Shown piece after piece: positions 1-64,000 of a stretch of 64,000 nt of DNA. Below the pieces are notes generated by a model. That model searched no databases. It was not told where the DNA came from and was given only the letters and a program-made list of their open reading frames with translations. Positions within the stretch are counted from its first letter, which is position 1. Every line of letters begins with the position of its first letter. A program made the position numbers and the translations under genes. This DNA is from Malassezia japonica (Eukaryota > Basidiomycota > Malasseziomycetes > Malasseziales > Malasseziaceae): the NCBI RefSeq assembly GCF_029542785.1, contig NC_083373.1, forward strand, positions 248,001-312,000, in the 5' to 3' direction.

Positions 1-216
1 TTTTCAAGGCTGGGTGAGCAAGGACACGTACAAAATCGGAGCGTTAAAGTAGGGAACGTGCTTCGGGTCGGTGCCCGCACAGAACATCTCGCCCTCGACG
101 GCGTGCTTAAAAGTACCAAACGGAATCACGTTCGCAGGCGGGCCGGCATTGGCCATGCCGCCACGCCCGCCGCGACCGCTAAATCCACCGCGTCCACCAC
201 GACCACCACGAAACAT
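1..216 (-). CDS. GAR1: H/ACA snoRNP protein Gar1, 5' part (runs off the left edge)
   Basis: Gar1 is a core protein of nucleolar H/ACA snoRNPs, which guide pseudouridylation of rRNA. The ATG is at 216-214. The protein opens with an Arg-Gly-rich tract ([10 protein letters not shown]...), followed by the conserved start of the Gar1 core ([20 protein letters not shown], then VPYFNAPI). A 22-nt intron occupies 31-10 (donor GTACGT, branch CTCAC, CCAG end). Splicing joins ATTTT to CCTTGAAAA, giving I-F-L-E-N, which matches the family after YFNAPI. Without splicing the frame stops at once. The C-terminal part lies beyond position 1. A CACGTG box sits at 262-267, 46 nt upstream of the start, between this gene and the stop of the next gene. 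Confidence 0.9.
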
Positions 217-270
217 GGTCGCTTTCCTGCAACGTTCGCGGCACTGGCAAAAAAGAAAAGGCACGTGACA

Positions 271-2476
271 CTACTTGGCGGGGCCGGGCGCCTTTGCGGC
301 GAGGTCCGCGCGGAGGGCCTGGCCGAGCGCGATGTACTCGTCGAGTACCTCGGGATTAAGGAGAGTCGATTGGTTGATGGTGCTGAGGGGTGCGCCATTG
401 ATCACTGGGTAAGTAAATAGACGTACGCTTTTTCACAGGCACCTCGACGCGCTTCCCGTTGAGCGTCTTGGGGCATCCCTTGACGCGGCGAATGTACGTA
501 GGGACGTGGCGCGCGCTGCGCTGAGCACGAATGATGCGGCGCGCCTCTTGTTCAACCGCATTCCAGTCCGCCTCGTCTGGCGTGACGAGGAAGAGGACCA
601 CGACCTCGTCGTCCTTGGCCGGGGTCTTGAGCGCGACCACGAGCGAGTCGCTGATCTTGGAGAGCGGTGAGGTCTCGGCGATCGCCTCGGAGCTCTCGAG
701 CACCTCGTAGATCTCGGCGCTGCCAAAGCGGATTCCGCTGGGGTTCAGGATACCGTCGGAGCGGCCGAGCATGACGAGGCCGCCGTGCGGCGAGCGCATG
801 ACCAGGTCGCCGTGGTACCAGACGCCTGGGTACTGGGTATAATAGCTGTCGCGGTAGCGCTCGTTCGGCTGGCGCCAGAATCCGAGCGGCTGCACAGGGA
901 ACGGCTTCTTGCACACAAGGTCGCCCTCGACCATGTCCGGCACGCGCTCGCCCTGCGAGTCAAACACGTCGACGTCCATGCCGAGCGCAATGCACTGCAG
1001 CTCGCCTGCGCGCACAGGGAGCGTGACGTTGTTCGAGGCAAAGAGCGAGCAGAGGTCCGTGCCGCCAGTGATGCTGCCGACCTGCACCTTGTGCCCCACG
1101 AGCTTTTCGCAGTAGAGGTAGAGCTCGGCACGAAGGGGCGAGCCCGTGGAGAGAATTGCACGGACCTTGAGCTTGTCGTGCAGCTCCTTGGGCTCGTAGC
1201 CGCGGCGCTCGATCATGGAGAGGTATGCGGCCGAGGTGCCAAAGACGGTGATGCCGAGCTCCGCCGCGCGCTCCCAGAGCACGCCGGTGGGGAAAGCCGG
1301 CGAGCCGTCGTACAGCACCGCGGGGCACCCGCTCAAGAGCGAACCCACGAGCCAGTTCCACATCATCCAGCCGGTCGTGGTGTGCTGGAAAAAGACGTCG
1401 TCGCGGCTCAGGCCGCCGAGCAGCAGGTGCTCCTTGCCGAACTGCAAGAGCATTCCGCCCGCACGGTGCGTAATCGCCTTGGGCTTGCCGGTTGTGCCGG
1501 AGGAAAAGAGGATCCAGAGCGGCTGGTTAAAGTCGAGCTGCTCGTACTCGATCGTCGACGCCGCCTCGCCCTTCTCCGGCGCTCCGCTCGCGAGAAAGTC
1601 GGCCCAGAGGTGGCGCGTCAGGCCATGGCCGTCCTCCTCGCCCTGCACGCCGTCCGGGCGGTCGTTGGCCTCGGGGTGCGAGCCCGGGTAGGGGATGACG
1701 ATCACATGCTCGAGGCCCGCGCGCAGCTCGTGGCGCGCGCGCTTTGCGCGCGGCTCCTCGCCGTCTTCGCCTTCGCCCTTTGCCTCGCGGTCCTGCTCGG
1801 CGAGGATGCCGGCAATGGTCGAGTTGAGCTTGGCCGTGTGGTCGTGGAGCTTGCCGTTGTACAGCACCGCGTTCACGCTAAAGAGCACCTTGGGCCGCAC
1901 GGTAAGCAGGCGCTCCAGGACACCCGCAGTGCCAAAGTCCGGCGCGACGCTCGTCCACACCGCGCCGACCGCGCTCGCAGCGAGGAACGCAATCATGTTT
2001 TCCGCCGTGTTGCTCGCGTAGCTCGCGACCGTGTCGCCGACCGTGACACCCATCTTGCGCAGCGCGCGCACCGCACTCGCGACGTGCTCACGCAGCTCCT
2101 TGTAGGTCATTTTGCGCGTGTCCTCGGCGCGCTCTGTGCACGAGATCAGCGCGATGTCCGCGTCGCGGCCGTGGTGCAGGATATTTTCCGCAAAGTTGAG
2201 GCGCGCACCAAAGAACCACTCGGCAGGCGGAAACATGGGCGCGTCCTTCGGCACGACTTCCGGCGCCTGCACGGAGGACACGACGCCGATCTCGTCCCAG
2301 ACCGCCTGCCAAAAGGGACCGAGGTGCTCGACACTCCACTTGTGCAGATCGGCGTACGTCTTCAGATCGAGGCTGTGCTCCTTGTTCACACGCTCGCGGA
2401 ACTTGTCCAGGCGCGCCTCGCCCGGCGGCGGCGTCCAGACAATCCGTCCCTGAATCGGCTCCTCTGTAAAGCTCAT
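271..2476 (-). CDS. Acetoacetyl-CoA synthetase
   Basis: This cytosolic acyl-CoA synthetase makes acetoacetyl-CoA from acetoacetate, ATP and CoA, feeding sterol or lipid synthesis. The mature product is about 727 residues, slightly longer than the roughly 670 of animal AACS. It has the ANL-family N-terminal cap (FWQAVWDEIGVV), the P-loop-like FSSGTTGKPKAI motif, and an extension of the AACS type rather than an acetyl-CoA synthetase. The ATG at 2476 was chosen because MSFTEEP begins the conserved region; the open frame upstream lacks similarity. A 22-nt intron at 426-405 (GTACGT, branch CTTAC, CCAG) restores the family C-terminus: VPVKK continues as LINGAPLSTINQSTLLNPE and ends at TAG 273-271. 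The gene is divergent from the kinase at 2587, with TCACGTGA between them. Confidence 0.93.
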
Positions 2477-2508
2477 CGCGTTGGGGAAGCCCCACCGTCT
2501 TCGTTTAG

Positions 2509-2514
2509 TCACGT
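2509..2514. promoter_or_regulatory. CACGTG box in a divergent promoter
   Basis: The core of the perfect palindrome TCACGTGA (2508-2515) lies between the divergent starts at 2476 and 2587. It is one of 17 CACGTG sites found in gene gaps of this window. CACGTG is the classic binding core of bHLH factors such as Cbf1/USF. Function here is inferred. Confidence 0.5.
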
Positions 2515-2586
2515 GACAACCGGGTTGGGTGGATCGTGCGCGCGACGTTTGCCACCCGTGTGCCGCGCTGGCCACGGCAGCACCGC

Positions 2587-4368
2587 ATGGAGCCGGTTCG
2601 TGCGTCGGACGCGCCTTCGTCGCGCAACAATGTATTTTTTGAATCAGTGCATTTGCCGTCGCCTCCGAAGGCCAAGCCGCCACTGAAGCTCGACCGAAAG
2701 TTGCAGGGGCCACCGCGGCGGCCGACCGAGCTATCGGCGAAGCGCGGGCACGTCAAGCGCCCGTCGTTTGGGCGCATGTCGACGGAGCAGCGTGTGTCGG
2801 AGCACGAAAGGATTCGTGCGGATGACAGTGTAGATATCCGTGTCTTTCTTGAGCGCGAATACAAGCTCGGCGAAGGACGCAACGCAGAAGTATACCTCGG
2901 CGCCTACCGGGACACGCACCTGCACGAGGTGGACTGGGAGCTGTGTGCGGTGAAGCGCATGCAGGTGGACCGCGAGTCGCAGCTCGCGGGGCTCGACGAG
3001 GCGTTTGCGCTGCGCCGCCTCGGGCCGCATCCACGAATCGTGCGCCTAATTACCGTCATGGACGAGGTGGGCGTGCGCGCCGAAGGCGCCGAGGAGTATG
3101 TGCCTTCTGCGACCGACCTGCCCCGCCTCCTCATTTTGCTCGAGCATTTGCCGTTTACTATGGCGACGTTCGTGCACCGCGAGCCACACGCCGTGGACCT
3201 CGAGCAGTGGATGACATGGGCGACGCAGCTTGCGAGCACCGTCGAGTGGCTCCATGCGCGGGGCTGCGTGCACGGAGACATCAAGATGCAAAACGTCCTG
3301 CTCACGCACGACCTGCAAATCAAGCTGTGTGATTTTACCTCGGTTCTTTTTTCCAACGCGGCTGTGCCGGCGACCGACTGCCTGACGGTCGGCACGCCCC
3401 AGTTCCGCGCGCCGGAGCTCTTTACGACCTCGCGCTGGACGCCGCGCGAGGGCGAGGACGATACGCATCCGGCGCTCTCCTACACGCTCGACATCTTTTC
3501 GCTCGGCGTGCTCTTGTATTCCCTCGCGACTGGCGTCGAGCCGTCGCGCCGCGTGCGCAGCGTCATGGCGATGCGGCAGCGCCAGGCGCTCTTCTTCCAG
3601 TCGGAGGAGGACGATCGGATCGAGCGCATGTCGATCCATGACGACGACGACCTGCGCTCAAGCCCGGCGACGCTGCGCGGCGTCGAGCGCTCGCCGGTGC
3701 GCAGCTCGTCGCAGATGAGCGATCGCTCGCTGCGCGTCGCGCCCGTCGCGATCGAGCGCCTGCTTGACCCCTCGCCGCTGCCCCACGGCGTGCTCTCCAC
3801 GGCGCCGCACAAGCCGGCAGCGGACGCGGCGCAGGTGCTCCGCACCAAGTCGCTCTCGGCGACCTCACGCAACGTGCACGGAAGCAGCCTGAACCGCTGC
3901 CTCTCTACCTCGACACACGAGCCCGTGTGGCGCACGCGCATGCGCCCGGAGCGCACCGTGTCCGACACGGAGCGCCGCGTCGTCGGCCGTGCGCGGGGCG
4001 TGTCGCAGGGCAACTCGCGTGCGCCCCATGCCGCGCTGCTCCCGCCGCTCGAGCTCGGGAGCGAGTCGCTGGTGTCGGCCATGGACTCGGTCGTGCTGCA
4101 GGGCGATGCGCCTGGGACACATTCGCCGCTGCTACAAGGTGATGCGCCTGGGACACGCTCGCCGTTGCTGCAGCCGCCGAAAGACCCTCGGCCGATGCGT
4201 TTGGACGACCTGCATCAGCCGTACCCGGACGGCGCGCCCGCGCTCATCCTCCCCGGCGGAGGTCGGCTGCCCGACCATATCCGCGCGCTGATCCAGCAGA
4301 TGGTCTCGCCCCACCCCGAGGAGCGCCCGAGCGCCGCCCAGGTCCTCGCCGCGCTCCACGCGCCATAG
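2587..4368 (+). CDS. Atypical Ser/Thr protein kinase with a split C-lobe
   Basis: The protein is 593 residues from the first ATG at 2587; the open frame extends upstream only through a GTG. After a basic N-terminus of about 80 residues comes a kinase domain: glycine-rich loop YKLGEGRNAEVYLG, AVKR lysine, catalytic loop CVHGDIKMQN (HGD instead of HRD), LCDFTS instead of DFG, and an activation segment ending GTPQFRAPE. The C-lobe then appears interrupted by a Ser/Arg-rich insert of about 200 residues. This insert holds a short tandem repeat (LQGDAPGTHSPL / LQGDAPGTRSPL). The final kinase helix follows (IQQMVSPHPEERPSAAQVL). The substrate is unknown and I cannot assign it to a named fungal kinase. 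The catalytic Asp and Lys are kept, so activity is possible, but the DFT motif is unusual. Confidence 0.8.
   Translation: MEPVRASDAPSSRNNVFFESVHLPSPPKAKPPLKLDRKLQGPPRRPTELSAKRGHVKRPSFGRMSTEQRVSEHERIRADDSVDIRVFLEREYKLGEGRNAEVYLGAYRDTHLHEVDWELCAVKRMQVDRESQLAGLDEAFALRRLGPHPRIVRLITVMDEVGVRAEGAEEYVPSATDLPRLLILLEHLPFTMATFVHREPHAVDLEQWMTWATQLASTVEWLHARGCVHGDIKMQNVLLTHDLQIKLCDFTSVLFSNAAVPATDCLTVGTPQFRAPELFTTSRWTPREGEDDTHPALSYTLDIFSLGVLLYSLATGVEPSRRVRSVMAMRQRQALFFQSEEDDRIERMSIHDDDDLRSSPATLRGVERSPVRSSSQMSDRSLRVAPVAIERLLDPSPLPHGVLSTAPHKPAADAAQVLRTKSLSATSRNVHGSSLNRCLSTSTHEPVWRTRMRPERTVSDTERRVVGRARGVSQGNSRAPHAALLPPLELGSESLVSAMDSVVLQGDAPGTHSPLLQGDAPGTRSPLLQPPKDPRPMRLDDLHQPYPDGAPALILPGGGRLPDHIRALIQQMVSPHPEERPSAAQVLAALHAP
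4096..4166 (+). repeat. Two-copy in-frame tandem repeat inside the kinase gene
   Basis: Two near-identical units of about 36 bp encode LQGDAPGT-H/R-SPL twice. The unit length keeps the reading frame. It lies in the low-complexity insert of the kinase C-lobe and is the sort of tract that may vary in copy number between strains. Confidence 0.7.
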
Positions 4369-4405
4369 TGTACATTCTAATCACGTGACCACTGCGTCTT
4401 CCACC

Positions 4406-4997
4406 ATGTACCTGCTGGGCGCGTACCTGCCGGACCACAAGCTGGTGCGCGTACGTATCCGTGCTAACGTAGATTGCGCTCACGACCTTTTACGGCATCT
4501 CGTATGATACCGCGGCGCGGATTTGCGCGCGGATTGGTGTGCACGAGCGCGCGACGGTCACGTCGCTGACTGAGGCGCAGATCACCGACTTGTCGGCCTA
4601 CCTCTCTTCGCCCGGCCTGATTCCCGCGCGTGGCCCCTCGCCGACGCGCGCGGCGGTCGCAGGGAAGGAGGCAAAAGCGCCCGAGGTGGCGACGCCCCCT
4701 CCGTCGCAGCGTGCACAGGCGTCGAGCGACCCGCTGCGCTCGATCATGATCGAAGGCGACCTTCGCCGTGAGATGCTGGGAAATATCGCGCACCACCGCG
4801 CCATTGGCACGTACAAGGGCCGGCGGCATGCGAACGGCTATCCCGTGCGCGGCCAGCGCACGCAGCGGAACGGCCTCACGGCCCGCCGCCTAAACCGCCT
4901 CGAGCGCCGGCAGCTGTCGACGGCCGCGGGCGGTGCGGCTGTGCCGTCGCTCACCGAGCTCCTTGCGCCGCTGGCGCGCCTGCGTTTTGTAGCATGA
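4406..4997 (+). CDS. SWS2: Mitochondrial small-subunit ribosomal protein uS13m
   Basis: This is a bacterial S13-type protein of the mitochondrial small ribosomal subunit. Exon 1 (4406-4450) encodes MYLLGAYLPDHKLVR. A 22-nt intron at 4451-4472 (GTACGT, branch CTAAC, GTAG) follows, then IALTTFYGISYDTAARIC, which is the S13 pattern of helix-two-turns-helix start. The C-terminal half has the diagnostic GRRHANGYPVRGQRTQRN rRNA-binding motif. A non-conserved Pro/Ala-rich insert of about 50 residues separates the two S13 blocks, as in many fungal mitoribosomal proteins. It starts 37 nt after the stop of the upstream kinase, with CACGTG at 4382-4387 in that gap. The mature protein is about 189 residues. 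Confidence 0.9.
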
Positions 4998-5024
4998 TTA
5001 CACTAATGAAACAAAATGGCTACG

Positions 5025-5596
5025 CTAGAACAGGTCCTCAAGCGTAAGCTGCTTGGCGACGTCGGTGTTGTTCACCATGTCGAGGAACTCGTGAAAGTCG
5101 AGTTTTCCGTCGCCGTTTTTGTCTGCCTCCATGATGGTCTTGTCGACGATCTGCTGCAGCTGCTGGTCCTTCAAATTACCACCGACCATCATCTTGAGCA
5201 CGAGAAACAGCTCGCCGTTTGAAATATAGCCGTCGCGGTCCATGTCGTAGACTTTAAAGACAACTGAATGAGTTTAGACACGTACAGTGCAGCTTCTCCT
5301 CACGGCTCCCTTGGCTGCTAAAGACGCTCAGCCCATGCACAAACTCTTGAAAGTCGACAGACCCGCCGCCGTCTGCGTCAAAGATGGAAATCAAGCGGTG
5401 CGCCAGCGGGTTGTTGGCAATGGCAGGGATCTGCAAAAACTCGTCGCGGTCGATCGAGCCAGAGCCATCGCGGTCGAGTTTCAAGAAACGTTTCTTCAAG
5501 CGCTGTATCTCTGGAGCGGAGACTGCGTTAGTCACGACACATACAGTTGGTGCTCCGCTCCATGTCATTCAGCAGCTGCGAGCCTTGCTGCCCCAT
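5025..5596 (-). CDS. CNB1: Calcineurin regulatory subunit B
   Basis: This is the Ca2+-binding regulatory subunit of the phosphatase calcineurin, which controls stress and ion responses. It has three exons: 5596-5545, 5522-5286 and 5263-5025. Two 22-nt introns separate them: 5544-5523 (donor GTATGT, branch CTAAC) and 5285-5264 (GTACGT, branch CTCAT). The spliced product is 175 residues, the usual size. It starts MGQQGSQLL, with Gly2 placed for N-myristoylation. Four EF-hands are visible: [43 protein letters not shown] and [14 protein letters not shown]. The VLKMMVG block of the family is present. It is divergent from PRE3 at 5677, with CACGTG at 5631-5636 between. Its stop is 27 nt from the convergent uS13m stop. 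Confidence 0.95.
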
Positions 5597-5676
5597 CGTC
5601 GTCGCTGCGGCTGGAGGGCGATCGATCACCCACGTGGCGATCGGGCGGCGCTTACGCCAGCCTCCTTCGAGACACG

Positions 5677-6402
5677 ATGGACGCGTTGGACGTTGCTCGG
5701 CTGAAGAAGGGCGAGGTGGACCTCGGCGTACGTGGGCTTTCTTACACAGACCTCGATTATGGCGGTCGCATTTGACGGCGGTGTCGTGATCGGCGCCGAC
5801 TCGCGCACCACCATGGGCTCCTATATTGTACGTCGTGTGGCTTATGCAGGCAAACCGCGTCACGGACAAGCTGACGCACCTTGCGGACCGCATCTACTGC
5901 TGCCGCTCGGGTTCGGCGGCGGATACGCAGGCACTTGCGGACATCGTCACCTACCACCTGCAGCTCTACTCGGTGACGCAAGAGGCTCAGCCGCCGACGG
6001 ACGTCGCCGCGAACCTCTTCCAGGAACTCATATACCAGAACAAGGACCGCCTCAGCGCGGGTATCATTGTTGCTGGATGGGACAAGCAGAAGGGGGGACG
6101 CGTGTTCAACGTCCCGCTCGGCGGCGGCGTGTTTGAGCAGCCGTGGGCGATCGGCGGCTCGGGCTCGACGTACATCTACGGATACTGCGATGCGACCTGG
6201 AAAGAGGGCTGGAATAAGGACCAGACGCTCGAGTTTGTGCAGAACGGTACGTGAATTGGCTGACCCAGCGCTGAGCCTCGCCATGCGCCGCGACGGATCC
6301 TCTGGCGGCACGATTCGCATGGCCGTCATCACCGAAGAGGGCGTCGAACGCCACTTTATTCCGGGTAACAAGCTCCCGGTGCTCGCGGCAAAGGACGTAT
6401 AG
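5677..6402 (+). CDS. PRE3: 20S proteasome subunit beta1 (caspase-like activity)
   Basis: This catalytic beta1 subunit of the 20S proteasome cleaves after acidic residues. There are four coding exons separated by three introns, each exactly 22 nt: 5728-5749 (branch CTTAC), 5828-5849 (CTTAT) and 6247-6268 (CTGAC), all with donor GTACGT. The spliced protein is 219 residues. It has a short propeptide ([17 protein letters not shown]) processed before the catalytic Thr of TSIMAV. The remaining family motifs are [31 protein letters not shown] and [13 protein letters not shown]. The first intron falls exactly at the propeptide-catalytic Thr boundary. The gene ends 17 nt from the convergent stop of the next gene. 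Confidence 0.96.
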
Positions 6403-6419
6403 AGATATCAGCTACAAAC

Positions 6420-8207
6420 CTAGAAGTAGGCATTCAGGTCATACGCCTCACCGGGCGCAGGGGCGCGCTTGGCCGTCTTTTGCGACTTGGCAGGCTTGGG
6501 AGGCGGCGCGTTGCGTTTCTTGCTGGCGGCGGGCTTGGGAGGCGGCGCGGGGACATCTTCTTCGTCGTCGAGGTCGTCGTCGTCGTCGTCGTCGTCGTCG
6601 AGGTCGTCGTCGATCTCGTCATCGACCTCTTCCTCGTCGTCGTCGTCGTCGTCGTCGTCCTCATCCTCATCCTCGTCGTCGTCATCGGCGTACACGGGAA
6701 CGTCGTCATCATCGTCCTCCTCGTCCTCCTCCTCCTCCTCATACGGAGCAAAGACAAGGACATCGTGTGCCATCGGGCCTTCGTGCAGCGGCTTCAGACG
6801 CAGCTCGCGTCCATTCCACTGCTGCCGCCACATCTTGCGGGGCAGCACGGCGGACGCAACATGGTCGACCTTGCCCTGCGCCTCGGCCCACCGCGCCTTG
6901 TCGGCCTTGGTGCCGTTGGCTTCGACGAGCTTCTGGCGGTCGAGCGGCACGGCATAGTACCCAATGCTCGCCTGCGACCAGTCGCGCAGGATTCCGCGCG
7001 CGGCGCTGAGGATATCCGGCACACCGTAGCGCTTCAAGCGGCCGACCGAGCGGGCGACGCCAATAAGGAACTGCTCGGTATCCGCCTGCGCCTTGTCTTC
7101 GGTACGCTGCAGCTTCTCCAGCACCGCCTCCTCGACCGGTGCGTCGTCCGAGAGCGTCGCCTCGGCCGGCACAAACGAGCCAAAGGCGGGCGTGCCGTAG
7201 ATAAGCATAAGGTCTTCGGGATGCGCAACGCGCGAAAGGAGCGTGCGGATCAGTGCATAGGGATCCTTGAAGCGCTGCATGTTGCCCTGGTTGCGTGCGA
7301 GGAGCCACTGCAGCTTGGCGCGCTCCTTCTCGAGGCGCTGGAGCTCGCCGAGAGCGGTGACTTCCTCTTCGACTTCTTCCTCCTCGTCTTCCTCGTCTTC
7401 GTCGTCGTCGTCGTTGTCGACCGGCAGCGTCGTCTTGGACGACAGGAGCGCAGGAGTGTCAAACACCTGCTCCTCGCCATCGTCCTCCTGGAATGCACCC
7501 TGGAGCGCCGTCGCGACACTCGTCTTGCCTGCGTTCTCGAGGCCAATCACGGCCGTCGCACCGCCGCGCACCTTGGGACGGAGGAACGCGGCGAGCGCGT
7601 CGACACCAATCGCGGCCGCGGCCGAGGGCGGCGTGGCCACCGGAAAGACGGGGCGCTTGGACGAAAGCAGGCGGTACACCCAAGCCGTGAGCACCTCGGC
7701 CGGAACGAGGTCGGCCTTGGACAGGACGTACACCAGGGCCGGGCTCTTTTTCGTGAGCTGCTCCTCGAGCCATGCACTCTGGAAGCTCGCGGGGTCGCGC
7801 GCGTCGACCACGTACACGAGCGCCTTGATCTCCTTGTTACTCTGGAGCACGTCGTCGAGCGGCGTCGTGAGCGTCGGCGCAAATGGCAGGTTCAGCGGCT
7901 CCTCAAAGCCCGGCGCAGGCACGCCCTCCTCGTTCTCCTCCCCTTCCTCTTCCTCCTCCTCCTCGTCATCGCGCATCATGCGCTCCTCGGCAGCGACCCT
8001 GCGCTTCTGCTCGATCTCGTTCAGGAGCTCCTCCTTAAAAGGGAAACTGTTCGGAATGCCGGGGTCCTCGCGGCGGCGCGACTTCCACTGCGGGTTCTTC
8101 TTCGCATCTCTCCGCTGCTTGCGGTGGTGCTCGCGCACCTTCTTATGCACCTTCTCGCGCTGCTTGGTCGACACGCGCTTCGACGCCCTTTTCTTCACCC
8201 GCACCAT
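6420..8207 (-). CDS. Nucleostemin (GNL3/Grn1)-family GTPase with degenerate G motifs
   Basis: This 595-residue circularly permuted GTPase is probably nucleolar and involved in large-subunit ribosome assembly. The N-terminus is the basic Grn1 domain (MVRVKKRASKRVSTKQREKVHKK..., then DPGIPNSFPFKEELLNEIE). The permuted GTPase core follows: VVDARDPASF, G4-like SKAD near residue 162, G1-like GLENAGKTS near 218, and a G3-like VFDTPALL with Ala where DTPG is usual. A KRYGVPDILSAARGILRDW block matches the family C-terminal region. Long Asp/Glu runs interrupt the core and fill the tail. I chose the ATG at 8207 because it starts the conserved basic domain. A second, more canonical family member lies at 57500-59269. 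Orthology to yeast NUG1 is therefore uncertain. Confidence 0.8.
   Translation of the reverse strand: MVRVKKRASKRVSTKQREKVHKKVREHHRKQRRDAKKNPQWKSRRREDPGIPNSFPFKEELLNEIEQKRRVAAEERMMRDDEEEEEEEGEENEEGVPAPGFEEPLNLPFAPTLTTPLDDVLQSNKEIKALVYVVDARDPASFQSAWLEEQLTKKSPALVYVLSKADLVPAEVLTAWVYRLLSSKRPVFPVATPPSAAAAIGVDALAAFLRPKVRGGATAVIGLENAGKTSVATALQGAFQEDDGEEQVFDTPALLSSKTTLPVDNDDDDEDEEDEEEEVEEEVTALGELQRLEKERAKLQWLLARNQGNMQRFKDPYALIRTLLSRVAHPEDLMLIYGTPAFGSFVPAEATLSDDAPVEEAVLEKLQRTEDKAQADTEQFLIGVARSVGRLKRYGVPDILSAARGILRDWSQASIGYYAVPLDRQKLVEANGTKADKARWAEAQGKVDHVASAVLPRKMWRQQWNGRELRLKPLHEGPMAHDVLVFAPYEEEEEDEEDDDDDVPVYADDDDEDEDEDDDDDDDDEEEVDDEIDDDLDDDDDDDDDLDDEEDVPAPPPKPAASKKRNAPPPKPAKSQKTAKRAPAPGEAYDLNAYF
6565..6690 (-). 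repeat. (GAC)n trinucleotide tract coding poly-Asp
   Basis: On the + strand this reads as runs of GTC broken by GAG and similar units. On the coding strand it gives long Asp runs (up to about nine in a row) in the acidic tail of the nucleostemin-family protein. Such tracts are length-variable by slippage in units of three. Confidence 0.8.
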
Positions 8208-8241
8208 CGTGGCAGAGAAAGCGGCGAAATTTTTTTGGAGC

Positions 8242-8247
8242 CACGTG
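8242..8247. promoter_or_regulatory. CACGTG box in a divergent promoter
   Basis: The site lies in the 61-bp gap between the divergent start codons at 8207 and 8269. It is one of the repeated CACGTG sites of this window. Confidence 0.45.
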
Positions 8248-8268
8248 GTTCGTGCAGGGACCACAATA

Positions 8269-8848
8269 ATGGCGACGCAGCTCGCCGTCGTGCCGACCGA
8301 GGCGGGGGCGTGCACCGCGGCGCTGTTTATCGATGCACATGAGTGGGAAGTGAGTGTATCTGTGGCGGGTGCACGGCGCGCACGGTGGTGGATCGGCACA
8401 TTTCCTCCCCAGTGCGATGCCGAGACAGCGCTGGCAGTGTGGACGTGCACGTCCCTCTCGGTCGCGTTCCTCGACGAGGACACGCCGGACGAGGACACAG
8501 ACGCGCGTACGTCCGAGACGTGCCGCATATCTATTGCTACGCCCACCCCCCTGGCGCTGGACCTCGTGCCCGCGAGCGACCGCCAAGCCGCCGCGCTTGC
8601 CGCGCGGTTCTTTTCCGCGCATGCCACGCGCCATACGGACCGCGTCGCGTCGCTTGAGGCCGCGCTACGCGACGCACGCGCCGCGCTCGACGCCGAGCGT
8701 GCAAAGTACCGCGACGTACGTCACTTTTCTCACGCAGCTCCTCGCGGCGAATCCCCAAAAAAGCGCCAAGTACTCTGCCGCATCACTCGTGCACCCCGGG
8801 CGCATCAAGCGACAGACGGATCTCGGTGGATTCGAAGGTGATCCGTAG
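8269..8848 (+). CDS. Small beta-head plus coiled-coil protein, possible PAXX/XRCC4-superfamily member
   Basis: The spliced protein is about 185 residues. One 22-nt intron (8716-8737; GTACGT, branch CTCAC, GCAG) joins AERAKYRD to LLAANPQ. The N-terminal half looks like a beta-rich head (LAVVPTEAG, ALFIDAHEWEVSVSVAG, ARWWIGTF, CRISIATPTPLALDLVPA). It is followed by a single long helix (ARFFSAHATRHTDRVASLEA..., ALDAERAKY) and a short tail SLVHPG...LGGFEGDP. That order, and the tail, resemble the NHEJ factor PAXX, whose Ku-binding tail as I recall it reads SLINPG...GGVDFDE. This is a resemblance seen by eye, not a search result. It could instead be an unrelated coiled-coil protein. The start ATG is at 8269. 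The gene ends 9 nt from the convergent stop of the next gene. Confidence 0.55.
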
Positions 8849-8857
8849 CTCTATACC

Positions 8858-10547
8858 CTATTCCTTCAACTTGGCCAGCGCCTCGTCGCGCTCTTTTCGC
8901 AGCTGCTCCATCTCCGTCTCCAGCTCGTCTTCGCGGAAGATGCGCGACTCGACCAGCGACTCGAGCTCGGCGATCTCTTTTGCGTGCACGTCTTCCAGCT
9001 CTTTCTTGGATGCCTCGAGCTTCTTGAGCTGCGCCTGGAGCTGCTCGTCGTGCGGTGCAGCGCGCATCGACTCGATCTCCTGCCGCTCGCGCTCGTGCGC
9101 GGCCTTTTCTGCTTGGAGCGCCGCCTCGAGTTTCTTGACCTCGGCCTCGGCGCGGCGCGCGGCGTCTGCGTGCTCGCCGCTCTCTTGCTCGGCTGCGCGG
9201 ATCTTTTCCCGGAGGCTGCCGGCGGCCGCGTCGTGGGCGGTGGACGCCTTCTTTGCCGCATCGTTCGCCGCGTCGAGCTTGTCCTTGGCCTCGGCGAGCT
9301 CCTCTTCGAGGGCCGCGACCTTGTCGGTGAGGTGTGCGTTCTGCTCGCGCAAATTCGCGAGGTCAATGTCCGTCGCCGAGACGCTCGCGTCGCGCGGATC
9401 CTTGGCGAGCTGCGTCTCGAGCTCCTGGATATGCGTGCGCAGCCCCTGCTGCTCGGTGGCGGCGAGGTCGAGCTGGTGCTCAAACACGGCGATCGCTTCG
9501 CGCCCGGCGCCCTGCAGCTCCTCGATGCGGCTGCTGAGCTCGGCGCGCTCGCGGTCCCACGCCGTGACCATGGGCTTGAGCTTGGCGTCGCCCTCGGACT
9601 CGGTGCGCATCTTGTCCATCTCGGCGCGCACCGCCGCGAGCTCCGTGCGGAGCGTCTCGGTCTGCTCGCGCAGTGCCTCGGTGTCTTCCGACGAGACCTT
9701 GAGCGTCTGGAGACGCGCCTGGGCGTTCTTGAGCTCCTCGGCGACCTGCTCGTGGACGACCATCGGCACGGTGTCGTCCGCGCTACCGAGCGCTGTTGCG
9801 CTGCGGTTTTCGAGGTCCATCTGCTCCAGGAGCCCCAGGCGCCGGCTGGGATCGTCTACGGACGCCGGCGCCGGGGCGTCGAACGAGAATCCACTCGGCT
9901 CGCGCCGCGGCGTGCGCAAAACGCTCGTCGGGCGTGCGTGCCCTGCCGCGGACGTCGGGCGGCGGACCGAGCGCGGCATGGACGTGGTGCGCGTCGCCTG
10001 CGGCGTCGCACTCAGGCCGCTCGGGCGCGCAAAGGTGTGAGGCGTGCGGACGCCGGGCGACAGCATGCCGCGTGCCGGCGTCCTGCGCTGCGGCGTCGCG
10101 CTCGGCAGCGGGACGTTGGACTGCCGCGCGCGCGATGGTGGCCGCTCCTCGGAGCGCGATGCGCGGCCCGAGAGCGACGACAGCGGCCGGGCCGTCGCGC
10201 TCGAGGGCCGTGTGGTCGAGAGGTGCACGAGCTTGGCCGACGGGCCAAACATGCCGTTGTTTGGCGTCGTCGCAAAGTATTGCACACTACATCAGCAAAG
10301 AAACGCACCCCTGGATCGTTCCGTCGTTCTTTCCTTGGCCGACCGACGCGCCGATCAGCTCGAGGCCGGCAAAGTGTCCGTCGCGTCCCTCGACCGGGCC
10401 GAGGTAGCGCAGGACGCCCGTGAGATCACTTCCTTCGAAGCGGACTTCGTCGCCGATCTCCATACGTCTGGATGGCGTCGCGGCGCCCGCGCGCGAGACG
10501 CTGCTCTGCCGCGCGAGCGACGCTCTTGGTCGGCGCACCCCGCTCAT
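8858..10547 (-). CDS. CAP-Gly coiled-coil microtubule plus-end protein (CLIP-170/Bik1/Tip1-like)
   Basis: The spliced product is 555 residues. Exon 1 (10547-10309) encodes a Ser/Arg-rich leader and most of a CAP-Gly domain (VRFEGSDLTGVLRYLG, GHFAGLELI, GKNDGTIQG). A 22-nt intron (10308-10287; donor GTGCGT, branch CTGAT, GTAG) leads to VQYFATTPNNGMFGP, completing the domain with the usual G-x-Y-F...G-x-F end. Next is a Ser/Pro/Arg-rich linker rich in TPRR/TPQR sites (likely kinase targets), then a coiled coil of about 330 residues to the C-terminus. No CCHC zinc knuckle, present in Bik1 and CLIP-170, is seen at the end. It probably tracks microtubule plus ends and helps dynein loading. It is head-to-head with NudE, 46 bp apart. 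Confidence 0.85.
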
Positions 10548-10565
10548 CGTCGTACAACAACACTT

Positions 10566-10571
10566 CACGTG
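10566..10571. promoter_or_regulatory. CACGTG box in the shared CLIP-like/NudE promoter
   Basis: TCACGTGA (10565-10572) is centred in the 46-bp gap between the divergent starts at 10547 and 10594. It is the only obvious element there, so both genes probably share it. Confidence 0.55.
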
Positions 10572-10593
10572 ACAAGTGTTTGGACGCGTTTCC

Positions 10594-11753
10594 ATGACCG
10601 CGGGGGAGGCGCGCTTTGGCAGCGCCGCCGAGGAGGCGGCGCACTACAAGGCGCAGGTACGGAGCATGCAGGATGCGCTGCAAGAGGCCGAGAATGGGCT
10701 GCAAGAGTTTATGGAGTCGAGCAAAGAGCTCGAGGCGGAGCTCGAGGCGGATATCGCGCAGAGCACCGCGCGTGCGGACGAGCTGCAGGCGGAGAACGAG
10801 TCGCTGCGGCTGGACGTGGACGAGTGGCGGGTGCGTTGTGTGTCTGACGCAGGGAAAGTACCAGCAGTCGCTCTCTGAGCACAATGCGACGCTCGGCGAG
10901 CTGCACCGCGAGCTGTCCAAGCTGCGGGAATCGCACGACGCGTACAAGACCAAGCTGCGCGACATGGAGCTCGACAATGACGAGCTGGAGAATGCCGAGC
11001 GGTGCGTATCTCTGCTAATGCAGGATGATCAACTCGTCGCTCACCGACATGGAGGGGCGGTACAACTCTGCGATGGAAAAAACGGCGCTCCTCGAGTCGG
11101 AGCTCGAGGACAAGACGCGGCTCGAGGAGGAGAACCAGCGCCTGAAAGACGAGCTGCGCGACCTGCGCGAGGAGCTCGCCATCGTCCAGTCCGCGCCGCG
11201 CCCCGACGATGACCTGCAACTGAGCGACCTGGTGGTCAAGGCGCCCAAGCCCACCAAGAATACCCTCGAACGCCTGCGCGAGCACATGCAGCAGCTCCAG
11301 GTGCGCCTGCACACCGCACAGACCCCGGTCGGCCGGCCGAACGAAAAGAGCGCGCTGCCGCGGCCACGCTCGAGCCTCTCCCACTCGCAGAGCGGCTCAC
11401 CGTGGCGGAGCCAGACGCCGGTTGGCGGCCGTGCGACGCCCGCGCGGCCCGAGACGCCGAACAGCGCCCGCACCGACCGCCGCAAGTCGAACTCGTTCAT
11501 TCCCGTGCCGACCAACGGGCTGTCGCGCTCAGCGTCGCGCCGGCCGACGTCGCGCCTCGGCGCCGTGTCTCCGACGCACGTCCCGTACGAGTTTATGGAG
11601 CACGACCCGTCGCTGTCGCCCGGCACGCGCCGCGCAAGTGTCGCGCGGCGGCGGTCCATCTCGCAGGTGCCCGCACCCAACACGCCGCGGCGTGCGGCCT
11701 CGCCCAGTAAGTTGCGTGCTTCGCCTACGAAGCCAGTAGTCCCATGGCGCTAG
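10594..11753 (+). CDS. NudE/Ndel1-family dynein regulator
   Basis: This 371-residue protein has three exons. Two 22-nt introns, 10831-10852 (GTGCGT, branch CTGAC) and 11002-11023 (GTGCGT, branch CTAAT), separate them. The N-terminal 180 residues form one long coiled coil (AAHYKAQVRSMQDALQEAENGLQEF..., then EWRGKYQQSLSEHN..., MINSSLTDMEGRYNSAMEKTALLE). This is the NudE domain that binds Lis1 and dynein; the second intron falls just before M-I-N-S-S-L. The rest is Ser/Pro/Arg-rich and probably disordered, with many SP/TP sites. With the neighbouring CAP-Gly gene it makes a divergent microtubule/dynein pair. Its TAG stop (11751-11753) directly abuts the convergent YAK1 stop. Confidence 0.88.
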
Positions 11754-14176
11754 CTACCGATCCCAGTCGTCCTGCCGCGGCAGCTGGTTCACATACATTG
11801 GAAGGAGACTCGCCGAGTCCCGCTGCCCTTCTTCATAGCGCGGCCGTGCGGGCGACGCGCCAGCGTACCGCGGCGTGTACGCATCGGTGGGCAGGTGCAG
11901 TGCCTCGCCCGAGCTGAGCGACGCGTGCCGCGCGCGCCCGTACGGGCCGCGGAACGTAGAGGGCGAGTAGGCCTGGTCGGCCGGTGCGTGGGGCGTCGCG
12001 TGGGCGTGGGGCGTCGCGTGCGCATGCGGCGAGGCGTGCGCATGCGGTGTCGACCGCGGCGGGTCAAACGTGTCCTTTCCGTGCACGACCACCGCAAAGC
12101 CCCCCTGCTGGGGATAGACCGGCGCGTCGGATGCGAGTGGCGTCGAGCTTTCCCACGCATAGTCGCGGTTGTAGCTGTGCGCCGGTGGAGGATACGCGGT
12201 CGGGCGCGGGGCGTACGCATTGTAGTGCTCTTCGGTGTTGGAGTAATAGTCCGGGCGGCTCGGGTAGTACTCGTCGCGGGGCGACTCGAGCGGCGTCGCG
12301 GGCGGCGGCTGCCAGGGCGCGTGAAAAGGCTCGCCGGTGATAAACGGATGCAGCTTGGCCTGCTGTGGCGTCCAGCGCGTCAGCGGATCAAGGCAGAGGA
12401 GGCCGGCGACAAAGTCGGTGAATGCCGCGCGATTCGCCATCTCTTTCTCCGTGTCGGCCTGGCGGCCGCTGCGCCGCGATACCGGCGCGAGGCGGATAAT
12501 CTCTGGGAGCGTCGTGCCCGGAAAGTACTGCTTGCTCGCCTGCTCCTGCGCGCGGTGCTCGCGCGAGTACTGCTCCATGGGCTTGACCGAGTACGACAGG
12601 CGCCCGTAGGCGTCCTGGTGCGAGTTGAAAAACTCGCGCGTCTGCCGCCCGGTGTCGAGCATGTACTGCGGCGGAAGACCGAGCATCTCGACGATGCGGC
12701 TCACCTGGTTGTACTCCGACGTGCCTGGAAAGATGGGCAGGCCGAGGAAGAGCTCGGCGGCGATGCATCCCAGCGACCACATGTCGATCGCCGAGGTGTA
12801 CGGCACGCCGAGCAGCACTTCGGGCGAGCGGTAGAAGCGCGACTGGATATACGTATAGACCGTCTGCTGCTCGTGGCACGCCGAGCCAAAGTCGACGAGC
12901 TTGATGCTCGGCGCCTGGAGCGTGCGCAGCAGAATGTTTTCCGGCTTCAAATCGCAGTGGATCAGCCGCGCGTCTTTGAGGACGATGAGCGCGTCGAGGA
13001 GCTGCGTGATAAAGACGCGCACCAAACTCGTGCTCAACCCACGGAACGAGTTTTGCTTGATCAGCTCGTAGAGGTTCGAGGAGAGCAGCTCAAAGACCAG
13101 GCACAGGTGCTTGGCGTGAATAAACGTATCCTGGAGCCGCAGAATGTTGTGCTTGTCGTCCGCGTCCCAGTGCTGGTTGAGCGTCTCGAGGATGGTGACC
13201 TCCATCATGCTCTGGTTAAAGTAGGCAGTCTTGTTCTTAATGACTTTGACCGCAACGATCTCGTGCGTCGCCATGTTCTGGCACTTGACGACCTGCCCAA
13301 AGGTGCCTTGGCCGAGCACGTCGAGGATCAGGTAGCGGTGCCCGTCCTCGGAGCCGAGCCAGTCGTTAACGTAGAGAATATAGTCGTAGTCCTCGTTGTC
13401 GTGCCCGTCGTTGTACATCGGCTTGCTCGGCTTTGTCAAGACACGCCGCGGGTTGAATGCAAGCTCGTACACAAACGACGGATTCACCAAGTGGTACGTG
13501 TGGTGCAGATTCGTCGCGAGCGCTTTCAGTGGCTGGGTCAGTCGAGAATACGTACGCTCACAAAGCCGCCGTTCGGGTCAGCACGGCGCTGCTTCATCAC
13601 CATCGTACTATTGTCCAGCATCGGTCGCAGATCGTCCAGCGAGCGCACCTGCCAGAACCCCTCAAACTGTGGCTGGCCGGGGCGCTTGGTCGGCACATGC
13701 ACCTGCGTTGTGGCGGCGGTGGTGGCGGTGCTCACCGACGAGGTGCGCGACGAAATCGGCTCCATCTTGGCACCAGGCCCCGACGCACCCTCTTCCGACG
13801 ACGAGCTCGAGGAGAAGCTCGACGCAGAACGCGCCGAGCACGACGACGAGACGGGCGTCGTGACGCCGGCCTCGCGCATCGTCTGCGCATAATGGCTGCT
13901 GCTGCGCATGCGATCGCTCAGCCGCCGCACATTCTCCTTCGCAACGACAACGGGATTCGACTCCTCCGTGTCGTTATCGTGGTCGGTCTGCGACGATCGC
14001 AGCTCCTCGTCGCTTCCCTCCTCGTCGCTCGCCTGGGGGTAGGTATAGGCACCGCGCGACGCGCCGTACGAGCCACGCTCAACGTCGAGCACGTCATCCA
14101 CCCCAGTCGATGGCCATGCATCCGCACCGCCGTCGACGCCATCGCGCGCGCCGCGCAGTCGCGTACTGCTCGCCAT
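11754..14176 (-). CDS. YAK1: DYRK-family kinase Yak1
   Basis: Yak1 is a growth-restraining kinase acting opposite PKA/TOR signalling. The protein is about 799 residues. Exon 1 (14176-13556) is Ser-rich and ends ...RADPNGGFVS. A 23-nt intron (13555-13533; GTACGT, branch CTGAC, CCAG) leads to PLKALATNLHHTYHLVNPSFVYELAFNPRRVLTKPS, the Yak1-specific pre-kinase box. The kinase domain follows: LGQGTFGQVVKC, AVKVIKN, IHCDLKPENIL, KLVDFGSAC, and the DYRK activation loop YTYIQSRFYRSPE with its autophosphorylated Tyr. The C-terminus is Pro/His/Tyr-rich, with HAHA(S/T)PHAHATPHA repeats. I took the ATG at 14176. Another in-frame ATG at 14227 is only 12 nt from the stop of the upstream gene. Confidence 0.93.
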
Positions 14177-14239
14177 GGTCGGGGCTGGCGGGGCGCAGCG
14201 CCGCCGCACCGCATTTTTACTAAGCATTGGAACACGCCA

Positions 14240-15358
14240 CTACGGAAGGACGACGTACTTTTGCAGGGGCGCGGGCACCGCGTCGTACAGCTTCTTGCTC
14301 TCGAGCCACTTGCGCGAGAAGAGTCGTGTCTGGTAGCGGTCCGCGCCGTCGGCGATGATCGTCGCGACGCGGCTGCCCTTGCCGAGGAGCTTGGCCATGC
14401 GGTAGGCGGCCACGACGTTCAGCGCGGAGCTCGCGCCAATGTACAGGCCCTCCTCGTGGAGCATGCGGAAGATCATTTCGACGCTCGCCTCGTCCTCAAT
14501 GTGCAGCGCGTCGTCGATCAGGTCGACGTCCGGCTTGAGGTTCTCCGTGACACGGCCTTGGCCGATGCCCTCGGTGATCGAGCCGGTGCCGGTGCGTTCC
14601 AGCTTCTTGTTCTTGATGTAGGAGTAGAGTACCGAGCCCGGGGGGTCCGCGAGCCAGCACTTGATGCTGCCGCCCGAGGCCTCCTTCAGGTAGCGCGTAA
14701 TACCGGCGAGCGTACCGCCGGTGCCCGTGGCACAGATGAATCCATCGAGGCCCTCGTCGCGCGTCTGCGCCCAGAGCTCGGGGCCGGTCGTGAGGATGTG
14801 CGCCTCGCGGTTCGCTGTGTTGTCGAACTGGTTCGTCCAGACCGCATTGTCGAGGCGCTCCGCGTGGCGCGCCGCCTGGTGGTTGTAGTTCTCTGGGTTG
14901 TCAAACGGCACAGCAGGCACGGGGTAGACCTCGGCGCCGAGCATGCGCAGCAAATCGATCTTCTCTTGCGACTGCGTGTTCGGCATATAGATCACGCACT
15001 TGTAGCCACGCGCACGGCACACATGGGCGAGGCCGATGCCGGTGTTACCCGCGGTGCCCTCGACCACTGTGCCGCCCGAGCGCAGCTGGCCCTTCTTCTC
15101 TGCGTCGAGCACCATGTAGAGTGCGGCGCGGTCCTTGACACTGCCGCCCGGCTCCATGAACTCGGCCTTGCCGAGAATCTCGCAGCCGGTCTCGTCGCTC
15201 AGCGAGTTGATGCGGATCAGCGGCGTGTTGGCCACAGCGCCGTCAAAGCCCTTGACGACGTTGCCATAGTGGTTGCGCGCCACGGCACAGCGCGAGAAGC
15301 AGCGCACAGCGCCCAGCGGGGCAGTGCGCGACACGGCACGGAGCGACGGAACGAGCAT
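14240..15358 (-). CDS. Mitochondrial-type cysteine synthase
   Basis: This 372-residue PLP enzyme of the O-acetylserine sulfhydrylase fold makes cysteine. The N-terminus is an amphipathic Arg/Ser-rich presequence ([24 protein letters not shown]). Next comes [11 protein letters not shown], the PLP lysine in [11 protein letters not shown], the substrate loop [12 protein letters not shown], and the phosphate-binding GTGGTLAGI. The layout fits the fungal mitochondrial cysteine synthase group (S. pombe Cys12-like) rather than the cytosolic CysK enzyme. It is a single exon. The sequence ends QKYVVLP, with TAG at 14242-14240. CACGTG at 15378-15383 lies just upstream of the start. Confidence 0.88.
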
Positions 15359-15395
15359 GGTTCAGGAAGGGTAAGGCCACGTGGCTACCAGATCT

Positions 15396-17024
15396 CTACT
15401 TAGTCCACAGGTCGACAAACTCGTTGACCGGCATCTTGGCCAGGCGCTCGTGGTCGGTGAGGAGCGAGAGCAGGTTCTTTTGCTCCTCCTCCGAGAAGAA
15501 GCCCTGGAGGTGCTTGGTGAGCTTGCTCGCGATCAGCGGGACAGCCTCCTCGCGGCGGCGGGCGTGGCCGACGGGGTAATCGATCGCGATCTCATCGATC
15601 ACCGTGCCGTCGTTGAGCACGAGCGAGACCGCGTTACCGATCGAGCGCTTCTCGGGCTCGAGGTACTCGGTCGTGTAGCGCGGCTCCTCCTCCACGACCA
15701 TCTTCTCGCGGAGCGCGTCGATGCGAGGGTCAGCGGCGAAGTCGTCCGTGTAGTCGCTGGGGTTCAGGCTGCCCTTCATCAGGGGAACGGCGACCATGTA
15801 TTGGATGCAGTGGTCACGGTCGGCGTAGTTGTTCAGCTTGCCCTGCTTGCTGATGATGCGCACAGCAGCCTCCTGCGTGCGGATCTTGACCTCCTTGATG
15901 TCATCGCTGGTCTTGCCGAGGTCCTTGAGCTTCTGGTGGAGCTGGACAGCGGCTTCGACGGCAGTCTGCGCGTGGAACTCGGCGGGGGCGAGCTTGAACA
16001 GCACATTCTCCATCACGTACGAGGTGTAGGGGCGCTGGAACTTGAACGGCTGGCCCTTGAAGAGCACGTCGTAGAAGCCCCAGGTCTTGGCCGTGAGCAC
16101 CGAGTTGTAGCCGCCCTCGCCACGCTGCACAAGCAGAGCGAGGTTCACGGCACGCGCGCACGCATCACCGGCAGCCCACGACTTGCGCGAGCCGGCGTTG
16201 GGGGCGTGGCGGTAGGTACGCAGCGACTGGCCATCGACAAACGCTTGCGAGATCGCATCGACGGTCTGCTCGCGGGTCAGGCCAAGCATCTTGGACACGA
16301 CGGCGGTCGACGCAACCTTGACGAGCACGACGTGGTCGAGACCGACACGGTTGAACGAGTTCTCAATGGCAATGTTGCCCTGGATCTCGTGCGCCTTGAT
16401 GGCAGCCGTCAGCACGTCCTTGACGGTGAGCGGGGCCTTGCCGTTCGCGACGTTGGTACGCGCGAGCCAGTCGGCCACGGCAAGGATCGCACCGAGGTTG
16501 TCCGAGGGGTGACCCCACTCGGCCGCGAGCCAAGTGTCGTTGAAGTCGAGCCAGCGGATCAGCGCACCGTTGTTGAAGGCGGCGCGGATGGGGTCCAGCT
16601 GGTACTCGGTACCGAGCACCTTCGCACCGTTGGGCACGACCGTACCCTCGACCACCGGGCCGCACACGGCACGGGCAGCAGGGAAGCGCAGCGCCTCGAT
16701 ACCACAGCCAATCGAGTCCAGGAGACAGAGGCGAGCGGTGTTGTACGCAGTCTCGGACGTGATGTCGTAGTCGTGGACGTAGTCGGCAATGTCCTGGACG
16801 ACCTGGTCGGGGGGGGGACGCACATTGTCCTCACCCTTGCCAACACCAGCAGCAACAGCCATCGTGCGCGAGTGAATTTGGGGAACGGAAGCGCGGAGAG
16901 TGCGGGGGGTACGCTCGGCAGTAACGAACGTAGCGGAACGAGTAGAAAGTACCTTGGAAAGAGCTCCGGACCTGGCCTGAACACGGCAAGCACGGAGAAT
17001 CGGCAGAGACAGAGCACCCGGCAT
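15396..17024 (-). CDS. PDH1: 2-methylcitrate dehydratase (PrpD family), mitochondrial
   Basis: This 542-residue enzyme of the methylcitrate cycle dehydrates 2-methylcitrate while breaking down propionyl-CoA. The first 50 residues are Arg/Ser/Thr-rich without acidic residues until VTAERTP, typical of a mitochondrial presequence. The MmgE/PrpD core follows: DIADYVHDYDI, LDSIGCGIEAL, NNGALIRWLDFNDTW, EWGHPSDNLGAIL, HEIQGNIAIENSFNRVGLDHV, SRKSWAAGDA and SYVMENVLFKL. It is a single exon. Odd-chain fatty acid and amino acid breakdown in a lipid-dependent yeast would make propionyl-CoA, so the role fits the organism. CACGTG lies upstream at 17080-17085. Confidence 0.93.
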   Translation of the reverse strand: MPGALSLPILRACRVQARSGALSKVLSTRSATFVTAERTPRTLRASVPQIHSRTMAVAAGVGKGEDNVRPPPDQVVQDIADYVHDYDITSETAYNTARLCLLDSIGCGIEALRFPAARAVCGPVVEGTVVPNGAKVLGTEYQLDPIRAAFNNGALIRWLDFNDTWLAAEWGHPSDNLGAILAVADWLARTNVANGKAPLTVKDVLTAAIKAHEIQGNIAIENSFNRVGLDHVVLVKVASTAVVSKMLGLTREQTVDAISQAFVDGQSLRTYRHAPNAGSRKSWAAGDACARAVNLALLVQRGEGGYNSVLTAKTWGFYDVLFKGQPFKFQRPYTSYVMENVLFKLAPAEFHAQTAVEAAVQLHQKLKDLGKTSDDIKEVKIRTQEAAVRIISKQGKLNNYADRDHCIQYMVAVPLMKGSLNPSDYTDDFAADPRIDALREKMVVEEEPRYTTEYLEPEKRSIGNAVSLVLNDGTVIDEIAIDYPVGHARRREEAVPLIASKLTKHLQGFFSEEEQKNLLSLLTDHERLAKMPVNEFVDLWTK

Positions 17025-17124
17025 GGGAGGAGCGTAAAGAGCCGCTGTTCACGGTTCAGCCCGGCATGCCAGCTCATCGCACGTGATGCCGGCGCCAGGT
17101 CGGACCGGAATGATCAGATAAGCA

Positions 17125-17626
17125 CTATGGGTGGTGTGGGGTATCGGTGCGCAGGGTAGGCGCGTCGGGCGCGACGAGCCGACGCTTTTTGCTCGGCTCG
17201 GTTTCGGTTTCTTTGGCACGCTGCTGTGCGGCCTTTTTTTTTTCGCGGCGTGCGCGGTTTTTCGACGTTTTTCGCTCGTCCTCGGCGCGCACCTGCTCCT
17301 GCTTTGCAGCAAACTCCGCCTGCACGGTTTCCTGGGTGAGAAGAGGGGCCTACCTTTTCTGCGCGCTCCGCCATGATGCTCAAGCGCTCGTACTCGCGCT
17401 GCCGCGCCTGTTTGTACACGTGAAACTCGCCGGAGCCAGCGCCGGCCGTGCTGCTGCTGACATTCTTGACAATGTCTGGCGGCGGCTTGATCGTCTTTTC
17501 CTTGCTCGGCTCGGGCAGGCTCACCGGTTTGTCCGGATTCTCGAATAGTTTGCCGATCGCGTTGGCCTGCAAGCCGAACGGCGTGTACTTCTGGCGCTTG
17601 TCCTCCCGGGGCTGGTCGGCGCTCAT
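17125..17626 (-). CDS. PRKRIP1-family nuclear protein (DUF1168)
   Basis: This 159-residue protein has the family signature GKLFENPDKPVSLPEP, the proline block IKPPPDIVKNV, and SSSTAGAGSGEFHVYKQARQREY near residues 60-85. A long basic helix follows, rich in Lys/Arg/Glu. PRKRIP1 homologues are spliceosome-associated RNA-binding proteins in animals. A 22-nt intron at 17353-17332 has the non-standard donor GTAGGC, branch CTCAC and CCAG. It joins MAERAEK to ETVQAEFAAKQEQ. The ATG at 17626 is only 32 nt from the divergent ATG of the RAMP4-like gene. Confidence 0.88.
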
Positions 17627-17658
17627 ACCCTCTTACCTCCACATACACAGCGTTTTGA

Positions 17659-17939
17659 ATGGTGCGCCGTCCGACTTACGTAGCCGTCCGAACGCGATAT
17701 CCGTGCTCGTAACGAAAAGTTTGCCAAGAAGGCGCGCGAGACGCAGAACGTGCGCGGCGCAGGTGGCGCTGCGCGTGGTCTCGTGCACAAGTCGCAAGAA
17801 GCGAAGCGCGACGAGCAGTCGCCGTCGTACGTGCGCTACCTCGCCCTCTTTTGCCTGCTGGTCCTCGCGGGCGGACGTACGTACTTTCACTGACGCAGTG
17901 ATCCTCGAGCTGATCTATGTGCTTTTCCGTGCCTTGTAG
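17659..17939 (+). CDS. YSY6: RAMP4/SERP1 (Ysy6) homologue with an ATG-only first coding exon
   Basis: This is a 78-residue tail-anchored ER protein associated with the Sec61 translocon and ER stress. The first coding exon is only the ATG at 17659-17661, preceded by an in-frame TGA. A 22-nt intron at 17662-17683 (GTGCGC, branch CTTAC, GTAG) follows. The protein then reads M-PSERDIRARNEKFAKKARET, matching the family N-terminus (MP...RxxNxKFAK). After a polar region the transmembrane helix is YVRYLALFCLLVLAGGLILELIYVL in outline. A second 22-nt intron (17877-17898; GTACGT, branch CTGAC) falls inside this helix. Unspliced reading hits a stop after about 17 codons. The gene is too short and split to appear as one open frame. 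Confidence 0.85.
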
Positions 17940-17965
17940 ATTACGAGAGGGCGGTATATGTATAT

Positions 17966-19297
17966 CTACATAGGCAGGCGCATCCCATCGTTCGAGGGGC
18001 GCCCCAACGAGACTTGGCGGAGCTCGTGCATCGCCGCTCCAACCATATCTTCCATACGCGAGCGCGCACTCGTCATGTCCGACAGGAACCCCGACATGAG
18101 GTTGCGGCGCGTGTCCTGCCCGGGCAGCACAGGCAGACTCTCGCCCCAGTGGATCGGGCGCACCCAGTTGGCGGCCGCGCCGGGGTTCGTCGGCGGGCCT
18201 TTGAGCAGCTCGTTGAGGCGCAGGCCCCGCGGCTCGGGCTCATGCTCGGGCTCGTCGGGCGGCGCATCGGGCGGTGCGTCGGGCGCGCCCGCGTCAAAGA
18301 GCGTCTGGGGCTTGCGCAAAGGCGCTGCGCCCGCGTAGGCGACCGGCGCCTCGCGCTGCGTGCTGCGCTGCCCAAACTTCCACACATTGGGCCGCCAGGT
18401 CTCTTCGCGCTCGGGAATATGCGCGATCGGCGCTTGTTTCTTGGGCGGCGACGGCAGGAGCGGCTCACGCCCCTCGCGCCGCCGTTGCTGCAGACGCAGC
18501 AAATCGTCGACGCCCGACTCGCCGGGGTCCTCTGCCGGCCGTCTCGGCGCGCTTCCAAAGAAGAGCAGCTCGGTGGGATCCACGCGCTTGCAGGCGATCG
18601 GTGGTGCGGCCTCGGTGGTGGCCTCGCCGCTGTGCGGCAGTGCCGCGAGGCTGTGCTTGGCGAGCTCGGCGCTCGGTGTGGATCTGTGCGTGCGCGGAAC
18701 GAGAGCGACCTCTTCCTGCGGCTCAAACGAGCCGTCGGCGCGCCGCTGGAGCATCTTGATGTCGGCATTTGGCGGCTTCCAGCGGCACGCATCGACCGGG
18801 ATATATATCTGCTCGCGCATCTGCGCGACGTCGCCTGGCCACAGGCGGTTGGAGCGGCGCACGACACGCACATCCGCGCCGTACTTTAACGCAATGCTCT
18901 CGAGCGAGTCGGTGGGTGCCACGGTGTGCACCAGCACGTCGACCCCGTGTTGGGCCGAGTGGGCGTGCTGCTGTACAGCGTACGCCATGCTGCCTACCTC
19001 AGCCTCGTGCTTCGCGGGCGGCCGCACCGCAGGCGGTCGCGAGGTGCTCGGTGCATCCTTGAGCCCCAGCCAGTCCTCGAGGCGGTCGAGTGCGGTGGCA
19101 GTGCGCATGTGTCGGTGTCCTTTGTTCTTGCCGTCGTCGAGCGGGGTGGGGCCAGGCACAGGCCGCTCCGCCGTGCGCGGTGGCGCGCTACCCCCTACAT
19201 CGACCAGAAGCTCGCTCTCCATGCTCCATACGGCGGCGCCCGGCGCAGTCTCGGGCTCAGCACGGCGCGCGCCCCGCCGGCGCGGCGCTGGGTCCAT
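17966..19297 (-). CDS. LysM-domain protein, not secreted
   Basis: This 443-residue single-exon protein has no signal peptide and no membrane segment. One LysM-like domain sits near residues 120-165 (VHTVAPTDSLESIALKYGADVRVVRRSNRLWPGD, then YIPVDA). The rest is Pro/Arg/Ser/Ala-rich and probably disordered, with an LLFFG motif near residue 245. The arrangement resembles eukaryotic intracellular LysM proteins (LYSMD group) rather than secreted chitin-binding effectors. The partner is unknown. The ATG at 19297 was taken; a second in-frame ATG occurs 25 codons later. It lies 26 nt from the convergent RAMP4-like stop. Confidence 0.7.
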   Translation of the reverse strand: MDPAPRRRGARRAEPETAPGAAVWSMESELLVDVGGSAPPRTAERPVPGPTPLDDGKNKGHRHMRTATALDRLEDWLGLKDAPSTSRPPAVRPPAKHEAEVGSMAYAVQQHAHSAQHGVDVLVHTVAPTDSLESIALKYGADVRVVRRSNRLWPGDVAQMREQIYIPVDACRWKPPNADIKMLQRRADGSFEPQEEVALVPRTHRSTPSAELAKHSLAALPHSGEATTEAAPPIACKRVDPTELLFFGSAPRRPAEDPGESGVDDLLRLQQRRREGREPLLPSPPKKQAPIAHIPEREETWRPNVWKFGQRSTQREAPVAYAGAAPLRKPQTLFDAGAPDAPPDAPPDEPEHEPEPRGLRLNELLKGPPTNPGAAANWVRPIHWGESLPVLPGQDTRRNLMSGFLSDMTSARSRMEDMVGAAMHELRQVSLGRPSNDGMRLPM

Positions 19298-19333
19298 GGC
19301 GGAAGCGATGAGATCGGGCGATCGGGCTACTGG

Positions 19334-22236
19334 CTATGGAGCGACGGGGCTCGGGAGCGTCGTGCGCGAGGATCCCTCGAGGAGTTGCTGGAAGAGGCCG
19401 GTGGCGGACTCTTCCGAGCGCATATGCAGCATGTATACGACGCCAGTGAGACGTCCCGAGTCAGAGAGCTCGACGGCAAGACCCGTCTTTCCGACGCGCT
19501 CCACGGCGTCGGGCAGGACAATAGTCGAGATGATGAGTTTCTTGTCGTTTTCCACCACCAGCTGATTCATGCCGGCAGGGTTGAGATGGTACAAACGGAG
19601 GCGCGCTGAGCCCAGCGACTTCCACTGGGCGTAGCTCTGCTTCAAAAAGACTTTGCAGCGCATTTGCGCACAGAGATTAAACGAGGGACGGCGCCCGTCC
19701 TGCACCGTGGCGGGGCGGGGAGCGTCGTCGGTGTGCAGCCATTCGGGCGTGCTTTGGCGGCCGCCTTCGAGTAGCATCTGCGAGGGAGGCTTGGCGCTAC
19801 CGACACCATCAAGACGCGGCTGGCTCTGCGAGCGCGCAGGCGACTTGACGCCGACCAGGCCCAGGTTTGGCTCGGACGGGCGGCGGGGGGCCGCATTGGC
19901 CTGCGAGCCAAGGGGCTGGGGGGGCATGCGCTGAGAAAGGGGTGAGGAGACCATGCGCTGGCGGTCCTCGTTGTTGAGGGGCGTCGCCGCAGCCTTGCCA
20001 AAGACGGTGCGCGTAGGCGACACCGACGGCGACCCGGGCGACAGGGGCGAGGGACCGCGGCCGTCGGGCGACTCCATGCGGCGCCCGGCGACGCGGGGGA
20101 AGGATTCGATCGAGTTCAGCGAACTCTCGCGCGTCAGGTGCGCGCTGTTCAGGGGGGGAGAGACCAGGCCCGAATCCTGCTCTGCCACCGGGACGCCGGG
20201 GAGTATGTCGCTCGGCGCTTGCGTAGGGAGAAGAAGGGGGGGGAGGTTCGTGCGGCCGCCTGGACGCGAAGCCATCCCGATCGACGGCGCAAGCGCCGAC
20301 GGCGGGCTCGCGGCCTGCGACAAGGGGCCGAGCGACTGGGGGGGACCGCGCCCGGGCCCTGCGGCGCCGGCGGCGGACGCACCGGCGCACCCATCCCCGC
20401 GAGAGGCGCCGGGAGCGCCGCGGCGGTCGGACCACCGGCGCCTGTCGATGCACCCGGCGCACCCGACAGCGGGGCCAGCGCGTTCGGCGGCGCGTTCGGC
20501 GGCGCGTTCGGCGGCGCATTCGGCACGCTCGACAAGGGGCTGGGTCCGCCCAACGCGCCGGGCAGCGCGCCCGGCATCGGGCCCGCCATGGGGCTCTGCG
20601 GCCCGGGCGGCGGCGCGCTGCGGGGTGCGAGCGACTGCATCAGCGGCCGCGGCTGCGTCTGTGCAGCAGCAGGCGGCGCTTGCACCGGCTGCGCAGCCTG
20701 CGGGCTCGGCACGGGCGGCGCGGTGCTCACGCTGCCCGAGCGCTGCGGTGTGTGTGCGCTCGACTGGCTGGCGGAGCGTTGCGGCGACTTGCTCTGCGAC
20801 GATGGCGTGCGCTGCATACCAAACTGGCGGCATGCGGTGAGCTCGCGGATCCACGCCTGCTTGCGCTCCTCGTTCGGTAGGTACACGAGAAGCTCGGCGC
20901 GTTTCATAATCTCGACGCGGATCGCGTGTTCGTTCGGCGCGCCATAGCTTTGCACGTCGACAAACTTGCCAGCCAGCGGGGGAAACATGAGCCAGATGTC
21001 CTGCTTAGTCGGTGCCTGGTTGGGCGGTGTGACGACGTCCTCGCCGATGAGCACGAGATCGGTAAGAAGAATAAGGCGCGCGGCGTTTACCGTGCGGGTA
21101 TCCTTGTCGGCGGCCGGCTTGATGTGCATCACGACGCCGTCGGTAATACGGACCGAGCGACGGAACGGCAGCGTCGGGGGGTTGATCTGCAGACGGCAGC
21201 TCTTGGGCTGCATCGTGAAGATGTCGATCGTGTAGGCCGAATTAATTCGTTCCTGAATCTCGGCCATGGACTGGCGCTCGAGCGACTGCGTGAGCACCCC
21301 GCGTGGGTTTGCGGTGGCTGCGGCCGGGGCCGGGGTCGGGGCCGGGGCCGGCACCGGAGCCGGCACCGCGTTCAGTGCGAGTGGTGCGCCGCCCGCGAGC
21401 GGCGCGCCGAGTCCGATGGCCGGCGCGGCGTGCGTCGCTGGGGCGGCGGCGTCCTTTGCGGCCGGGGACGGGGCAGTAGCCGCTGGTGGCGCGGCCACGG
21501 GCGGCGCCTTGGCGATCGGCGCGGTGGCCACGGCCGGTCCCGCGCTCACGGCCGGCACCGGCGCGCTATTGCCGACGCTGCCGCGCTGCTGGGCGATGTC
21601 GAGGAGCGCGTCGAGCCTGTCGTTTGCGGAGCGCAGCAGATCGTGGTCTGAGCGGCCCGGCTGTGTGCTGCGCAAGAGGCGCGAGTAGAGCTTCTTGTAG
21701 AAGCGCAGGCGCGCGATCGGAAGGCCGAACAGAGCGTCGAGCGTCCATGGCGGCGAAGAGGCTCCCTGCGCCGGGCGTGGTATATCGTTCGAGACCTGGG
21801 CGAGGATCTGGCTGAGCTCCTTGTTGCGGACAATGGGCTGCCACTGGTCGAGGCCCGTATAGAACGTGTGGCAATACTGCTTATAAGGTGTATGCAGCTT
21901 GTCGATCCACTGCATGAGCAAATTGCCGAGCCCCTTGGGCGACGTCGGGTTCGGTCCGATTTCATGTAGCTGGCGCAGGAACTCGTTGTTCGTGCGGTAC
22001 ACGACCTCGATCGCGCGGAACATTGCGTCGAGTTCCGGCGGGGGAAAGTTGGACGGGTTCCACGCGCCCGCGACGCGTCGGATGATTACGCTCAGCTCAG
22101 CGACATAGCGCACCTCGGTGGTGATGAGCTCGCCGAGCGGGTTGGCACGCTTTTTCTCGCTCTCGGAGGCGGACGCTGTCTTGGTCAGTGCCGGCGCAGC
22201 GCGAATGCCGCCCTGGCCAGGGTCCGCACTGCTCAT
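19334..22236 (-). CDS. RhoGEF (DH domain) protein, reading frame broken once at a G7/C7 run
   Basis: The start ATG at 22236 opens a DH domain (residues about 30-210: LGELITTEVRYVAELSVIIRRV, TNNEFLRQLHEI, then KKLYSRLLRSTQ). A Pro/Ala-rich linker and a PH-like region follow (SVRITDGVVMHIKPAADK, ARLILLTDLVLIGEDV, RKQAWIRELTACRQ). The frame then changes near 20338-20344. Upstream coding ends in one frame (PQGPGAVPPS). The sensible continuation (QSLGPLSQAASPPSALAPSIGM...) is in another frame and reaches the stop at 19334. One missing C in the coding-strand C7 run would explain it exactly. The C-terminal region ends with a second PH/RanBD-like domain (KVFLKQSYAQWKSLGSARLRLYHL ... GLFQQLLEGS). If read through, the protein is about 967 residues. 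It would activate a Rho/Cdc42-type GTPase. Confidence 0.7.
20480..20524 (-). repeat. 12-bp tandem repeat coding (APPN)n
   Basis: There are three perfect 12-bp units (GCGTTCGGCGGC on +) and a partial fourth with one change. They encode APPN repeats in the linker of the RhoGEF. The repeat is close to, but not at, the frame break. Confidence 0.8.
21326..21347 (+). repeat. GGGGCC-like hexamer tract, four G4 runs
   Basis: Four GGGG runs are separated by CC, TC and CC. This fits the canonical intramolecular G-quadruplex pattern with very short loops. It lies inside the RhoGEF gene on the template strand, where it codes Pro-Ala repeats. Confidence 0.7.
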
Positions 22237-22551
22237 GGTCGGCAACAAACTTCCTTGAGACACGTCCCGGACACGACAAGGGAATGTGCAAATTTCCTCG
22301 GCGTCTGGTGCGCCAGGACGCCGCACCTGCAGCAGTCGGGTGGCCAGGAAATTAGCCTCGCGCAGCGCGTCTGTTATTTGTCCGCCGCGCGGCGGCGGCC
22401 AATCGGCCGCGCGGGGGCCCTGGATCTTTGCATAATGCCGCAACTCTCGGCACAATCCGCTTACGCGCGATTCGCAACCTACATTCCAACAGCCACGTGC
22501 CTAGCGTCGCGGGGCTGCAAGAGGGCCGATCGCTGCAGAACCTATGTCCTA
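22237..22551. other. 315-bp gap upstream of the RhoGEF gene
   Basis: The gap lies between the RhoGEF start (22236) and the stop of the phosphatase gene (22552), both on the minus strand. It holds one CACGTG at 22494-22499. I see no RNA gene and no supported ORF. Confidence 0.6.
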
Positions 22552-23433
22552 TCAGGGTGCAGCACCGAGGTGCCGCAGGAGCTGCTCGGCCTCCCACGCG
22601 CCGGACCAGTAGCGCACCTGGCACTGTACCTGTCCTTCTTCGAGGATGCGCTTCGCGAGGCCGCGGTGGCGGCGCACCAGCGCCACGTCCTGAGGGCGCA
22701 GGCGCAGAACGGGGCAGTAGTCGTTGCCGCCGTCTCCGACATACACCACGCGGTCGTACGACGCGTGACGCGCACGGAACGCGTCGAGCTCGTCGCCTTT
22801 GCACATGTTTGCGCTGCAGCCGACCTTGCAGGTGTGCTGCGTCGCGTCCGGCGCGATGCGGCGACGGAGCACCAGCAGGCCGTCGTCGCGGAACTGCGCA
22901 GGGTTCGTCACGATCTCGGTGAACAGGGGGGGGTCCAGGAGTTTTTGGTGCTGCGTCAGTTTCACCCGGCACCTACCTCGAGGATCGTGTGGATGTACAC
23001 CTCGTTCGAGTTCGATAGCAGGAAAAAGTCCGTTTCACTGTTCTCCTTCAGCCAGCGCACACCGCGCACCATTGCCGGATGCTGGGTGAGTCACGCGACG
23101 TACGATGGGCATCTGGCGCAGCGCGTCCTCGAGATCCGCGCGGCTGTGGCCTTCGCGGTGCAGCTCCTCGAGCAGGTAGGCGCTTTGTGAGAGCTAGTGT
23201 ACATACCACATGTCGGTAAACTGCATCGAGGACTTGCGCTTCACAAACTCGATGCGCAGGCGCGGCGAGAGCACCTCGTGCACCCAGCGGTCCGTGTCCT
23301 GGTCGGCGAGCGACCAGTCAAAGTCAAAGACGACCAGCTGCGACTTGACCGGCGCAAAGGGTGCAAAGTCCAGCTCGGGATCCTCCAGCACAATCGACCG
23401 CACGGCCACCTCCTTCGGCTCCATGGTGCCCAT
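22552..23433 (-). CDS. PHOSPHO1/2-type HAD phosphatase
   Basis: The spliced protein is 269 residues from four exons, with introns 23206-23183 (24 nt), 23103-23082 (22 nt) and 22976-22951 (26 nt). HAD motif I is [15 protein letters not shown] with the two catalytic Asps. Exon 2 encodes [26 protein letters not shown]. Exon 3 gives [32 protein letters not shown] (motif II SNSN). Exon 4 carries [11 protein letters not shown], the cysteine-rich [15 protein letters not shown] of PHOSPHO1/2, and motif [22 protein letters not shown]. Family members hydrolyse phosphoethanolamine/phosphocholine (PHOSPHO1) or pyridoxal phosphate (PHOSPHO2). Which substrate is used here is not decidable by eye. Phosphocholine would be the co-product of the sphingomyelinases about 6 kb away, but no operon logic applies. 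Confidence 0.88.
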
Positions 23434-23488
23434 TCGCAACCGGCGCGTGCTGACTCAGCACACCCGCTTGCGCGCGGCCACCAGGGCG

Positions 23489-24472
23489 ATGGCGCTGGAC
23501 TTGGATGCGTGCATCGAGAAGCTGCTGAACAAGCAGCTTCTCGTGGACACGCTCCTGAAGGAGATCTGCGAAAAGACCAAGGAGCTGCTCATGCGCGAAA
23601 GCAACGTGGTGCACATCAGCGCACCGGTCACGGTCGTGGGCGACATCCATGGGTAGGTCCGCTCTGCTGCTCACCCAGCCAATTCTACGATCTGCTGGAA
23701 ATCTTTCGCATCGGCGGCGATGCGCCGAATACCAACTACCTGTTTCTGGGCGACTATGTGGACCGCGGGCTGTTCTCGGTAGAGACCATCTCGCTCCTGA
23801 CCTGCCTCAAGCTCCGGTACCCGAGCCGCGTGCAGCTCGTGCGCGGCAACCACGAGAGCCGTGCCGTGACGCAGACGTACGGCTTCTATGCCGAGTGCAT
23901 GCGCAAGTACCCGGAGTCGAACGTGTGGCAGTACTTTACCGACATGTTTGACTTTCTCACCTTGTCGGTCGTGATCGACGACCAGATCATCTGCCTGCAC
24001 GGCGGCCTCTCTCCTTCGATCCACTACATTGACCAGATCAAGATCATCGACCGCTTCCGCGAGATCCCGCACGAGGGGCCGATGGCCGACCTCGTGTGGT
24101 CCGACCCGGATCCGGACAAGGAGGAGTTTGCCATCTCGCCGCGTGGCGCCGGCTACACGTTTGGCGCCTCGGTCGTGAAGCACTTTCTCGAGATGAACAA
24201 AATGTCGCACATTTTGCGCGCACACCAGCTGTGCATGGAGGGGTACAGCGTCCTGTACGACGACCGCCTCAGCACCGTGTGGTCCGCGCCAAACTACTGC
24301 TACCGCTGCGGAAACCTCGCGTCGATCCTGGAAGTGGGGCCGGACGGCTCGCGCCATTTTAATACCTTTGAAGCCGCACCGGAGAACGAACACGACGGGC
24401 CGCTGCAGGCGAGCCAGCCACGCGTACGTTGCACGACTCACACAGAGCGAGGCCATCGAGTACTTTTTGTGA
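23489..24472 (+). CDS. PPG1: PP2A-like Ser/Thr phosphatase catalytic subunit Ppg1
   Basis: This 311-residue phosphatase has all PPP-family metal motifs: [50 protein letters not shown], and [11 protein letters not shown]. The wording VVGDIHG...[26 protein letters not shown] fits the Ppg1 group better than PP2A, Sit4 or Pph3. A 26-nt intron (23653-23678; GTAGGT, branch CTCAC) splits GDIHG. A 22-nt intron (24424-24445; GTACGT, branch CTCAC) joins QASQPR to SEAIEYFL, giving the carboxymethylated YFL terminus typical of PP2A-like enzymes. The last exon is 27 nt. It is divergent from the phosphatase at 23433, with 55 bp between. Confidence 0.93.
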
Positions 24473-24497
24473 TACCCGCGTATATATACCCGCATAG

Positions 24498-26258
24498 CTA
24501 TCGACACGCGCGCTCTGCAAGCGCAACGAGGTCCGCACCGCACGCAGCGGAGGAGCACAACTGCGCCGCCCACGCTGGCGCCACACTTTTCCTCGCACGG
24601 AGCGCATCGACTTGTGCCAGCACCGCATCGCTCGCGGCGCGGCACACGGCATCCCACGGCGTCGCGCCATGCGTGGGTGGGAGGTGATTCCACACACACG
24701 CGTACGTGTACATGTCCGCATCGACGCCGAGCGTCGTGTACGCACGCAGCACACTGAGCGCCGCAGGATAGTCGCGCGCGCTGAGCATCGCGTGCAGCGC
24801 ATTGTTCAGCATCGGCACGCCGTGCGCCGCGAGAAAGGACCGCTGCGCGGCGCGCGTCTGCGACGCGAGCGACGCCATGCATGACTTCCACACGCCGCGG
24901 GGCGTGGACAGCGTGTCGAGTAGCGGCGCAAGGCTTGCGTCGGACCTCGGCAGAGGACTCGCATCGTATATACCGTGGGGGGACTCGGCACGCTGCGCGG
25001 CGGCCGCATACAGCGTAAAGAGCGGCGCATAGGTCGTGCGGTGCACACGGTACGCGTCGCCGCTCGGCATCGCAAACGCTTGCAGCGCGAAAGCGGCCGC
25101 ATGGTCGACACGCCCCCGCCCGGCCTCGAACGAGGTCAAAAAGTTGAGCATCGCCACGCCGGGAACGATGCCGTCTTGGTGCATGAGGCGCAGCACACTG
25201 TGGATCGCAGCAGAGCGGTAAGGCGACTCGTACGCCTTGCTTTGGCGGCGCAGCGCGGCCTGCGCCTGGCTCGAGCTCTGCTGAAAGAGCGCACGGATGC
25301 CCGGTGCGCTTGACATGGCATGCATCAGCGTCAGGTACGACGACGCGGTCCGCTGGGGGGAAACGACGCCGCCCAGCACATGGCGCGGCGCATGCGCCAC
25401 AAAGCGGTACCGCTCGAGCCACACGCTCGCCGCGGCAAGGTCCCCGGCGCAGGTCCGTGCGCGGATCAAGGCGTTCCACAGCGCAGTGTGCGCCGCCCAG
25501 TCGCCAAGCGCAACGTCGGACGGCGCATTGCGCATGCGTGTGCGCTCGAGAAATGCGGCGGCACGCGCCGACGTGCGCTTGTGCGGCAATGCAAGCGCGC
25601 GGCACCCCTGTCCTTTGCCGGCATACGTCAGCAAAAGCGCCTCGCCGCGGTCCGGCCGCGACGCACGCCCATAAGCGGCGATGAACGCACATACTACGCT
25701 GTACTCGCCGCGCGCGCCGCGCGCAAGAAAGTCGAGCTGCAGCGCGTCGAGCACGGCGAGGAGCGCATCGGGCGGCAGCGAGCGTGCCATGCTTGCAATG
25801 ACGCTCGACAGCGCCTCGGGAGGAAGCACAATGCCTGCCTCTATGCACGAATCGTATACGCTCGCGAGCGCGAGCGCAGGGTGCGCGTCGCACGACTGCC
25901 GCAGCTTGGTCGCCACGGCGAGGCGGCGGATGCCGTACTGCAGCGCGTCGACGAGTCCGGCGTGGTCGACGGGTATCCCCTGCAATGGAAGCTGGGCCAG
26001 TGCGCGCATGGCCTCTTCTGCGCGCGCCACCTCGTTGGCGTTCATCGCGCTGTGGATCAGCGCGCGGAGCGCTTGGACGCGGTCGACCCTGCTGGGCCCC
26101 GGCAGCGCGGGCTGGACAAGGTACGCGAGCGCGAGCACCGTGTACACCACCGCGCGGTCTGGCCTGCGTGGTGCCGTCGTCGGCACGATGCGCCGCAGGA
26201 CGCTGGCGCCGAGGATCGGCGCGAGCGGCCGCCCCCGCATCCTGGGAAGGCGGAGCAT
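24498..26258 (-). CDS. Alpha-helical repeat protein, PPR-like, probably mitochondrial
   Basis: This single exon gives 586 residues from the ATG at 26258 ([17 protein letters not shown]), a basic leader that could be a mitochondrial presequence. The body is Ala/Leu-rich with repeated helical pairs of about 35 residues, for example [89 protein letters not shown]. The last of these is a clear PPR-type unit. PPR proteins bind organelle RNA, but no specific target can be read here. The open frame runs on upstream through the antisense of DBP10; I do not count that part. It is divergent from DBP10, 42 bp apart, with CACGTG between. Confidence 0.75.
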
Positions 26259-26270
26259 GCAGAAGGAACG

Positions 26271-26276
26271 CACGTG
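26271..26276. promoter_or_regulatory. CACGTG box in a 42-bp divergent promoter
   Basis: The site lies between the PPR-like start (26258) and the DBP10 start (26301). It is the only recognisable element in this very short gap. Confidence 0.5.
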
Positions 26277-26300
26277 ATGCAACTTTTTTGGCGACGTACC

Positions 26301-29123
26301 ATGGCGCCCGAGATTGACTTTTTGGCGGGGGATGCGGACCTCGTGTCTGCGAAGCCCCCCAAGAGCCAGGGCCGCCAAGGAGACGACAGCGACGATGATG
26401 TGGCGTTTATTGCTGCGGCCTCGCAGCGCCATAACGTCAAGGCCGGCGCCGAGGTGGCGAAACAGGCGAGCAAAGGCAAGAAAGCCAAGACCGCCAGCGG
26501 CATCGTGAGTGGCGGCGGCAGCTTTCAGAGCATGGGCCTGCACCCGTCGCTTTTGCGCTCGCTTCTTTTGCGTGGATTCACGACGCCGACGCCGATCCAG
26601 CGGCGGGCGATCCCGGCGATCCTCGCGCAGCCATCGCAAGACGTCGTCGGTATGGCGCGCACTGGTAGCGGCAAGACGCTCTCGTACATGGTACCGCTCA
26701 TCCAGCGCCTCAACGGCCGGCACTCGACGACGTTTGGCGTCAAGTCCGTGATTTTGTGCCCGTCGCGCGAGCTGGCGATGCAAATCCTCAAGGTCGGCAA
26801 AGACATTGCGCGTGGCTGGCGCTCGGACGACGAGGCAAAGAGCGAGGCGATCCGCTGGGCGCTCATCGTCGGTGGTGAGTCGCTTGACCAGCAGTTTGCC
26901 ATGATGGCTGGCAACCCCGACGTGGTGATTGCCACGCCGGGTCGTCTGCTGCACCTGGTGGTCGAGATGAATATGGACCTCAAGGCGGTCGAGTACGTGG
27001 TCTTTGACGAGGCCGACCGCTTGTTCGAGATGGGCTTTGCCGAGCAGCTCGAAGAGCTCCTGCGCCGCCTTCCACCGACGCGCCAGACGCTGCTGTTTAG
27101 TGCGACGCTGCCTAAAACACTGGTCGAGTTTGCGCGCGCGGGTCTCGAGGCGAATCCGAAGCTGATTCGTCTCGACGCCGACAGCAAGATCAGCCCTGAA
27201 CTGCGCATGACCTTTTTTAGCGTGAAGCCGTCGGAAAAGGACGCGGCACTCCTTCTCCTCCTCCGCCACGTTATTAATGTGCCGATCGGCGAGGTGGGCG
27301 ACGCGGCCTACGACGAGTACGAGGACGAGGACGTGGAGGACGACGAGGACGACGAGGAAGACGACCAGGGCAAGCGCAAGCGCAAGGCGCCCAAGCGCCA
27401 CAACAAGCGGCGAAAGAATGCCGTGACGGAGCTCAAGCCCTACCAAACAATCATCTTTTGCGCGACCAAGCACCACGTCGAGTACCTCTTGCTGCTCCTC
27501 TCGACGATCGGCTACGCGTGCTCGCACATCTACTCGTCGCTCGATCAGACGGCCCGTGCGATTCAAATGAACCGCTTCCGCAACGGACGCACGTCGCTTT
27601 TGATCGTCACGGATCTGGCGGCACGTGGTATCGACTTGCCGGTGCTCGAGCATGTGGTGAACTACGACTTTCCGCCGCAGCCGCGCATCTTCGTGCACCG
27701 TGTCGGTCGTACAGCGCGTGCCGGCCGTCGGGGTTGGGCATGGAATCTGTGCACGCACACGGAGCTGCCGTACCTCTGCGATCTGCAGCTGTTCCTCGCG
27801 CGCCCGCTTGTCTCGGCGCACACACAGACCAGCGACGGCGCGCTGGACCTGCACAACAATATGGTGCTCGGAACGTTTCCGCGAGACGAGCTCGACAATG
27901 AGGTCGAGAGCGTGCAGCAGGCGATGCACGAATCGTCGAGTGTCGCGACCGCCTACGATTCGCTGGTCGGCGTTGTGAAGCGCGCGCACAACATGTACAC
28001 CCGGTCACAGCCCAAGGCGAGCGCTGAAAGCTTCCGGCGCTCCAAGGACATGCTCAAGGACGCCGAGCGGAGCTCCATGACGGGAAATGCCGCGCAGGGC
28101 TGGGCCTTGGCCGGCCATCCGCTCGAAGCGGCGGGCGTGCACGACGTGCTCAAGCGCCCGAGCGTGTACCGCCTCGGCACTGGCGATGCGGACCTGCAGA
28201 AACCGCACGACGACGAGCTGTCCGCCGCGCGCGCTTCGCTCCTGGCCAAGGTAAATGCGTTCCGCCCGGGCGAGACCGTCTTTGAGATCGGAACACGTGG
28301 CCCGAATGCGCCGCTCGCGCAGCTCATGCAGGACCGCCGGCGCACGCTGGACGGAAAGCAGCGCCGCGCGAAGCTCATTGAGGATGCCAAGCAAACCACG
28401 CAGCCTGTGCAGGAGGCGACCGAGGAAGGCGAGACACTCAGCGATGCCGACGAGGCAGCCATCGAAGAAGTGTTTGATACCGGTAAAAAGTCCTTCCGTG
28501 ACCCCAACTTTTACATGGGCTACGAGCAGCAGGGTGCGGACGAGGATCGCGGCTACGCGCTCAACAACGGCAACTTTGCTCAGCAGGCACGCAACGTCAC
28601 GGTGGACTTGGGCGGTGACGAGCTTGGGCCCGGCCATGCCAACCAGCGCCCGAACCAGTCCCGCTGGGATACCAAGAAGAAGAAGTTCATCAAGGGCGAC
28701 GGAACGGGCGCTGACAACCAAAAGCTGATCCGCACCGAAACCGGCCTGAAGCTTCCTGCCTCCTTCCGTTCGGGCCGCTACGACGAGTGGCGCAAGGAGC
28801 AGCGCGTGGACATGCCGCGCGTCGGCGAGGACGAGTCGGCCGCGCCGGCCTCGGTGCGCCGCGTCTCTGCTGCACTCCACGATGGCGTGGGTATGCAGCA
28901 CCGTCGCGGTTTCCGCCACACACAGACCAAGGCGCCGAAGCCGCTCGACAAGCGCCAGCACGACTACCACAAGAAGCTCAAGCAGCGCGAGCGCCGCAGC
29001 ACCGACAGGCCGCAGCAGGCCCGCAGCGAGCTCAAGAGTGCCTCGCAGATCCACCGCGAGCGCCAGACCAAGGCCAAGCGCATGGAGAAGAATGCGCGTC
29101 CTTCGCGGCGCAAGAAGAACTAG
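26301..29123 (+). CDS. DBP10: DEAD-box RNA helicase Dbp10
   Basis: This nucleolar helicase of 60S ribosome assembly is 940 residues, a single exon. The Q motif region is GGGSFQSMGLHPSLLRSLLLRGFTTPTPIQ. The helicase motifs follow: I ARTGSGKT, Ia PSRELAMQ, Ib TPGRLLH, II VFDEADR, III FSATLP, V TDLAARGIDLP, and VI HRVGRTARAG. An acidic/basic insert (DEYEDEDVEDDEDDEEDD, then KRKRKAPKRHNKRRKN) sits between the RecA lobes. The C-terminal DBP10CT block (FYMGYEQQGADEDRGYALNNGNFAQQARNVTVDL) and the Lys/Arg-rich end identify Dbp10. Confidence 0.96.
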   Translation: MAPEIDFLAGDADLVSAKPPKSQGRQGDDSDDDVAFIAAASQRHNVKAGAEVAKQASKGKKAKTASGIVSGGGSFQSMGLHPSLLRSLLLRGFTTPTPIQRRAIPAILAQPSQDVVGMARTGSGKTLSYMVPLIQRLNGRHSTTFGVKSVILCPSRELAMQILKVGKDIARGWRSDDEAKSEAIRWALIVGGESLDQQFAMMAGNPDVVIATPGRLLHLVVEMNMDLKAVEYVVFDEADRLFEMGFAEQLEELLRRLPPTRQTLLFSATLPKTLVEFARAGLEANPKLIRLDADSKISPELRMTFFSVKPSEKDAALLLLLRHVINVPIGEVGDAAYDEYEDEDVEDDEDDEEDDQGKRKRKAPKRHNKRRKNAVTELKPYQTIIFCATKHHVEYLLLLLSTIGYACSHIYSSLDQTARAIQMNRFRNGRTSLLIVTDLAARGIDLPVLEHVVNYDFPPQPRIFVHRVGRTARAGRRGWAWNLCTHTELPYLCDLQLFLARPLVSAHTQTSDGALDLHNNMVLGTFPRDELDNEVESVQQAMHESSSVATAYDSLVGVVKRAHNMYTRSQPKASAESFRRSKDMLKDAERSSMTGNAAQGWALAGHPLEAAGVHDVLKRPSVYRLGTGDADLQKPHDDELSAARASLLAKVNAFRPGETVFEIGTRGPNAPLAQLMQDRRRTLDGKQRRAKLIEDAKQTTQPVQEATEEGETLSDADEAAIEEVFDTGKKSFRDPNFYMGYEQQGADEDRGYALNNGNFAQQARNVTVDLGGDELGPGHANQRPNQSRWDTKKKKFIKGDGTGADNQKLIRTETGLKLPASFRSGRYDEWRKEQRVDMPRVGEDESAAPASVRRVSAALHDGVGMQHRRGFRHTQTKAPKPLDKRQHDYHKKLKQRERRSTDRPQQARSELKSASQIHRERQTKAKRMEKNARPSRRKKN

Positions 29124-29199
29124 CGAGGTGAGCAAAAGTCACGCCTCCACATACTTTTACGGCACGTGGGGCGAGACAGGCTCGGTGGAGTCCTCATTG

Positions 29200-29210
29200 G
29201 TTCACGCGTG
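29200..29210 (+). promoter_or_regulatory. Shared 11-mer GTTCACGCGTG upstream of sphingomyelinase copy 1
   Basis: The same 11-mer occurs at 32060-32070 upstream of copy 2. It starts 75 nt before the ATG here and 73 nt before it there. Flanks are also similar (CATTGG versus CATTAGA). It contains the palindrome CACGCGTG. A role as a shared promoter element is inferred. Confidence 0.5.
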
Positions 29211-29274
29211 TCGGGGTAAGTCGTGTTGTGGTGCTAGGTACGTAGTTAACGTGCCAATCGTAACGACCATCATC

Positions 29275-31488
29275 ATGGTAGGCCTTGCGCGCCTAGCGCT
29301 ACTCTTTGGTGCTGTGGCTGGTGTGTGTCTCGCGCGGGAGGAGGGGACGCCGGTGTATACGGGCGTCACCTCGTTTCCCACCGAGGCGTTCACGTCGATG
29401 TACTACACGCCGAAGCGCATGGAGCAGGAACCGCGGCCGATTGTCACGCGTGTGAACGGTGGTGCATTCCCCGACTCGCTCAACAACCCCACCACGCTAC
29501 CAACGGCTGTGCCGACAGACCCCGTGCAGCTGCCGCTGCCGCTGCACGGCGGCGAGCAAGTAGGAAAATTGATTCAGGACGTATGGGACATTGCAGGTCA
29601 ACTGTTTCGCCTCGACAAGTCCAGCTCGCTTACTTGCAATTTGTGTCGCACCGGTCTCAAGACGCTACAGTCAGTTACCGACGTGAACCCGGAGATTCTG
29701 CCTGACGTCATGACAGCAGTCTGTGAGTCATTCAATCTCATGGGCAAGATTGATGTCGCACAGCAGTGTGCCAAGACACTCGCCAAGGAGGTATACGGCG
29801 GGCCTATCACAGAGGTTATGCGCTATGCCAACTTCTCAGGAAATGCACCGGATGCGACGCAGATCTGTGCACAGATCCCTCGGCTGCATCTATGCGATTG
29901 GCCATCGGAGAAGCTCTCTGAGTCGTTTCTCAACGACTGGTTCCGTGGAAAGCGCCACGCTCACAAGAACGTCACCGAGCGCTGGGCTGCAAAGCAAGCG
30001 CGCGCCACAAACTCACCGCGGGAGGAAATGCTGCGCGTGCTGCACATTTCCGACTTGCACATTGACGGGCGCTATCAAGTTGGATCAGAGAGTGCATGTA
30101 CGTTTGGTACCACAAAGCTCTGCTGTCAGCAGGACAGTACAAACAGCACTATGTGGTCCAATCAAGGCTACCACGGCAAGTTGCCCAAACAAAACATTTC
30201 GCAAGAGGCGAATTACTGGGGCAGTCTTACGTGCGATGCCCCATGGTCACTGATTGGGAATACGATGCAGGCGATTCAGGCGCTTGGTGGGAAGAAGGGC
30301 TTTGATCTTGCTTTATTCACCGGCGACCTTGGTTCTCATGACGACCTGTACCGCTACTCGCGCGAATACGTCGAGTGGTCGGAGCAGGCCATGTACAATA
30401 CCATGAAGCACTTTTTGGGCGATACGCCCTTGATATCCACATTGGGAAACCATGATATGGGACCGGAAAATATCATGACGCACCGCAACCTTCCTGGCGA
30501 TTTGCCTCATTTGTACGACTGGGACCTGAACTACCTGGCGGACTTGTGGTCGGCCAAAGACTGGATCAACAGCACACAACAGAACCAAATCCGAACCCAT
30601 GCAGGTGCATACTCAATCAGCCCTCGCAAAGGGCTGCGCGTCATATCCCTCAACACTCAGCTGTGGTACTTTGGTAACTTTTACAACTACATCCACTCTT
30701 CCAATGTCGATGCCAGCGGAATGCTGCGCTTCCTCACCGACGAGCTTCTAGCGGCCGAGGAGGCAGGCGAACGTGTATGGATCATTGGGCATGTACTGAC
30801 AGGATGGAATGGATCTCAGGCCCTCGATAAGCCTGCCAACCTCTTTTACCAAATTGTGAGCCGTTTTGCTCCGCATACCATTGCCCACATTTTCTTTGGG
30901 CACACGCATGAAGATCAGTTTCAACTATTCTACCGCGACACGCAAGGCGAATCAGCCGCTGTGAACCAGGACTCTTCGCGTGCCGTGGCCCAAGCCTTTA
31001 TTGCCCCTTCTGTTACGACACTGACGAAAGTGAACCCTTCAGTCCGGGTGTACTCGGTCGACCCTTCGACATTTGACGTGTATGATTATGACCAATATTA
31101 CACGCAGGCAGGTGACTTCCAGGATCTTGTTGACAGCAAGGTCAAGCACGGTCCAATTTGGAGGCACCTTTACAGTGCTCGCGATGCTTTTGGCGACATG
31201 CATGCATCTGTGCAACGCAACAAGTACAAGGCTGGCGTCACACTCAACGGAACGCATTGGCCTGCGCATGCACCCCTTAATGGCTCGTTCTGGGCCGCGC
31301 TTACTGATGAGATGGAAGCACGACCATCTCTCGTCAAACATTTTTCGGAGTTGCAAGGGCGTCTGAGCCCCGTGACGGCGACCTGTGACGATCACGACTG
31401 CCAAACTGCCAATATTTGTTATATGCGCTCAGGCTCGCCAACCCTTGGCCGGAAATGCAACCCGAATTATGCCACTGTGGCGCGCTAG
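29275..31488 (+). CDS. Secreted acid-sphingomyelinase-like phosphodiesterase, copy 1
   Basis: This 737-residue, single-exon protein starts with a signal peptide (MVGLARLALLFGAVAGVCLA). A saposin-B domain with paired cysteines follows (LTCNLCRTGLKTLQ ... FNLMGKIDVAQQCAKTL ... QICAQIP). The calcineurin-like phosphoesterase domain has the metal ligands in order: D260/H262 (HISDLHIDGRY), D351 (FTGDLGSHD), N392/H393 (LGNHD), H506 (IIGHVLTG) and H543/H545 (FFGHTHED). The Cys-containing C-terminal domain is present. Family enzymes split sphingomyelin to ceramide and phosphocholine. Many N-glycosylation sequons are visible. It pairs with copy 2 in sequence. Its codons are less biased to C/G endings than those of copies 2-5, suggesting weaker expression. 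Coordinates start at the ATG after VTTII. Confidence 0.9.
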   Translation: MVGLARLALLFGAVAGVCLAREEGTPVYTGVTSFPTEAFTSMYYTPKRMEQEPRPIVTRVNGGAFPDSLNNPTTLPTAVPTDPVQLPLPLHGGEQVGKLIQDVWDIAGQLFRLDKSSSLTCNLCRTGLKTLQSVTDVNPEILPDVMTAVCESFNLMGKIDVAQQCAKTLAKEVYGGPITEVMRYANFSGNAPDATQICAQIPRLHLCDWPSEKLSESFLNDWFRGKRHAHKNVTERWAAKQARATNSPREEMLRVLHISDLHIDGRYQVGSESACTFGTTKLCCQQDSTNSTMWSNQGYHGKLPKQNISQEANYWGSLTCDAPWSLIGNTMQAIQALGGKKGFDLALFTGDLGSHDDLYRYSREYVEWSEQAMYNTMKHFLGDTPLISTLGNHDMGPENIMTHRNLPGDLPHLYDWDLNYLADLWSAKDWINSTQQNQIRTHAGAYSISPRKGLRVISLNTQLWYFGNFYNYIHSSNVDASGMLRFLTDELLAAEEAGERVWIIGHVLTGWNGSQALDKPANLFYQIVSRFAPHTIAHIFFGHTHEDQFQLFYRDTQGESAAVNQDSSRAVAQAFIAPSVTTLTKVNPSVRVYSVDPSTFDVYDYDQYYTQAGDFQDLVDSKVKHGPIWRHLYSARDAFGDMHASVQRNKYKAGVTLNGTHWPAHAPLNGSFWAALTDEMEARPSLVKHFSELQGRLSPVTATCDDHDCQTANICYMRSGSPTLGRKCNPNYATVAR

Positions 31489-32059
31489 TGTTTTATGAAT
31501 GTATGTGATCTAACCTACGATTGGGATGAATGCTCTCTTGGCAACGTACATAGCTCCAGTGTATTTGTGTAATTCGGACGGCTATTGCGAATGATACAGA
31601 ACAGATACGGCACGACTAAAACAGAAAGAAATCTTCTTTTGCTCGACTGCTCTATGTGCCCTCCGAATAAGGGATCAGACGCCTATTTTTTCGTGACTCA
31701 GGTAGAAAGAACGCTCAGTTCGTAGATTCTGGGATTTCAATCTGCGTCACTGCACTCTGCCTTGGCAGCTATGAAGCGTCCCCCTGACATTAGATTTATA
31801 ATGACCATGTTATCTCACAAATTGTGTTCCGTATCTATCCTACGACTCTCTGCAGATTCTCCGCCAAATAACAGGCTTGCTGCTCATGGCGCAAAGATCC
31901 GCCGAATTGATTAGTTAAGCCTGCAGAGCACGGTTGAATCCACATTTTTCATGTACACGTGCCAGAATTCATAGGTGTGGAGCGATCGAACATGCCGTGG
32001 CACGCGGGGCTTGGTTCCCAATGGCTGCAGGGCGTCGTGGACGCGTAGGGTCCATTAGA

Positions 32060-32070
32060 GTTCACGCGTG
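32060..32070 (+). promoter_or_regulatory. Shared 11-mer GTTCACGCGTG upstream of sphingomyelinase copy 2
   Basis: This is identical to 29200-29210. It lies 26 nt upstream of the start of the TATA box at 32086 and begins 73 nt before the ATG. Confidence 0.5.
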
Positions 32071-32085
32071 CTTTTCGCGTGTGTC

Positions 32086-32092
32086 TATATAA
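32086..32092 (+). promoter_or_regulatory. TATA box of sphingomyelinase copy 2
   Basis: TATATAA begins 47 nt before the ATG at 32133. The equivalent TATA-like boxes of copies 3 and 4 begin 46 nt before their ATGs. Confidence 0.6.
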
Positions 32093-32132
32093 CTAATACT
32101 ATTCCCAAGGGAATCCCCCACTAGCAAGTGTC

Positions 32133-34355
32133 ATGGTCGGAGTCAAGCGCATTCTTGCAGGTGCTGCTCTGCTGCTGGGTGTCTCGCAGGTCGCCGCCAC
32201 GGCGACCCCGGGCACGCCTGTGTATACGGGTGTCAAGTCCTTCCCTACGGAAGTCTTCAAGTCGATGTACTACATGCCCAAGAACCAGGAACAGGAGCCC
32301 CGCCCTGTGGTGACGCGCCTGAACGGAGGTACCTTCCCTGACTCGCTCAACAACCCCACGCAGTTGCCCACTGCGCCCCCCTCGAGCGAGATTCTGATGC
32401 CCCCTCAGCAACACGGCAGCGAACAGGTGGACAAGCTTGTGAACGATCTTTTCAACATTGCTGGCCAGCTCTTCAAGCTGGACCAGTCAACTTCGCTGAC
32501 CTGCAACCTCTGCACGTCTGGTCTTGCTACGCTCCAGACGCTTGCGCACGTTGACCCCGAGATTCTCCCTGACGTGATGGGCTCGATTTGTGATACATTT
32601 GGCGTGTTCAAGCTGCTCAGCTTCAAGCAGGAGTGCAAGCGCACGCTCGGCAAGGCCGTGTATGGTGGTCCGATCACGCAGGTGCTTAGCGTGGCCAACT
32701 TCACCAAAGGCGCCATTGATGCCCAGGGTATCTGCGCGCAGATCCCGAAGCTGAACCTGTGCCCCAAGCCTTCGGAGAAATTCTCGGACGACTTCCTGAA
32801 CAGCTGGTTCCGTGGCAAGCGTCACGCCTCCAAGCAGGTGACCAGCCGCTGGGCGCAGAAGAAGGCCGAGTCGAAGAAGTGGCCCAAGGACCAGATGCTC
32901 CGTGTGCCCCACGTCTCGGACCTGCACGTTGACGGTCGCTACAAGGTCGGTGCCGAGGCTGCGTGCACCTTTGGCGAGACGGTTGCTTGCTGCCGTCAGA
33001 ACAGCTACAACTCGACTATGTGGGACAAGCAGTTTGTCCACGGCGACCTCCCGAAGAAGAACATTTCCGAAGAGTCGAACTACTGGGGCAGTCTCAAGTG
33101 CGACGCTCCCTGGGCGCTGATGGGCAACTCGATGCAGACCCTCAAGGCGCTCGGTGGCAAGAAAGGCTTCGACTTTGCCGTCTTTACCGGTGATCTCGTT
33201 GCGCACGACGATCTTTACCGCTACTCCCACGACTTTGCTGAGTACTCGGAGCAGGCTCTCTTTGACATGCTGAAGCACTTCCTTGGTGATACCCCTCTCC
33301 TTACCACTCTCGGCAACCACGACACCTCGCCCGAGAACTTTATGTCGCACAAGAACATGCCCTACGGCATCTCGAACGCGTTCAACTGGGACCTGAACTA
33401 CGTCGCCGAGCTCTGGTCGGCGGAGAACTGGATCAACAGCACGCAGGCCAACCAGGTCCGGACGCACTACGGTGCCTACTCCATCTCGCCCCGCAAGGGA
33501 TTCCGTGTCATTTCGCTCAACACCGACTTCTGGTACTACGTGAACGTGTACAACTACGTGAACATGCAGAACCCCGATGCGAGCGGCATGCTTCGTTTCC
33601 TCACCGACGAACTGCTTGCTGCCGAGGAGGCTGGTGAGCGCGTGTGGATCATTGGTCACGTTCTTACCGGCTGGAGCGGCGATGAGGCGCTCGACCGCCC
33701 GGGCAACCTCTTCTACCAGATTGTGAGCCGCTTTGCTCCCCACACTCTTGCGCACATCTTCTTTGGTCACACGCACGAGGACCACTTCCAGATGTTCTAC
33801 TTTAACGACAATGGTGAGTCGGCCAGCGCGCGCCAGAACACCAAGGACGCGGTCGCACAGGCGTTTATTGCCCCGTCGATCACTCCTTACACCTACCTTA
33901 ACCCCGCGATTCGTGTGTACACGGTCGACCCGGGCACCTTTGAGGTGTTCGACTACGATCAGTACTACTCGCAGATTGACGAGTATGACGAACTGATCGA
34001 GAGCAAGGCCAACCACGGCCCTGTCTGGCGTCACCTGTACAGTGCGCGCGACGCGTACGGCGACTTCCGCTCGTCGGTCCACACCGGCAAGTACAATGCT
34101 GGCGTCAAGCTTGACGGCACCAAGTGGCCCGAGTCGGCTCCCCTCAACGCTACGTTCTGGGGAGCAGTCACGGACGAGATGGAGGCGCGCCCTGAGCTTG
34201 TGTCCTACTTCTCGCGCCTCCAGTCGCGTCTTTCGTCCAAGGCGCGCGTGTGCGACACGGCCGAGTGCCACAAGGCCAACATTTGCTACATGCGTTCGGG
34301 CTCCCCGACCCAGGGCCGCCGTTGCAACTCTGACTACTCCTCGGTTGGTCGTTGA
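32133..34355 (+). CDS. Secreted acid-sphingomyelinase-like phosphodiesterase, copy 2
   Basis: This is a 740-residue, single-exon protein. The signal peptide is MVGVKRILAGAALLLGVSQVAATA, followed by TPVYTGVKSFPTEVFKSMYYMP, shared with copy 1. The saposin-B cysteines are present (LTCNLCTSGLATLQ, FKQECKRTL, GICAQIPKLNLC). Metal ligands are D263/H265 (HVSDLHVDGRY), FTGDLVAHD, LGNHDTSPE, IIGHVLTGW and H546 (FFGHTHEDHF). The C-terminal domain keeps the Cys pattern CDTAECHKANICYMRSG. Codons are strongly biased to C/G endings, with TATA and a shared 11-mer upstream, so it is probably highly expressed. Expected reaction: sphingomyelin plus water to ceramide plus phosphocholine, outside the cell. Confidence 0.92.
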   Translation: MVGVKRILAGAALLLGVSQVAATATPGTPVYTGVKSFPTEVFKSMYYMPKNQEQEPRPVVTRLNGGTFPDSLNNPTQLPTAPPSSEILMPPQQHGSEQVDKLVNDLFNIAGQLFKLDQSTSLTCNLCTSGLATLQTLAHVDPEILPDVMGSICDTFGVFKLLSFKQECKRTLGKAVYGGPITQVLSVANFTKGAIDAQGICAQIPKLNLCPKPSEKFSDDFLNSWFRGKRHASKQVTSRWAQKKAESKKWPKDQMLRVPHVSDLHVDGRYKVGAEAACTFGETVACCRQNSYNSTMWDKQFVHGDLPKKNISEESNYWGSLKCDAPWALMGNSMQTLKALGGKKGFDFAVFTGDLVAHDDLYRYSHDFAEYSEQALFDMLKHFLGDTPLLTTLGNHDTSPENFMSHKNMPYGISNAFNWDLNYVAELWSAENWINSTQANQVRTHYGAYSISPRKGFRVISLNTDFWYYVNVYNYVNMQNPDASGMLRFLTDELLAAEEAGERVWIIGHVLTGWSGDEALDRPGNLFYQIVSRFAPHTLAHIFFGHTHEDHFQMFYFNDNGESASARQNTKDAVAQAFIAPSITPYTYLNPAIRVYTVDPGTFEVFDYDQYYSQIDEYDELIESKANHGPVWRHLYSARDAYGDFRSSVHTGKYNAGVKLDGTKWPESAPLNATFWGAVTDEMEARPELVSYFSRLQSRLSSKARVCDTAECHKANICYMRSGSPTQGRRCNSDYSSVGR

Positions 34356-34571
34356 TTTCCTTTTGTTGTAGTTTCATCATGCAGACCCTTTAGTACACAG
34401 TATATCAGTATCCCTTGCGCGCCCGTGCACTTTTCGCGCATCCGGCCGACGCCGATTGCAGCCGCAAATCTCTCCGCAGTCACACGTGTAGGACGTGATT
34501 ATGCGATTGGCTACAAAAAAATAGTCGGCACACGACACCAAATTAAGCTACATCCGCGCGTTGAGCAGGCC

Positions 34572-34580
34572 TTTAAAATA
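34572..34580 (+). promoter_or_regulatory. TATA-like box of sphingomyelinase copy 3
   Basis: TTTAAAATA begins 46 nt before the ATG at 34618. The spacing is the same as for copies 2 and 4. Confidence 0.55.
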
Positions 34581-34617
34581 GAGAAGCAATACAGAATGGC
34601 ATCCTCACCCACTCAAC

Positions 34618-36867
34618 ATGGTCCACGCTGCTACATTCCGTGCGAGCGTGCTCCTCGCCGTGTGCGCTTGCACCTCGGTGATGGCAGCTAGCTCGTCGTC
34701 GAGCTCGACGCCCCTCATTTCCACCAAGACTGCCGGCACGGATGTGTACACCGCCCCCTCGGCCTTCCCGACGTCCGAGTTCCCCTCGATGGACTTTATG
34801 CCCAAGAGCCAGGAAGCCGAGCCCCGCCCTGTTATTACGCGCATCGAGGGTGGCCATTTTGACGACTCGCTCGTGAACCCCACGCAGCTTCCCGAGTCGA
34901 ACGCCAAGAGCGAGGGTGTGCTTCCCAAACCCTCACCGAGCGCCGCTGCCAAGGTCGGCAACAAGAACAAGTTCCGCAAGATGGCCATCGCGCAGATCTC
35001 GGAGCTCTTCGACACGAACAACACGGCCAAGACCACCTGCGACAAGTGTCGCAAGGCCCTGCAGGCCGCTCAGAAGGTCGCGTGGGCCGCGCCTTCGATG
35101 GTCCCTGAGCTGATGATTGAGATGTGCAAGAAGTACAACTACACCACCACCCCCACCGCTGCCCAGGGCTGTGAGGACATGCTTTCCCGCGGCTCGCTGG
35201 GCGGTGTCTACACCCAGGCGCTGAGCTACGCCAACTTCTCGGACGGTTCGCCCTCGCTCGACTACCTGTGTGCCACGTACATCAGCGGCAAGTCGTGTGA
35301 CGTGCCCAAGATGGAGGTGCTCTCGAAGGACTTCCTCTCGAGCTGGTTCAAGGGCAAGCCCACCGCCCCGGAGGAGGTGAAGAAGCGCTCGAAGAAGACT
35401 GGTAAGAAGCAGGACAAGCCCCTGCGCACCCTGCATGTTTCCGACTTCCACGTCGACCCCCGCTACATGGTCGGTGCCGAGGCCAAGTGCACCAGTGGCC
35501 AGTGCTGCCGTGCGAACTCGTTCAACAGCACCATCTGGAAGAAGACCGACTTCAAGCAGGGCTCTCTGCCCAAGGAGAACATCTCGCAGCCCGCCAACTA
35601 CTGGGGTGAGTTCACCTGTGACCCCCCGTGGTCGCTCATTGCCTCGGGTATGCAGGGCATCAGCGGTCTCGTGAAGAAGGACGGTCCGCTGGACCTCGGT
35701 ATCTTTACCGGTGACCTGACGACCCACGACGAGGACAACCACATCTCGGTTGACCTGGTCAAGTACGCCGAGCAGTCGCTCTACGACATGTTCCACCGCC
35801 ACATGGGCAACGCTACGATGGTTGTTGCGCTCGGCAACCACGACTCGTCGCCCGCGGACTTTGCTGCGCCCAGCAACCTGCCCGACGGTCGTGCCGATCA
35901 GTTCTCGTGGAACTACGAGAATGTCGCTTCGCTCGTCAAGTCCGAGGGTTGGGGTAACAACTCGGTCGCCAAGAAGATCCGCTCGCACTACGGTGGTTAC
36001 TCGGTGAGCCCCCGCCACGGTCTCCGCATCATTGCCCTGAACTCCGACTTCTGGTACAAGGGCAACACCTTTAGCTACCTCAACCTGAACAAGCCCGACC
36101 CCAGTGGCATGCTTCGCTGGTTCACCGACGAGCTTCAAGAGGCGGAGAACAGCAACGAGCGTGCGTGGGTCGTTGCCCACGTGCCCACCGGCTGGGACGG
36201 CGGCAACTCGCTCGACGCCCCCACCAACCTGTTCTACCACATTGTCTCGCGCTACACGCATACCATTGCCCAGATCTTCTTCGGTCACACGCACGAGGAC
36301 CAGTTCCACCTCTTCTACGAGATGTCGAACGGTAACGCGACCTCGGCCTCGCGCAAGACCGAAGACGCGACGGCCCACGCCTTCCTTGGCCCCTCGCTCA
36401 CCCCCCTGAGCAAGGTGCAGCCGTCGCTGCGTATCTACGATGTGGACCCTGAGACTTACGAGGTGATGGACTACAGCCAGTACTTCACCCCCATTAGCGA
36501 GTTCAAGAACCTGAAGGAGGCCGGCCCCGTCTGGCACCTGCTCTACAAGGCCCGTGAGACCTACTCCAACTTCACTGCCTCGCAGAAGGCTGGCACCTAC
36601 GCCGCGCCCGTCAAGCTGAACAACGGCGTGTGGCCCAAGAGCGCCTCTCTCAATGCTAGCTTCTGGGCCGCGCTCACTGACGAGATGGAGCAGCGCCCCG
36701 AGCTGGTCGAGCTCCACCAGATCTACCAGGGCCGCAACAGCCCCAAGTCGTGGGCCTGCACCACCGATGACTGCCACAAGGCCAAGGTGTGCTACATGCG
36801 CTCTGGCTCTTCTTCGCTCGGTCGCGCCTGCCCCAAGGGCTACGGCTCGGTCCAGGGCAGCCACTAG
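34618..36867 (+). CDS. Secreted acid-sphingomyelinase-like phosphodiesterase, copy 3
   Basis: This is a 749-residue, single-exon protein. The signal peptide is MVHAATFRASVLLAVCACTSVMA. The mature start is of the second sub-group (VYTAPSAFPTSEFPSMDFMP). The saposin-B region is TTCDKCRKALQAAQ ... MIEMCKKYNYTTTP ... GCEDML ... YLCATYISGKSCD. Metal motifs are D276/H278 in SDFHVDPRY (Phe instead of Leu between the ligands), FTGDLTTHD, LGNHDSSPAD, VVAHVPTGW (Ala before the His instead of Gly) and FFGHTHEDQF. A linker RSKKTGKKQDKPLR before the catalytic domain is shared with copy 4. Catalytic residues are intact, so it should be active. Codon bias is strong. Confidence 0.92.
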   Translation: MVHAATFRASVLLAVCACTSVMAASSSSSSTPLISTKTAGTDVYTAPSAFPTSEFPSMDFMPKSQEAEPRPVITRIEGGHFDDSLVNPTQLPESNAKSEGVLPKPSPSAAAKVGNKNKFRKMAIAQISELFDTNNTAKTTCDKCRKALQAAQKVAWAAPSMVPELMIEMCKKYNYTTTPTAAQGCEDMLSRGSLGGVYTQALSYANFSDGSPSLDYLCATYISGKSCDVPKMEVLSKDFLSSWFKGKPTAPEEVKKRSKKTGKKQDKPLRTLHVSDFHVDPRYMVGAEAKCTSGQCCRANSFNSTIWKKTDFKQGSLPKENISQPANYWGEFTCDPPWSLIASGMQGISGLVKKDGPLDLGIFTGDLTTHDEDNHISVDLVKYAEQSLYDMFHRHMGNATMVVALGNHDSSPADFAAPSNLPDGRADQFSWNYENVASLVKSEGWGNNSVAKKIRSHYGGYSVSPRHGLRIIALNSDFWYKGNTFSYLNLNKPDPSGMLRWFTDELQEAENSNERAWVVAHVPTGWDGGNSLDAPTNLFYHIVSRYTHTIAQIFFGHTHEDQFHLFYEMSNGNATSASRKTEDATAHAFLGPSLTPLSKVQPSLRIYDVDPETYEVMDYSQYFTPISEFKNLKEAGPVWHLLYKARETYSNFTASQKAGTYAAPVKLNNGVWPKSASLNASFWAALTDEMEQRPELVELHQIYQGRNSPKSWACTTDDCHKAKVCYMRSGSSSLGRACPKGYGSVQGSH

Positions 36868-37051
36868 GCGTAGTTTCGTAGTTGTGGTTTCGGTTTGCTA
36901 AATTTCATGGACAATGCGCACGGACCCCCTCGTGCCCACCGCCGCCGCGTTTGGGCTGGGTTGGCACGTGCGAATCCGCAGCGGCCCATTGGCCCCGCCC
37001 CAATTAATGCCGGAGGGTGTGGAGAATGAAACTTGGCGCCTGTCGTGTGCA

Positions 37052-37058
37052 TTAAATA
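37052..37058 (+). promoter_or_regulatory. TATA-like box of sphingomyelinase copy 4
   Basis: TTAAATA begins 46 nt before the ATG at 37098. CACGTG lies further upstream at 36965-36970. Confidence 0.55.
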
Positions 37059-37097
37059 GGCGCGGTTCGCACCGGCTTCCCTCCCCACCTTGCTGCC

Positions 37098-39329
37098 ATG
37101 AAGACTAGCCTCGTTTCGGCGTCGGCGCTCCTTGCGCTGGGCGCCATTGCTCCTGTGATGGCCAAGAGCCCGTCGCAGTATGTCGCTACGACGTCCTTCG
37201 GCCCGGACGCCTACACTGTCCCTGCGGCCTTCCCCACCTCCGAGTTCCCGTCCATGGACTTTATGCCCAAGAGCCAGGAGGCTGAGCCCCGTCCCGTGAT
37301 CACGCGCGTGGATGGTGGCAAGTTTGAAGACACGCTTGTGAACCCCACGCAGCTTCCCAACATGGCCTCGGCAAGTGAGGCCGTCTTCCCTCTGGCCACG
37401 CAGAGCGCGCAGGCGGCCGCTAACAACACCAACTTCCGCGAACAGGCGCTGACCAACTTTACGAACCTGCTCAACGATAAGGGTCAGTCCGACTGCCAGA
37501 AGTGCCGTCTTGCGCTCCAGCTTGGCCAGCGCGTCGTCCAGGGTGCCCCGTCGCTTGGTCCTGCGCTGATGGTGCAGCTTTGCCAGCAGTACAACTACAC
37601 GACTACACCGACTGTCAAAATTGGCTGCGAAAACAAGTACGGTGCCTCGGCCCTTGGCGCTGTCCTTACGCAGGTCCTGAGCTACTCCAACTTTACCGAC
37701 GACTCACCCACGCTGGACTACCTGTGTGCTATGCAGGTGACCAGCCAGCCGTGCCCCATCCCCCAGCAGGATGTGTTCACCCCCGAGTTCCTCTCGGACT
37801 GGTTCAAGGGCAAGCCTGTCCCGCCTCCCGAGATTGAGTCGCGCTCGAAGAAGACCGGTAAGAAGCAGGACAAGCCGCTGCGCGCGCTGCACGTCTCTGA
37901 CTTCCACGTCGACCCTCGCTACGTGGTCGACTCGGAGGCTGCGTGCAGCGGCTACCCCTGCTGCCGCGCCGACTCGTACAACAGCACGCTCTGGAGCAAG
38001 CCCGTGTTTGACGTGGGCACGCTCCCCAAGGAGAACATTTCGGAGCCTGCCAACTACTGGGGCCACTACCAGTGCGACCCTCCGTGGGGCCTCGTTGCCG
38101 CTGGTATGCAGGGCATTAGCGGCATTACCGAGAAGGACGGTGCGCTGGACTTTGGTGTCTTTACCGGTGATCTGACGACGCACGACGCGACGAACCACAT
38201 TTCGAGGGACCTTGTCAAGTACGCCGAGCAGTCGCTCTTTGACATGTTCCACCGCCACATGGGCAATGCCACGATGGTCGTTGCGCTCGGCAACCACGAC
38301 ACGTCGCCCTCGGACCAGACCGCGCCTGCGGGTCTCCCCGATGGCCGTGGCGACCAGTTCTCGTGGAACTACGAGAACGTCGCCTCGCTCGTCAAGTCGG
38401 AGGGCTGGGGCAACGACTCGACGGCCGAGAGCATCCGCTCGCACTACGCCGGCTACTCGGTGAGCCCCCGCCAGGGCTTCCGCATCATTGCGCTGAACTC
38501 GGACATGTGGTACAAGGGCAACTTCTTCGCCTACATGAACCTGAGCAACCCTGACCAGAGCGGCATGCTCCGCTGGTTCACCGACCAGCTGCAGGAGGCC
38601 GAGGACCGCAACGAGCGTGTCTGGGTCGTCGCCCACGTTCTCACCGGCTGGAACGGCGGTGACGCGCTCGACAACCCCTCGAACCTGATCTACCACATTG
38701 TCTCGCGCTACTCAAACACCATTGCGCACCTCTTCTTTGGCCACTCGCACGAGGACATGTTCCAGCTGTACTACAACGCGACCAACGGCAACTCGACCTC
38801 GGCGAGCCGCAAGTCGGCGGACGTCAAGGCGCACGCCTTTGTCGGCCCGTCGCTCACGCCACTCACCAACGTCCAGCCGTCGCTGCGTATCTACGAGGTG
38901 GACCCCGAGACTTACGAGGTGATGGACTACCACCAGTACTTTACCCCCATCTCGGACTTTAAGAACGCTACGAGCCAGGGCCCCATCTGGCACGAGCTCT
39001 ACTCGGCGCGCGAGACCTACTCGAACCTCAGCGCCGCGCAGCAGGCTGGCACCTACGCTGCGCCGGTCGCCCTCGAGAACGGCATGTGGCCCAAGAGCGC
39101 CCCGCTCAACGCTAGCTTCTGGGCGGCGGTGACCGACGAGATGGAGCAGCGCCCCGAGCTGGTCGAGCTCCACCACCTCTACCAGGGCCGCAACTCGCCG
39201 CGCTCGCCGGCGTGCAACACGGACGAGTGCCACAAGGCCAAGGTGTGCTACATGCGCTCCGGTTCCTCTTCGCTCGGCCGCGCCTGCCCCAAGGGCTACG
39301 GCTCGGTCCAGAGCGCTTTTGATGTTTGA
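37098..39329 (+). CDS. Secreted acid-sphingomyelinase-like phosphodiesterase, copy 4
   Basis: This is a 743-residue, single-exon protein. The signal peptide is MKTSLVSASALLALGAIAPVMA. It is the closest relative of copy 3: the mature start FPTSEFPSMDFMPKSQEAEP and the linker RSKKTGKKQDKPLR are identical, and many blocks are near-identical at DNA level. The saposin-B domain is SDCQKCRLALQLGQ ... VQLCQQYNYTTTP ... YLCAMQVTSQPC. Metal motifs are D268/H270 (SDFHVDPRY), FTGDLTTHD, LGNHDTSPSD, VVAHVLTGW and FFGHSHEDMF, where Ser replaces the Thr found in the other copies between the last two His ligands. Probably a recent duplicate of copy 3. Confidence 0.92.
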   Translation: MKTSLVSASALLALGAIAPVMAKSPSQYVATTSFGPDAYTVPAAFPTSEFPSMDFMPKSQEAEPRPVITRVDGGKFEDTLVNPTQLPNMASASEAVFPLATQSAQAAANNTNFREQALTNFTNLLNDKGQSDCQKCRLALQLGQRVVQGAPSLGPALMVQLCQQYNYTTTPTVKIGCENKYGASALGAVLTQVLSYSNFTDDSPTLDYLCAMQVTSQPCPIPQQDVFTPEFLSDWFKGKPVPPPEIESRSKKTGKKQDKPLRALHVSDFHVDPRYVVDSEAACSGYPCCRADSYNSTLWSKPVFDVGTLPKENISEPANYWGHYQCDPPWGLVAAGMQGISGITEKDGALDFGVFTGDLTTHDATNHISRDLVKYAEQSLFDMFHRHMGNATMVVALGNHDTSPSDQTAPAGLPDGRGDQFSWNYENVASLVKSEGWGNDSTAESIRSHYAGYSVSPRQGFRIIALNSDMWYKGNFFAYMNLSNPDQSGMLRWFTDQLQEAEDRNERVWVVAHVLTGWNGGDALDNPSNLIYHIVSRYSNTIAHLFFGHSHEDMFQLYYNATNGNSTSASRKSADVKAHAFVGPSLTPLTNVQPSLRIYEVDPETYEVMDYHQYFTPISDFKNATSQGPIWHELYSARETYSNLSAAQQAGTYAAPVALENGMWPKSAPLNASFWAAVTDEMEQRPELVELHHLYQGRNSPRSPACNTDECHKAKVCYMRSGSSSLGRACPKGYGSVQSAFDV

Positions 39330-39412
39330 TAGCTTGGTTTTTAGAATGCAATGTGGCACGTGCGATCTTTGTCCAATCCAGATCGAGGCGCGCCTGCGCG
39401 CTGTCGTGGACC

Positions 39413-41722
39413 ATGTACCGCCCGGAGAGCGATGCTGCCGAGCTGCAGCCCCTGCACGGCGCAGAGGACGATGTTGCTCCGCGTGCCCAGCTGCGGTCGA
39501 CGCGCCGCATCGTCAAGGGGCTCGTGCTCGTCGCCGCGGCACTGTTTGCCGTAGGCATCTGCTGGCCGACGAAGCCTGCCGCGGTGCCGCCCCTCGTCAA
39601 GGACCGCGCCGTGTACACCGCGCCGGCCGCGTTTCCCACGAGCGAGTTTCCGGCGATGGACTACATGCCCAAGGGGCAGGAGGGCGTGCCACGCCCGGTG
39701 ATCACCAAGGTGCGCGGCGGACGCTATCCCGATGCGCTCGTGAATCCCACGCAGCTGCCTACTGCGGCGCCCACGAGCGAGGGCGTGCTGCCGCTGCCGA
39801 GCGCAGCGGTGCCCCAAAAGAAGCAAAACACCTTTCGCAAGGACGCGATGGACAAGCTCACGAACCTCTTTACAAGCGGGCAGTCGAACTGCGACAAGTG
39901 CCTACACGCGCTGCAATACGGCCAGGAAATCGCTCGCGCGGCGCCGCACCTCGTGCCGGACATGATGGTCGAGCTGTGTGAGTCGTTCGAGTTTGCGCGC
40001 TCCTCGTCGTCCGTCGAGCGGGGGTGCAAAGGCACGTTTGGCCTCGCACAGTGGGGCGGTCCTTATACGCAGATGCTCAGCTATGCGAACCTGAGCACGG
40101 GCTCGCCGACGGCCGCCTACCTCTGTGCCAAGTACATCAAAGGGAAGCACTGCGCGATGCCCCCGACGCCGGCCCTCTCGGACGCTTTTCTCCACGCATG
40201 GTTTGGCGGGCAGCGCGAGGCGCCGGCATCGGTCGCGACGCGCTCGAAAAAGACGGGTGCGCCGCGTGCGAAACCGCTGCGTACGCTGCACATTTCCGAC
40301 TTCCACGTCGATCCACGCTACCTGGTAGGATCCGAGAGCAACTGCGACAATGGCCAATGCTGCCGTGCGGATTCGTACAACTCGACGCTGTGGAACCAGA
40401 CGTCGTTTGCGCCAAACTCGATTCCCAAGGCGAACCTCTCCGCCCCGGCAGGCTACTGGGGCAGCTACCACTGCGACGCGCCTTGGTCGCTGATTGCGGC
40501 CGGCATGCAAGGCATCAGCGGCCTGATTCAATCCGACGGCCCGCTCGACCTCGGCGTCTTTACCGGCGATCTCACGACGCACGACCAGCACGAGCACATC
40601 TCGCGCGATCTCGTGATGTACTCGGAGCAGGCGCTCTTTGATATGTTGCACCGGCACATGGGCAGCGCGCCGCTCGTTCCGGCGCTCGGCAACCACGACT
40701 ACTCGCCGTCGGACTTTGCCGCGATGCCGGGTCTGCCGGACGGCCGCTCCGACCAGCTCAGCTGGAACTATGAGAACGTCGCGGCACTCGTCAAGGCGAA
40801 TGGATGGGGAAACGACTCGGCGGCCGAGGCGATCCGCAAGCACTATGGCGGCTACTCGGTGAGCCCGCGGCAGGGATTGCGCGTCATTTCGCTCAATTCC
40901 GACTTTTGGTACAAGAGCAACCCGATGGCGTATCTGCACGCAGAAGACCCCGACGTCGGCGGCATGCTCCGCTGGCTCACCGACGAGCTGCAGGCAGCCG
41001 AGAACCAGAACGAGCGTGCGTGGATCGTTGCCCATGTGCTCTCGGGCTGGGACGGCAGCAACGGCCTGGAGGCGCCGACGAACCTCTTTTACCAAATCGT
41101 GTCGCGGTACGAGCACACGATCGCCCACATCTTTTTCGGACATACCCACGAGGACCAATTCCAGCTCTTTTACCGCGGAACCAACGGTGACTCGTCCAAG
41201 GCGAGCCGCAAGACAAAGGATGCCAACGCGTTTGCGTTCATCGGCCCGTCGCTCACACCGCTCAACAATGTGCAGCCCGCGCTGCGCATCTACGAGGTGG
41301 ACCCCGAGACGTACGAGGTGATGGACTACCTCCAGTACTACTCGCCGGTCGACGAATTTCCCCACGGCGTCAAGCACGGGCCGGTGTGGCGCCTCTTGTA
41401 CAAGGCCCGCGAGACCTATCAGGACTTTTCGGTGTCGGTGCGCACCAAGAAGTACGCGGCACCGGTCGCGCTCGAAAGTGGCCTGTGGCCACGCGATGCG
41501 CCGCTCAACGCGTCTTTCTGGGCGGCGGTGACCGACGAGATGGAACAGCGCCCATCGCTCCTCGAGCTCCACCACCTGTACCAGAGCCGCAAGAGCCCCA
41601 AGTCGCCCAAGTGCGGCACGGCGGCGTGCCACCAGGCCAAGCTGTGCTACATGCGCTCGGGCTCGGGCTCGCTCGGCCGCCAGTGCCCAAAGGGATACTC
41701 GTCCGTACAAAAAGATAGCTAA
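39413..41722 (+). CDS. Membrane-anchored acid-sphingomyelinase-like phosphodiesterase, copy 5
   Basis: This is a 769-residue, single-exon protein. Unlike copies 1-4 it has no cleavable signal. The acidic cytosolic N-terminus (MYRPESDAAELQPLHGAEDD) is followed by RSTRR and one hydrophobic helix (residues about 33-51, VKGLVLVAAALFAVGICW), a type II signal anchor. The ectodomain is of the copy 3/4 sub-group (FPTSEFPAMDYMPKGQEG). The saposin-B domain is SNCDKCLHALQYGQ ... VELCESFEF. Metal motifs are D296/H298 (SDFHVDPRYL), FTGDLTTHD, LGNHDYSPSD, IVAHVLSGW and FFGHTHEDQF. The ATG at 39413 is the first in frame; earlier codons of the open frame lack an ATG. No TATA-like box is seen. Its TAA abuts the convergent stop of the next gene. 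Confidence 0.9.
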   Translation: MYRPESDAAELQPLHGAEDDVAPRAQLRSTRRIVKGLVLVAAALFAVGICWPTKPAAVPPLVKDRAVYTAPAAFPTSEFPAMDYMPKGQEGVPRPVITKVRGGRYPDALVNPTQLPTAAPTSEGVLPLPSAAVPQKKQNTFRKDAMDKLTNLFTSGQSNCDKCLHALQYGQEIARAAPHLVPDMMVELCESFEFARSSSSVERGCKGTFGLAQWGGPYTQMLSYANLSTGSPTAAYLCAKYIKGKHCAMPPTPALSDAFLHAWFGGQREAPASVATRSKKTGAPRAKPLRTLHISDFHVDPRYLVGSESNCDNGQCCRADSYNSTLWNQTSFAPNSIPKANLSAPAGYWGSYHCDAPWSLIAAGMQGISGLIQSDGPLDLGVFTGDLTTHDQHEHISRDLVMYSEQALFDMLHRHMGSAPLVPALGNHDYSPSDFAAMPGLPDGRSDQLSWNYENVAALVKANGWGNDSAAEAIRKHYGGYSVSPRQGLRVISLNSDFWYKSNPMAYLHAEDPDVGGMLRWLTDELQAAENQNERAWIVAHVLSGWDGSNGLEAPTNLFYQIVSRYEHTIAHIFFGHTHEDQFQLFYRGTNGDSSKASRKTKDANAFAFIGPSLTPLNNVQPALRIYEVDPETYEVMDYLQYYSPVDEFPHGVKHGPVWRLLYKARETYQDFSVSVRTKKYAAPVALESGLWPRDAPLNASFWAAVTDEMEQRPSLLELHHLYQSRKSPKSPKCGTAACHQAKLCYMRSGSGSLGRQCPKGYSSVQKDS

Positions 41723-42115
41723 CTATATCCGCTTCGGCCCTTCGGCAAGAATCGCCTCGATCTGCTCGCGCGTGATGCGGTGCCGTGCGATCTCGGGGCC
41801 GACATCGTCCGTGTCTGCCGCATCGTCCCAGCGCAGGTGAAGCACGGGAATGTCATACTGGTACTTGCGCCGCCAGTGGCGCACATTCGTCAGAGAGTCG
41901 TCGCGGATGTTGTAGGTCGACACGGTAAACTCCATCGGGACTGTCTCGAGCACCTCTTTCGCCTCGTCGCACAGCTGGCAGTCTGTCCCCGAGAAGATGG
42001 TAATGTGGGGCGGACGCTGCGAATACAACCGTACTTGGGCGCCCACACGCGCCATCGCCGCACGCCGCGCCCCGCTCATAGCCAGCCGGGCCGTGCCACT
42101 CGAAGACAGGCGCAT
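41723..42115 (-). CDS. Glutaredoxin-like (DUF836) protein, probably mitochondrial
   Basis: This 130-residue protein starts at the ATG at 42115. The leader MRLSSSGTARLAMSGARRAAMARVGA is basic with no acidic residues, which suggests mitochondrial import. A thioredoxin-fold core follows (ITIFSGTDCQLCDEAKEVLE, with CxxC; then YQYDIPVLHLRWDD with the cis-Pro). This matches the glutaredoxin-like DUF836 family (yeast YDR286C, human C5orf63). The redox partner is unknown. The stop TAG (41725-41723) is immediately next to the sphingomyelinase copy 5 stop. Confidence 0.83.
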   Translation of the reverse strand: MRLSSSGTARLAMSGARRAAMARVGAQVRLYSQRPPHITIFSGTDCQLCDEAKEVLETVPMEFTVSTYNIRDDSLTNVRHWRRKYQYDIPVLHLRWDDAADTDDVGPEIARHRITREQIEAILAEGPKRI

Positions 42116-42211
42116 TGTGGAGGTCCAAATGATAGCTATGTAACGACAGATGCACAGCAACTAAGGGAGTGTACACTTCGGCGCAACCCAGGCGCCTTTT
42201 AAGGAATGAAA

Positions 42212-43563
42212 CTAGAACGCGCCGCGGTCGCTATACCGCTTCCAGCGCTGGCCCGACGAGTTGCGCCGAGGGTCCGCAGCGTAGAAGTCGGTGTCGTCGT
42301 CCTGCGGGTAGAGCCGCGAGCTGCGGCGGGGCGCCGCGTCCATCTCGTATTGGTCCACGTCCAGGTAAGGGTCATGGCTGCGACGGCGCACCTCGCGGCT
42401 CTTGCGGCGCGAAGGCACGTCATATTCGTAATCGTAATCGCCTGAGCTCTTGTGGGGAAGGAGGTCCGCGCGGCTCTCGCGGGCATGTGACCGGCCGCTG
42501 TGACGGCGGGAGTGGCCACCGTGGTGGTGGCTGCTGCTGTGGCGGCTGTGGCGGCGGTCATCCTCGATGTTCCGCGAGCTCCGCTTCGCAGGCACGCTGC
42601 CGGCGTGCGCGGGGTCGTAGACCATGGACTGGCGGTTGGGCGCCGGCGTCAGAGCCGAATCGTACGGCATCGAGGTGTCGTAAGCACGGCCCATGCCAGT
42701 CGACGCAACCGGCGCGGGTGCCGGGGCGGGTGCCGGGGCAGGGGCAGGGGTAGGGTCGGCGTAGATTTGGCTAGGACCATAGTCGTCGTAGCCACGGCCG
42801 ATGTTGTGGTGGGGCGTGCTGTAGTCGTAGAAGTCGTCCTGCTTCTGGTAGGTGGGAAGCGGCGTTTCGTACGTCCGACTCTCGTCGTGCGTGGGCCGGT
42901 TCATCGACCAGGCAAGGGCGATGAAGAAGAAACCGACAATCACGGCGGCCGTCGCGGCGACCTGGAGCCAGAGCGCGGGGCCGAACGACACATCGGTCGA
43001 TTCGACGTAATTAGCCGAAGAAAGCTGATCCCGGAGAGTATCGCGGCCCTTGATGAACATGATCAGCTCAATGACTAGAGTAGCGATCGAGAGCAGCGCA
43101 GCCCAGAAAGCAGCGAGTGTGAACAGCAACGAGTTGGAGCACATGGCAAGCAGCGCAGCACCCGCTGCCAGACCAGTAAAACCGGCCGATATAGGCTGGA
43201 GAACGAGAGCATAAGGGAGATTGTTAATGAAAGGAAGGGGAGTGTTCAGACCATTTGAGCCACCGCCGAACAGGTTTCTGATCGATTCCTGCTGGTAGCC
43301 CAGGCCCACTGCACTGCAATTATGCCCCGACGACGAGTTAACACAGATGCCCCAGATACCGAACTAGACATGAGCGTTTATTCAACGTACCAGCAACTCT
43401 TGGCCGGCCCCGGCAATTAGTTTCATAAAGTACAGTCCTTTAATGTACGGAAGCGAGACCGAGTTCTGCGTGAGTTTTTGCAACTTACCACAAGCTGCAA
43501 AACGAACGACGCTCCGATCAGGAGGAAGCCCAACAGGGCCGCAAGGCGGCCAGCTGTGCTCAT
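42212..43563 (-). CDS. PalI/Rim9-family (SUR7-like) four-TM membrane protein
   Basis: The spliced product is 433 residues. Exon 1 (43563-43489) encodes MSTAGRLAALLGFLLIGASFVLQLV, the first TM. A 23-nt intron (43488-43466; GTAAGT, branch CTCAC) leads to NSVSLPYIKGLYFMKLIAGAGQELL. A 27-nt intron (43390-43364; GTACGT, branch CTCAT) leads to FGIWGICVNSSSGHNCSAVGLGY. This carries the W-G-x-C signature of the SUR7/PalI family. Three more TM segments lie within residues about 85-200. The long cytosolic C-terminus is Pro-Ala repeats, His/Ser/Arg-rich and Tyr-rich. Rim9/PalI assists the ambient-pH receptor of the Rim101/PacC pathway. SUR7-type eisosome function is the alternative. Confidence 0.83.
42716..42755 (+). 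repeat. G-rich tract with seven G runs, quadruplex-prone
   Basis: Seven runs of three or four G are separated by 1-4 nt. They encode (on the minus strand) Pro-Ala repeats in the C-terminal tail of the PalI-like protein. The G-rich strand is the template strand. Confidence 0.7.
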
Positions 43564-44548
43564 GTCCACAACGAGCTCGTAGAAAGGAAAAGTCGACGGA
43601 CGACGTAGCGGCTCGGCCACTTGTGGGGTTCCGCACCTATGCGACTCCCTCTGCCCCCTGCTGAGGTACGCATCGCGAATTGCAGATTCTGCATGCGCCC
43701 TGCAATCAGAATTGTTTTGGCCAATACGGTTGCGCGAATCTGCGAACGCCGTCGACGCAACGGGCGGCGGTCTGCACGCAGGCTTATTAAGCGCATGTAC
43801 AGGCGGCTCCACATGGCCTTCAAAAGTCGGGCACGCCCATTAGAGGGCGCGTAGCGGGCGCGTCCTGTCGCGTACCCATTACAGATTCATGCGTGGTCGT
43901 TGCGGAGACGCTTGTAGACCAGGGATTCACAAAGCCCAAGGCCGGTTTGGTTTTGGAAAACCGCGCGTTATTGAGTAGGGCGAAAAAAGGAGGCGACGGT
44001 GTAGCGGCGCTCGTTCCCGAGAAGGGATAAAACTTTTGGCGCTAGGCAGTTTCGTAGTTAGCGCCTTGCGCAGACAGGTCGGCTGCTCAATACTTTTGCT
44101 GTGCTTTCCATTTCAGTACGAACAGAAGTGACACTGTCTAGTGGTCACTCGCGGCAGCATGCTACTTTCAGCCGATCGACACAGAAATGCGCTCGGTAAC
44201 CGCGCCGGAAGAGAAGCCACCGATGCGAGCAAAAGAAGAAGAAACCAGCGCATAGCAAGCAGCAAACGGGGTAAAGAGCATAGGTGCAGCGCGTATAGGG
44301 ACTATGAGGCAGCACGAATCTAGCCTATCGTTTCATTGTGGAGTGTGGAGAAACACGCTCCTCACCGCGTAAATTGGCGCGTCGAGCTCCACCGATTTAT
44401 TTTCGTAGCGTAGATCAATGCAACGGCTTGTGTTTTTCTTACTGGTAGAGAGGAGTGAAGTGAGGTGGATTGCCTTAAACCAGGCATATCTCAATTCAGT
44501 AACGCCCTTGGAATGGGAAGGATCGGGTCCTGCTAAAAGTGGCTATGG
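43564..44548. other. 985-bp intergenic region upstream of the PalI-like gene
   Basis: This is the longest gap in the window, between the PalI-like start and the leucyl-tRNA synthetase stop. I see no supported ORF (short frames only) and no recognisable tRNA, snRNA or snoRNA boxes. It contains an imperfect 21-nt palindrome at 44128-44148 (outer arms GTGAC/GTCAC, inner CAC/GTG). It is the least explained stretch of the window. Confidence 0.6.
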
Positions 44549-47500
44549 CTACTCGACGTTGTAGAAAGCAAACGAAGGCGTACCCGGTTCGGCGCCCTCG
44601 ACGACTGTACGGTCAAATCCGTGCTTGCCCTGGAGTTCGTCCGCGTGTGCGAGTGCGTCTTTGGCGCTCTCGATATGCACGGCGCGGAAATTGAGCGTCT
44701 TCTTCAGATAGCCGCTCGAGGCCGCGAGCGTCTCCTTCTCGTTGAAAGGCAGCTGGCGGTTGAAGGCCATCTCGGCGCCGAACTCGGCGATGCGCTTCTT
44801 GAACGCCATCACGAAAGGCATCGCCTTCTTGTCCTTGAGCAGGCCGGCAGCAGCAATCTCCTCGCGCACCTTGGCGTCGTCGACCTTGCCGGTGGCAGCG
44901 TCGTAGTGCTTCTGCACCGCCTGCACGCAGGTGTCCTGCCACGCCGGGAACTCGTCGGCGACAAAGATGGACACCTCCTTGGGCTTGCGCTCGTCGTACT
45001 TGGCCTGCGGCGCGGCGCCCTTGACCTTCTTGCGGGTCACGGCGATTTCCGCGTCACGGATCGTCTTGATCGTGCCGCGGACGTAAGCAGCAGCCGCGGT
45101 CATTGCCGCGTCCTCGGGCTGGGCCGTGGGGAAGGCGGCATTGTGCACAGTGGACTCGTTGCCAAGGATGCCCTTCCAGACGTGCTCGGCAAAGTGAGGC
45201 GCAATCGGCGCAATCAGCAGCGCCTGCGTCTTGATCCAGTGCGCGATGAGATCGGCGTGCATACCAATGTCGGCGGTGGCCTCGCGGTACAGGTCACGCG
45301 ACGACTGGAGCTCGTAGAAGCCCATTTTGGTGACCTCCTTGTAGGCGGAGCGGTCGTAGGCGTCCTTGGTGGTGGCAATCGCCGTGTTGATCTCGTTGGC
45401 AAAGGTCTTGTCCCAGAACGAGTCGGTGGCGCCGGTGCGCAGCTTGCCGGCCTTGATCGCCTCCATCATGTCTGCGCACCAGTCGATGAGCGTGTGGAAG
45501 CGGAGGATGTTGGCGTTGGCGGTCTTCTCCTCAAAGTTGGCGTCCTCGATACCGTCACCCGCGTCGGCGAGCGACACACGCGAGGCATCCGCACCGAACT
45601 TCTCGACGGACTGGCGCAAAGAGAGCGAGTTGCCCGTGCTCTTGGACATCTTGGCGCCGTTAAGCATCAGGTGACCGTTTGCGCGCATCGCCTTGGGCCA
45701 CTGCTCCTCGGGGAAGAGGGCGGCGTGGTTGTAGATGCAGAAGGTCAGGTGGTTGTTGATCAGGTCCTTGCCCGACGAGCGGAGGTCCATCGGGTAGAAG
45801 TAGCGGAACTCGCGCTGGAGCTGGTCGGCCTTGGCCTTTTCGAAGCCGGCGTTCTCGGGCCAGGGGCCGTCGCTCAGGATGTAGTCCCAGACCTCGTCGG
45901 TGAGCTGCTCGGGGGTGATGCCCAGCGGACCGGTCTTGCTGCCGTCCTCGAAACCGCCCTGGAGCTGGTAGGCGACGGTGTAGTAGGCCATGTAGATCGT
46001 CGAGTCACTCAGACTCTCGACCAGGAACTGGGGGTCCCAAGGCAGCTTGGAGCCCAGACCGTAGGAGCGCGCGCACGCCCACTGGTGCAGCCACGCGAGC
46101 ACGCCCTCGAATGAGTTGCGCGTCTCGGGCTGGAAGGTGTTCATCTGCGCGAGCAGCTTCTCCGCCTGCTTCTTCCACTCCTCCTCACCGTAGTCGAGGT
46201 ACCACTGGTCGCAGAGCGCGACGACGCACTCGTCGGCGCTGCGCGAGATGATCTTGCCCTCGGGCTCGGCGTACGCAAAGGCGAGGCCTTCGGCGATCAT
46301 GTCTGCCTGCACCTTGGGCTTGGCATCTTGGACCGACTCGCCCTTGTACTTGCCGACGAGCATCTTGCCGTTGTAGAAGCCCTGCTTGTACGACACGTCC
46401 TTAGCCTCGGCGAGCGCGTTTTTGTCCTTCGGGCTCTGGACCTTGAACTGCTTCACGAGATCCTCGGCGATCATCGGCGAAAAGCCCGGCGCCTGGATGA
46501 CAGGGATCGGGTCAAAGGTGAGCCACTGGGGGTCGACCTTGTAGAACTCCGCCTTCTTGCGCAGCTCCATCAGGTTCGCCCAGTCGTCCGGTGAGTCGGA
46601 CGGGACACTGGTCACGACGCCGGTACCCTTGGTCGGCAGCACCGAGTCCATGGGCAGGACGTACACCTCGCTGTGCTCGCCGTACGGCGCCTTGATGCGC
46701 GTGCCGATCAGTGCCGAGCCCGGCACCTTGCCGAGGCAGTCGACCTTGCCGCGGTCGGACACGATCGTCTGGTAGGCAAAGTTGCGCGCGGCGCGCTCCG
46801 TGCAGATGAACACGTCCGTGTCGTTGATTGCAAACGCGCCGTACTCGATCTTGGGGCCCACGTAGCAGTTCGTCTGGCCGTACATAGTCTCGGGACGGAG
46901 CGTCGCAGCGACGAAAAAGACGCGCTTGCCCTGCAGCTTTTCGTCGAGGAGCGGCGCAGCGTCCTTGCTCCACTGCACGACCTCCATCTTGAGGCCGGTG
47001 TACTCCTGAGGGCCGAGACCCTCGCCCTCCGAGCGGTCGTGGTCCATGCACGGCTGGCCGTCCTTGGGCGAGAAGATGGTGTAGCGCTCGCCGAACTTGA
47101 TCTTGTTCATGCGGTGCAGCTTGTTAATCTGCCAGCGCACAAACGAGTCGTAGTAGGGGTTCACGTCCGTGGTGATGAACGCGCGGCGCCAGTCGATGCG
47201 CAGGCCAAACTCGTTGCAGTCGCGCTTGGCAATCGGGGGGAAATAGCGCAGCCAATGCACCGGGTCGGCAAACAGCTTGATCTCCTCGCGCGGCACGCCC
47301 GAGTTCTCCATGATCTGGAACTGGTACTTGAGGCCGGTGTTTTTGCCTGCGAGTTTGCCCTTGGTCGCCTTGTCCGCGCGCTGGGACTCTTCCGCCTCCT
47401 TCTTGGCCTCGATCTCCTGCTCGGCGTCGTACTTGGCAAAGTCCTCGCCAAAGATCTCAATCTCGCGGATGAGCTTGTCGGCCGCCGCGCGGATCGGCAT

Positions 47501-47870
47501 ACCGGTGCAGTGGAACGCCCATGGGAAGAGCGCGCGCTTGCCGCACATGCGCTCGTAGCCCGTGGCGAACTCGACCTTGGACAGGGTAAAGGCGTGTCCG
47601 AGGTGCAACGAGCCGTTCATGTAAGCGTAGGGGATCGTCGCAAAGAACTTGGGGTACTTTGCCCGGATCTCCTCCGGCGACATATCCTTCAGCTCGGCAT
47701 CGTTCGTCGGCGCGTCCACGTCAAAGACATGGTGGTCCTGCCACTCCTTCTGGTACTTTTGTTCGAGCGACCGCAGAAAGTCACGCTTCGAGGTCTGGGT
47801 CAGCACGGCAACGTACATTTTCAAGCTTAATGGGGCCTGCCGCAGGCGCCGCCGCAGGTTTCGCACTCAT
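44549..47870 (-). CDS. CDC60: Cytosolic leucyl-tRNA synthetase
   Basis: This 1099-residue class I synthetase is of the archaeal/eukaryotic type. The true start is the ATG at 47870. An 18-codon exon (MSAKPAAAPAAGPIKLEN) is joined by splicing of a 22-nt intron (47816-47795; GTACGT, branch CTGAC, CCAG) to TSKRDFLRSLEQKYQKEW. This rebuilds the family N-terminus KLENTSKRD. The HIGH motif is HLGH in YMNGSLHLGHAFT, and KMSKS is in NGAKMSKSTGNSLSL. The CP1 editing region lies between (for example TLRPETMYGQTNCYVGP, KGTGVVTSVPSDSPDDW). If the intron is kept, an ATG created across the exon-intron junction (47818) gives an in-frame alternative start MYVAVLTQTSKRD. It is divergent from MED12, 102 bp apart. 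Confidence 0.96.
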
Positions 47871-47953
47871 GACTGCTGGCGTCCAAAGAAATCGCTTGCT
47901 CAGTACTCGCAACGTCGTTTCGGCGCTCCTCGCAGAAGGAAGGGAAGAACAGT

Positions 47954-47959
47954 CACGTG
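47954..47959. promoter_or_regulatory. CACGTG box between the leucyl-tRNA synthetase and MED12 genes
   Basis: GTCACGTGCAGTGAC includes CACGTG and sits 14 nt upstream of the MED12 ATG, in the 102-bp divergent promoter. Confidence 0.5.
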
Positions 47960-47972
47960 CAGTGACTCCACC

Positions 47973-50900
47973 ATGGAGGGCTCCGCGGCGCTTGCGGCGT
48001 ATGTGCTCGCGCCGCCGGCGTGGCGCCCGCCGCTGCATCGAGACGCCGACCTGGGCTATCCGGGCGTGCACGCGCCGGGAAATGTGGTGCTCACGCCGAA
48101 TGCGATGCAGCATGGATTTACGACCCCGCCGATGGTCGCCAACGAATGCGCGTCTGTGCACGAACAGGTGTACGACCGCCTCGCACGGCCCCCCACGCTC
48201 GCGCTGCTCAACGCGCTCTTTGACGGGGTACGCGAGGCACGGAGGGGGGCGTACCCCGGCACGATCGACGCGCCCGCATTCCAGCTGCCGCCCCGCGTCA
48301 CACTCAACGACAGCAAGCTCGAGATGTACGTCCGTGCGCTAGCCGATCCGACGATCGCGCTCGGAAAGCTCGCACGCAGCGTCCCGTATGGGTTCCGCGG
48401 CGAGCGGATCCTCACGATGCTGTGGCACGGCGACGGAAACCAGAGCGTCGCGGTGCCGCGCGCACTTTGGTTCATTCACGCGGTCGGCGCAAACGAGTCG
48501 CAGCTGGGGCGCCGCACCGTCGCACAGTACACGCAGGAGTGGACGTCCACCGTGCTCACATGGGCCACCGAGCAGATACACGCGCTGCCGTCGTCCGAGG
48601 AGGAGCATTGGGTGAAAAAGTGGTCGTATAGCCTCACACTGATCCACGCGATGCGGGCCGACGGGCTGATCGACGAGTACGCATACCTCGCGTGGATCGT
48701 CGCACAGCTCCACGAGGTCCAGACAAATGCGCGCGTGTGCCTCCTGCAGCTCGCAGAGGGCGCGCTGCCCGCGATCCTCGGCCGCGCCGCGCTCGCCATC
48801 GGCTTGCTCGGAGCGCTCACCGCGCCCGGGCGCCCGCCGTGGCTTGCCGCGCACGAGTCGGCGCTCGTCGCAAAGAGCTACGAGCTGGAGCCGGACGCGT
48901 TTGTCGGCGTGCACCTCGCGCGCATCCCGTGTGCGGTGCCGCAGGCGGCGCGCAGCGACGTCCTCGCCAGTGCCTTGGCCCCGCTCCTGTGCACCCCGGT
49001 CGAGACGCCGGCGTTTGACGCATGCGCGATCCACCTTTTAGATACGTCGCGCGACGATATGCACACGCTCTTTCTGCGCTACTTTCTCCCGCCAGGCGCG
49101 CCGCCGGATGTCGAGCACCGCATCTGGCTCCTGCTTACCTGGGCATGCACGCAAGAGCGCGATGCGCCGGGCCGCATCTACCTCGCCGCAGCGCTCCTGC
49201 AGCATGTGCACGAGTGCCAGGCCGGGCGCTTGATCCTGCGCGACGGGCGGCGCGTCGCCTGCACCTGGACGCCCTTTACGCTCTTTGACGTGATTGCACG
49301 ATGGGTCGACACGGTCGACGGCGTGCAGGGCGGGCACGCATGCCCGATGGGCAACGTCCTGCGCGCGGTGAGCACCACCGACATGGCGCGCCTGCTCGGC
49401 GCGCTGTGCCGCCTCGAGCTCTTTTCGTTTGCGCGCTTTCTCCAGCGCCTGTACGCCCGCGGTATCCTGCGCTCGGGGCCGGATACGCAGCGCACACAGC
49501 GCCATCGCCAAGGGCTCCACGCGCGTGTATTCCGCGCGATGCCGGTGCACCACGTCTCGGAAAACATCCGCACGCAGCGCCGCGTCGCCATCTACGGCGC
49601 ACGGTCCGCCGAGTCGTACGAAGAGGCGACCGAGCGCCGCGCCGTGCGCGAGATGGCCAAGGCGTGCACGGTGCTCGGGCACGACGACGTAGCCTCGGGC
49701 ACGCCGCTCGGCACACGCCCGTCGCCCGCCGTGTCGCCCCGCCTGCACGCGGCGCCACTCAGCGCACCACCGCCGCCCGAGCTCGCATTGCCAAGCGAGG
49801 CGTACGACTCGACGTCAATCGCTGATGCGTTTGGCTTGCAGTCGGCGATGCCGCACCTTTATATTGCCTCGCCGTACGTCCAGGAGCGCGTATTGGCACG
49901 CCTTCTGCCAGCGCTGCAGGACGACGCGGTGCGCGCGCCGAGTGCCGACGAGTTTGCGCGCCTCGCGACCGTCCTCACGTCGCTCGACGCGATGCCGGCG
50001 CTCGGCGAGGTATGCATCTCCCTGCTCGACCGCCACGTCGAGACGCCGTGCGTCGTGAGCGTGTGCCACACCGTCACGGCGCATGCGCGCGTCTTTTGTG
50101 CGCTGCGCCTGTCGAATGCCTTAGCCGAGCGCCTGGCGCCGTACGCGGTGCACGACGCGTCGGCGAGCATGGGCATGCGCGTCGTCCCGGCGCAAGGGCG
50201 CACGATGGCCGTGCAAGCGGCGCGTGTCGCCCTCGCTGCGATGGCCAACGAGCCGCCGCCGACGCTCCCGGAAGCGCAGGCGCCGTCGGCAGACGCGCTC
50301 AGCGCGTCGCAGGGCCCGACGGCGGCACTCTTTGCTGCACATGGCCTCGATGCGGCCAGCGAGGCGCTCCTCGCGGCCGTGCCGCTCGCCGAGGCGCCGG
50401 GCGCCGTGTGGCACCATGCGCTCGCCTTCCTCAGCGCGCCGCACGCCGTGCCTCCGCCGCCGGCCGTCGTGGGGTACATTGCCGCCCTTGCCGGTGCGGC
50501 GGGCGTCCGCCTGCCGATCTCGGCGTGGATGCGCGACGCGTACGCCTTGCACGGCGGCGCACCGCGTGCGCAGTCCAGTGCCTGGACGGGGCTCGTGGCG
50601 GGGCTCTTGCGCTACGGGCACGTCGACGCGGACGAAGTGCTGCGTGTCCTGTGCGCGTTTGCGCCGCATGCCACGCCGCAGGACGCACACTTTGAGCCGT
50701 GCCTCGCGCTGAGCGATGCGCTGCTGTGCACGACATCGGTGCCGCACTCGCCGTGCAGCCTGCCGGTGCTCGGCGCAGGGGCGTGGTACGATCTGAGTCT
50801 GTTGCGCTACCACTATGTGCACACCGATGCGCTGCTGCCGTGGCTCCTCGCGGTGCGCACCGCACCGCCGCTACAGACGTCGCTTGCGCCCCATACCAAG

Positions 50901-52094
50901 TGGCTGCAGACGCAGTGGCACACGCACCCCGCGGCATTTGTGCGCGGCGCGGTCCATGCGCCGGCCGACGAGGTGCTGGCGATCGTGCGCGAGTACGACC
51001 CGGAGACGGTGCCGTGCAATCCAAAAGACGCCACAAGCGTCGCCCAGGCGCTGGCCAAGGCGGGCCCCTGGGCAGGGACATGGGCGCTGGCGGAGCTGCA
51101 CTGCGTCTTGGCCGGTGCGCCGCACGCCGAACTCGAGGGCCTCGCCGAGGCGCTGCTCGACGTGCTGCTGCCGCCGGCGGCCGCGTGTGCGGGCGCGCCG
51201 CTCGACGAGCTGTTGACGATGGGCGTGCCGGACGGATTTCTGGAGCGCCTCGCCGCCGCGGCGCTCCGGCGGTGGGTCAAGGGCGTGCCGAACGCGGTGC
51301 ACGCATTGGCACGCCTTGCGCAGACATGTACGAGTCCGCTCGCCTGCGATGCGGCGCCCGAAGCGATGCGCCGTGTCCACGCTGGCCTCGAGCGCGATGC
51401 CGAGGCCGTTCGGGCCGCCAAGCCCGAGTCGGCTGCCGACGGCGCAGCGAACCCGCCCGTGCTCCCTGCTGCGCGCAGCGATACCCCCGATACCCCCCTG
51501 CTGCTCGAGCACCTCGCCGTGCTGCTCTTTCTCCTGCGCACGACATTCTGCACCGGCGATGCGCCGCAGCTGATCGAGCTGCTCGCCCCCCTCCTCACGC
51601 TTGCCGAGGACGCGCTACACGACCCTGCGCCCCTCGCCGGCTCCTCGGAGCCGCTCTGGACGCTGCTGGCCGACGTCATTGCACAGGTCCAGCACGCCGC
51701 CCAGCCCCACGCGCTCGAGGCGTGGCTACGTACGTCGCCCGCTGCCGCGGCGCCGCTCGCGCGCCTCGTGCGCTGCACTGACCCCACGACGGCGCTCGCC
51801 GAGGCGTGGTCGCGTCTCGACGCGGTGCTTGTCCCGCCTCCGCCGCCCTCGCGCGATCCGTGGGCGTGGCCGCTGCAGAACGGCGCCCCCCTTCCCCTGG
51901 AGGCGGTGCACACACGCAAGACGCGCGATACCGAGCTGCATACGGCCGCGCGTGCGGCGCCCGCCCCGTGGCTCTCGTCCGAGCAGACCTATGGCGACCA
52001 GGACAGTGTCCCGCTTGGGGCGAGTGCGCGCCGTGCAAAGCGCCGGCGGCCTAGTCTCTCGCCAGTGCAAGAGAAGCGTATGCGTCCATTGTAA
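47973..52094 (+). CDS. MED12: Mediator complex kinase-module subunit Med12 (Srb8)
   Basis: This 1373-residue, single-exon protein starts in a good context (CCACCATGG). The N-terminal block has the Med12 hallmark [19 protein letters not shown] and [15 protein letters not shown]. The conserved [42 protein letters not shown] and [14 protein letters not shown] follow near residues 100-170. The rest is Ala/Leu-rich helical sequence. Med12 connects Cdk8-cyclin C to Mediator and modulates transcription. The TAA (52092-52094) directly abuts the convergent ARPC4 stop. The high Ala/Arg/Pro content also leaves long antisense frames, which I ignored. Confidence 0.88.
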
Positions 52095-52649
52095 TCAAAA
52101 CTGCGTTAGCCGTAGGACGTACAGTGCCTAGATACGACTCCGCCACGATACGTGCACGGGCGTTGAGCGAGAGCTTCATCTCGCTGATTTCCTTGTCGAC
52201 CTCCTCCATGAACTGGATGACAAAGTCGACGAGCTTGTGCTTGAGCATCGACGCGGTGTGCGTGTTGGTGATCAGGAACGAGATATCGTAGCCCGGGATC
52301 GGTTTCCGCCGCAGCACAACAAAGTTCTCGGCGCGCTGCATCATGAAGCGCGTAAACTTGTGTGCAAGGATATGCTCGATCTCGTCCGCCTGTTTGATCT
52401 TGATGCTCAGACGCACACTGTTCACCGCCGGCTCAATCAGCACGACCTCGTGCTCGTTCCGGCTGATGGTCAGCGGCGCAAGGACCACCTCGGGCGTCGT
52501 CTGCGCCTCGATTTCGGGGATATTGTGGCGCTCGACGACCTGCGACGCAAAGTCCTCCAGCGTCAGCGCAGCAGTGAGCGACGCGCGCACGCACTCCAGG
52601 TACGGCCGCAATGTATTCGACTGGGTCAGTGCACCCCGCAACGTACCAT
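52095..52649 (-). CDS. ARC19: ARP2/3 complex 20-kDa subunit (ARPC4), with ATG-only first coding exon and a one-residue last exon
   Basis: The spliced protein is 168 residues, the same size as animal ARPC4. The first coding exon is ATG alone (52649-52647, context CCACCATGG). A 26-nt intron (52646-52621; GTACGT, branch CTGAC) leads to [33 protein letters not shown]. The body is highly conserved (VTISRNE-like [59 protein letters not shown]). A 22-nt intron (52122-52101; GTACGT, branch CTAAC) joins SYLGT to TTT-TGA, giving the family's C-terminal Phe. Reading through either intron gives longer but wrong ends. It nucleates branched actin at endocytic patches. Confidence 0.95.
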
Positions 52650-53172
52650 GGTGGGGAGATGATTCGGCCGACGGGACGTCGCGGCGGTGGATCTCCATCG
52701 GCCGAGGAGGGTCGGTGGTGGTGAGCAGGGGAATGGCGAGCGCCGGCAGCGCCGGGCTATGCATGGTGTATGTGGTCCAAGGCGCTTATGAGCCGCATAG
52801 GCTACCGCACGGCATGACACGATTTGGGCCTTGACGGCACCATCACCACCAACACCAACACCAACACTACGACCACCCCCACGACCCATGCTCCCTACGC
52901 TCAATCATCCTGCATTGCTAGCTACACACACTCCATAGTCGATCCCCTCTTCATCACGTCCTCCTGACCCTCTTCGCCTCGGGACGGAATTTCTCGCCGG
53001 CTGCGCGCCGCCCACTTGCGGCCGAGAGGCTGGTTGGCTGGTAGCGAACGCACCGCACCCGATGGCGAGCAGCGCATATCCACGTGGGATTCGCCGCCCC
53101 CGGTGCCGAAATTCGAGTCGCCGCAGTGCAACGCCTTGCCCTGTAGCCGCCGCGCCTGCGTTGGCAACGGAT
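52650..53172. other. 523-bp divergent promoter region ARPC4/CHD1
   Basis: This holds the divergent upstream regions of ARPC4 and CHD1, CACGTG at 53081-53086, and an ACCACC/ACACCA-rich microsatellite at 52838-52890. No ORF with support was seen; the frames here are shadows or the false upstream extension of ARPC4. Confidence 0.65.
52838..52890 (+). repeat. Imperfect (ACC/ACACCA)n microsatellite
   Basis: The stretch is nearly free of G on the + strand and consists of CACCA-type units. It is non-coding and lies in the promoter region between ARPC4 and CHD1. Confidence 0.7.
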
Positions 53173-56100
53173 ATGGCGTGTACGTCGACTGTCCACTCAC
53201 CCAGCGTACCCCGACGCAGAAAGCCCACGCGTGGCCGATGCGGAGATGCTAGAGGCACAGACCGATGCGCCTTCGCGTCCGGTCCCCCCCTCGTACACCC
53301 CCACGCCCCCCCCCGAGTTACGCCGGCACCACCGCCCTGAGCTGGCGGACGCGGAAGCGAACCCCGACCTGTACGGCCTGCGCCGCTCTGGCCGTGCGCC
53401 TGCGCGCCGGACGTATGCGCTCGACGCGAGCGACGACGAGGCGCGTGCGGAGCGCTCGAGTGCCTCGGCCGCCTCGGACGACGAGGAGGCGGACGAGGAG
53501 GACGAGTTCCCCGTGAGCCGCCGCCGCCGGCGCGAGACACACGAAAGCGACTGGGGTGCAGCCGTGCGCATGTCGAGCCGCAACGGCGGCAAGGTGAACT
53601 ACACCGAGGACTACCACGACATTGGTGACGAGGACGTGTTTGAAGACGAGGTCGTGCCGGTCGCCGCCGCGCCGATGGCCGAGGTCGAAGAGGACCAGAT
53701 TGAAGGCGTGTTTGGCCACGAGCGCGACGAGTCGCGCGCGGACGACCCCGAAGATATCCCTACCGAAAACATGCGCTTTGTGATCAAGTGGAAAGGCTAC
53801 TCCCACCTGCACGATACGCACGAGCTCTACGAGTTCCTGAAGCGCTTCCCCGGCTTTAAGCGCGTGACGAACTACATCAAGGGTGTCTGGCAGCCGATCC
53901 ACGAAATCTCGACGAACCCCGAGGCGACGCGCGAGGACCTCGAGACGCTCCAGATCCAGCGCGAGCGCCAGCGCGAGCTTCTCGAATCCTACCGCACGGT
54001 CGACCGCGTGATTGCGCAGCGCGACAATCCGCCGACGAAAGAGGCCCCGTACCCCCACCTTGCCTACCTGTGCAAGTGGAAGGGCCTCGGCTACAACGAG
54101 TCCTCGTGGGAGAGCGAGGAAGAGATTGCACAGATCGCACGGCCCGCGATCGACGCGTACCTGCGCCGCGCGACGTCGGTCACTGTGCCGAGCCGCAGCG
54201 AGACCTTCTCGCGCGGCCGCCCGCCGTACGTGCGCATGACCGAGCAGCCCAAATACATTGGCGACCACGGCACGCTGAAAGACTTCCAAATGACCGGTCT
54301 CAACTGGCTCGCATACCTCTGGAGCAAGAACGAGAACGGGATTCTCGCCGACGAGATGGGTCTCGGCAAGACGGTGCAGACGGTCGCCTTCCTCTCGTAC
54401 CTCTTCCACTCGTGCTACCAGTACGGTCCGATGCTTGTCGTCGTCCCGCTCTCGACGCTGCCCGCGTGGCAGGTGCAGTTTGAGCACTGGGCGCCGGACA
54501 TGAACGTGATTGCCTACATGGGCAACTCGCAGAGCCGCGAGGTGATCCGCGAGTACGAGTTCGGGCCGCCCCGCAAGATGCGCATGAACGTTTTGCTGAC
54601 AACCTATGAGTTTATTCTCAAGGACCGCGCAGAGCTACAGCCGATCAAGTGGCAGTTCCTTGCCGTGGACGAGGCGCATCGGCTCAAGAACGCCGAGTCG
54701 CAGCTGTACGAGGCGCTCTACTCGTTCCACTGCGCCGGAAAACTGCTCATCACCGGCACGCCGCTGCAGAACAACGTCAAGGAGCTCTCGGCGCTGCTGC
54801 ACTTTTTGCGGCCCGACCAGTTCGACCTGGAGGTCGACTTTGACATTGCCAACGTCGACCAGTCCAAGATCCAAGAGCTGCACCAGCGCTTGGAGAATGT
54901 CATGCTTCGGCGACTGAAGCGCGATGTCGTCAAGGAGCTGCCGACCAAGTCGGAGCAGATCCTGCGTGTGGAAATGTCCGCGATGCAGCAGCGCATGTAC
55001 AAGGCGATCCTCACGCGCAACTTTTCGCTGCTCAGCGGCGCCACATCGACCCAGTTCTCGCTGCTGAACATTGCGATTGAGCTCAAGAAGGCGTCGAACC
55101 ACCCTTACCTCTTTGACGGCGCCGAAGTCCCGTCCGAGAGCCGGGAGGAGACGCTGCGTGGTCTCGTGATGCACTCGGGCAAGATGGTACTCCTCGACAA
55201 GCTCCTCGCGCGCCTCAAGGCAGATGGGCACCGTGTGCTGATCTTTAGCCAGATGGTGCGCATGCTCGATATCCTTTCTGATTACCTGTCGTTCCGCGGC
55301 TACGTGCACCAGCGCCTCGACGGCACGGTGTCTTCTGAGACGAGGAACCGCGCGATCGACCACTTTAACGCGCCCAATTCCCCCGACTTTTGTTTTCTTC
55401 TTTCGACGCGCGCGGGCGGTCTCGGTATCAACCTCGAGACGGCCGACACGGTAATCATCTTTGACAGCGACTGGAACCCCCAGAACGACCTGCAGGCCAT
55501 GTCGCGTGCGCACCGCCTCAACAGCAAGTTCCACGTGAGCGTCTTCCGCTTCCTCACCAAAGGTACGGTGGAGGAGGACGTGCTGGAGCGCGCCAAACGC
55601 AAGATGGTGCTCGAGTACGCCATCATCAACCAGATGGACACGTCTGGCACCAACTTTGCGCCGAACGCGCTGCACAAGAACTCGCAGAACTTCTCACGCG
55701 AAGAGCTCGGCGCGATCCTCAAGTTTGGCGCGCAGAGCATGTTCAAGAGCGACAACGAGGACGGGCAGCAGAAGAAGCTCGACGAAATGGATCTCGACGA
55801 GATTCTTACGCACGCCGAGGCACGCGAGACCGAGGTCGAGAACAACACGACCTCGTCGGGTGGCGAGGCATTCCTGCAGCAGTTTGCCCAGGTCCAAGAC
55901 TTTAAGGCGGACGACGTGTCCTGGGACGATATCATCCCCGTCGAGGAGCGTGTCAAGGCCGAGGAAGAGGAGCGGCAGCGCGCGGTCGAGAGCGCGATTG
56001 CCGCCTCGTCCTCGCGCCGCCGCGCAGCGGTCGCCTCGGCGACAGCCACGGCAAGTGTCGCCGAGGCCGACGAGGAGCCCGAGGCGAAGCCGAAAAAGAC

Positions 56101-57325
56101 GAGCGCCGTGCGCAAGACGCAGGGCCAGCGCTCGCTCGAGCTCAAGGAGCGCGACCTCCGTGTGCTGCTGCGTGGCATCCAGCGTTGGGGCGACGTGCGC
56201 TACCGCTACGACGTGATTGTCGCCGAGGGCAAGCTCCAGGACAAGAACCGCGCAGTGCTGCTCCAGGCCTCGGACGAGCTCGTGGCGCTTGCGGAGGAGA
56301 AGCTCGCCGAGCACCAGGCGTTTATCAAGGGCAAGCAGGAGCGCGGCGAGGAGATCACGTCGGCCCTGCGCCAGCGTGCGGTCTTGGTCAACTACCGCGG
56401 CATCAGCAACATCAACGCCGAGACGGTGCTGATCCGGCACTATGAGCTGCATCTCCTCGCGGACGTCTTGGAGGCGGTTGAGGACCCTCTGCAGTGGCGC
56501 ATCCCGGTCGATTCGCTCAAGAGCACGCTGAACTGGCACTGCGAGTGGGGCCTGACCGAGGACTCGATGCTGCTTGTGGGCATTTGGCGCCACGGATTTG
56601 GCTCGTGGGAGCAGATCGAAGCGGACCCCGAGCTGCATCTGCAGGGCCGCTTCTTCCTCGAAGGAGGCAAGCGCAGTTCGGATACCAAGGACGAAGGCCA
56701 GGACGAGGAGAACAAAGGCCCCAAGACGGGCGCGGGCAAGTCGCGCCCGATCCCCAACGCGATCCACCTGGTGCGCCGCGGCGACTACCTGCTTAAGATG
56801 CTCCGCGAGTCTGTTTCCGACGGCAAGGCATCGAGTGAGCCGGAAAAGAAGAAGCCGCGGGCGTCGAGCACCAGCGCGAAGCGTGCGCCGGAAAAGAGCA
56901 AGCGCAGTGCCGCGCAGTACTCGTCCGACTCGGAGGAGGAGGACGGGTACGCATCGATGGACGAACACGAGTGCAAGGAGCTGATGCGGCCGTGCAAGCG
57001 CCAGCTCAAGACGCTCAAGGACGATACCGAGCACCTTGACCGCGAAAAGAAGATTGCGACGCTGAAAGAGTGCCTGTCGGCGATCGGCGGCCACATTGAC
57101 CACCTGATCGCAACCAAGTTTGCAAGTCTGTCCAAGGCGCAGCAGCAAAAGTGGTACGAGCATCTTTGGGCCTTTTCCTCCTTCTTTTGGCCAAAGAAGG
57201 TGAAGCCGGAAAAGCTGCGGGCGATCTTTGCCAAGCTCGGTGGACACATCAAGGAGGAGCCTGCGAAACGCAAGGCGACCGAGACGCCCGAGCCTGACCC
57301 GAAAAAGGCACGCACTGAGTCTTAA
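53173..57325 (+). CDS. CHD1: Chromatin remodeler Chd1
   Basis: This is about 1375 residues. I place the start at ATG 53173: 7 coding bases, a 25-nt intron (53180-53204; GTACGT, branch CTCAC, CCAG), then [19 protein letters not shown] in frame. The alternative is the first in-frame ATG of the open frame at 53246. Domains: acidic N-terminus, double chromodomain ([42 protein letters not shown]), and the SNF2 ATPase ([32 protein letters not shown]; helicase C with [16 protein letters not shown] and AMSRAHR). A SANT-SLIDE DNA-binding region follows ([22 protein letters not shown]) and a C-terminal CHDCT2 block ([16 protein letters not shown]...[14 protein letters not shown]). It spaces nucleosomes over transcribed genes. 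Confidence 0.94.
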
Positions 57326-57499
57326 TCTTTTTATATGCTTCATTGTATAGCAAGTCGATGGCAGGGACCCGGCTCATAGCTTAAGCCTCTATTGGTTGTA
57401 CAAGTGTGGAGGACACAAATTGGCCAGTTTTCGAGGGCCGGCCGGTCAAGAGGCCAGGGGTGCGTCTACATCCCGTCATTCATCCTATGTTCATCGTGA

Positions 57500-59269
57500 T
57501 TACAGCTCCTCTTCACTCTCGGGTGTCTCGCCAAGCGCACCAGACGGTGCGTCTTTGAGGGGCTCGTCCAATTCCTGGTCCTGGTCCTGGTCCAGCCCCT
57601 GGTCCTCGCCTTCGAGATCCATCAGGGCCTCCATATGCACATCCAAGCCTGCCTTGCGCTTCTTTTCCTTGCGGGCCTTGCGGCGCTGCGCACCCCGGGA
57701 TACAGCCATACCTTCGCGCTCGGCCTCGGTAAACATCGGCGCCTCTTTGGTCTTTTTGGCCTTGGGTTTCGGCGCCGGCTCGGGCTCGGGCTCGTCTTCA
57801 TCGTCGTCGTCGTCGGGCATCAGCGCGGCAAACGCATTTCCGGCCGGGCGGCGGAAATCGTCGTCCTCCTCGTCATCGTCCGAGTCGAGATCGCGGCCGC
57901 GCTTGCCGAGCGTCGAGTCCGTGACGTCGGCCGGCTCCTCGGCCTCTTCAGGCATCGGCACAGGCTCCGGCTTGGCCGGCTCCGGCCGCGGCTCGTACCC
58001 GCCATCGCCACCCAGCGTTTCCGCATCAGCTTCACCCAGGAGCCCCGCGAGATCAAAGGCCTCGCCGAACGACGACACGACTGCCGCATCGTCCACCTGT
58101 GGCGCCTCGGTCGGCTTCACTGTCGTCTTGGGCCGTGAGATATGCACCGGCGCCTTGGCCGGAGGGTCCGTGTGGTACCGAATCTTGCCCGTGTTCCAGT
58201 CGTGCAAGACGGAGCGTGCGGTGGCATCGAGGTCCGGCACGGCGCCCTTGGCGAGGCGCCCTTTTTGGTAGGCGACACGCAGGAGAAAGTCGCTCGCATC
58301 GCGCGACGGCAGCGCGGGGATGCCGTACACCTCGGCGAGGTACTTGGGCTCGATGCGGTTCAGAATCGCCTGCACCGGCTCGATCGGGTCCGGCACGAGC
58401 TCGACCTTGAGGACGTTGCGAAGCATCGCTGCCTCGGCCGCCGCCGCCGCCTCTTGTGCCGTGGCGCCCGGCGGGGCATTCGAGTCGGTAAAGACGATAC
58501 CCGGGCTATCCAAAAGACGCACCTGGCGGTCGAGCATGATGCCCTGGACGACCTTGGTGTGGCCCGGCGTCGCGGCCACCGAGCAGACTCTCGAGCGTTT
58601 CAGCGAGTTGATTAGACTGCTCTTGCCGACGTTCGGAGCGCCGATCGTGCCGACGGTGATGCTCGACTTAAGGTTCAGGTTGCGTGAGTAGTTCTTGATG
58701 AGCTGGAGGATGGCGCGCGTGCCCGCGGCCTCGGCGCCGCCCGCCACCGCCTCGTTGCCGTGCGAAAAGTTGACCGAGGCGCCCTGGCCAAGGTTGTGGC
58801 GCTGCTGCTGCGTCGACGCTTTGAACGGCAGCGTAGGGTACTCGTGGCGCAGGTACTCGAGCCACGCGCGTGCGTTTGACGCCGGGACGAGGTCGATCTT
58901 GTTGAGGATGAGGACAATGCGCTTGCCTTGGCGCTGTGCCTCGCGCTCGAGCGAGTAGGCACGGCACCCCAGGGGGTCGCGCACGTCGAGCACTTCCAGC
59001 AGAACGTCGGCGTGCTCGAGCACCTTGCGCAGCTCCTTCATGTACGACTTTAGACTGTTGTCCTTCTCTGTGAGCTGCGCGAGGCGCGTGCGGGCCGACA
59101 GCGTCGCGACGTCCTCCTCCTCTTTTTCTTCGCCGGCCCTATCGAGCTGCAAGAGCTCCATGTTCGACTGCTTCGCGCAGGCAATGCGCCCCCGCCGGAA
59201 CGGCAGCTCCTTCACCCCCCCCTCGCCGGGGCCGCTCGACTTTTTTTGTCCGCCGCGTTTTTGGCGCAT
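57500..59269 (-). CDS. Nucleostemin/Nug1-family GTPase with canonical motifs
   Basis: This is a 589-residue single-exon protein. The circularly permuted GTPase has the canonical order: DVRDPLGCRAYSLE, G4 LNKIDLVP, G1 GAPNVGKSSLINSL, and G3 LLDSPGIVF. The family blocks MLRNVLKVELVPDPIEPVQAILNRI, YGIPALPSRDASDFLLRVAYQKGRLAKGAVPDLDATARSVLHDWNTGKI and FDLAGLLGE follow. The tail alternates acidic and Lys/Arg-rich stretches. The usual basic Grn1 N-terminal domain is shortened to RQKRGGQKKS. The other family member at 6420-8207 has that domain but weaker G motifs. It probably acts in nucleolar 60S assembly and export. Its ATG is 26 nt from the divergent ILV1 ATG. Confidence 0.85.
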   Translation of the reverse strand: MRQKRGGQKKSSGPGEGGVKELPFRRGRIACAKQSNMELLQLDRAGEEKEEEDVATLSARTRLAQLTEKDNSLKSYMKELRKVLEHADVLLEVLDVRDPLGCRAYSLEREAQRQGKRIVLILNKIDLVPASNARAWLEYLRHEYPTLPFKASTQQQRHNLGQGASVNFSHGNEAVAGGAEAAGTRAILQLIKNYSRNLNLKSSITVGTIGAPNVGKSSLINSLKRSRVCSVAATPGHTKVVQGIMLDRQVRLLDSPGIVFTDSNAPPGATAQEAAAAAEAAMLRNVLKVELVPDPIEPVQAILNRIEPKYLAEVYGIPALPSRDASDFLLRVAYQKGRLAKGAVPDLDATARSVLHDWNTGKIRYHTDPPAKAPVHISRPKTTVKPTEAPQVDDAAVVSSFGEAFDLAGLLGEADAETLGGDGGYEPRPEPAKPEPVPMPEEAEEPADVTDSTLGKRGRDLDSDDDEEDDDFRRPAGNAFAALMPDDDDDEDEPEPEPAPKPKAKKTKEAPMFTEAEREGMAVSRGAQRRKARKEKKRKAGLDVHMEALMDLEGEDQGLDQDQDQELDEPLKDAPSGALGETPESEEEL

Positions 59270-59295
59270 AGTGGAGGAAAGTTTCTTCGTTCACC

Positions 59296-61005
59296 ATGGC
59301 TCAGCCGGAAGCGGTGGTCGCCCACACGCCCAAGCCGCTGCCTGTTTCGGATGCGTACAAAGTCATGTATGAGCAGCTGCCCGAGTACCACCGTAATGCG
59401 GACGGCTCGCCGGACTATCTGCGCATGACGCTCGGCGCACAGCTCTACGACCTCGTAAAGCAGACGCCGCTGCAGCCGGCGACGCGCCTGTCGGCCCGTC
59501 TGGGCTGCGAGGTCCTGCTGAAGCGCGAGGATCTGCAGCCGGTGTTTAGCTTCAAGCTGCGTGGCGCCTTTAACATGATGCGCCAGATGCCCGAGTCGCA
59601 AAAGTGGAAGGGCGTGATTGCGTGCAGCGCCGGCAACCACGCGCAAGGCGTTGCGCTCGCCGGCGCGCACCTCTCGATCCCGTGCACGATCGTGATGCCG
59701 CGCGGCACGCCAAGCATCAAGTGGGAGAACGTGCAGCGTCTCGGCGCCAAGGTCGTCTTCCACGGCCAAAACTTTGACGAGGCCAAGGCGGAGTGTGCGC
59801 GCCTCGCCGCGAGCTATGGCCTGACGATTGTCCCTCCGTTTGATCACCCCCAGGTGATTGCGGGTCAGGGGACGGTCGGCGTCGAGATTTGCTCACAGAC
59901 CGACTTTACCAATGTCGACGCGGTCTTTTGCGCGGTCGGCGGCGGCGGTCTCTTGGCCGGCGTTGCGGCGTACGTCAAGCGCATTGCGCCGCCGCACGTC
60001 AAGGTGATTGGTGTCGAGACCTTTGATGCGGATGCCCTCGCGCAGAGCTTGGAAAAGGGCGAGCGCGTGACCCTCGACGAGGTCGGCCTCTTTTCGGACG
60101 GCACGGCGGTGCGCATCGTCGGCGAGGAGTGCTTCCGTGTCTGCCACGAGCTCGTGGACGGCGTGGTGCGTGTGTCGAACGACGAGATCTGTGCGGCGAT
60201 CAAGGACATCTTTGAGGATACCCGGTCCGTCACGGAGCCCGCTGGTGCGCTTGCCGTCGCGGGCTTGAAGCGGTATATTGCCATGATGGGCGAGGCGTCG
60301 GCCGGCCGCCGCTACGTCGCCGTCGTCAGCGGCGCCAACATGAACTTTTCCCGGCTCGGTTTCGTGTCAGAGCGGGCCGACTTTGGCGAGGACAAAGAGG
60401 CGCTGCTCTCGGTCGAGATTCCCGAAGAGGCCGGCTCCTTCCTCCGGCTGCACAATCACATTATGCCGCGCAACGTCACCGAGTTCTCGTACCGCTACAG
60501 CGGCCCGCAGCGCGCATTCATCTTCACCTCGTTCATGCTCAACGGCACGATTCCCGCGCGGCAGTCGAACCCGGTCGTGGCGAGCGCGCTGCCGCTGCCG
60601 CAGAATGCGCGTACGCTCCGCGACCAGGAGCTGTACGGTATCATTGACGGTATGAATGCCGAGGGCATGCACGCCGTCGACATTACCGGCGACGAGCTCG
60701 TCAAGTCGCACGCGCGGTATCTGATCGGCGGCCGCCAGGACGTGCCGAACGAGCGCCTGTTCCGCTTTGTCTTCCCCGAGCGCCCCGGCGCGCTGCGCAA
60801 GTTCCTCGAGCTGATCGACGCGGGCTGGAGCCTGTCGCTCTTCCACTACCGCAACCAGGGCGGGGACGTGGCCAAGATCCTCGCGGGCATCCAGGTGCCA
60901 AAGGAGACCGAGGCCAAGTTTGACCAGTTCCTCAACGACCTGGGCTACAGCTACCAGGAGGAAACACACAACCCCGTGTACCAGCGCTACCTGCGTCCGG
61001 ACTAA
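59296..61005 (+). CDS. ILV1: Threonine deaminase (first step of isoleucine synthesis)
   Basis: This 569-residue PLP enzyme turns threonine to 2-oxobutyrate. It is a single exon in good start context (TTCACCATGG). The PLP lysine is in FSFKLRGAFNMM. The substrate loop is SAGNHAQGVALAG, and the glycine-rich phosphate loop is VGGGGLLAGVAAYVK. Two regulatory ACT-like domains follow (LLSVEIPEEAGSFLRLHN and FRFVFPERPGALRKFLELID), so it is the isoleucine-sensitive biosynthetic type. The N-terminus (MAQPEAVVAHTPKPLPVSDAYKVMYEQLPEYH) has acidic residues and no Arg, so it lacks a clear mitochondrial presequence. The 26-bp upstream gap leaves little room for one. The stop is 7 nt from the convergent ABC transporter stop. 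Confidence 0.95.
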   Translation: MAQPEAVVAHTPKPLPVSDAYKVMYEQLPEYHRNADGSPDYLRMTLGAQLYDLVKQTPLQPATRLSARLGCEVLLKREDLQPVFSFKLRGAFNMMRQMPESQKWKGVIACSAGNHAQGVALAGAHLSIPCTIVMPRGTPSIKWENVQRLGAKVVFHGQNFDEAKAECARLAASYGLTIVPPFDHPQVIAGQGTVGVEICSQTDFTNVDAVFCAVGGGGLLAGVAAYVKRIAPPHVKVIGVETFDADALAQSLEKGERVTLDEVGLFSDGTAVRIVGEECFRVCHELVDGVVRVSNDEICAAIKDIFEDTRSVTEPAGALAVAGLKRYIAMMGEASAGRRYVAVVSGANMNFSRLGFVSERADFGEDKEALLSVEIPEEAGSFLRLHNHIMPRNVTEFSYRYSGPQRAFIFTSFMLNGTIPARQSNPVVASALPLPQNARTLRDQELYGIIDGMNAEGMHAVDITGDELVKSHARYLIGGRQDVPNERLFRFVFPERPGALRKFLELIDAGWSLSLFHYRNQGGDVAKILAGIQVPKETEAKFDQFLNDLGYSYQEETHNPVYQRYLRPD

Positions 61006-61012
61006 TACGTAG

Positions 61013-64000
61013 CTATGAACCAACGGACTGGTGCGAAACCATCGCGCGGTACGTCGCGCAACTCTGCATGAGCTCGGCGTGCGTGCCGCGCGCAACGATG
61101 CGGCCGTGCGAAAAGAGAACAATATGGTCGGCCATGCGGATCGTGCGCATGCGGTGCGCCACGGTGAGGATCGTGCACTGGCGCGACTCATGCAGCGCCT
61201 CGAGCGTGTTCTGGAAGGCCTGCTCACTCGTCGCGTCCATCGCAGACGTCGGCTCGTCCAGCAGCAGCAGCCGAGGGCGGCGGACAAGCGCACGCGCAAT
61301 GGCAAGGCGCTGGCGCTGGCCGCCAGAAAGGTGTGTGCCCCCTGGACCCACGTCGGTGTGGTAGCCGTTCGGCATGGCGGTAATCACGTCGTGAATGTTG
61401 GCCTCCTTGCACGCTTGCACGATGCGCGGGTCCACTTCCGACGAAGTATGTACAGGATCTTGCGCCTCCGACACGGCACCAGCCGCCGACATGGGATCGT
61501 CCAGGCCCAGGGCCACATTGAACTGGATCGAGCCGTGGAAGAGCATCGCGTCTTGAGGGACAATCGCCATGCTCGACCGCAGCTCGTGCGAGGGAATTGC
61601 CGTCGTGACGCAGCCTCCGACACGGATCGACCCCTGGCTCGGCTCGTACAGGTTCTCAATGAGGCTCAGGCACGTCGACTTGCCGGAACCACTCTCGCCA
61701 ATCAGCGCGACAAAGTGGCCAGGCTGCGCCTCGAAAGAGACCTCGCGCAGCGCAGGGCTTGCACGCTGCGTGTATGTAAAGCCCACTTGGTCGAACGAGA
61801 CCGGGAGGGGGCCGTGGGCAGAGAGCGCGGGCGCCTTGGCCTCGGCCTCGACGTCCTCGAGCACCTCAGCTTTCTCAGAGGCCCGCGCAGGCGCCTTGGC
61901 ATGCTCGAGCAGCGAAAAGAGGTTCATCGCCGAGACCTGCGCCTTGGACACGTCCGGGCCAAACGCCAGCAGCTGGCCACTGGTCTGCGCCGAGAACAGG
62001 AGCGCAGGCAAGACCGTGAAGAAGGCCACCTGCGAGTACCGCTCCTCCGCCACATTTTTGGAGCCCCACCAGTAGGCGAAGCCATAAATAAAGTAGGAAA
62101 TGCTCAAGGAAATCGCAAGGAACACGTTGCCAATAACAATGTAGCGCATGCTCTCGTGGTAGGGCTTCTCGAGGGCATGGTGGAAGAGCTGCAGCACGTC
62201 TTCTTCGCGACGCAGCGCGGCAACCGTCTGGATCGACGATGCGGCATTCACAGCAATGGCCGTCGACTTGGCATATACCGTCTCGTGCCTGCGCTGAAAT
62301 TCGGCCAGAATTTTCAAGCGCAAATAGCCCGAGAGAATTAGGATCGGGACCGTGGCAAGGATAACAATCGCAATACGCCATGCAACGGCGTGTGCGAGCA
62401 CAATGCCCGCGATCAAGTTCACAAGGATGCTCGCGATCGTGCCGATGACGGTGCCCGTCAGGCCGCCGAGATTGCTCGTGTCTGCGACAAGGTTCGCGAT
62501 GAGCGTCGAGGGCGTCGCATGCCGCGATTCGTACCACGCGAGACGCTGCACAGCAAGCACTTCAACAATACGCCGACGCACACGGAGCAGAAGCGATTCG
62601 GCCACTAGACCGAGCGCCGTGCCACTCACAAAGTACGCTACCAATTCAATCAAGGCAAGAATGAAAAAGAAAAGCGCAAACAAATCGGCCTGGGACTTGA
62701 CATGGTCCACCGGCTGGCAGGGATTAAGGGCCTGGACGACGTGGCCAAAGAGCACGGCCTCGCCGGAGTACGCACCGCCAATCACAGCGCTCGCGCAGAG
62801 GCCAATAATCCACAGCGGCCACGACGGCGCAGTCCATTGCCCGAGACGACGCAGCGTCTTGCTGTGTGACAGCTGAGGAACGAGCGTCTCAGGCTTGACT
62901 GCAGGCGCACGGTCCTCTTCGGCCTCGGCCTCGGCGCGGGCGGCGCCAAAGGTTGTCACCGGCATCTCTTTCTCGCCAAGATAGACGCCTTTTTCCGGCA
63001 CCTCGTGTTCCTCGGGCTCGTGGCAGGACGAGGGTTCGCTCGTCGGTTCGTCGAGCTGGGCAGTAGCAAGCGCAGCATAGTGCCCGTCGAGCGCAAGGAG
63101 CTCGGCGTGCGTACCTTGCTCGACGACCTTGCCTTGGGCCATGACAATGATGCGATCGTAATGTTTGATCGTCGCAAGACGGTGTGCGATCGCAATGGTC
63201 GTGCGCGGCTCTTCCATGCCGTCGAGCGCTGCCTGCACGGCGAGTTCGCTGTGCGAGTCGAGTGCGGCGGTCGCCTCGTCAAGCACAAGCACCTTGGGCT
63301 TCTTCACAACAGCGCGCGCTAGGGCGATGCGCTGCTTCTGGCCGCCCGACAGCGTGTTCGCCGCATGGCCGACCGCCGTGCGGTAGGACGCCGGCAGGGT
63401 CTCGATGAACGTATGAGCATGTGCGGCCTTGGCGGCCTCTTCGACCAAGCGCACAACCTCGTTGAGAGCACCCTTGTGCTCCTCTGGGGCGTCTGCCAGC
63501 CAGTTTTCCTTGAGTGGCTCGTGCAGTGCGTGCCGCGAGAGGAAAAGGAGCGCATCTTGGAGGTGGGGATGCCGCGGGCTCTGCAAGAGGCCATGCGCGA
63601 TATTTTCCAGGACCGAGCAGTCAGACAGCACAGCATCCTGGCCGACATAGCCGAGTTGCGAGCGCAGCCACTGAATGTTCAGCTTCTGCAAAGGCGTGCC
63701 ATCGTGCAATGCAATTTCGCCGCTGAGCGGGTCGTAAAACCGGTGCAAGAGGGCAGCGACGGTGCTCTTTCCGCTGCCGCTTGCACCACAAATACCGACG
63801 CGTTCGCCGGGCTGGATGGTGAGTGTAGCGTCGGTGAGGACATGGCTTTCGGGTCGTGCGGGGTATGCGAAAGTAACGTCCTTCAGCGTAAAGCCAAGCA
63901 GCGGCGCGTCGCGCACCTCGCCTTTGCTGCTGCTTGCATCGATCGCAGACGCGTGCTCAATAACGGAAAAGAGCCGCTGGCCCGCGCCGCCTGCGGACGA
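61013..64000 (-). CDS. ABCB-type full ABC transporter (Ste6/MDR-like), N-terminus off the right edge
   Basis: At least 995 residues are present and the frame stays open to 64000. From its right end the gene shows the end of TMD1, then NBD1: Walker A GASGSGKST, Q-loop VGQDAV, signature LSGGQKQRIALARA, Walker B VLVLDEATAALDSHSE. TMD2 follows with about six helices (LWIIGLCASAVIGGAYSGEAVLFGHV..., LVNLIAGIVLAHAVAWRIAIVILATVPILIL). NBD2 has GESGSGKSTCLS, LSGGQRQRLAIARAL and LLLLDEPTSAMD. Both NBDs keep catalytic residues. The layout fits fungal Ste6-type or MDR exporters of a-factor pheromone or drugs. Without TMD1 the substrate class cannot be set. The family is normally about 1300 residues. Confidence 0.9.
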   Translation of the reverse strand, partial: SSAGGAGQRLFSVIEHASAIDASSSKGEVRDAPLLGFTLKDVTFAYPARPESHVLTDATLTIQPGERVGICGASGSGKSTVAALLHRFYDPLSGEIALHDGTPLQKLNIQWLRSQLGYVGQDAVLSDCSVLENIAHGLLQSPRHPHLQDALLFLSRHALHEPLKENWLADAPEEHKGALNEVVRLVEEAAKAAHAHTFIETLPASYRTAVGHAANTLSGGQKQRIALARAVVKKPKVLVLDEATAALDSHSELAVQAALDGMEEPRTTIAIAHRLATIKHYDRIIVMAQGKVVEQGTHAELLALDGHYAALATAQLDEPTSEPSSCHEPEEHEVPEKGVYLGEKEMPVTTFGAARAEAEAEEDRAPAVKPETLVPQLSHSKTLRRLGQWTAPSWPLWIIGLCASAVIGGAYSGEAVLFGHVVQALNPCQPVDHVKSQADLFALFFFILALIELVAYFVSGTALGLVAESLLLRVRRRIVEVLAVQRLAWYESRHATPSTLIANLVADTSNLGGLTGTVIGTIASILVNLIAGIVLAHAVAWRIAIVILATVPILILSGYLRLKILAEFQRRHETVYAKSTAIAVNAASSIQTVAALRREEDVLQLFHHALEKPYHESMRYIVIGNVFLAISLSISYFIYGFAYWWGSKNVAEERYSQVAFFTVLPALLFSAQTSGQLLAFGPDVSKAQVSAMNLFSLLEHAKAPARASEKAEVLEDVEAEAKAPALSAHGPLPVSFDQVGFTYTQRASPALREVSFEAQPGHFVALIGESGSGKSTCLSLIENLYEPSQGSIRVGGCVTTAIPSHELRSSMAIVPQDAMLFHGSIQFNVALGLDDPMSAAGAVSEAQDPVHTSSEVDPRIVQACKEANIHDVITAMPNGYHTDVGPGGTHLSGGQRQRLAIARALVRRPRLLLLDEPTSAMDATSEQAFQNTLEALHESRQCTILTVAHRMRTIRMADHIVLFSHGRIVARGTHAELMQSCATYRAMVSHQSVGS

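What the first reader, a model, noticed from the sequence alone, without database searches (positions are those of the whole stretch)
10..53204. Intron set with a nearly fixed 22-nt architecture and a fixed branch point
I reconstructed 27 introns from protein continuity. Nineteen are exactly 22 nt: 10-31, 405-426, 4451-4472, 5264-5285, 5523-5544, 5728-5749, 5828-5849, 6247-6268, 8716-8737, 10287-10308, 10831-10852, 11002-11023, 17332-17353, 17662-17683, 17877-17898, 23082-23103, 24424-24445, 47795-47816 and 52101-52122. All 19 fit donor(6)-N7-CTNAY-NNAG, with the branch A at intron position 17. The other eight are 23-27 nt (13533-13555, 22951-22976, 23183-23206, 23653-23678, 43364-43390, 43466-43488, 52621-52646, 53180-53204). 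Seven of these keep the branch A 5 nt from the end and only lengthen the spacer; 43364-43390 is the exception. None is shorter than 22, which looks like a hard lower limit of this spliceosome. Every intron either shifts the frame or, at 24 and 27 nt, carries an in-frame stop.
Basis: seen in the sequence. Interest (0 to 1): 0.85.

Follow-up and report, generated by a model that had tools for sequence, protein, structure and literature searches.

The report
Tiny 22-nucleotide introns in Malassezia yeast
This skin yeast's genome carries well over a thousand apparent spliceosomal introns that are exactly 22 letters long and hardly any that are shorter, because both distances inside the intron sit at an apparent minimum, which makes the intron a ruler for how small the splicing machinery's working space can be.

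Summary
The window is from a Malassezia yeast (8.43 Mb, 9 contigs). Genome-wide, GTACGTN7CTNACNCAG occurs 1784 times against 0 for the reversed pattern; at 15-21 nt it occurs 5 times against 3, none at 21. A gene decode knowing only GT...AG still spiked at 22 nt (37 of 105); three dinucleotide controls did not. Alignments or domains run through 16 of 27 junctions, 2 of them at protein ends. Refinement: 22 is the sum of two floors, 17 nt from donor to branch A and 5 nt from there to the end; introns lengthen either but shorten neither above background. Published Stentor introns share the 5, not the 17. U2, U6, Slu7, Prp18, SNRNP27 and a METTL16-type gene are present; U1 was not found. By-product: a 3-nt and a 7-nt exon between three 22-nt introns encode a Rieske CPWH motif, which the listed M. 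furfur protein lacks. 'Very short introns' in Malassezia are in print; I did not see this architecture in the listings and passages I saw.

The parts
10..31 (-). 22-nt intron in a gene whose spliced frame reads as a GAR1-like protein (name by eye, not searched)
   Evidence: frame continuity with 701 bases upstream of the window
405..426 (-). 22-nt intron, AMP-binding (acyl-CoA synthetase-like) gene 271-2476
   Evidence: junction lies outside the Pfam domains
4451..4472 (+). 22-nt intron, ribosomal protein S13 family gene 4406-4997
   Evidence: family match, but the best stretch shown does not span the junction
5264..5285 (-). 22-nt intron, calcineurin B gene
   Evidence: ungapped 175-residue alignment to 6tz8_B runs through the junction
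5523..5544 (-). 22-nt intron, calcineurin B gene
   Evidence: same alignment; not recovered by the decoder
5728..5749 (+). 22-nt intron, proteasome beta-1 (PRE3) gene 5677-6402
   Evidence: PRE3 alignment runs through the junction
5828..5849 (+). 22-nt intron, PRE3 gene
6247..6268 (+). 22-nt intron, PRE3 gene
8716..8737 (+). 22-nt intron, gene 8269-8848 without a Pfam match
   Evidence: no Pfam family; the unspliced reading does not stop early here
10287..10308 (-). 22-nt intron, CAP-Gly protein gene 8858-10463
   Evidence: CAP_GLY domain 3-70 spans junction at residue 51.7
10831..10852 (+). 22-nt intron, NUDE_C-domain gene 10594-11753
   Evidence: outside the NUDE_C domain
11002..11023 (+). 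22-nt intron, NUDE_C-domain gene
   Evidence: just outside the NUDE_C domain
13533..13555 (-). 23-nt intron, protein-kinase-like gene 11754-14227 (named by eye)
17332..17353 (-). 22-nt intron, donor GTAGGC, DUF1168 gene 17125-17626
   Evidence: DUF1168 31-139 spans junction at residue 91; the unspliced reading meets no stop within the model
17662..17683 (+). 22-nt intron directly after the start codon, RAMP4-like gene 17659-17939
   Evidence: frame; RAMP4 match starts just after the junction
17877..17898 (+). 22-nt intron, RAMP4-like gene
   Evidence: RAMP4 2-72 spans junction at residue 65.3
22951..22976 (-). 26-nt intron, Put_Phosphatase gene 22552-23433
   Evidence: Pfam 33-263 spans it; alignment with 11 relatives
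23082..23103 (-). 22-nt intron, Put_Phosphatase gene
23183..23206 (-). 24-nt intron with in-frame stop, Put_Phosphatase gene
23653..23678 (+). 26-nt intron, PP2A-like catalytic subunit gene 23423-24472
   Evidence: PP2A alignment runs through the junction
24424..24445 (+). 22-nt intron near the 3' end of the PP2A-like gene
   Evidence: beyond the aligned part
43364..43390 (-). 27-nt intron with in-frame stop; 7 nt after the presumed branch A; SUR7-family gene 42212-43563
   Evidence: SUR7 9-192 spans junction at residue 50; in-frame stop; the decoder preferred a 99-nt version
43466..43488 (-). 23-nt intron, SUR7-family gene
47795..47816 (-). 22-nt intron, cytosolic leucyl-tRNA synthetase gene 44549-47870
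   Evidence: frame; alignment begins at residue 17, junction after residue 18
52101..52122 (-). 22-nt intron before the last codon (F) of an ARPC4 gene
   Evidence: full 168-residue alignment to 1k8k_F
52621..52646 (-). 26-nt intron directly after the start codon of the ARPC4 gene
53180..53204 (+). 25-nt intron near the 5' end of a CHD1-type remodeller gene ending at 57325
   Evidence: gene identity

Best explanation
These are ordinary two-step, U2-type spliceosomal introns of a Malassezia yeast, trimmed to the smallest size its spliceosome accepts. The size is the sum of two separate minima: 17 nt from the first intron base to the branch A (6-nt donor, 7-nt spacer, CTNA), and 5 nt from the branch A to the AG. 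Deletion pressure in a compact genome pushes introns down to both floors, and below either floor splicing fails. Shown: the motif, the length spike, the absence of shorter spacings above background, frame and protein continuity for part of the set, U2 and U6 with their usual pairing sequences, and matches to Slu7, Prp18, SNRNP27 and the METTL16-type family. Inferred: that the A is the branch nucleotide, that the segments are removed from RNA, that deletion pressure drives the trimming, and that the floors are steric. On this reading the 5 reflects docking of the 3' splice site in step two. The 17 reflects closing a loop that must hold both the donor/U6 helix and the branch/U2 helix.
For: Strict pattern 1784 at 22 nt vs 0 reversed; 5 vs 3 at 15-21 nt, none at 21; 461 vs 15 at 23-53 nt. 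GT...AG-only decode: 37 of 105 at 22 nt, three controls without a spike. Decode with learned donor and acceptor letters: 60 of 144 at 22 nt, 23 at 23 nt, 1 below 22; all 60 have CTNAY with A at position 17 although branch and length were not scored. Joint table, GTACGT donors: 63 at (17,5), 8 at (17,6), 11 at (18,5), none at distance 4, and no A at 10-16 with 4-10 nt to the end. Protein continuity. U6 with ACAGAGA, U2 with GUAGUA, Slu7 (31), Prp18 (32), SNRNP27 (39), a PF05971 methyltransferase with NPPF (34, 90). Stentor: 15-nt introns with branch A at position 10, hence also 5 nt to the end (PMC9505925, passage).
Against: No RNA data. U1 was not found by model or by 5'-end pattern. With a relaxed motif, 10 matches of 15-21 nt occur in 264 kb against 3 in the reversed sequence; I treat them as background but did not examine each. 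With relaxed donors the joint table has 2 counts at distance 4 (control 5) and 22 at branch positions 10-16 (control 21), so the floors there are seen only against background. The published mean intron length of M. globosa is 79 nt (PMC4634964, passages), so a floor of 22 need not apply to the whole genus. The decoder also reports longer introns; 7 of its 27 in the window look like errors. In 2 of 16 gene models the unspliced reading does not stop before the natural end. A floor in a length distribution does not by itself show a steric cause.
Confidence: 0.78

Rival explanations
1. Introner-type burst: the 22-mers are recent copies of one mobile intron, so the fixed length is ancestry and not a spliceosomal limit.
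For: Uniform length and donor; mild spacer preferences such as C at position 9. Pairs of spacers sharing 5 of 7 letters are in slight excess (171 seen, 141 expected, reached in 2 of 200 shuffles).
Against: Pairs sharing 6 or 7 of 7 are not in clear excess (24 vs 21.7 and 3 vs 1.3; reached in 63 and 28 of 200 shuffles). Longer introns spread upward from both floors.
Confidence: 0.06
2. The length is set by recognition and not by catalysis: donor and branch/3' motif are read as one fused 22-nt signal by a U1/U2 pair held at one spacing, so longer introns are merely poorer substrates.
For: At 22 nt motif and spacing are nearly invariant. 23-nt introns are far rarer: 45 of the first 100 listed of 461 longer strict matches, against 1784 at 22 nt. 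One paper, citing another, says that nucleomorph introns of 21-27 bp are spliced less well than those of 18-20 bp (PMC5014332, passage).
Against: Lengthening is tolerated in either interval, so spacing is bounded from below and not locked.
Confidence: 0.2
3. The segments are not removed: they are frameshift elements or assembly artefacts in genes read another way.
For: No RNA evidence was available here; in 2 of 16 gene models (8269-8848 and 17125-17626) the unspliced reading does not stop before the natural end.
Against: Spliced proteins align without a gap at the junctions to solved structures; the unspliced reading stops before the natural end in 14 of 16 window gene models; a shared motif with a fixed branch-like A is unexplained by errors.
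Confidence: 0.02

Closest known systems
Tiny introns of Stentor coeruleus (PMC9505925; abstract, two sections and one passage read)
   Same: Near-fixed length; branch A at a fixed position; 5 nt from branch A to the end (15-nt introns, A at 10; 16-nt, A at 11); core snRNAs present
   Different: Stentor introns are 15-16 nt, A/U-rich, without a strong branch consensus and with GUA as the stringently conserved donor; here 22 nt, a six-base donor, a strong CTNAY, and 17 nt to the branch A
Trichomonas vaginalis short (type B) introns (PMC12316389, passages)
   Same: Very short; branch site fused to the 3' splice site
   Different: 63 introns in all, one of 23 nt called among the shortest known, a 12-nt branch/3' motif; here at least 1784 pattern matches at 22 nt with a shorter branch-to-end interval
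Chlorarachniophyte nucleomorph introns (18-20 bp) and Paramecium/Nyctotherus introns (about 25 bp) (PMC5014332, passages; the word chlorarachniophyte is recalled)
   Same: Genome-wide reduction to one narrow length
   Different: Different lineages; no branch-position data were read for them here
Malassezia 'very short introns' in print (PMC7426719 passage; M. restricta annotated with minimum intron length 20, then 15, PMC6473144 passages)
   Same: Same genus; short introns acknowledged
   Different: No length mode, branch position or floor is stated in the passages seen; M. globosa mean given as 79 nt (PMC4634964, passages)
Micro-exons (for the by-product): 1-nt exons in plants (PMC8831610, passages); a micro-exon in Trichoderma, with the statement that functional ones had not been described in filamentous fungi (PMC11121469, passages)
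   Same: Exons of a few bases, often missed by annotation
   Different: Here a 3-nt and a 7-nt exon lie between three 22-nt introns in a yeast; inferred from sequence only

Membership tests
U2-type spliceosomal introns | GT...AG ends and a branch-site consensus that can pair with U2 | tested here: met
   All 27 GT...AG; CTNAY at a fixed place in 60 of 60 decoded 22-mers; U2 GUAGUA present
U2-type spliceosomal introns | Removal restores a conserved protein frame | tested here: met
   14 junctions inside an alignment or domain plus 2 at the ends of ARPC4, of 27
U2-type spliceosomal introns | Spliceosomal machinery encoded in the genome | tested here: inconclusive
   U2, U6, Slu7, Prp18, SNRNP27 found; U1 not found; U4 and U5 not searched
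U2-type spliceosomal introns | Removal from RNA as a lariat at the branch A | not testable with these tools
   Needs RNA-seq and lariat reads
Stentor-like tiny introns | One length dominates, with branch A fixed relative to the 3' end | tested here: met
Stentor-like tiny introns | 15-16 nt with branch A at 10-11 | tested here: not met
   No excess below 22 nt with the strict motif; branch A at 17
Introners (mobile intron families) | Near-identical intron copies | tested here: not met
   No clear excess of spacer pairs alike at 6 or 7 of 7 positions among 97 introns; slight excess at 5 of 7

The most novel reading that the evidence does not exclude
The spliceosome has two independent length limits that a genome under strong deletion pressure exposes at once. 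The 5-nt branch-to-3'-splice-site limit is shared by a yeast and a ciliate and so belongs to the active site. The donor-to-branch limit (17 here, 10 in Stentor) is set by how many bases of donor and branch helix the lineage insists on. In such genomes independently spliced 22-nt introns permit exons of a few bases, down to 3 nt, encoding essential residues.
Probability: 0.4. Interest if true: 0.75.

Novelty: new variant of a known kind. Interest (0 to 1): 0.6.

Why it matters
The smallest intron a spliceosome can process is a physical constraint usually estimated from engineered substrates; human work cites about 50 nt between donor and branch (PMC6692369, passages). Here some 1,800 natural pattern matches, perhaps 3,000 by extrapolation, sit at both limits in a yeast. 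They give exact numbers (17 and 5) for structural models, and a natural test of which factors are needed at short range: Slu7 and Prp18 are retained although, from recall, they are dispensable in yeast assays when the branch-to-end distance is short. It also matters for annotation: gene finders with larger minimum introns, or blind to 3-nt exons, mis-translate such genomes, as the listed M. furfur Rieske protein appears to show.

Tried and rejected
Loss of Slu7 or Prp18 as an adaptation to short branch-to-end distance: rejected, both match over the family cut-off. Loss of METTL16 or SNRNP27K behind the unusual +4 base: not supported, both families match over cut-off and the methyltransferase has NPPF; PF05971 also rings in 5 of 14 control genomes, bacteria and an archaeon, so the orthology is likely but not proven. 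A U1 with a base change that pairs with +4C: not settled. Rfam U1 gave no match in a search that rang nowhere; ATACNTACCTG plus GGGG gave none; ATACNTACCTG gave 17 places, none with T at N. The 6 with G were the ones fetched of the 17, and they held no U1. Introner copies: not supported. 3n avoidance: not evident, 24 and 25 nt have 14 each of the first 100 listed longer matches. Naming the species: not done; best named relatives are M. yamatoensis 83% and M. furfur 81%. Paper searches with Malassezia among the terms; one for Stentor. Three papers asked for by DOI are not held.
Full report
What the window is. GC is 63.8%. The window is C4:248001-312000 of an assembly of 8,433,779 bases in 9 contigs. 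A CHD1-type protein from it matches Malassezia proteins best among named entries (98% to an unnamed entry, 83% to M. yamatoensis), and a phosphatase matches M. furfur at 81%. The host is a Malassezia yeast; the species was not determined.

Observation. All 27 segments are GT...AG on the strand implied. A scan for GT[AG][ACT]G[TC]-spacer-CTNAYNNAG found 18 at 22 nt, all of them claimed, where about 0.3 are expected. The nineteenth claimed 22-mer has G at +4 and fits the wider motif used.

Test without the motif. I trained codon statistics on 68 long open frames in 264 kb (window plus C1:20001-220000). I then decoded genes allowing introns of 8-80 nt bounded only by GT and AG, all lengths equal. 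Of 105 introns, 37 were 22 nt, 13 were 23 nt and 5 were below 22. The control boundaries TG..GA, GA..TG and CT..AC gave 87, 78 and 89 'introns' with no spike (3, 4 and 2 at 22 nt). After learning donor and acceptor letters, but no branch or length term, 144 introns were decoded: 60 at 22 nt, 23 at 23 nt, 1 below 22. All 60 22-mers carry CTNAY with the A at position 17. In the window this decoder placed 27 introns: 20 claimed ones at exact ends and 7 unclaimed ones of 47-156 nt that look like errors.

Genome-wide. GTACGTN7CTNACNCAG: 1784 against 0 for the reversed pattern. The same motif with spacers 0-6 (15-21 nt): 5 against 3; the five are 17-20 nt long. Spacers 8-38 (23-53 nt): 461 against 15; a few of the longest listed span two neighbouring introns. 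Of the first 100 of those listed, 45 are 23 nt, 14 are 24 and 14 are 25. In the held 264 kb the relaxed motif finds 97 where the strict one finds 56, so the genome may hold about 3,090 of the 22-nt class; this is an extrapolation. Against this, the relaxed motif also gives 10 matches at 15-21 nt where the reversed sequence gives 3; these were not examined singly.

Two floors. For GTACGT donors in 264 kb I tabulated branch position against distance to the end. The corner (17, 5) holds 63; (17, 6) 8; (18, 5) 11; (18, 6) 2. No count appears at distance 4. Branch positions 10-16 hold 4 counts, all at distances of 11-14, where the reversed control has 3 over those rows. With relaxed donors the corner holds 97; distance 4 holds 2 (control 5) and positions 10-16 hold 22 (control 21), so again nothing exceeds background. 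Introns therefore grow in either interval and shrink in neither.

Protein continuity. Spliced calcineurin B aligns without a gap to 6tz8_B over 175 residues (two junctions). Proteasome beta-1 aligns to yeast PRE3 over residues 4-205 (three junctions). ARPC4 aligns to 1k8k_F over all 168 residues (two junctions, after residues 1 and 167). The PP2A-like subunit aligns over residues 4-291 (one junction). Pfam domains span one junction each in the CAP-Gly, DUF1168 and RAMP4 genes, three in the phosphatase gene and two in the SUR7 gene. That makes 14 junctions inside an alignment or domain plus 2 at protein ends, of 27. The leucyl-tRNA synthetase alignment begins beside its junction. The first intron (10-31) restores an open frame once upstream bases are added. 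The unspliced reading stops before the natural end in 14 of 16 gene models; the genes at 8269-8848 and 17125-17626 are the exceptions.

Machinery. U6 is present with AUACAGAGAAGAUUAGCAUGG and U2 with GUGUAGUAUCUGUUC. Slu7, Prp18 (two pieces), SNRNP27 and a METTL16-type methyltransferase with NPPF and a 22-nt intron motif of its own are present; the last family, PF05971, also matches in 5 of 14 control genomes, so orthology is likely and not proven. U1 was not found; one search warns that nothing rang anywhere, so this is not absence. The donor is mostly GTACGT: +4 is C in 88%, G in 10%, T in 2% and A in none of the 60 decoded 22-mers. A +4A/+4U rule tied to METTL16 and SNRNP27K was reported for Saccharomycotina (PMC10581693, passages; the word Malassezia does not occur in its main text). 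Here both families are present with +4C.

Mechanism. U6 pairs with the donor and U2 with the branch site. At 22 nt the donor ends at position 6 and CTNAC begins at 14, leaving seven bases to close the loop before branching, and five bases from the branch A to the end for the second step. Stentor has 15-nt introns with branch A at 10 and 16-nt ones with A at 11 (PMC9505925, passage), hence the same 5. Its donor is stringently conserved only at GUA and its branch consensus is weak. I infer that 5 is an active-site limit and that the donor-to-branch limit depends on the helices a lineage keeps. In human extracts a short donor-to-branch distance needs Smu1 and RED (PMC6692369, passages); these were not searched here.

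Micro-exons. At C1:403157-403232 (-) three 22-nt introns are separated by 3 and 7 nt. Splicing all of them gives ...VVV-CPWH-QYDF..., which I take, from recall, as the second ligand motif of a Rieske domain. Pfam Rieske scores 33.7 bits with the 3-nt exon and 21.5 without it. Of 15 relatives that I chose to align from 37 hits, 14 have CPWH; the listed M. furfur protein has VVVW-WHQYDF, which is what results here if the two introns and the 3-nt exon are read as one 47-nt intron. Exons of 8, 12, 14, 15 and 17 nt lie between motif introns in the 264 kb. Exons as short as 1 nt are known in plants (PMC8831610, passages).

Novelty. Fixed tiny introns are known in ciliates, nucleomorphs and Trichomonas, and 'very short introns' are stated for Malassezia (PMC7426719, passage). 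In the listings of my searches and the passages I opened I saw no Malassezia length mode, branch position or double floor. Most subscription papers are not held, including the M. sympodialis proteogenomics paper (title recalled), so this is a limited statement.

Noticed in passing
L043 (G000:C1:402600-404000), minus strand; C1:403157-403232: A 3-nt exon (CCC) and a 7-nt exon between three 22-nt introns encode the CPWH motif of a Rieske-domain protein.
   Followed up: yes
P0253 (M. furfur entry) against L043: The listed M. furfur protein reads VVVW-WHQYDF where 14 of 15 aligned relatives have CPWH, consistent with a missed 3-nt exon in that gene model.
   Followed up: partly
P0125 (M. equina entry) against window 23183-23206: Extra residues WYVYASNQ sit in the listed M. 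equina protein at the junction of this intron, consistent with a retained 24-nt intron in that gene model.
   Followed up: no
G000; donors in 264 kb: Donor +4 is C in 88% of 60 decoded 22-mers although METTL16-type and SNRNP27 families match; U1 was not found and none of the 17 ATACNTACCTG places has T at N.
   Followed up: partly
window 32133-41722: Four adjacent + strand genes of about 740-770 codons; the two whose frames were scanned (32097-34355, 37056-39329) are both calcineurin-like phosphoesterases, so this may be a tandem array.
   Followed up: partly
C1:20001-220000 (L009-L028): Exons of 8, 12, 14, 15 and 17 nt lie between motif-bearing introns.
   Followed up: no
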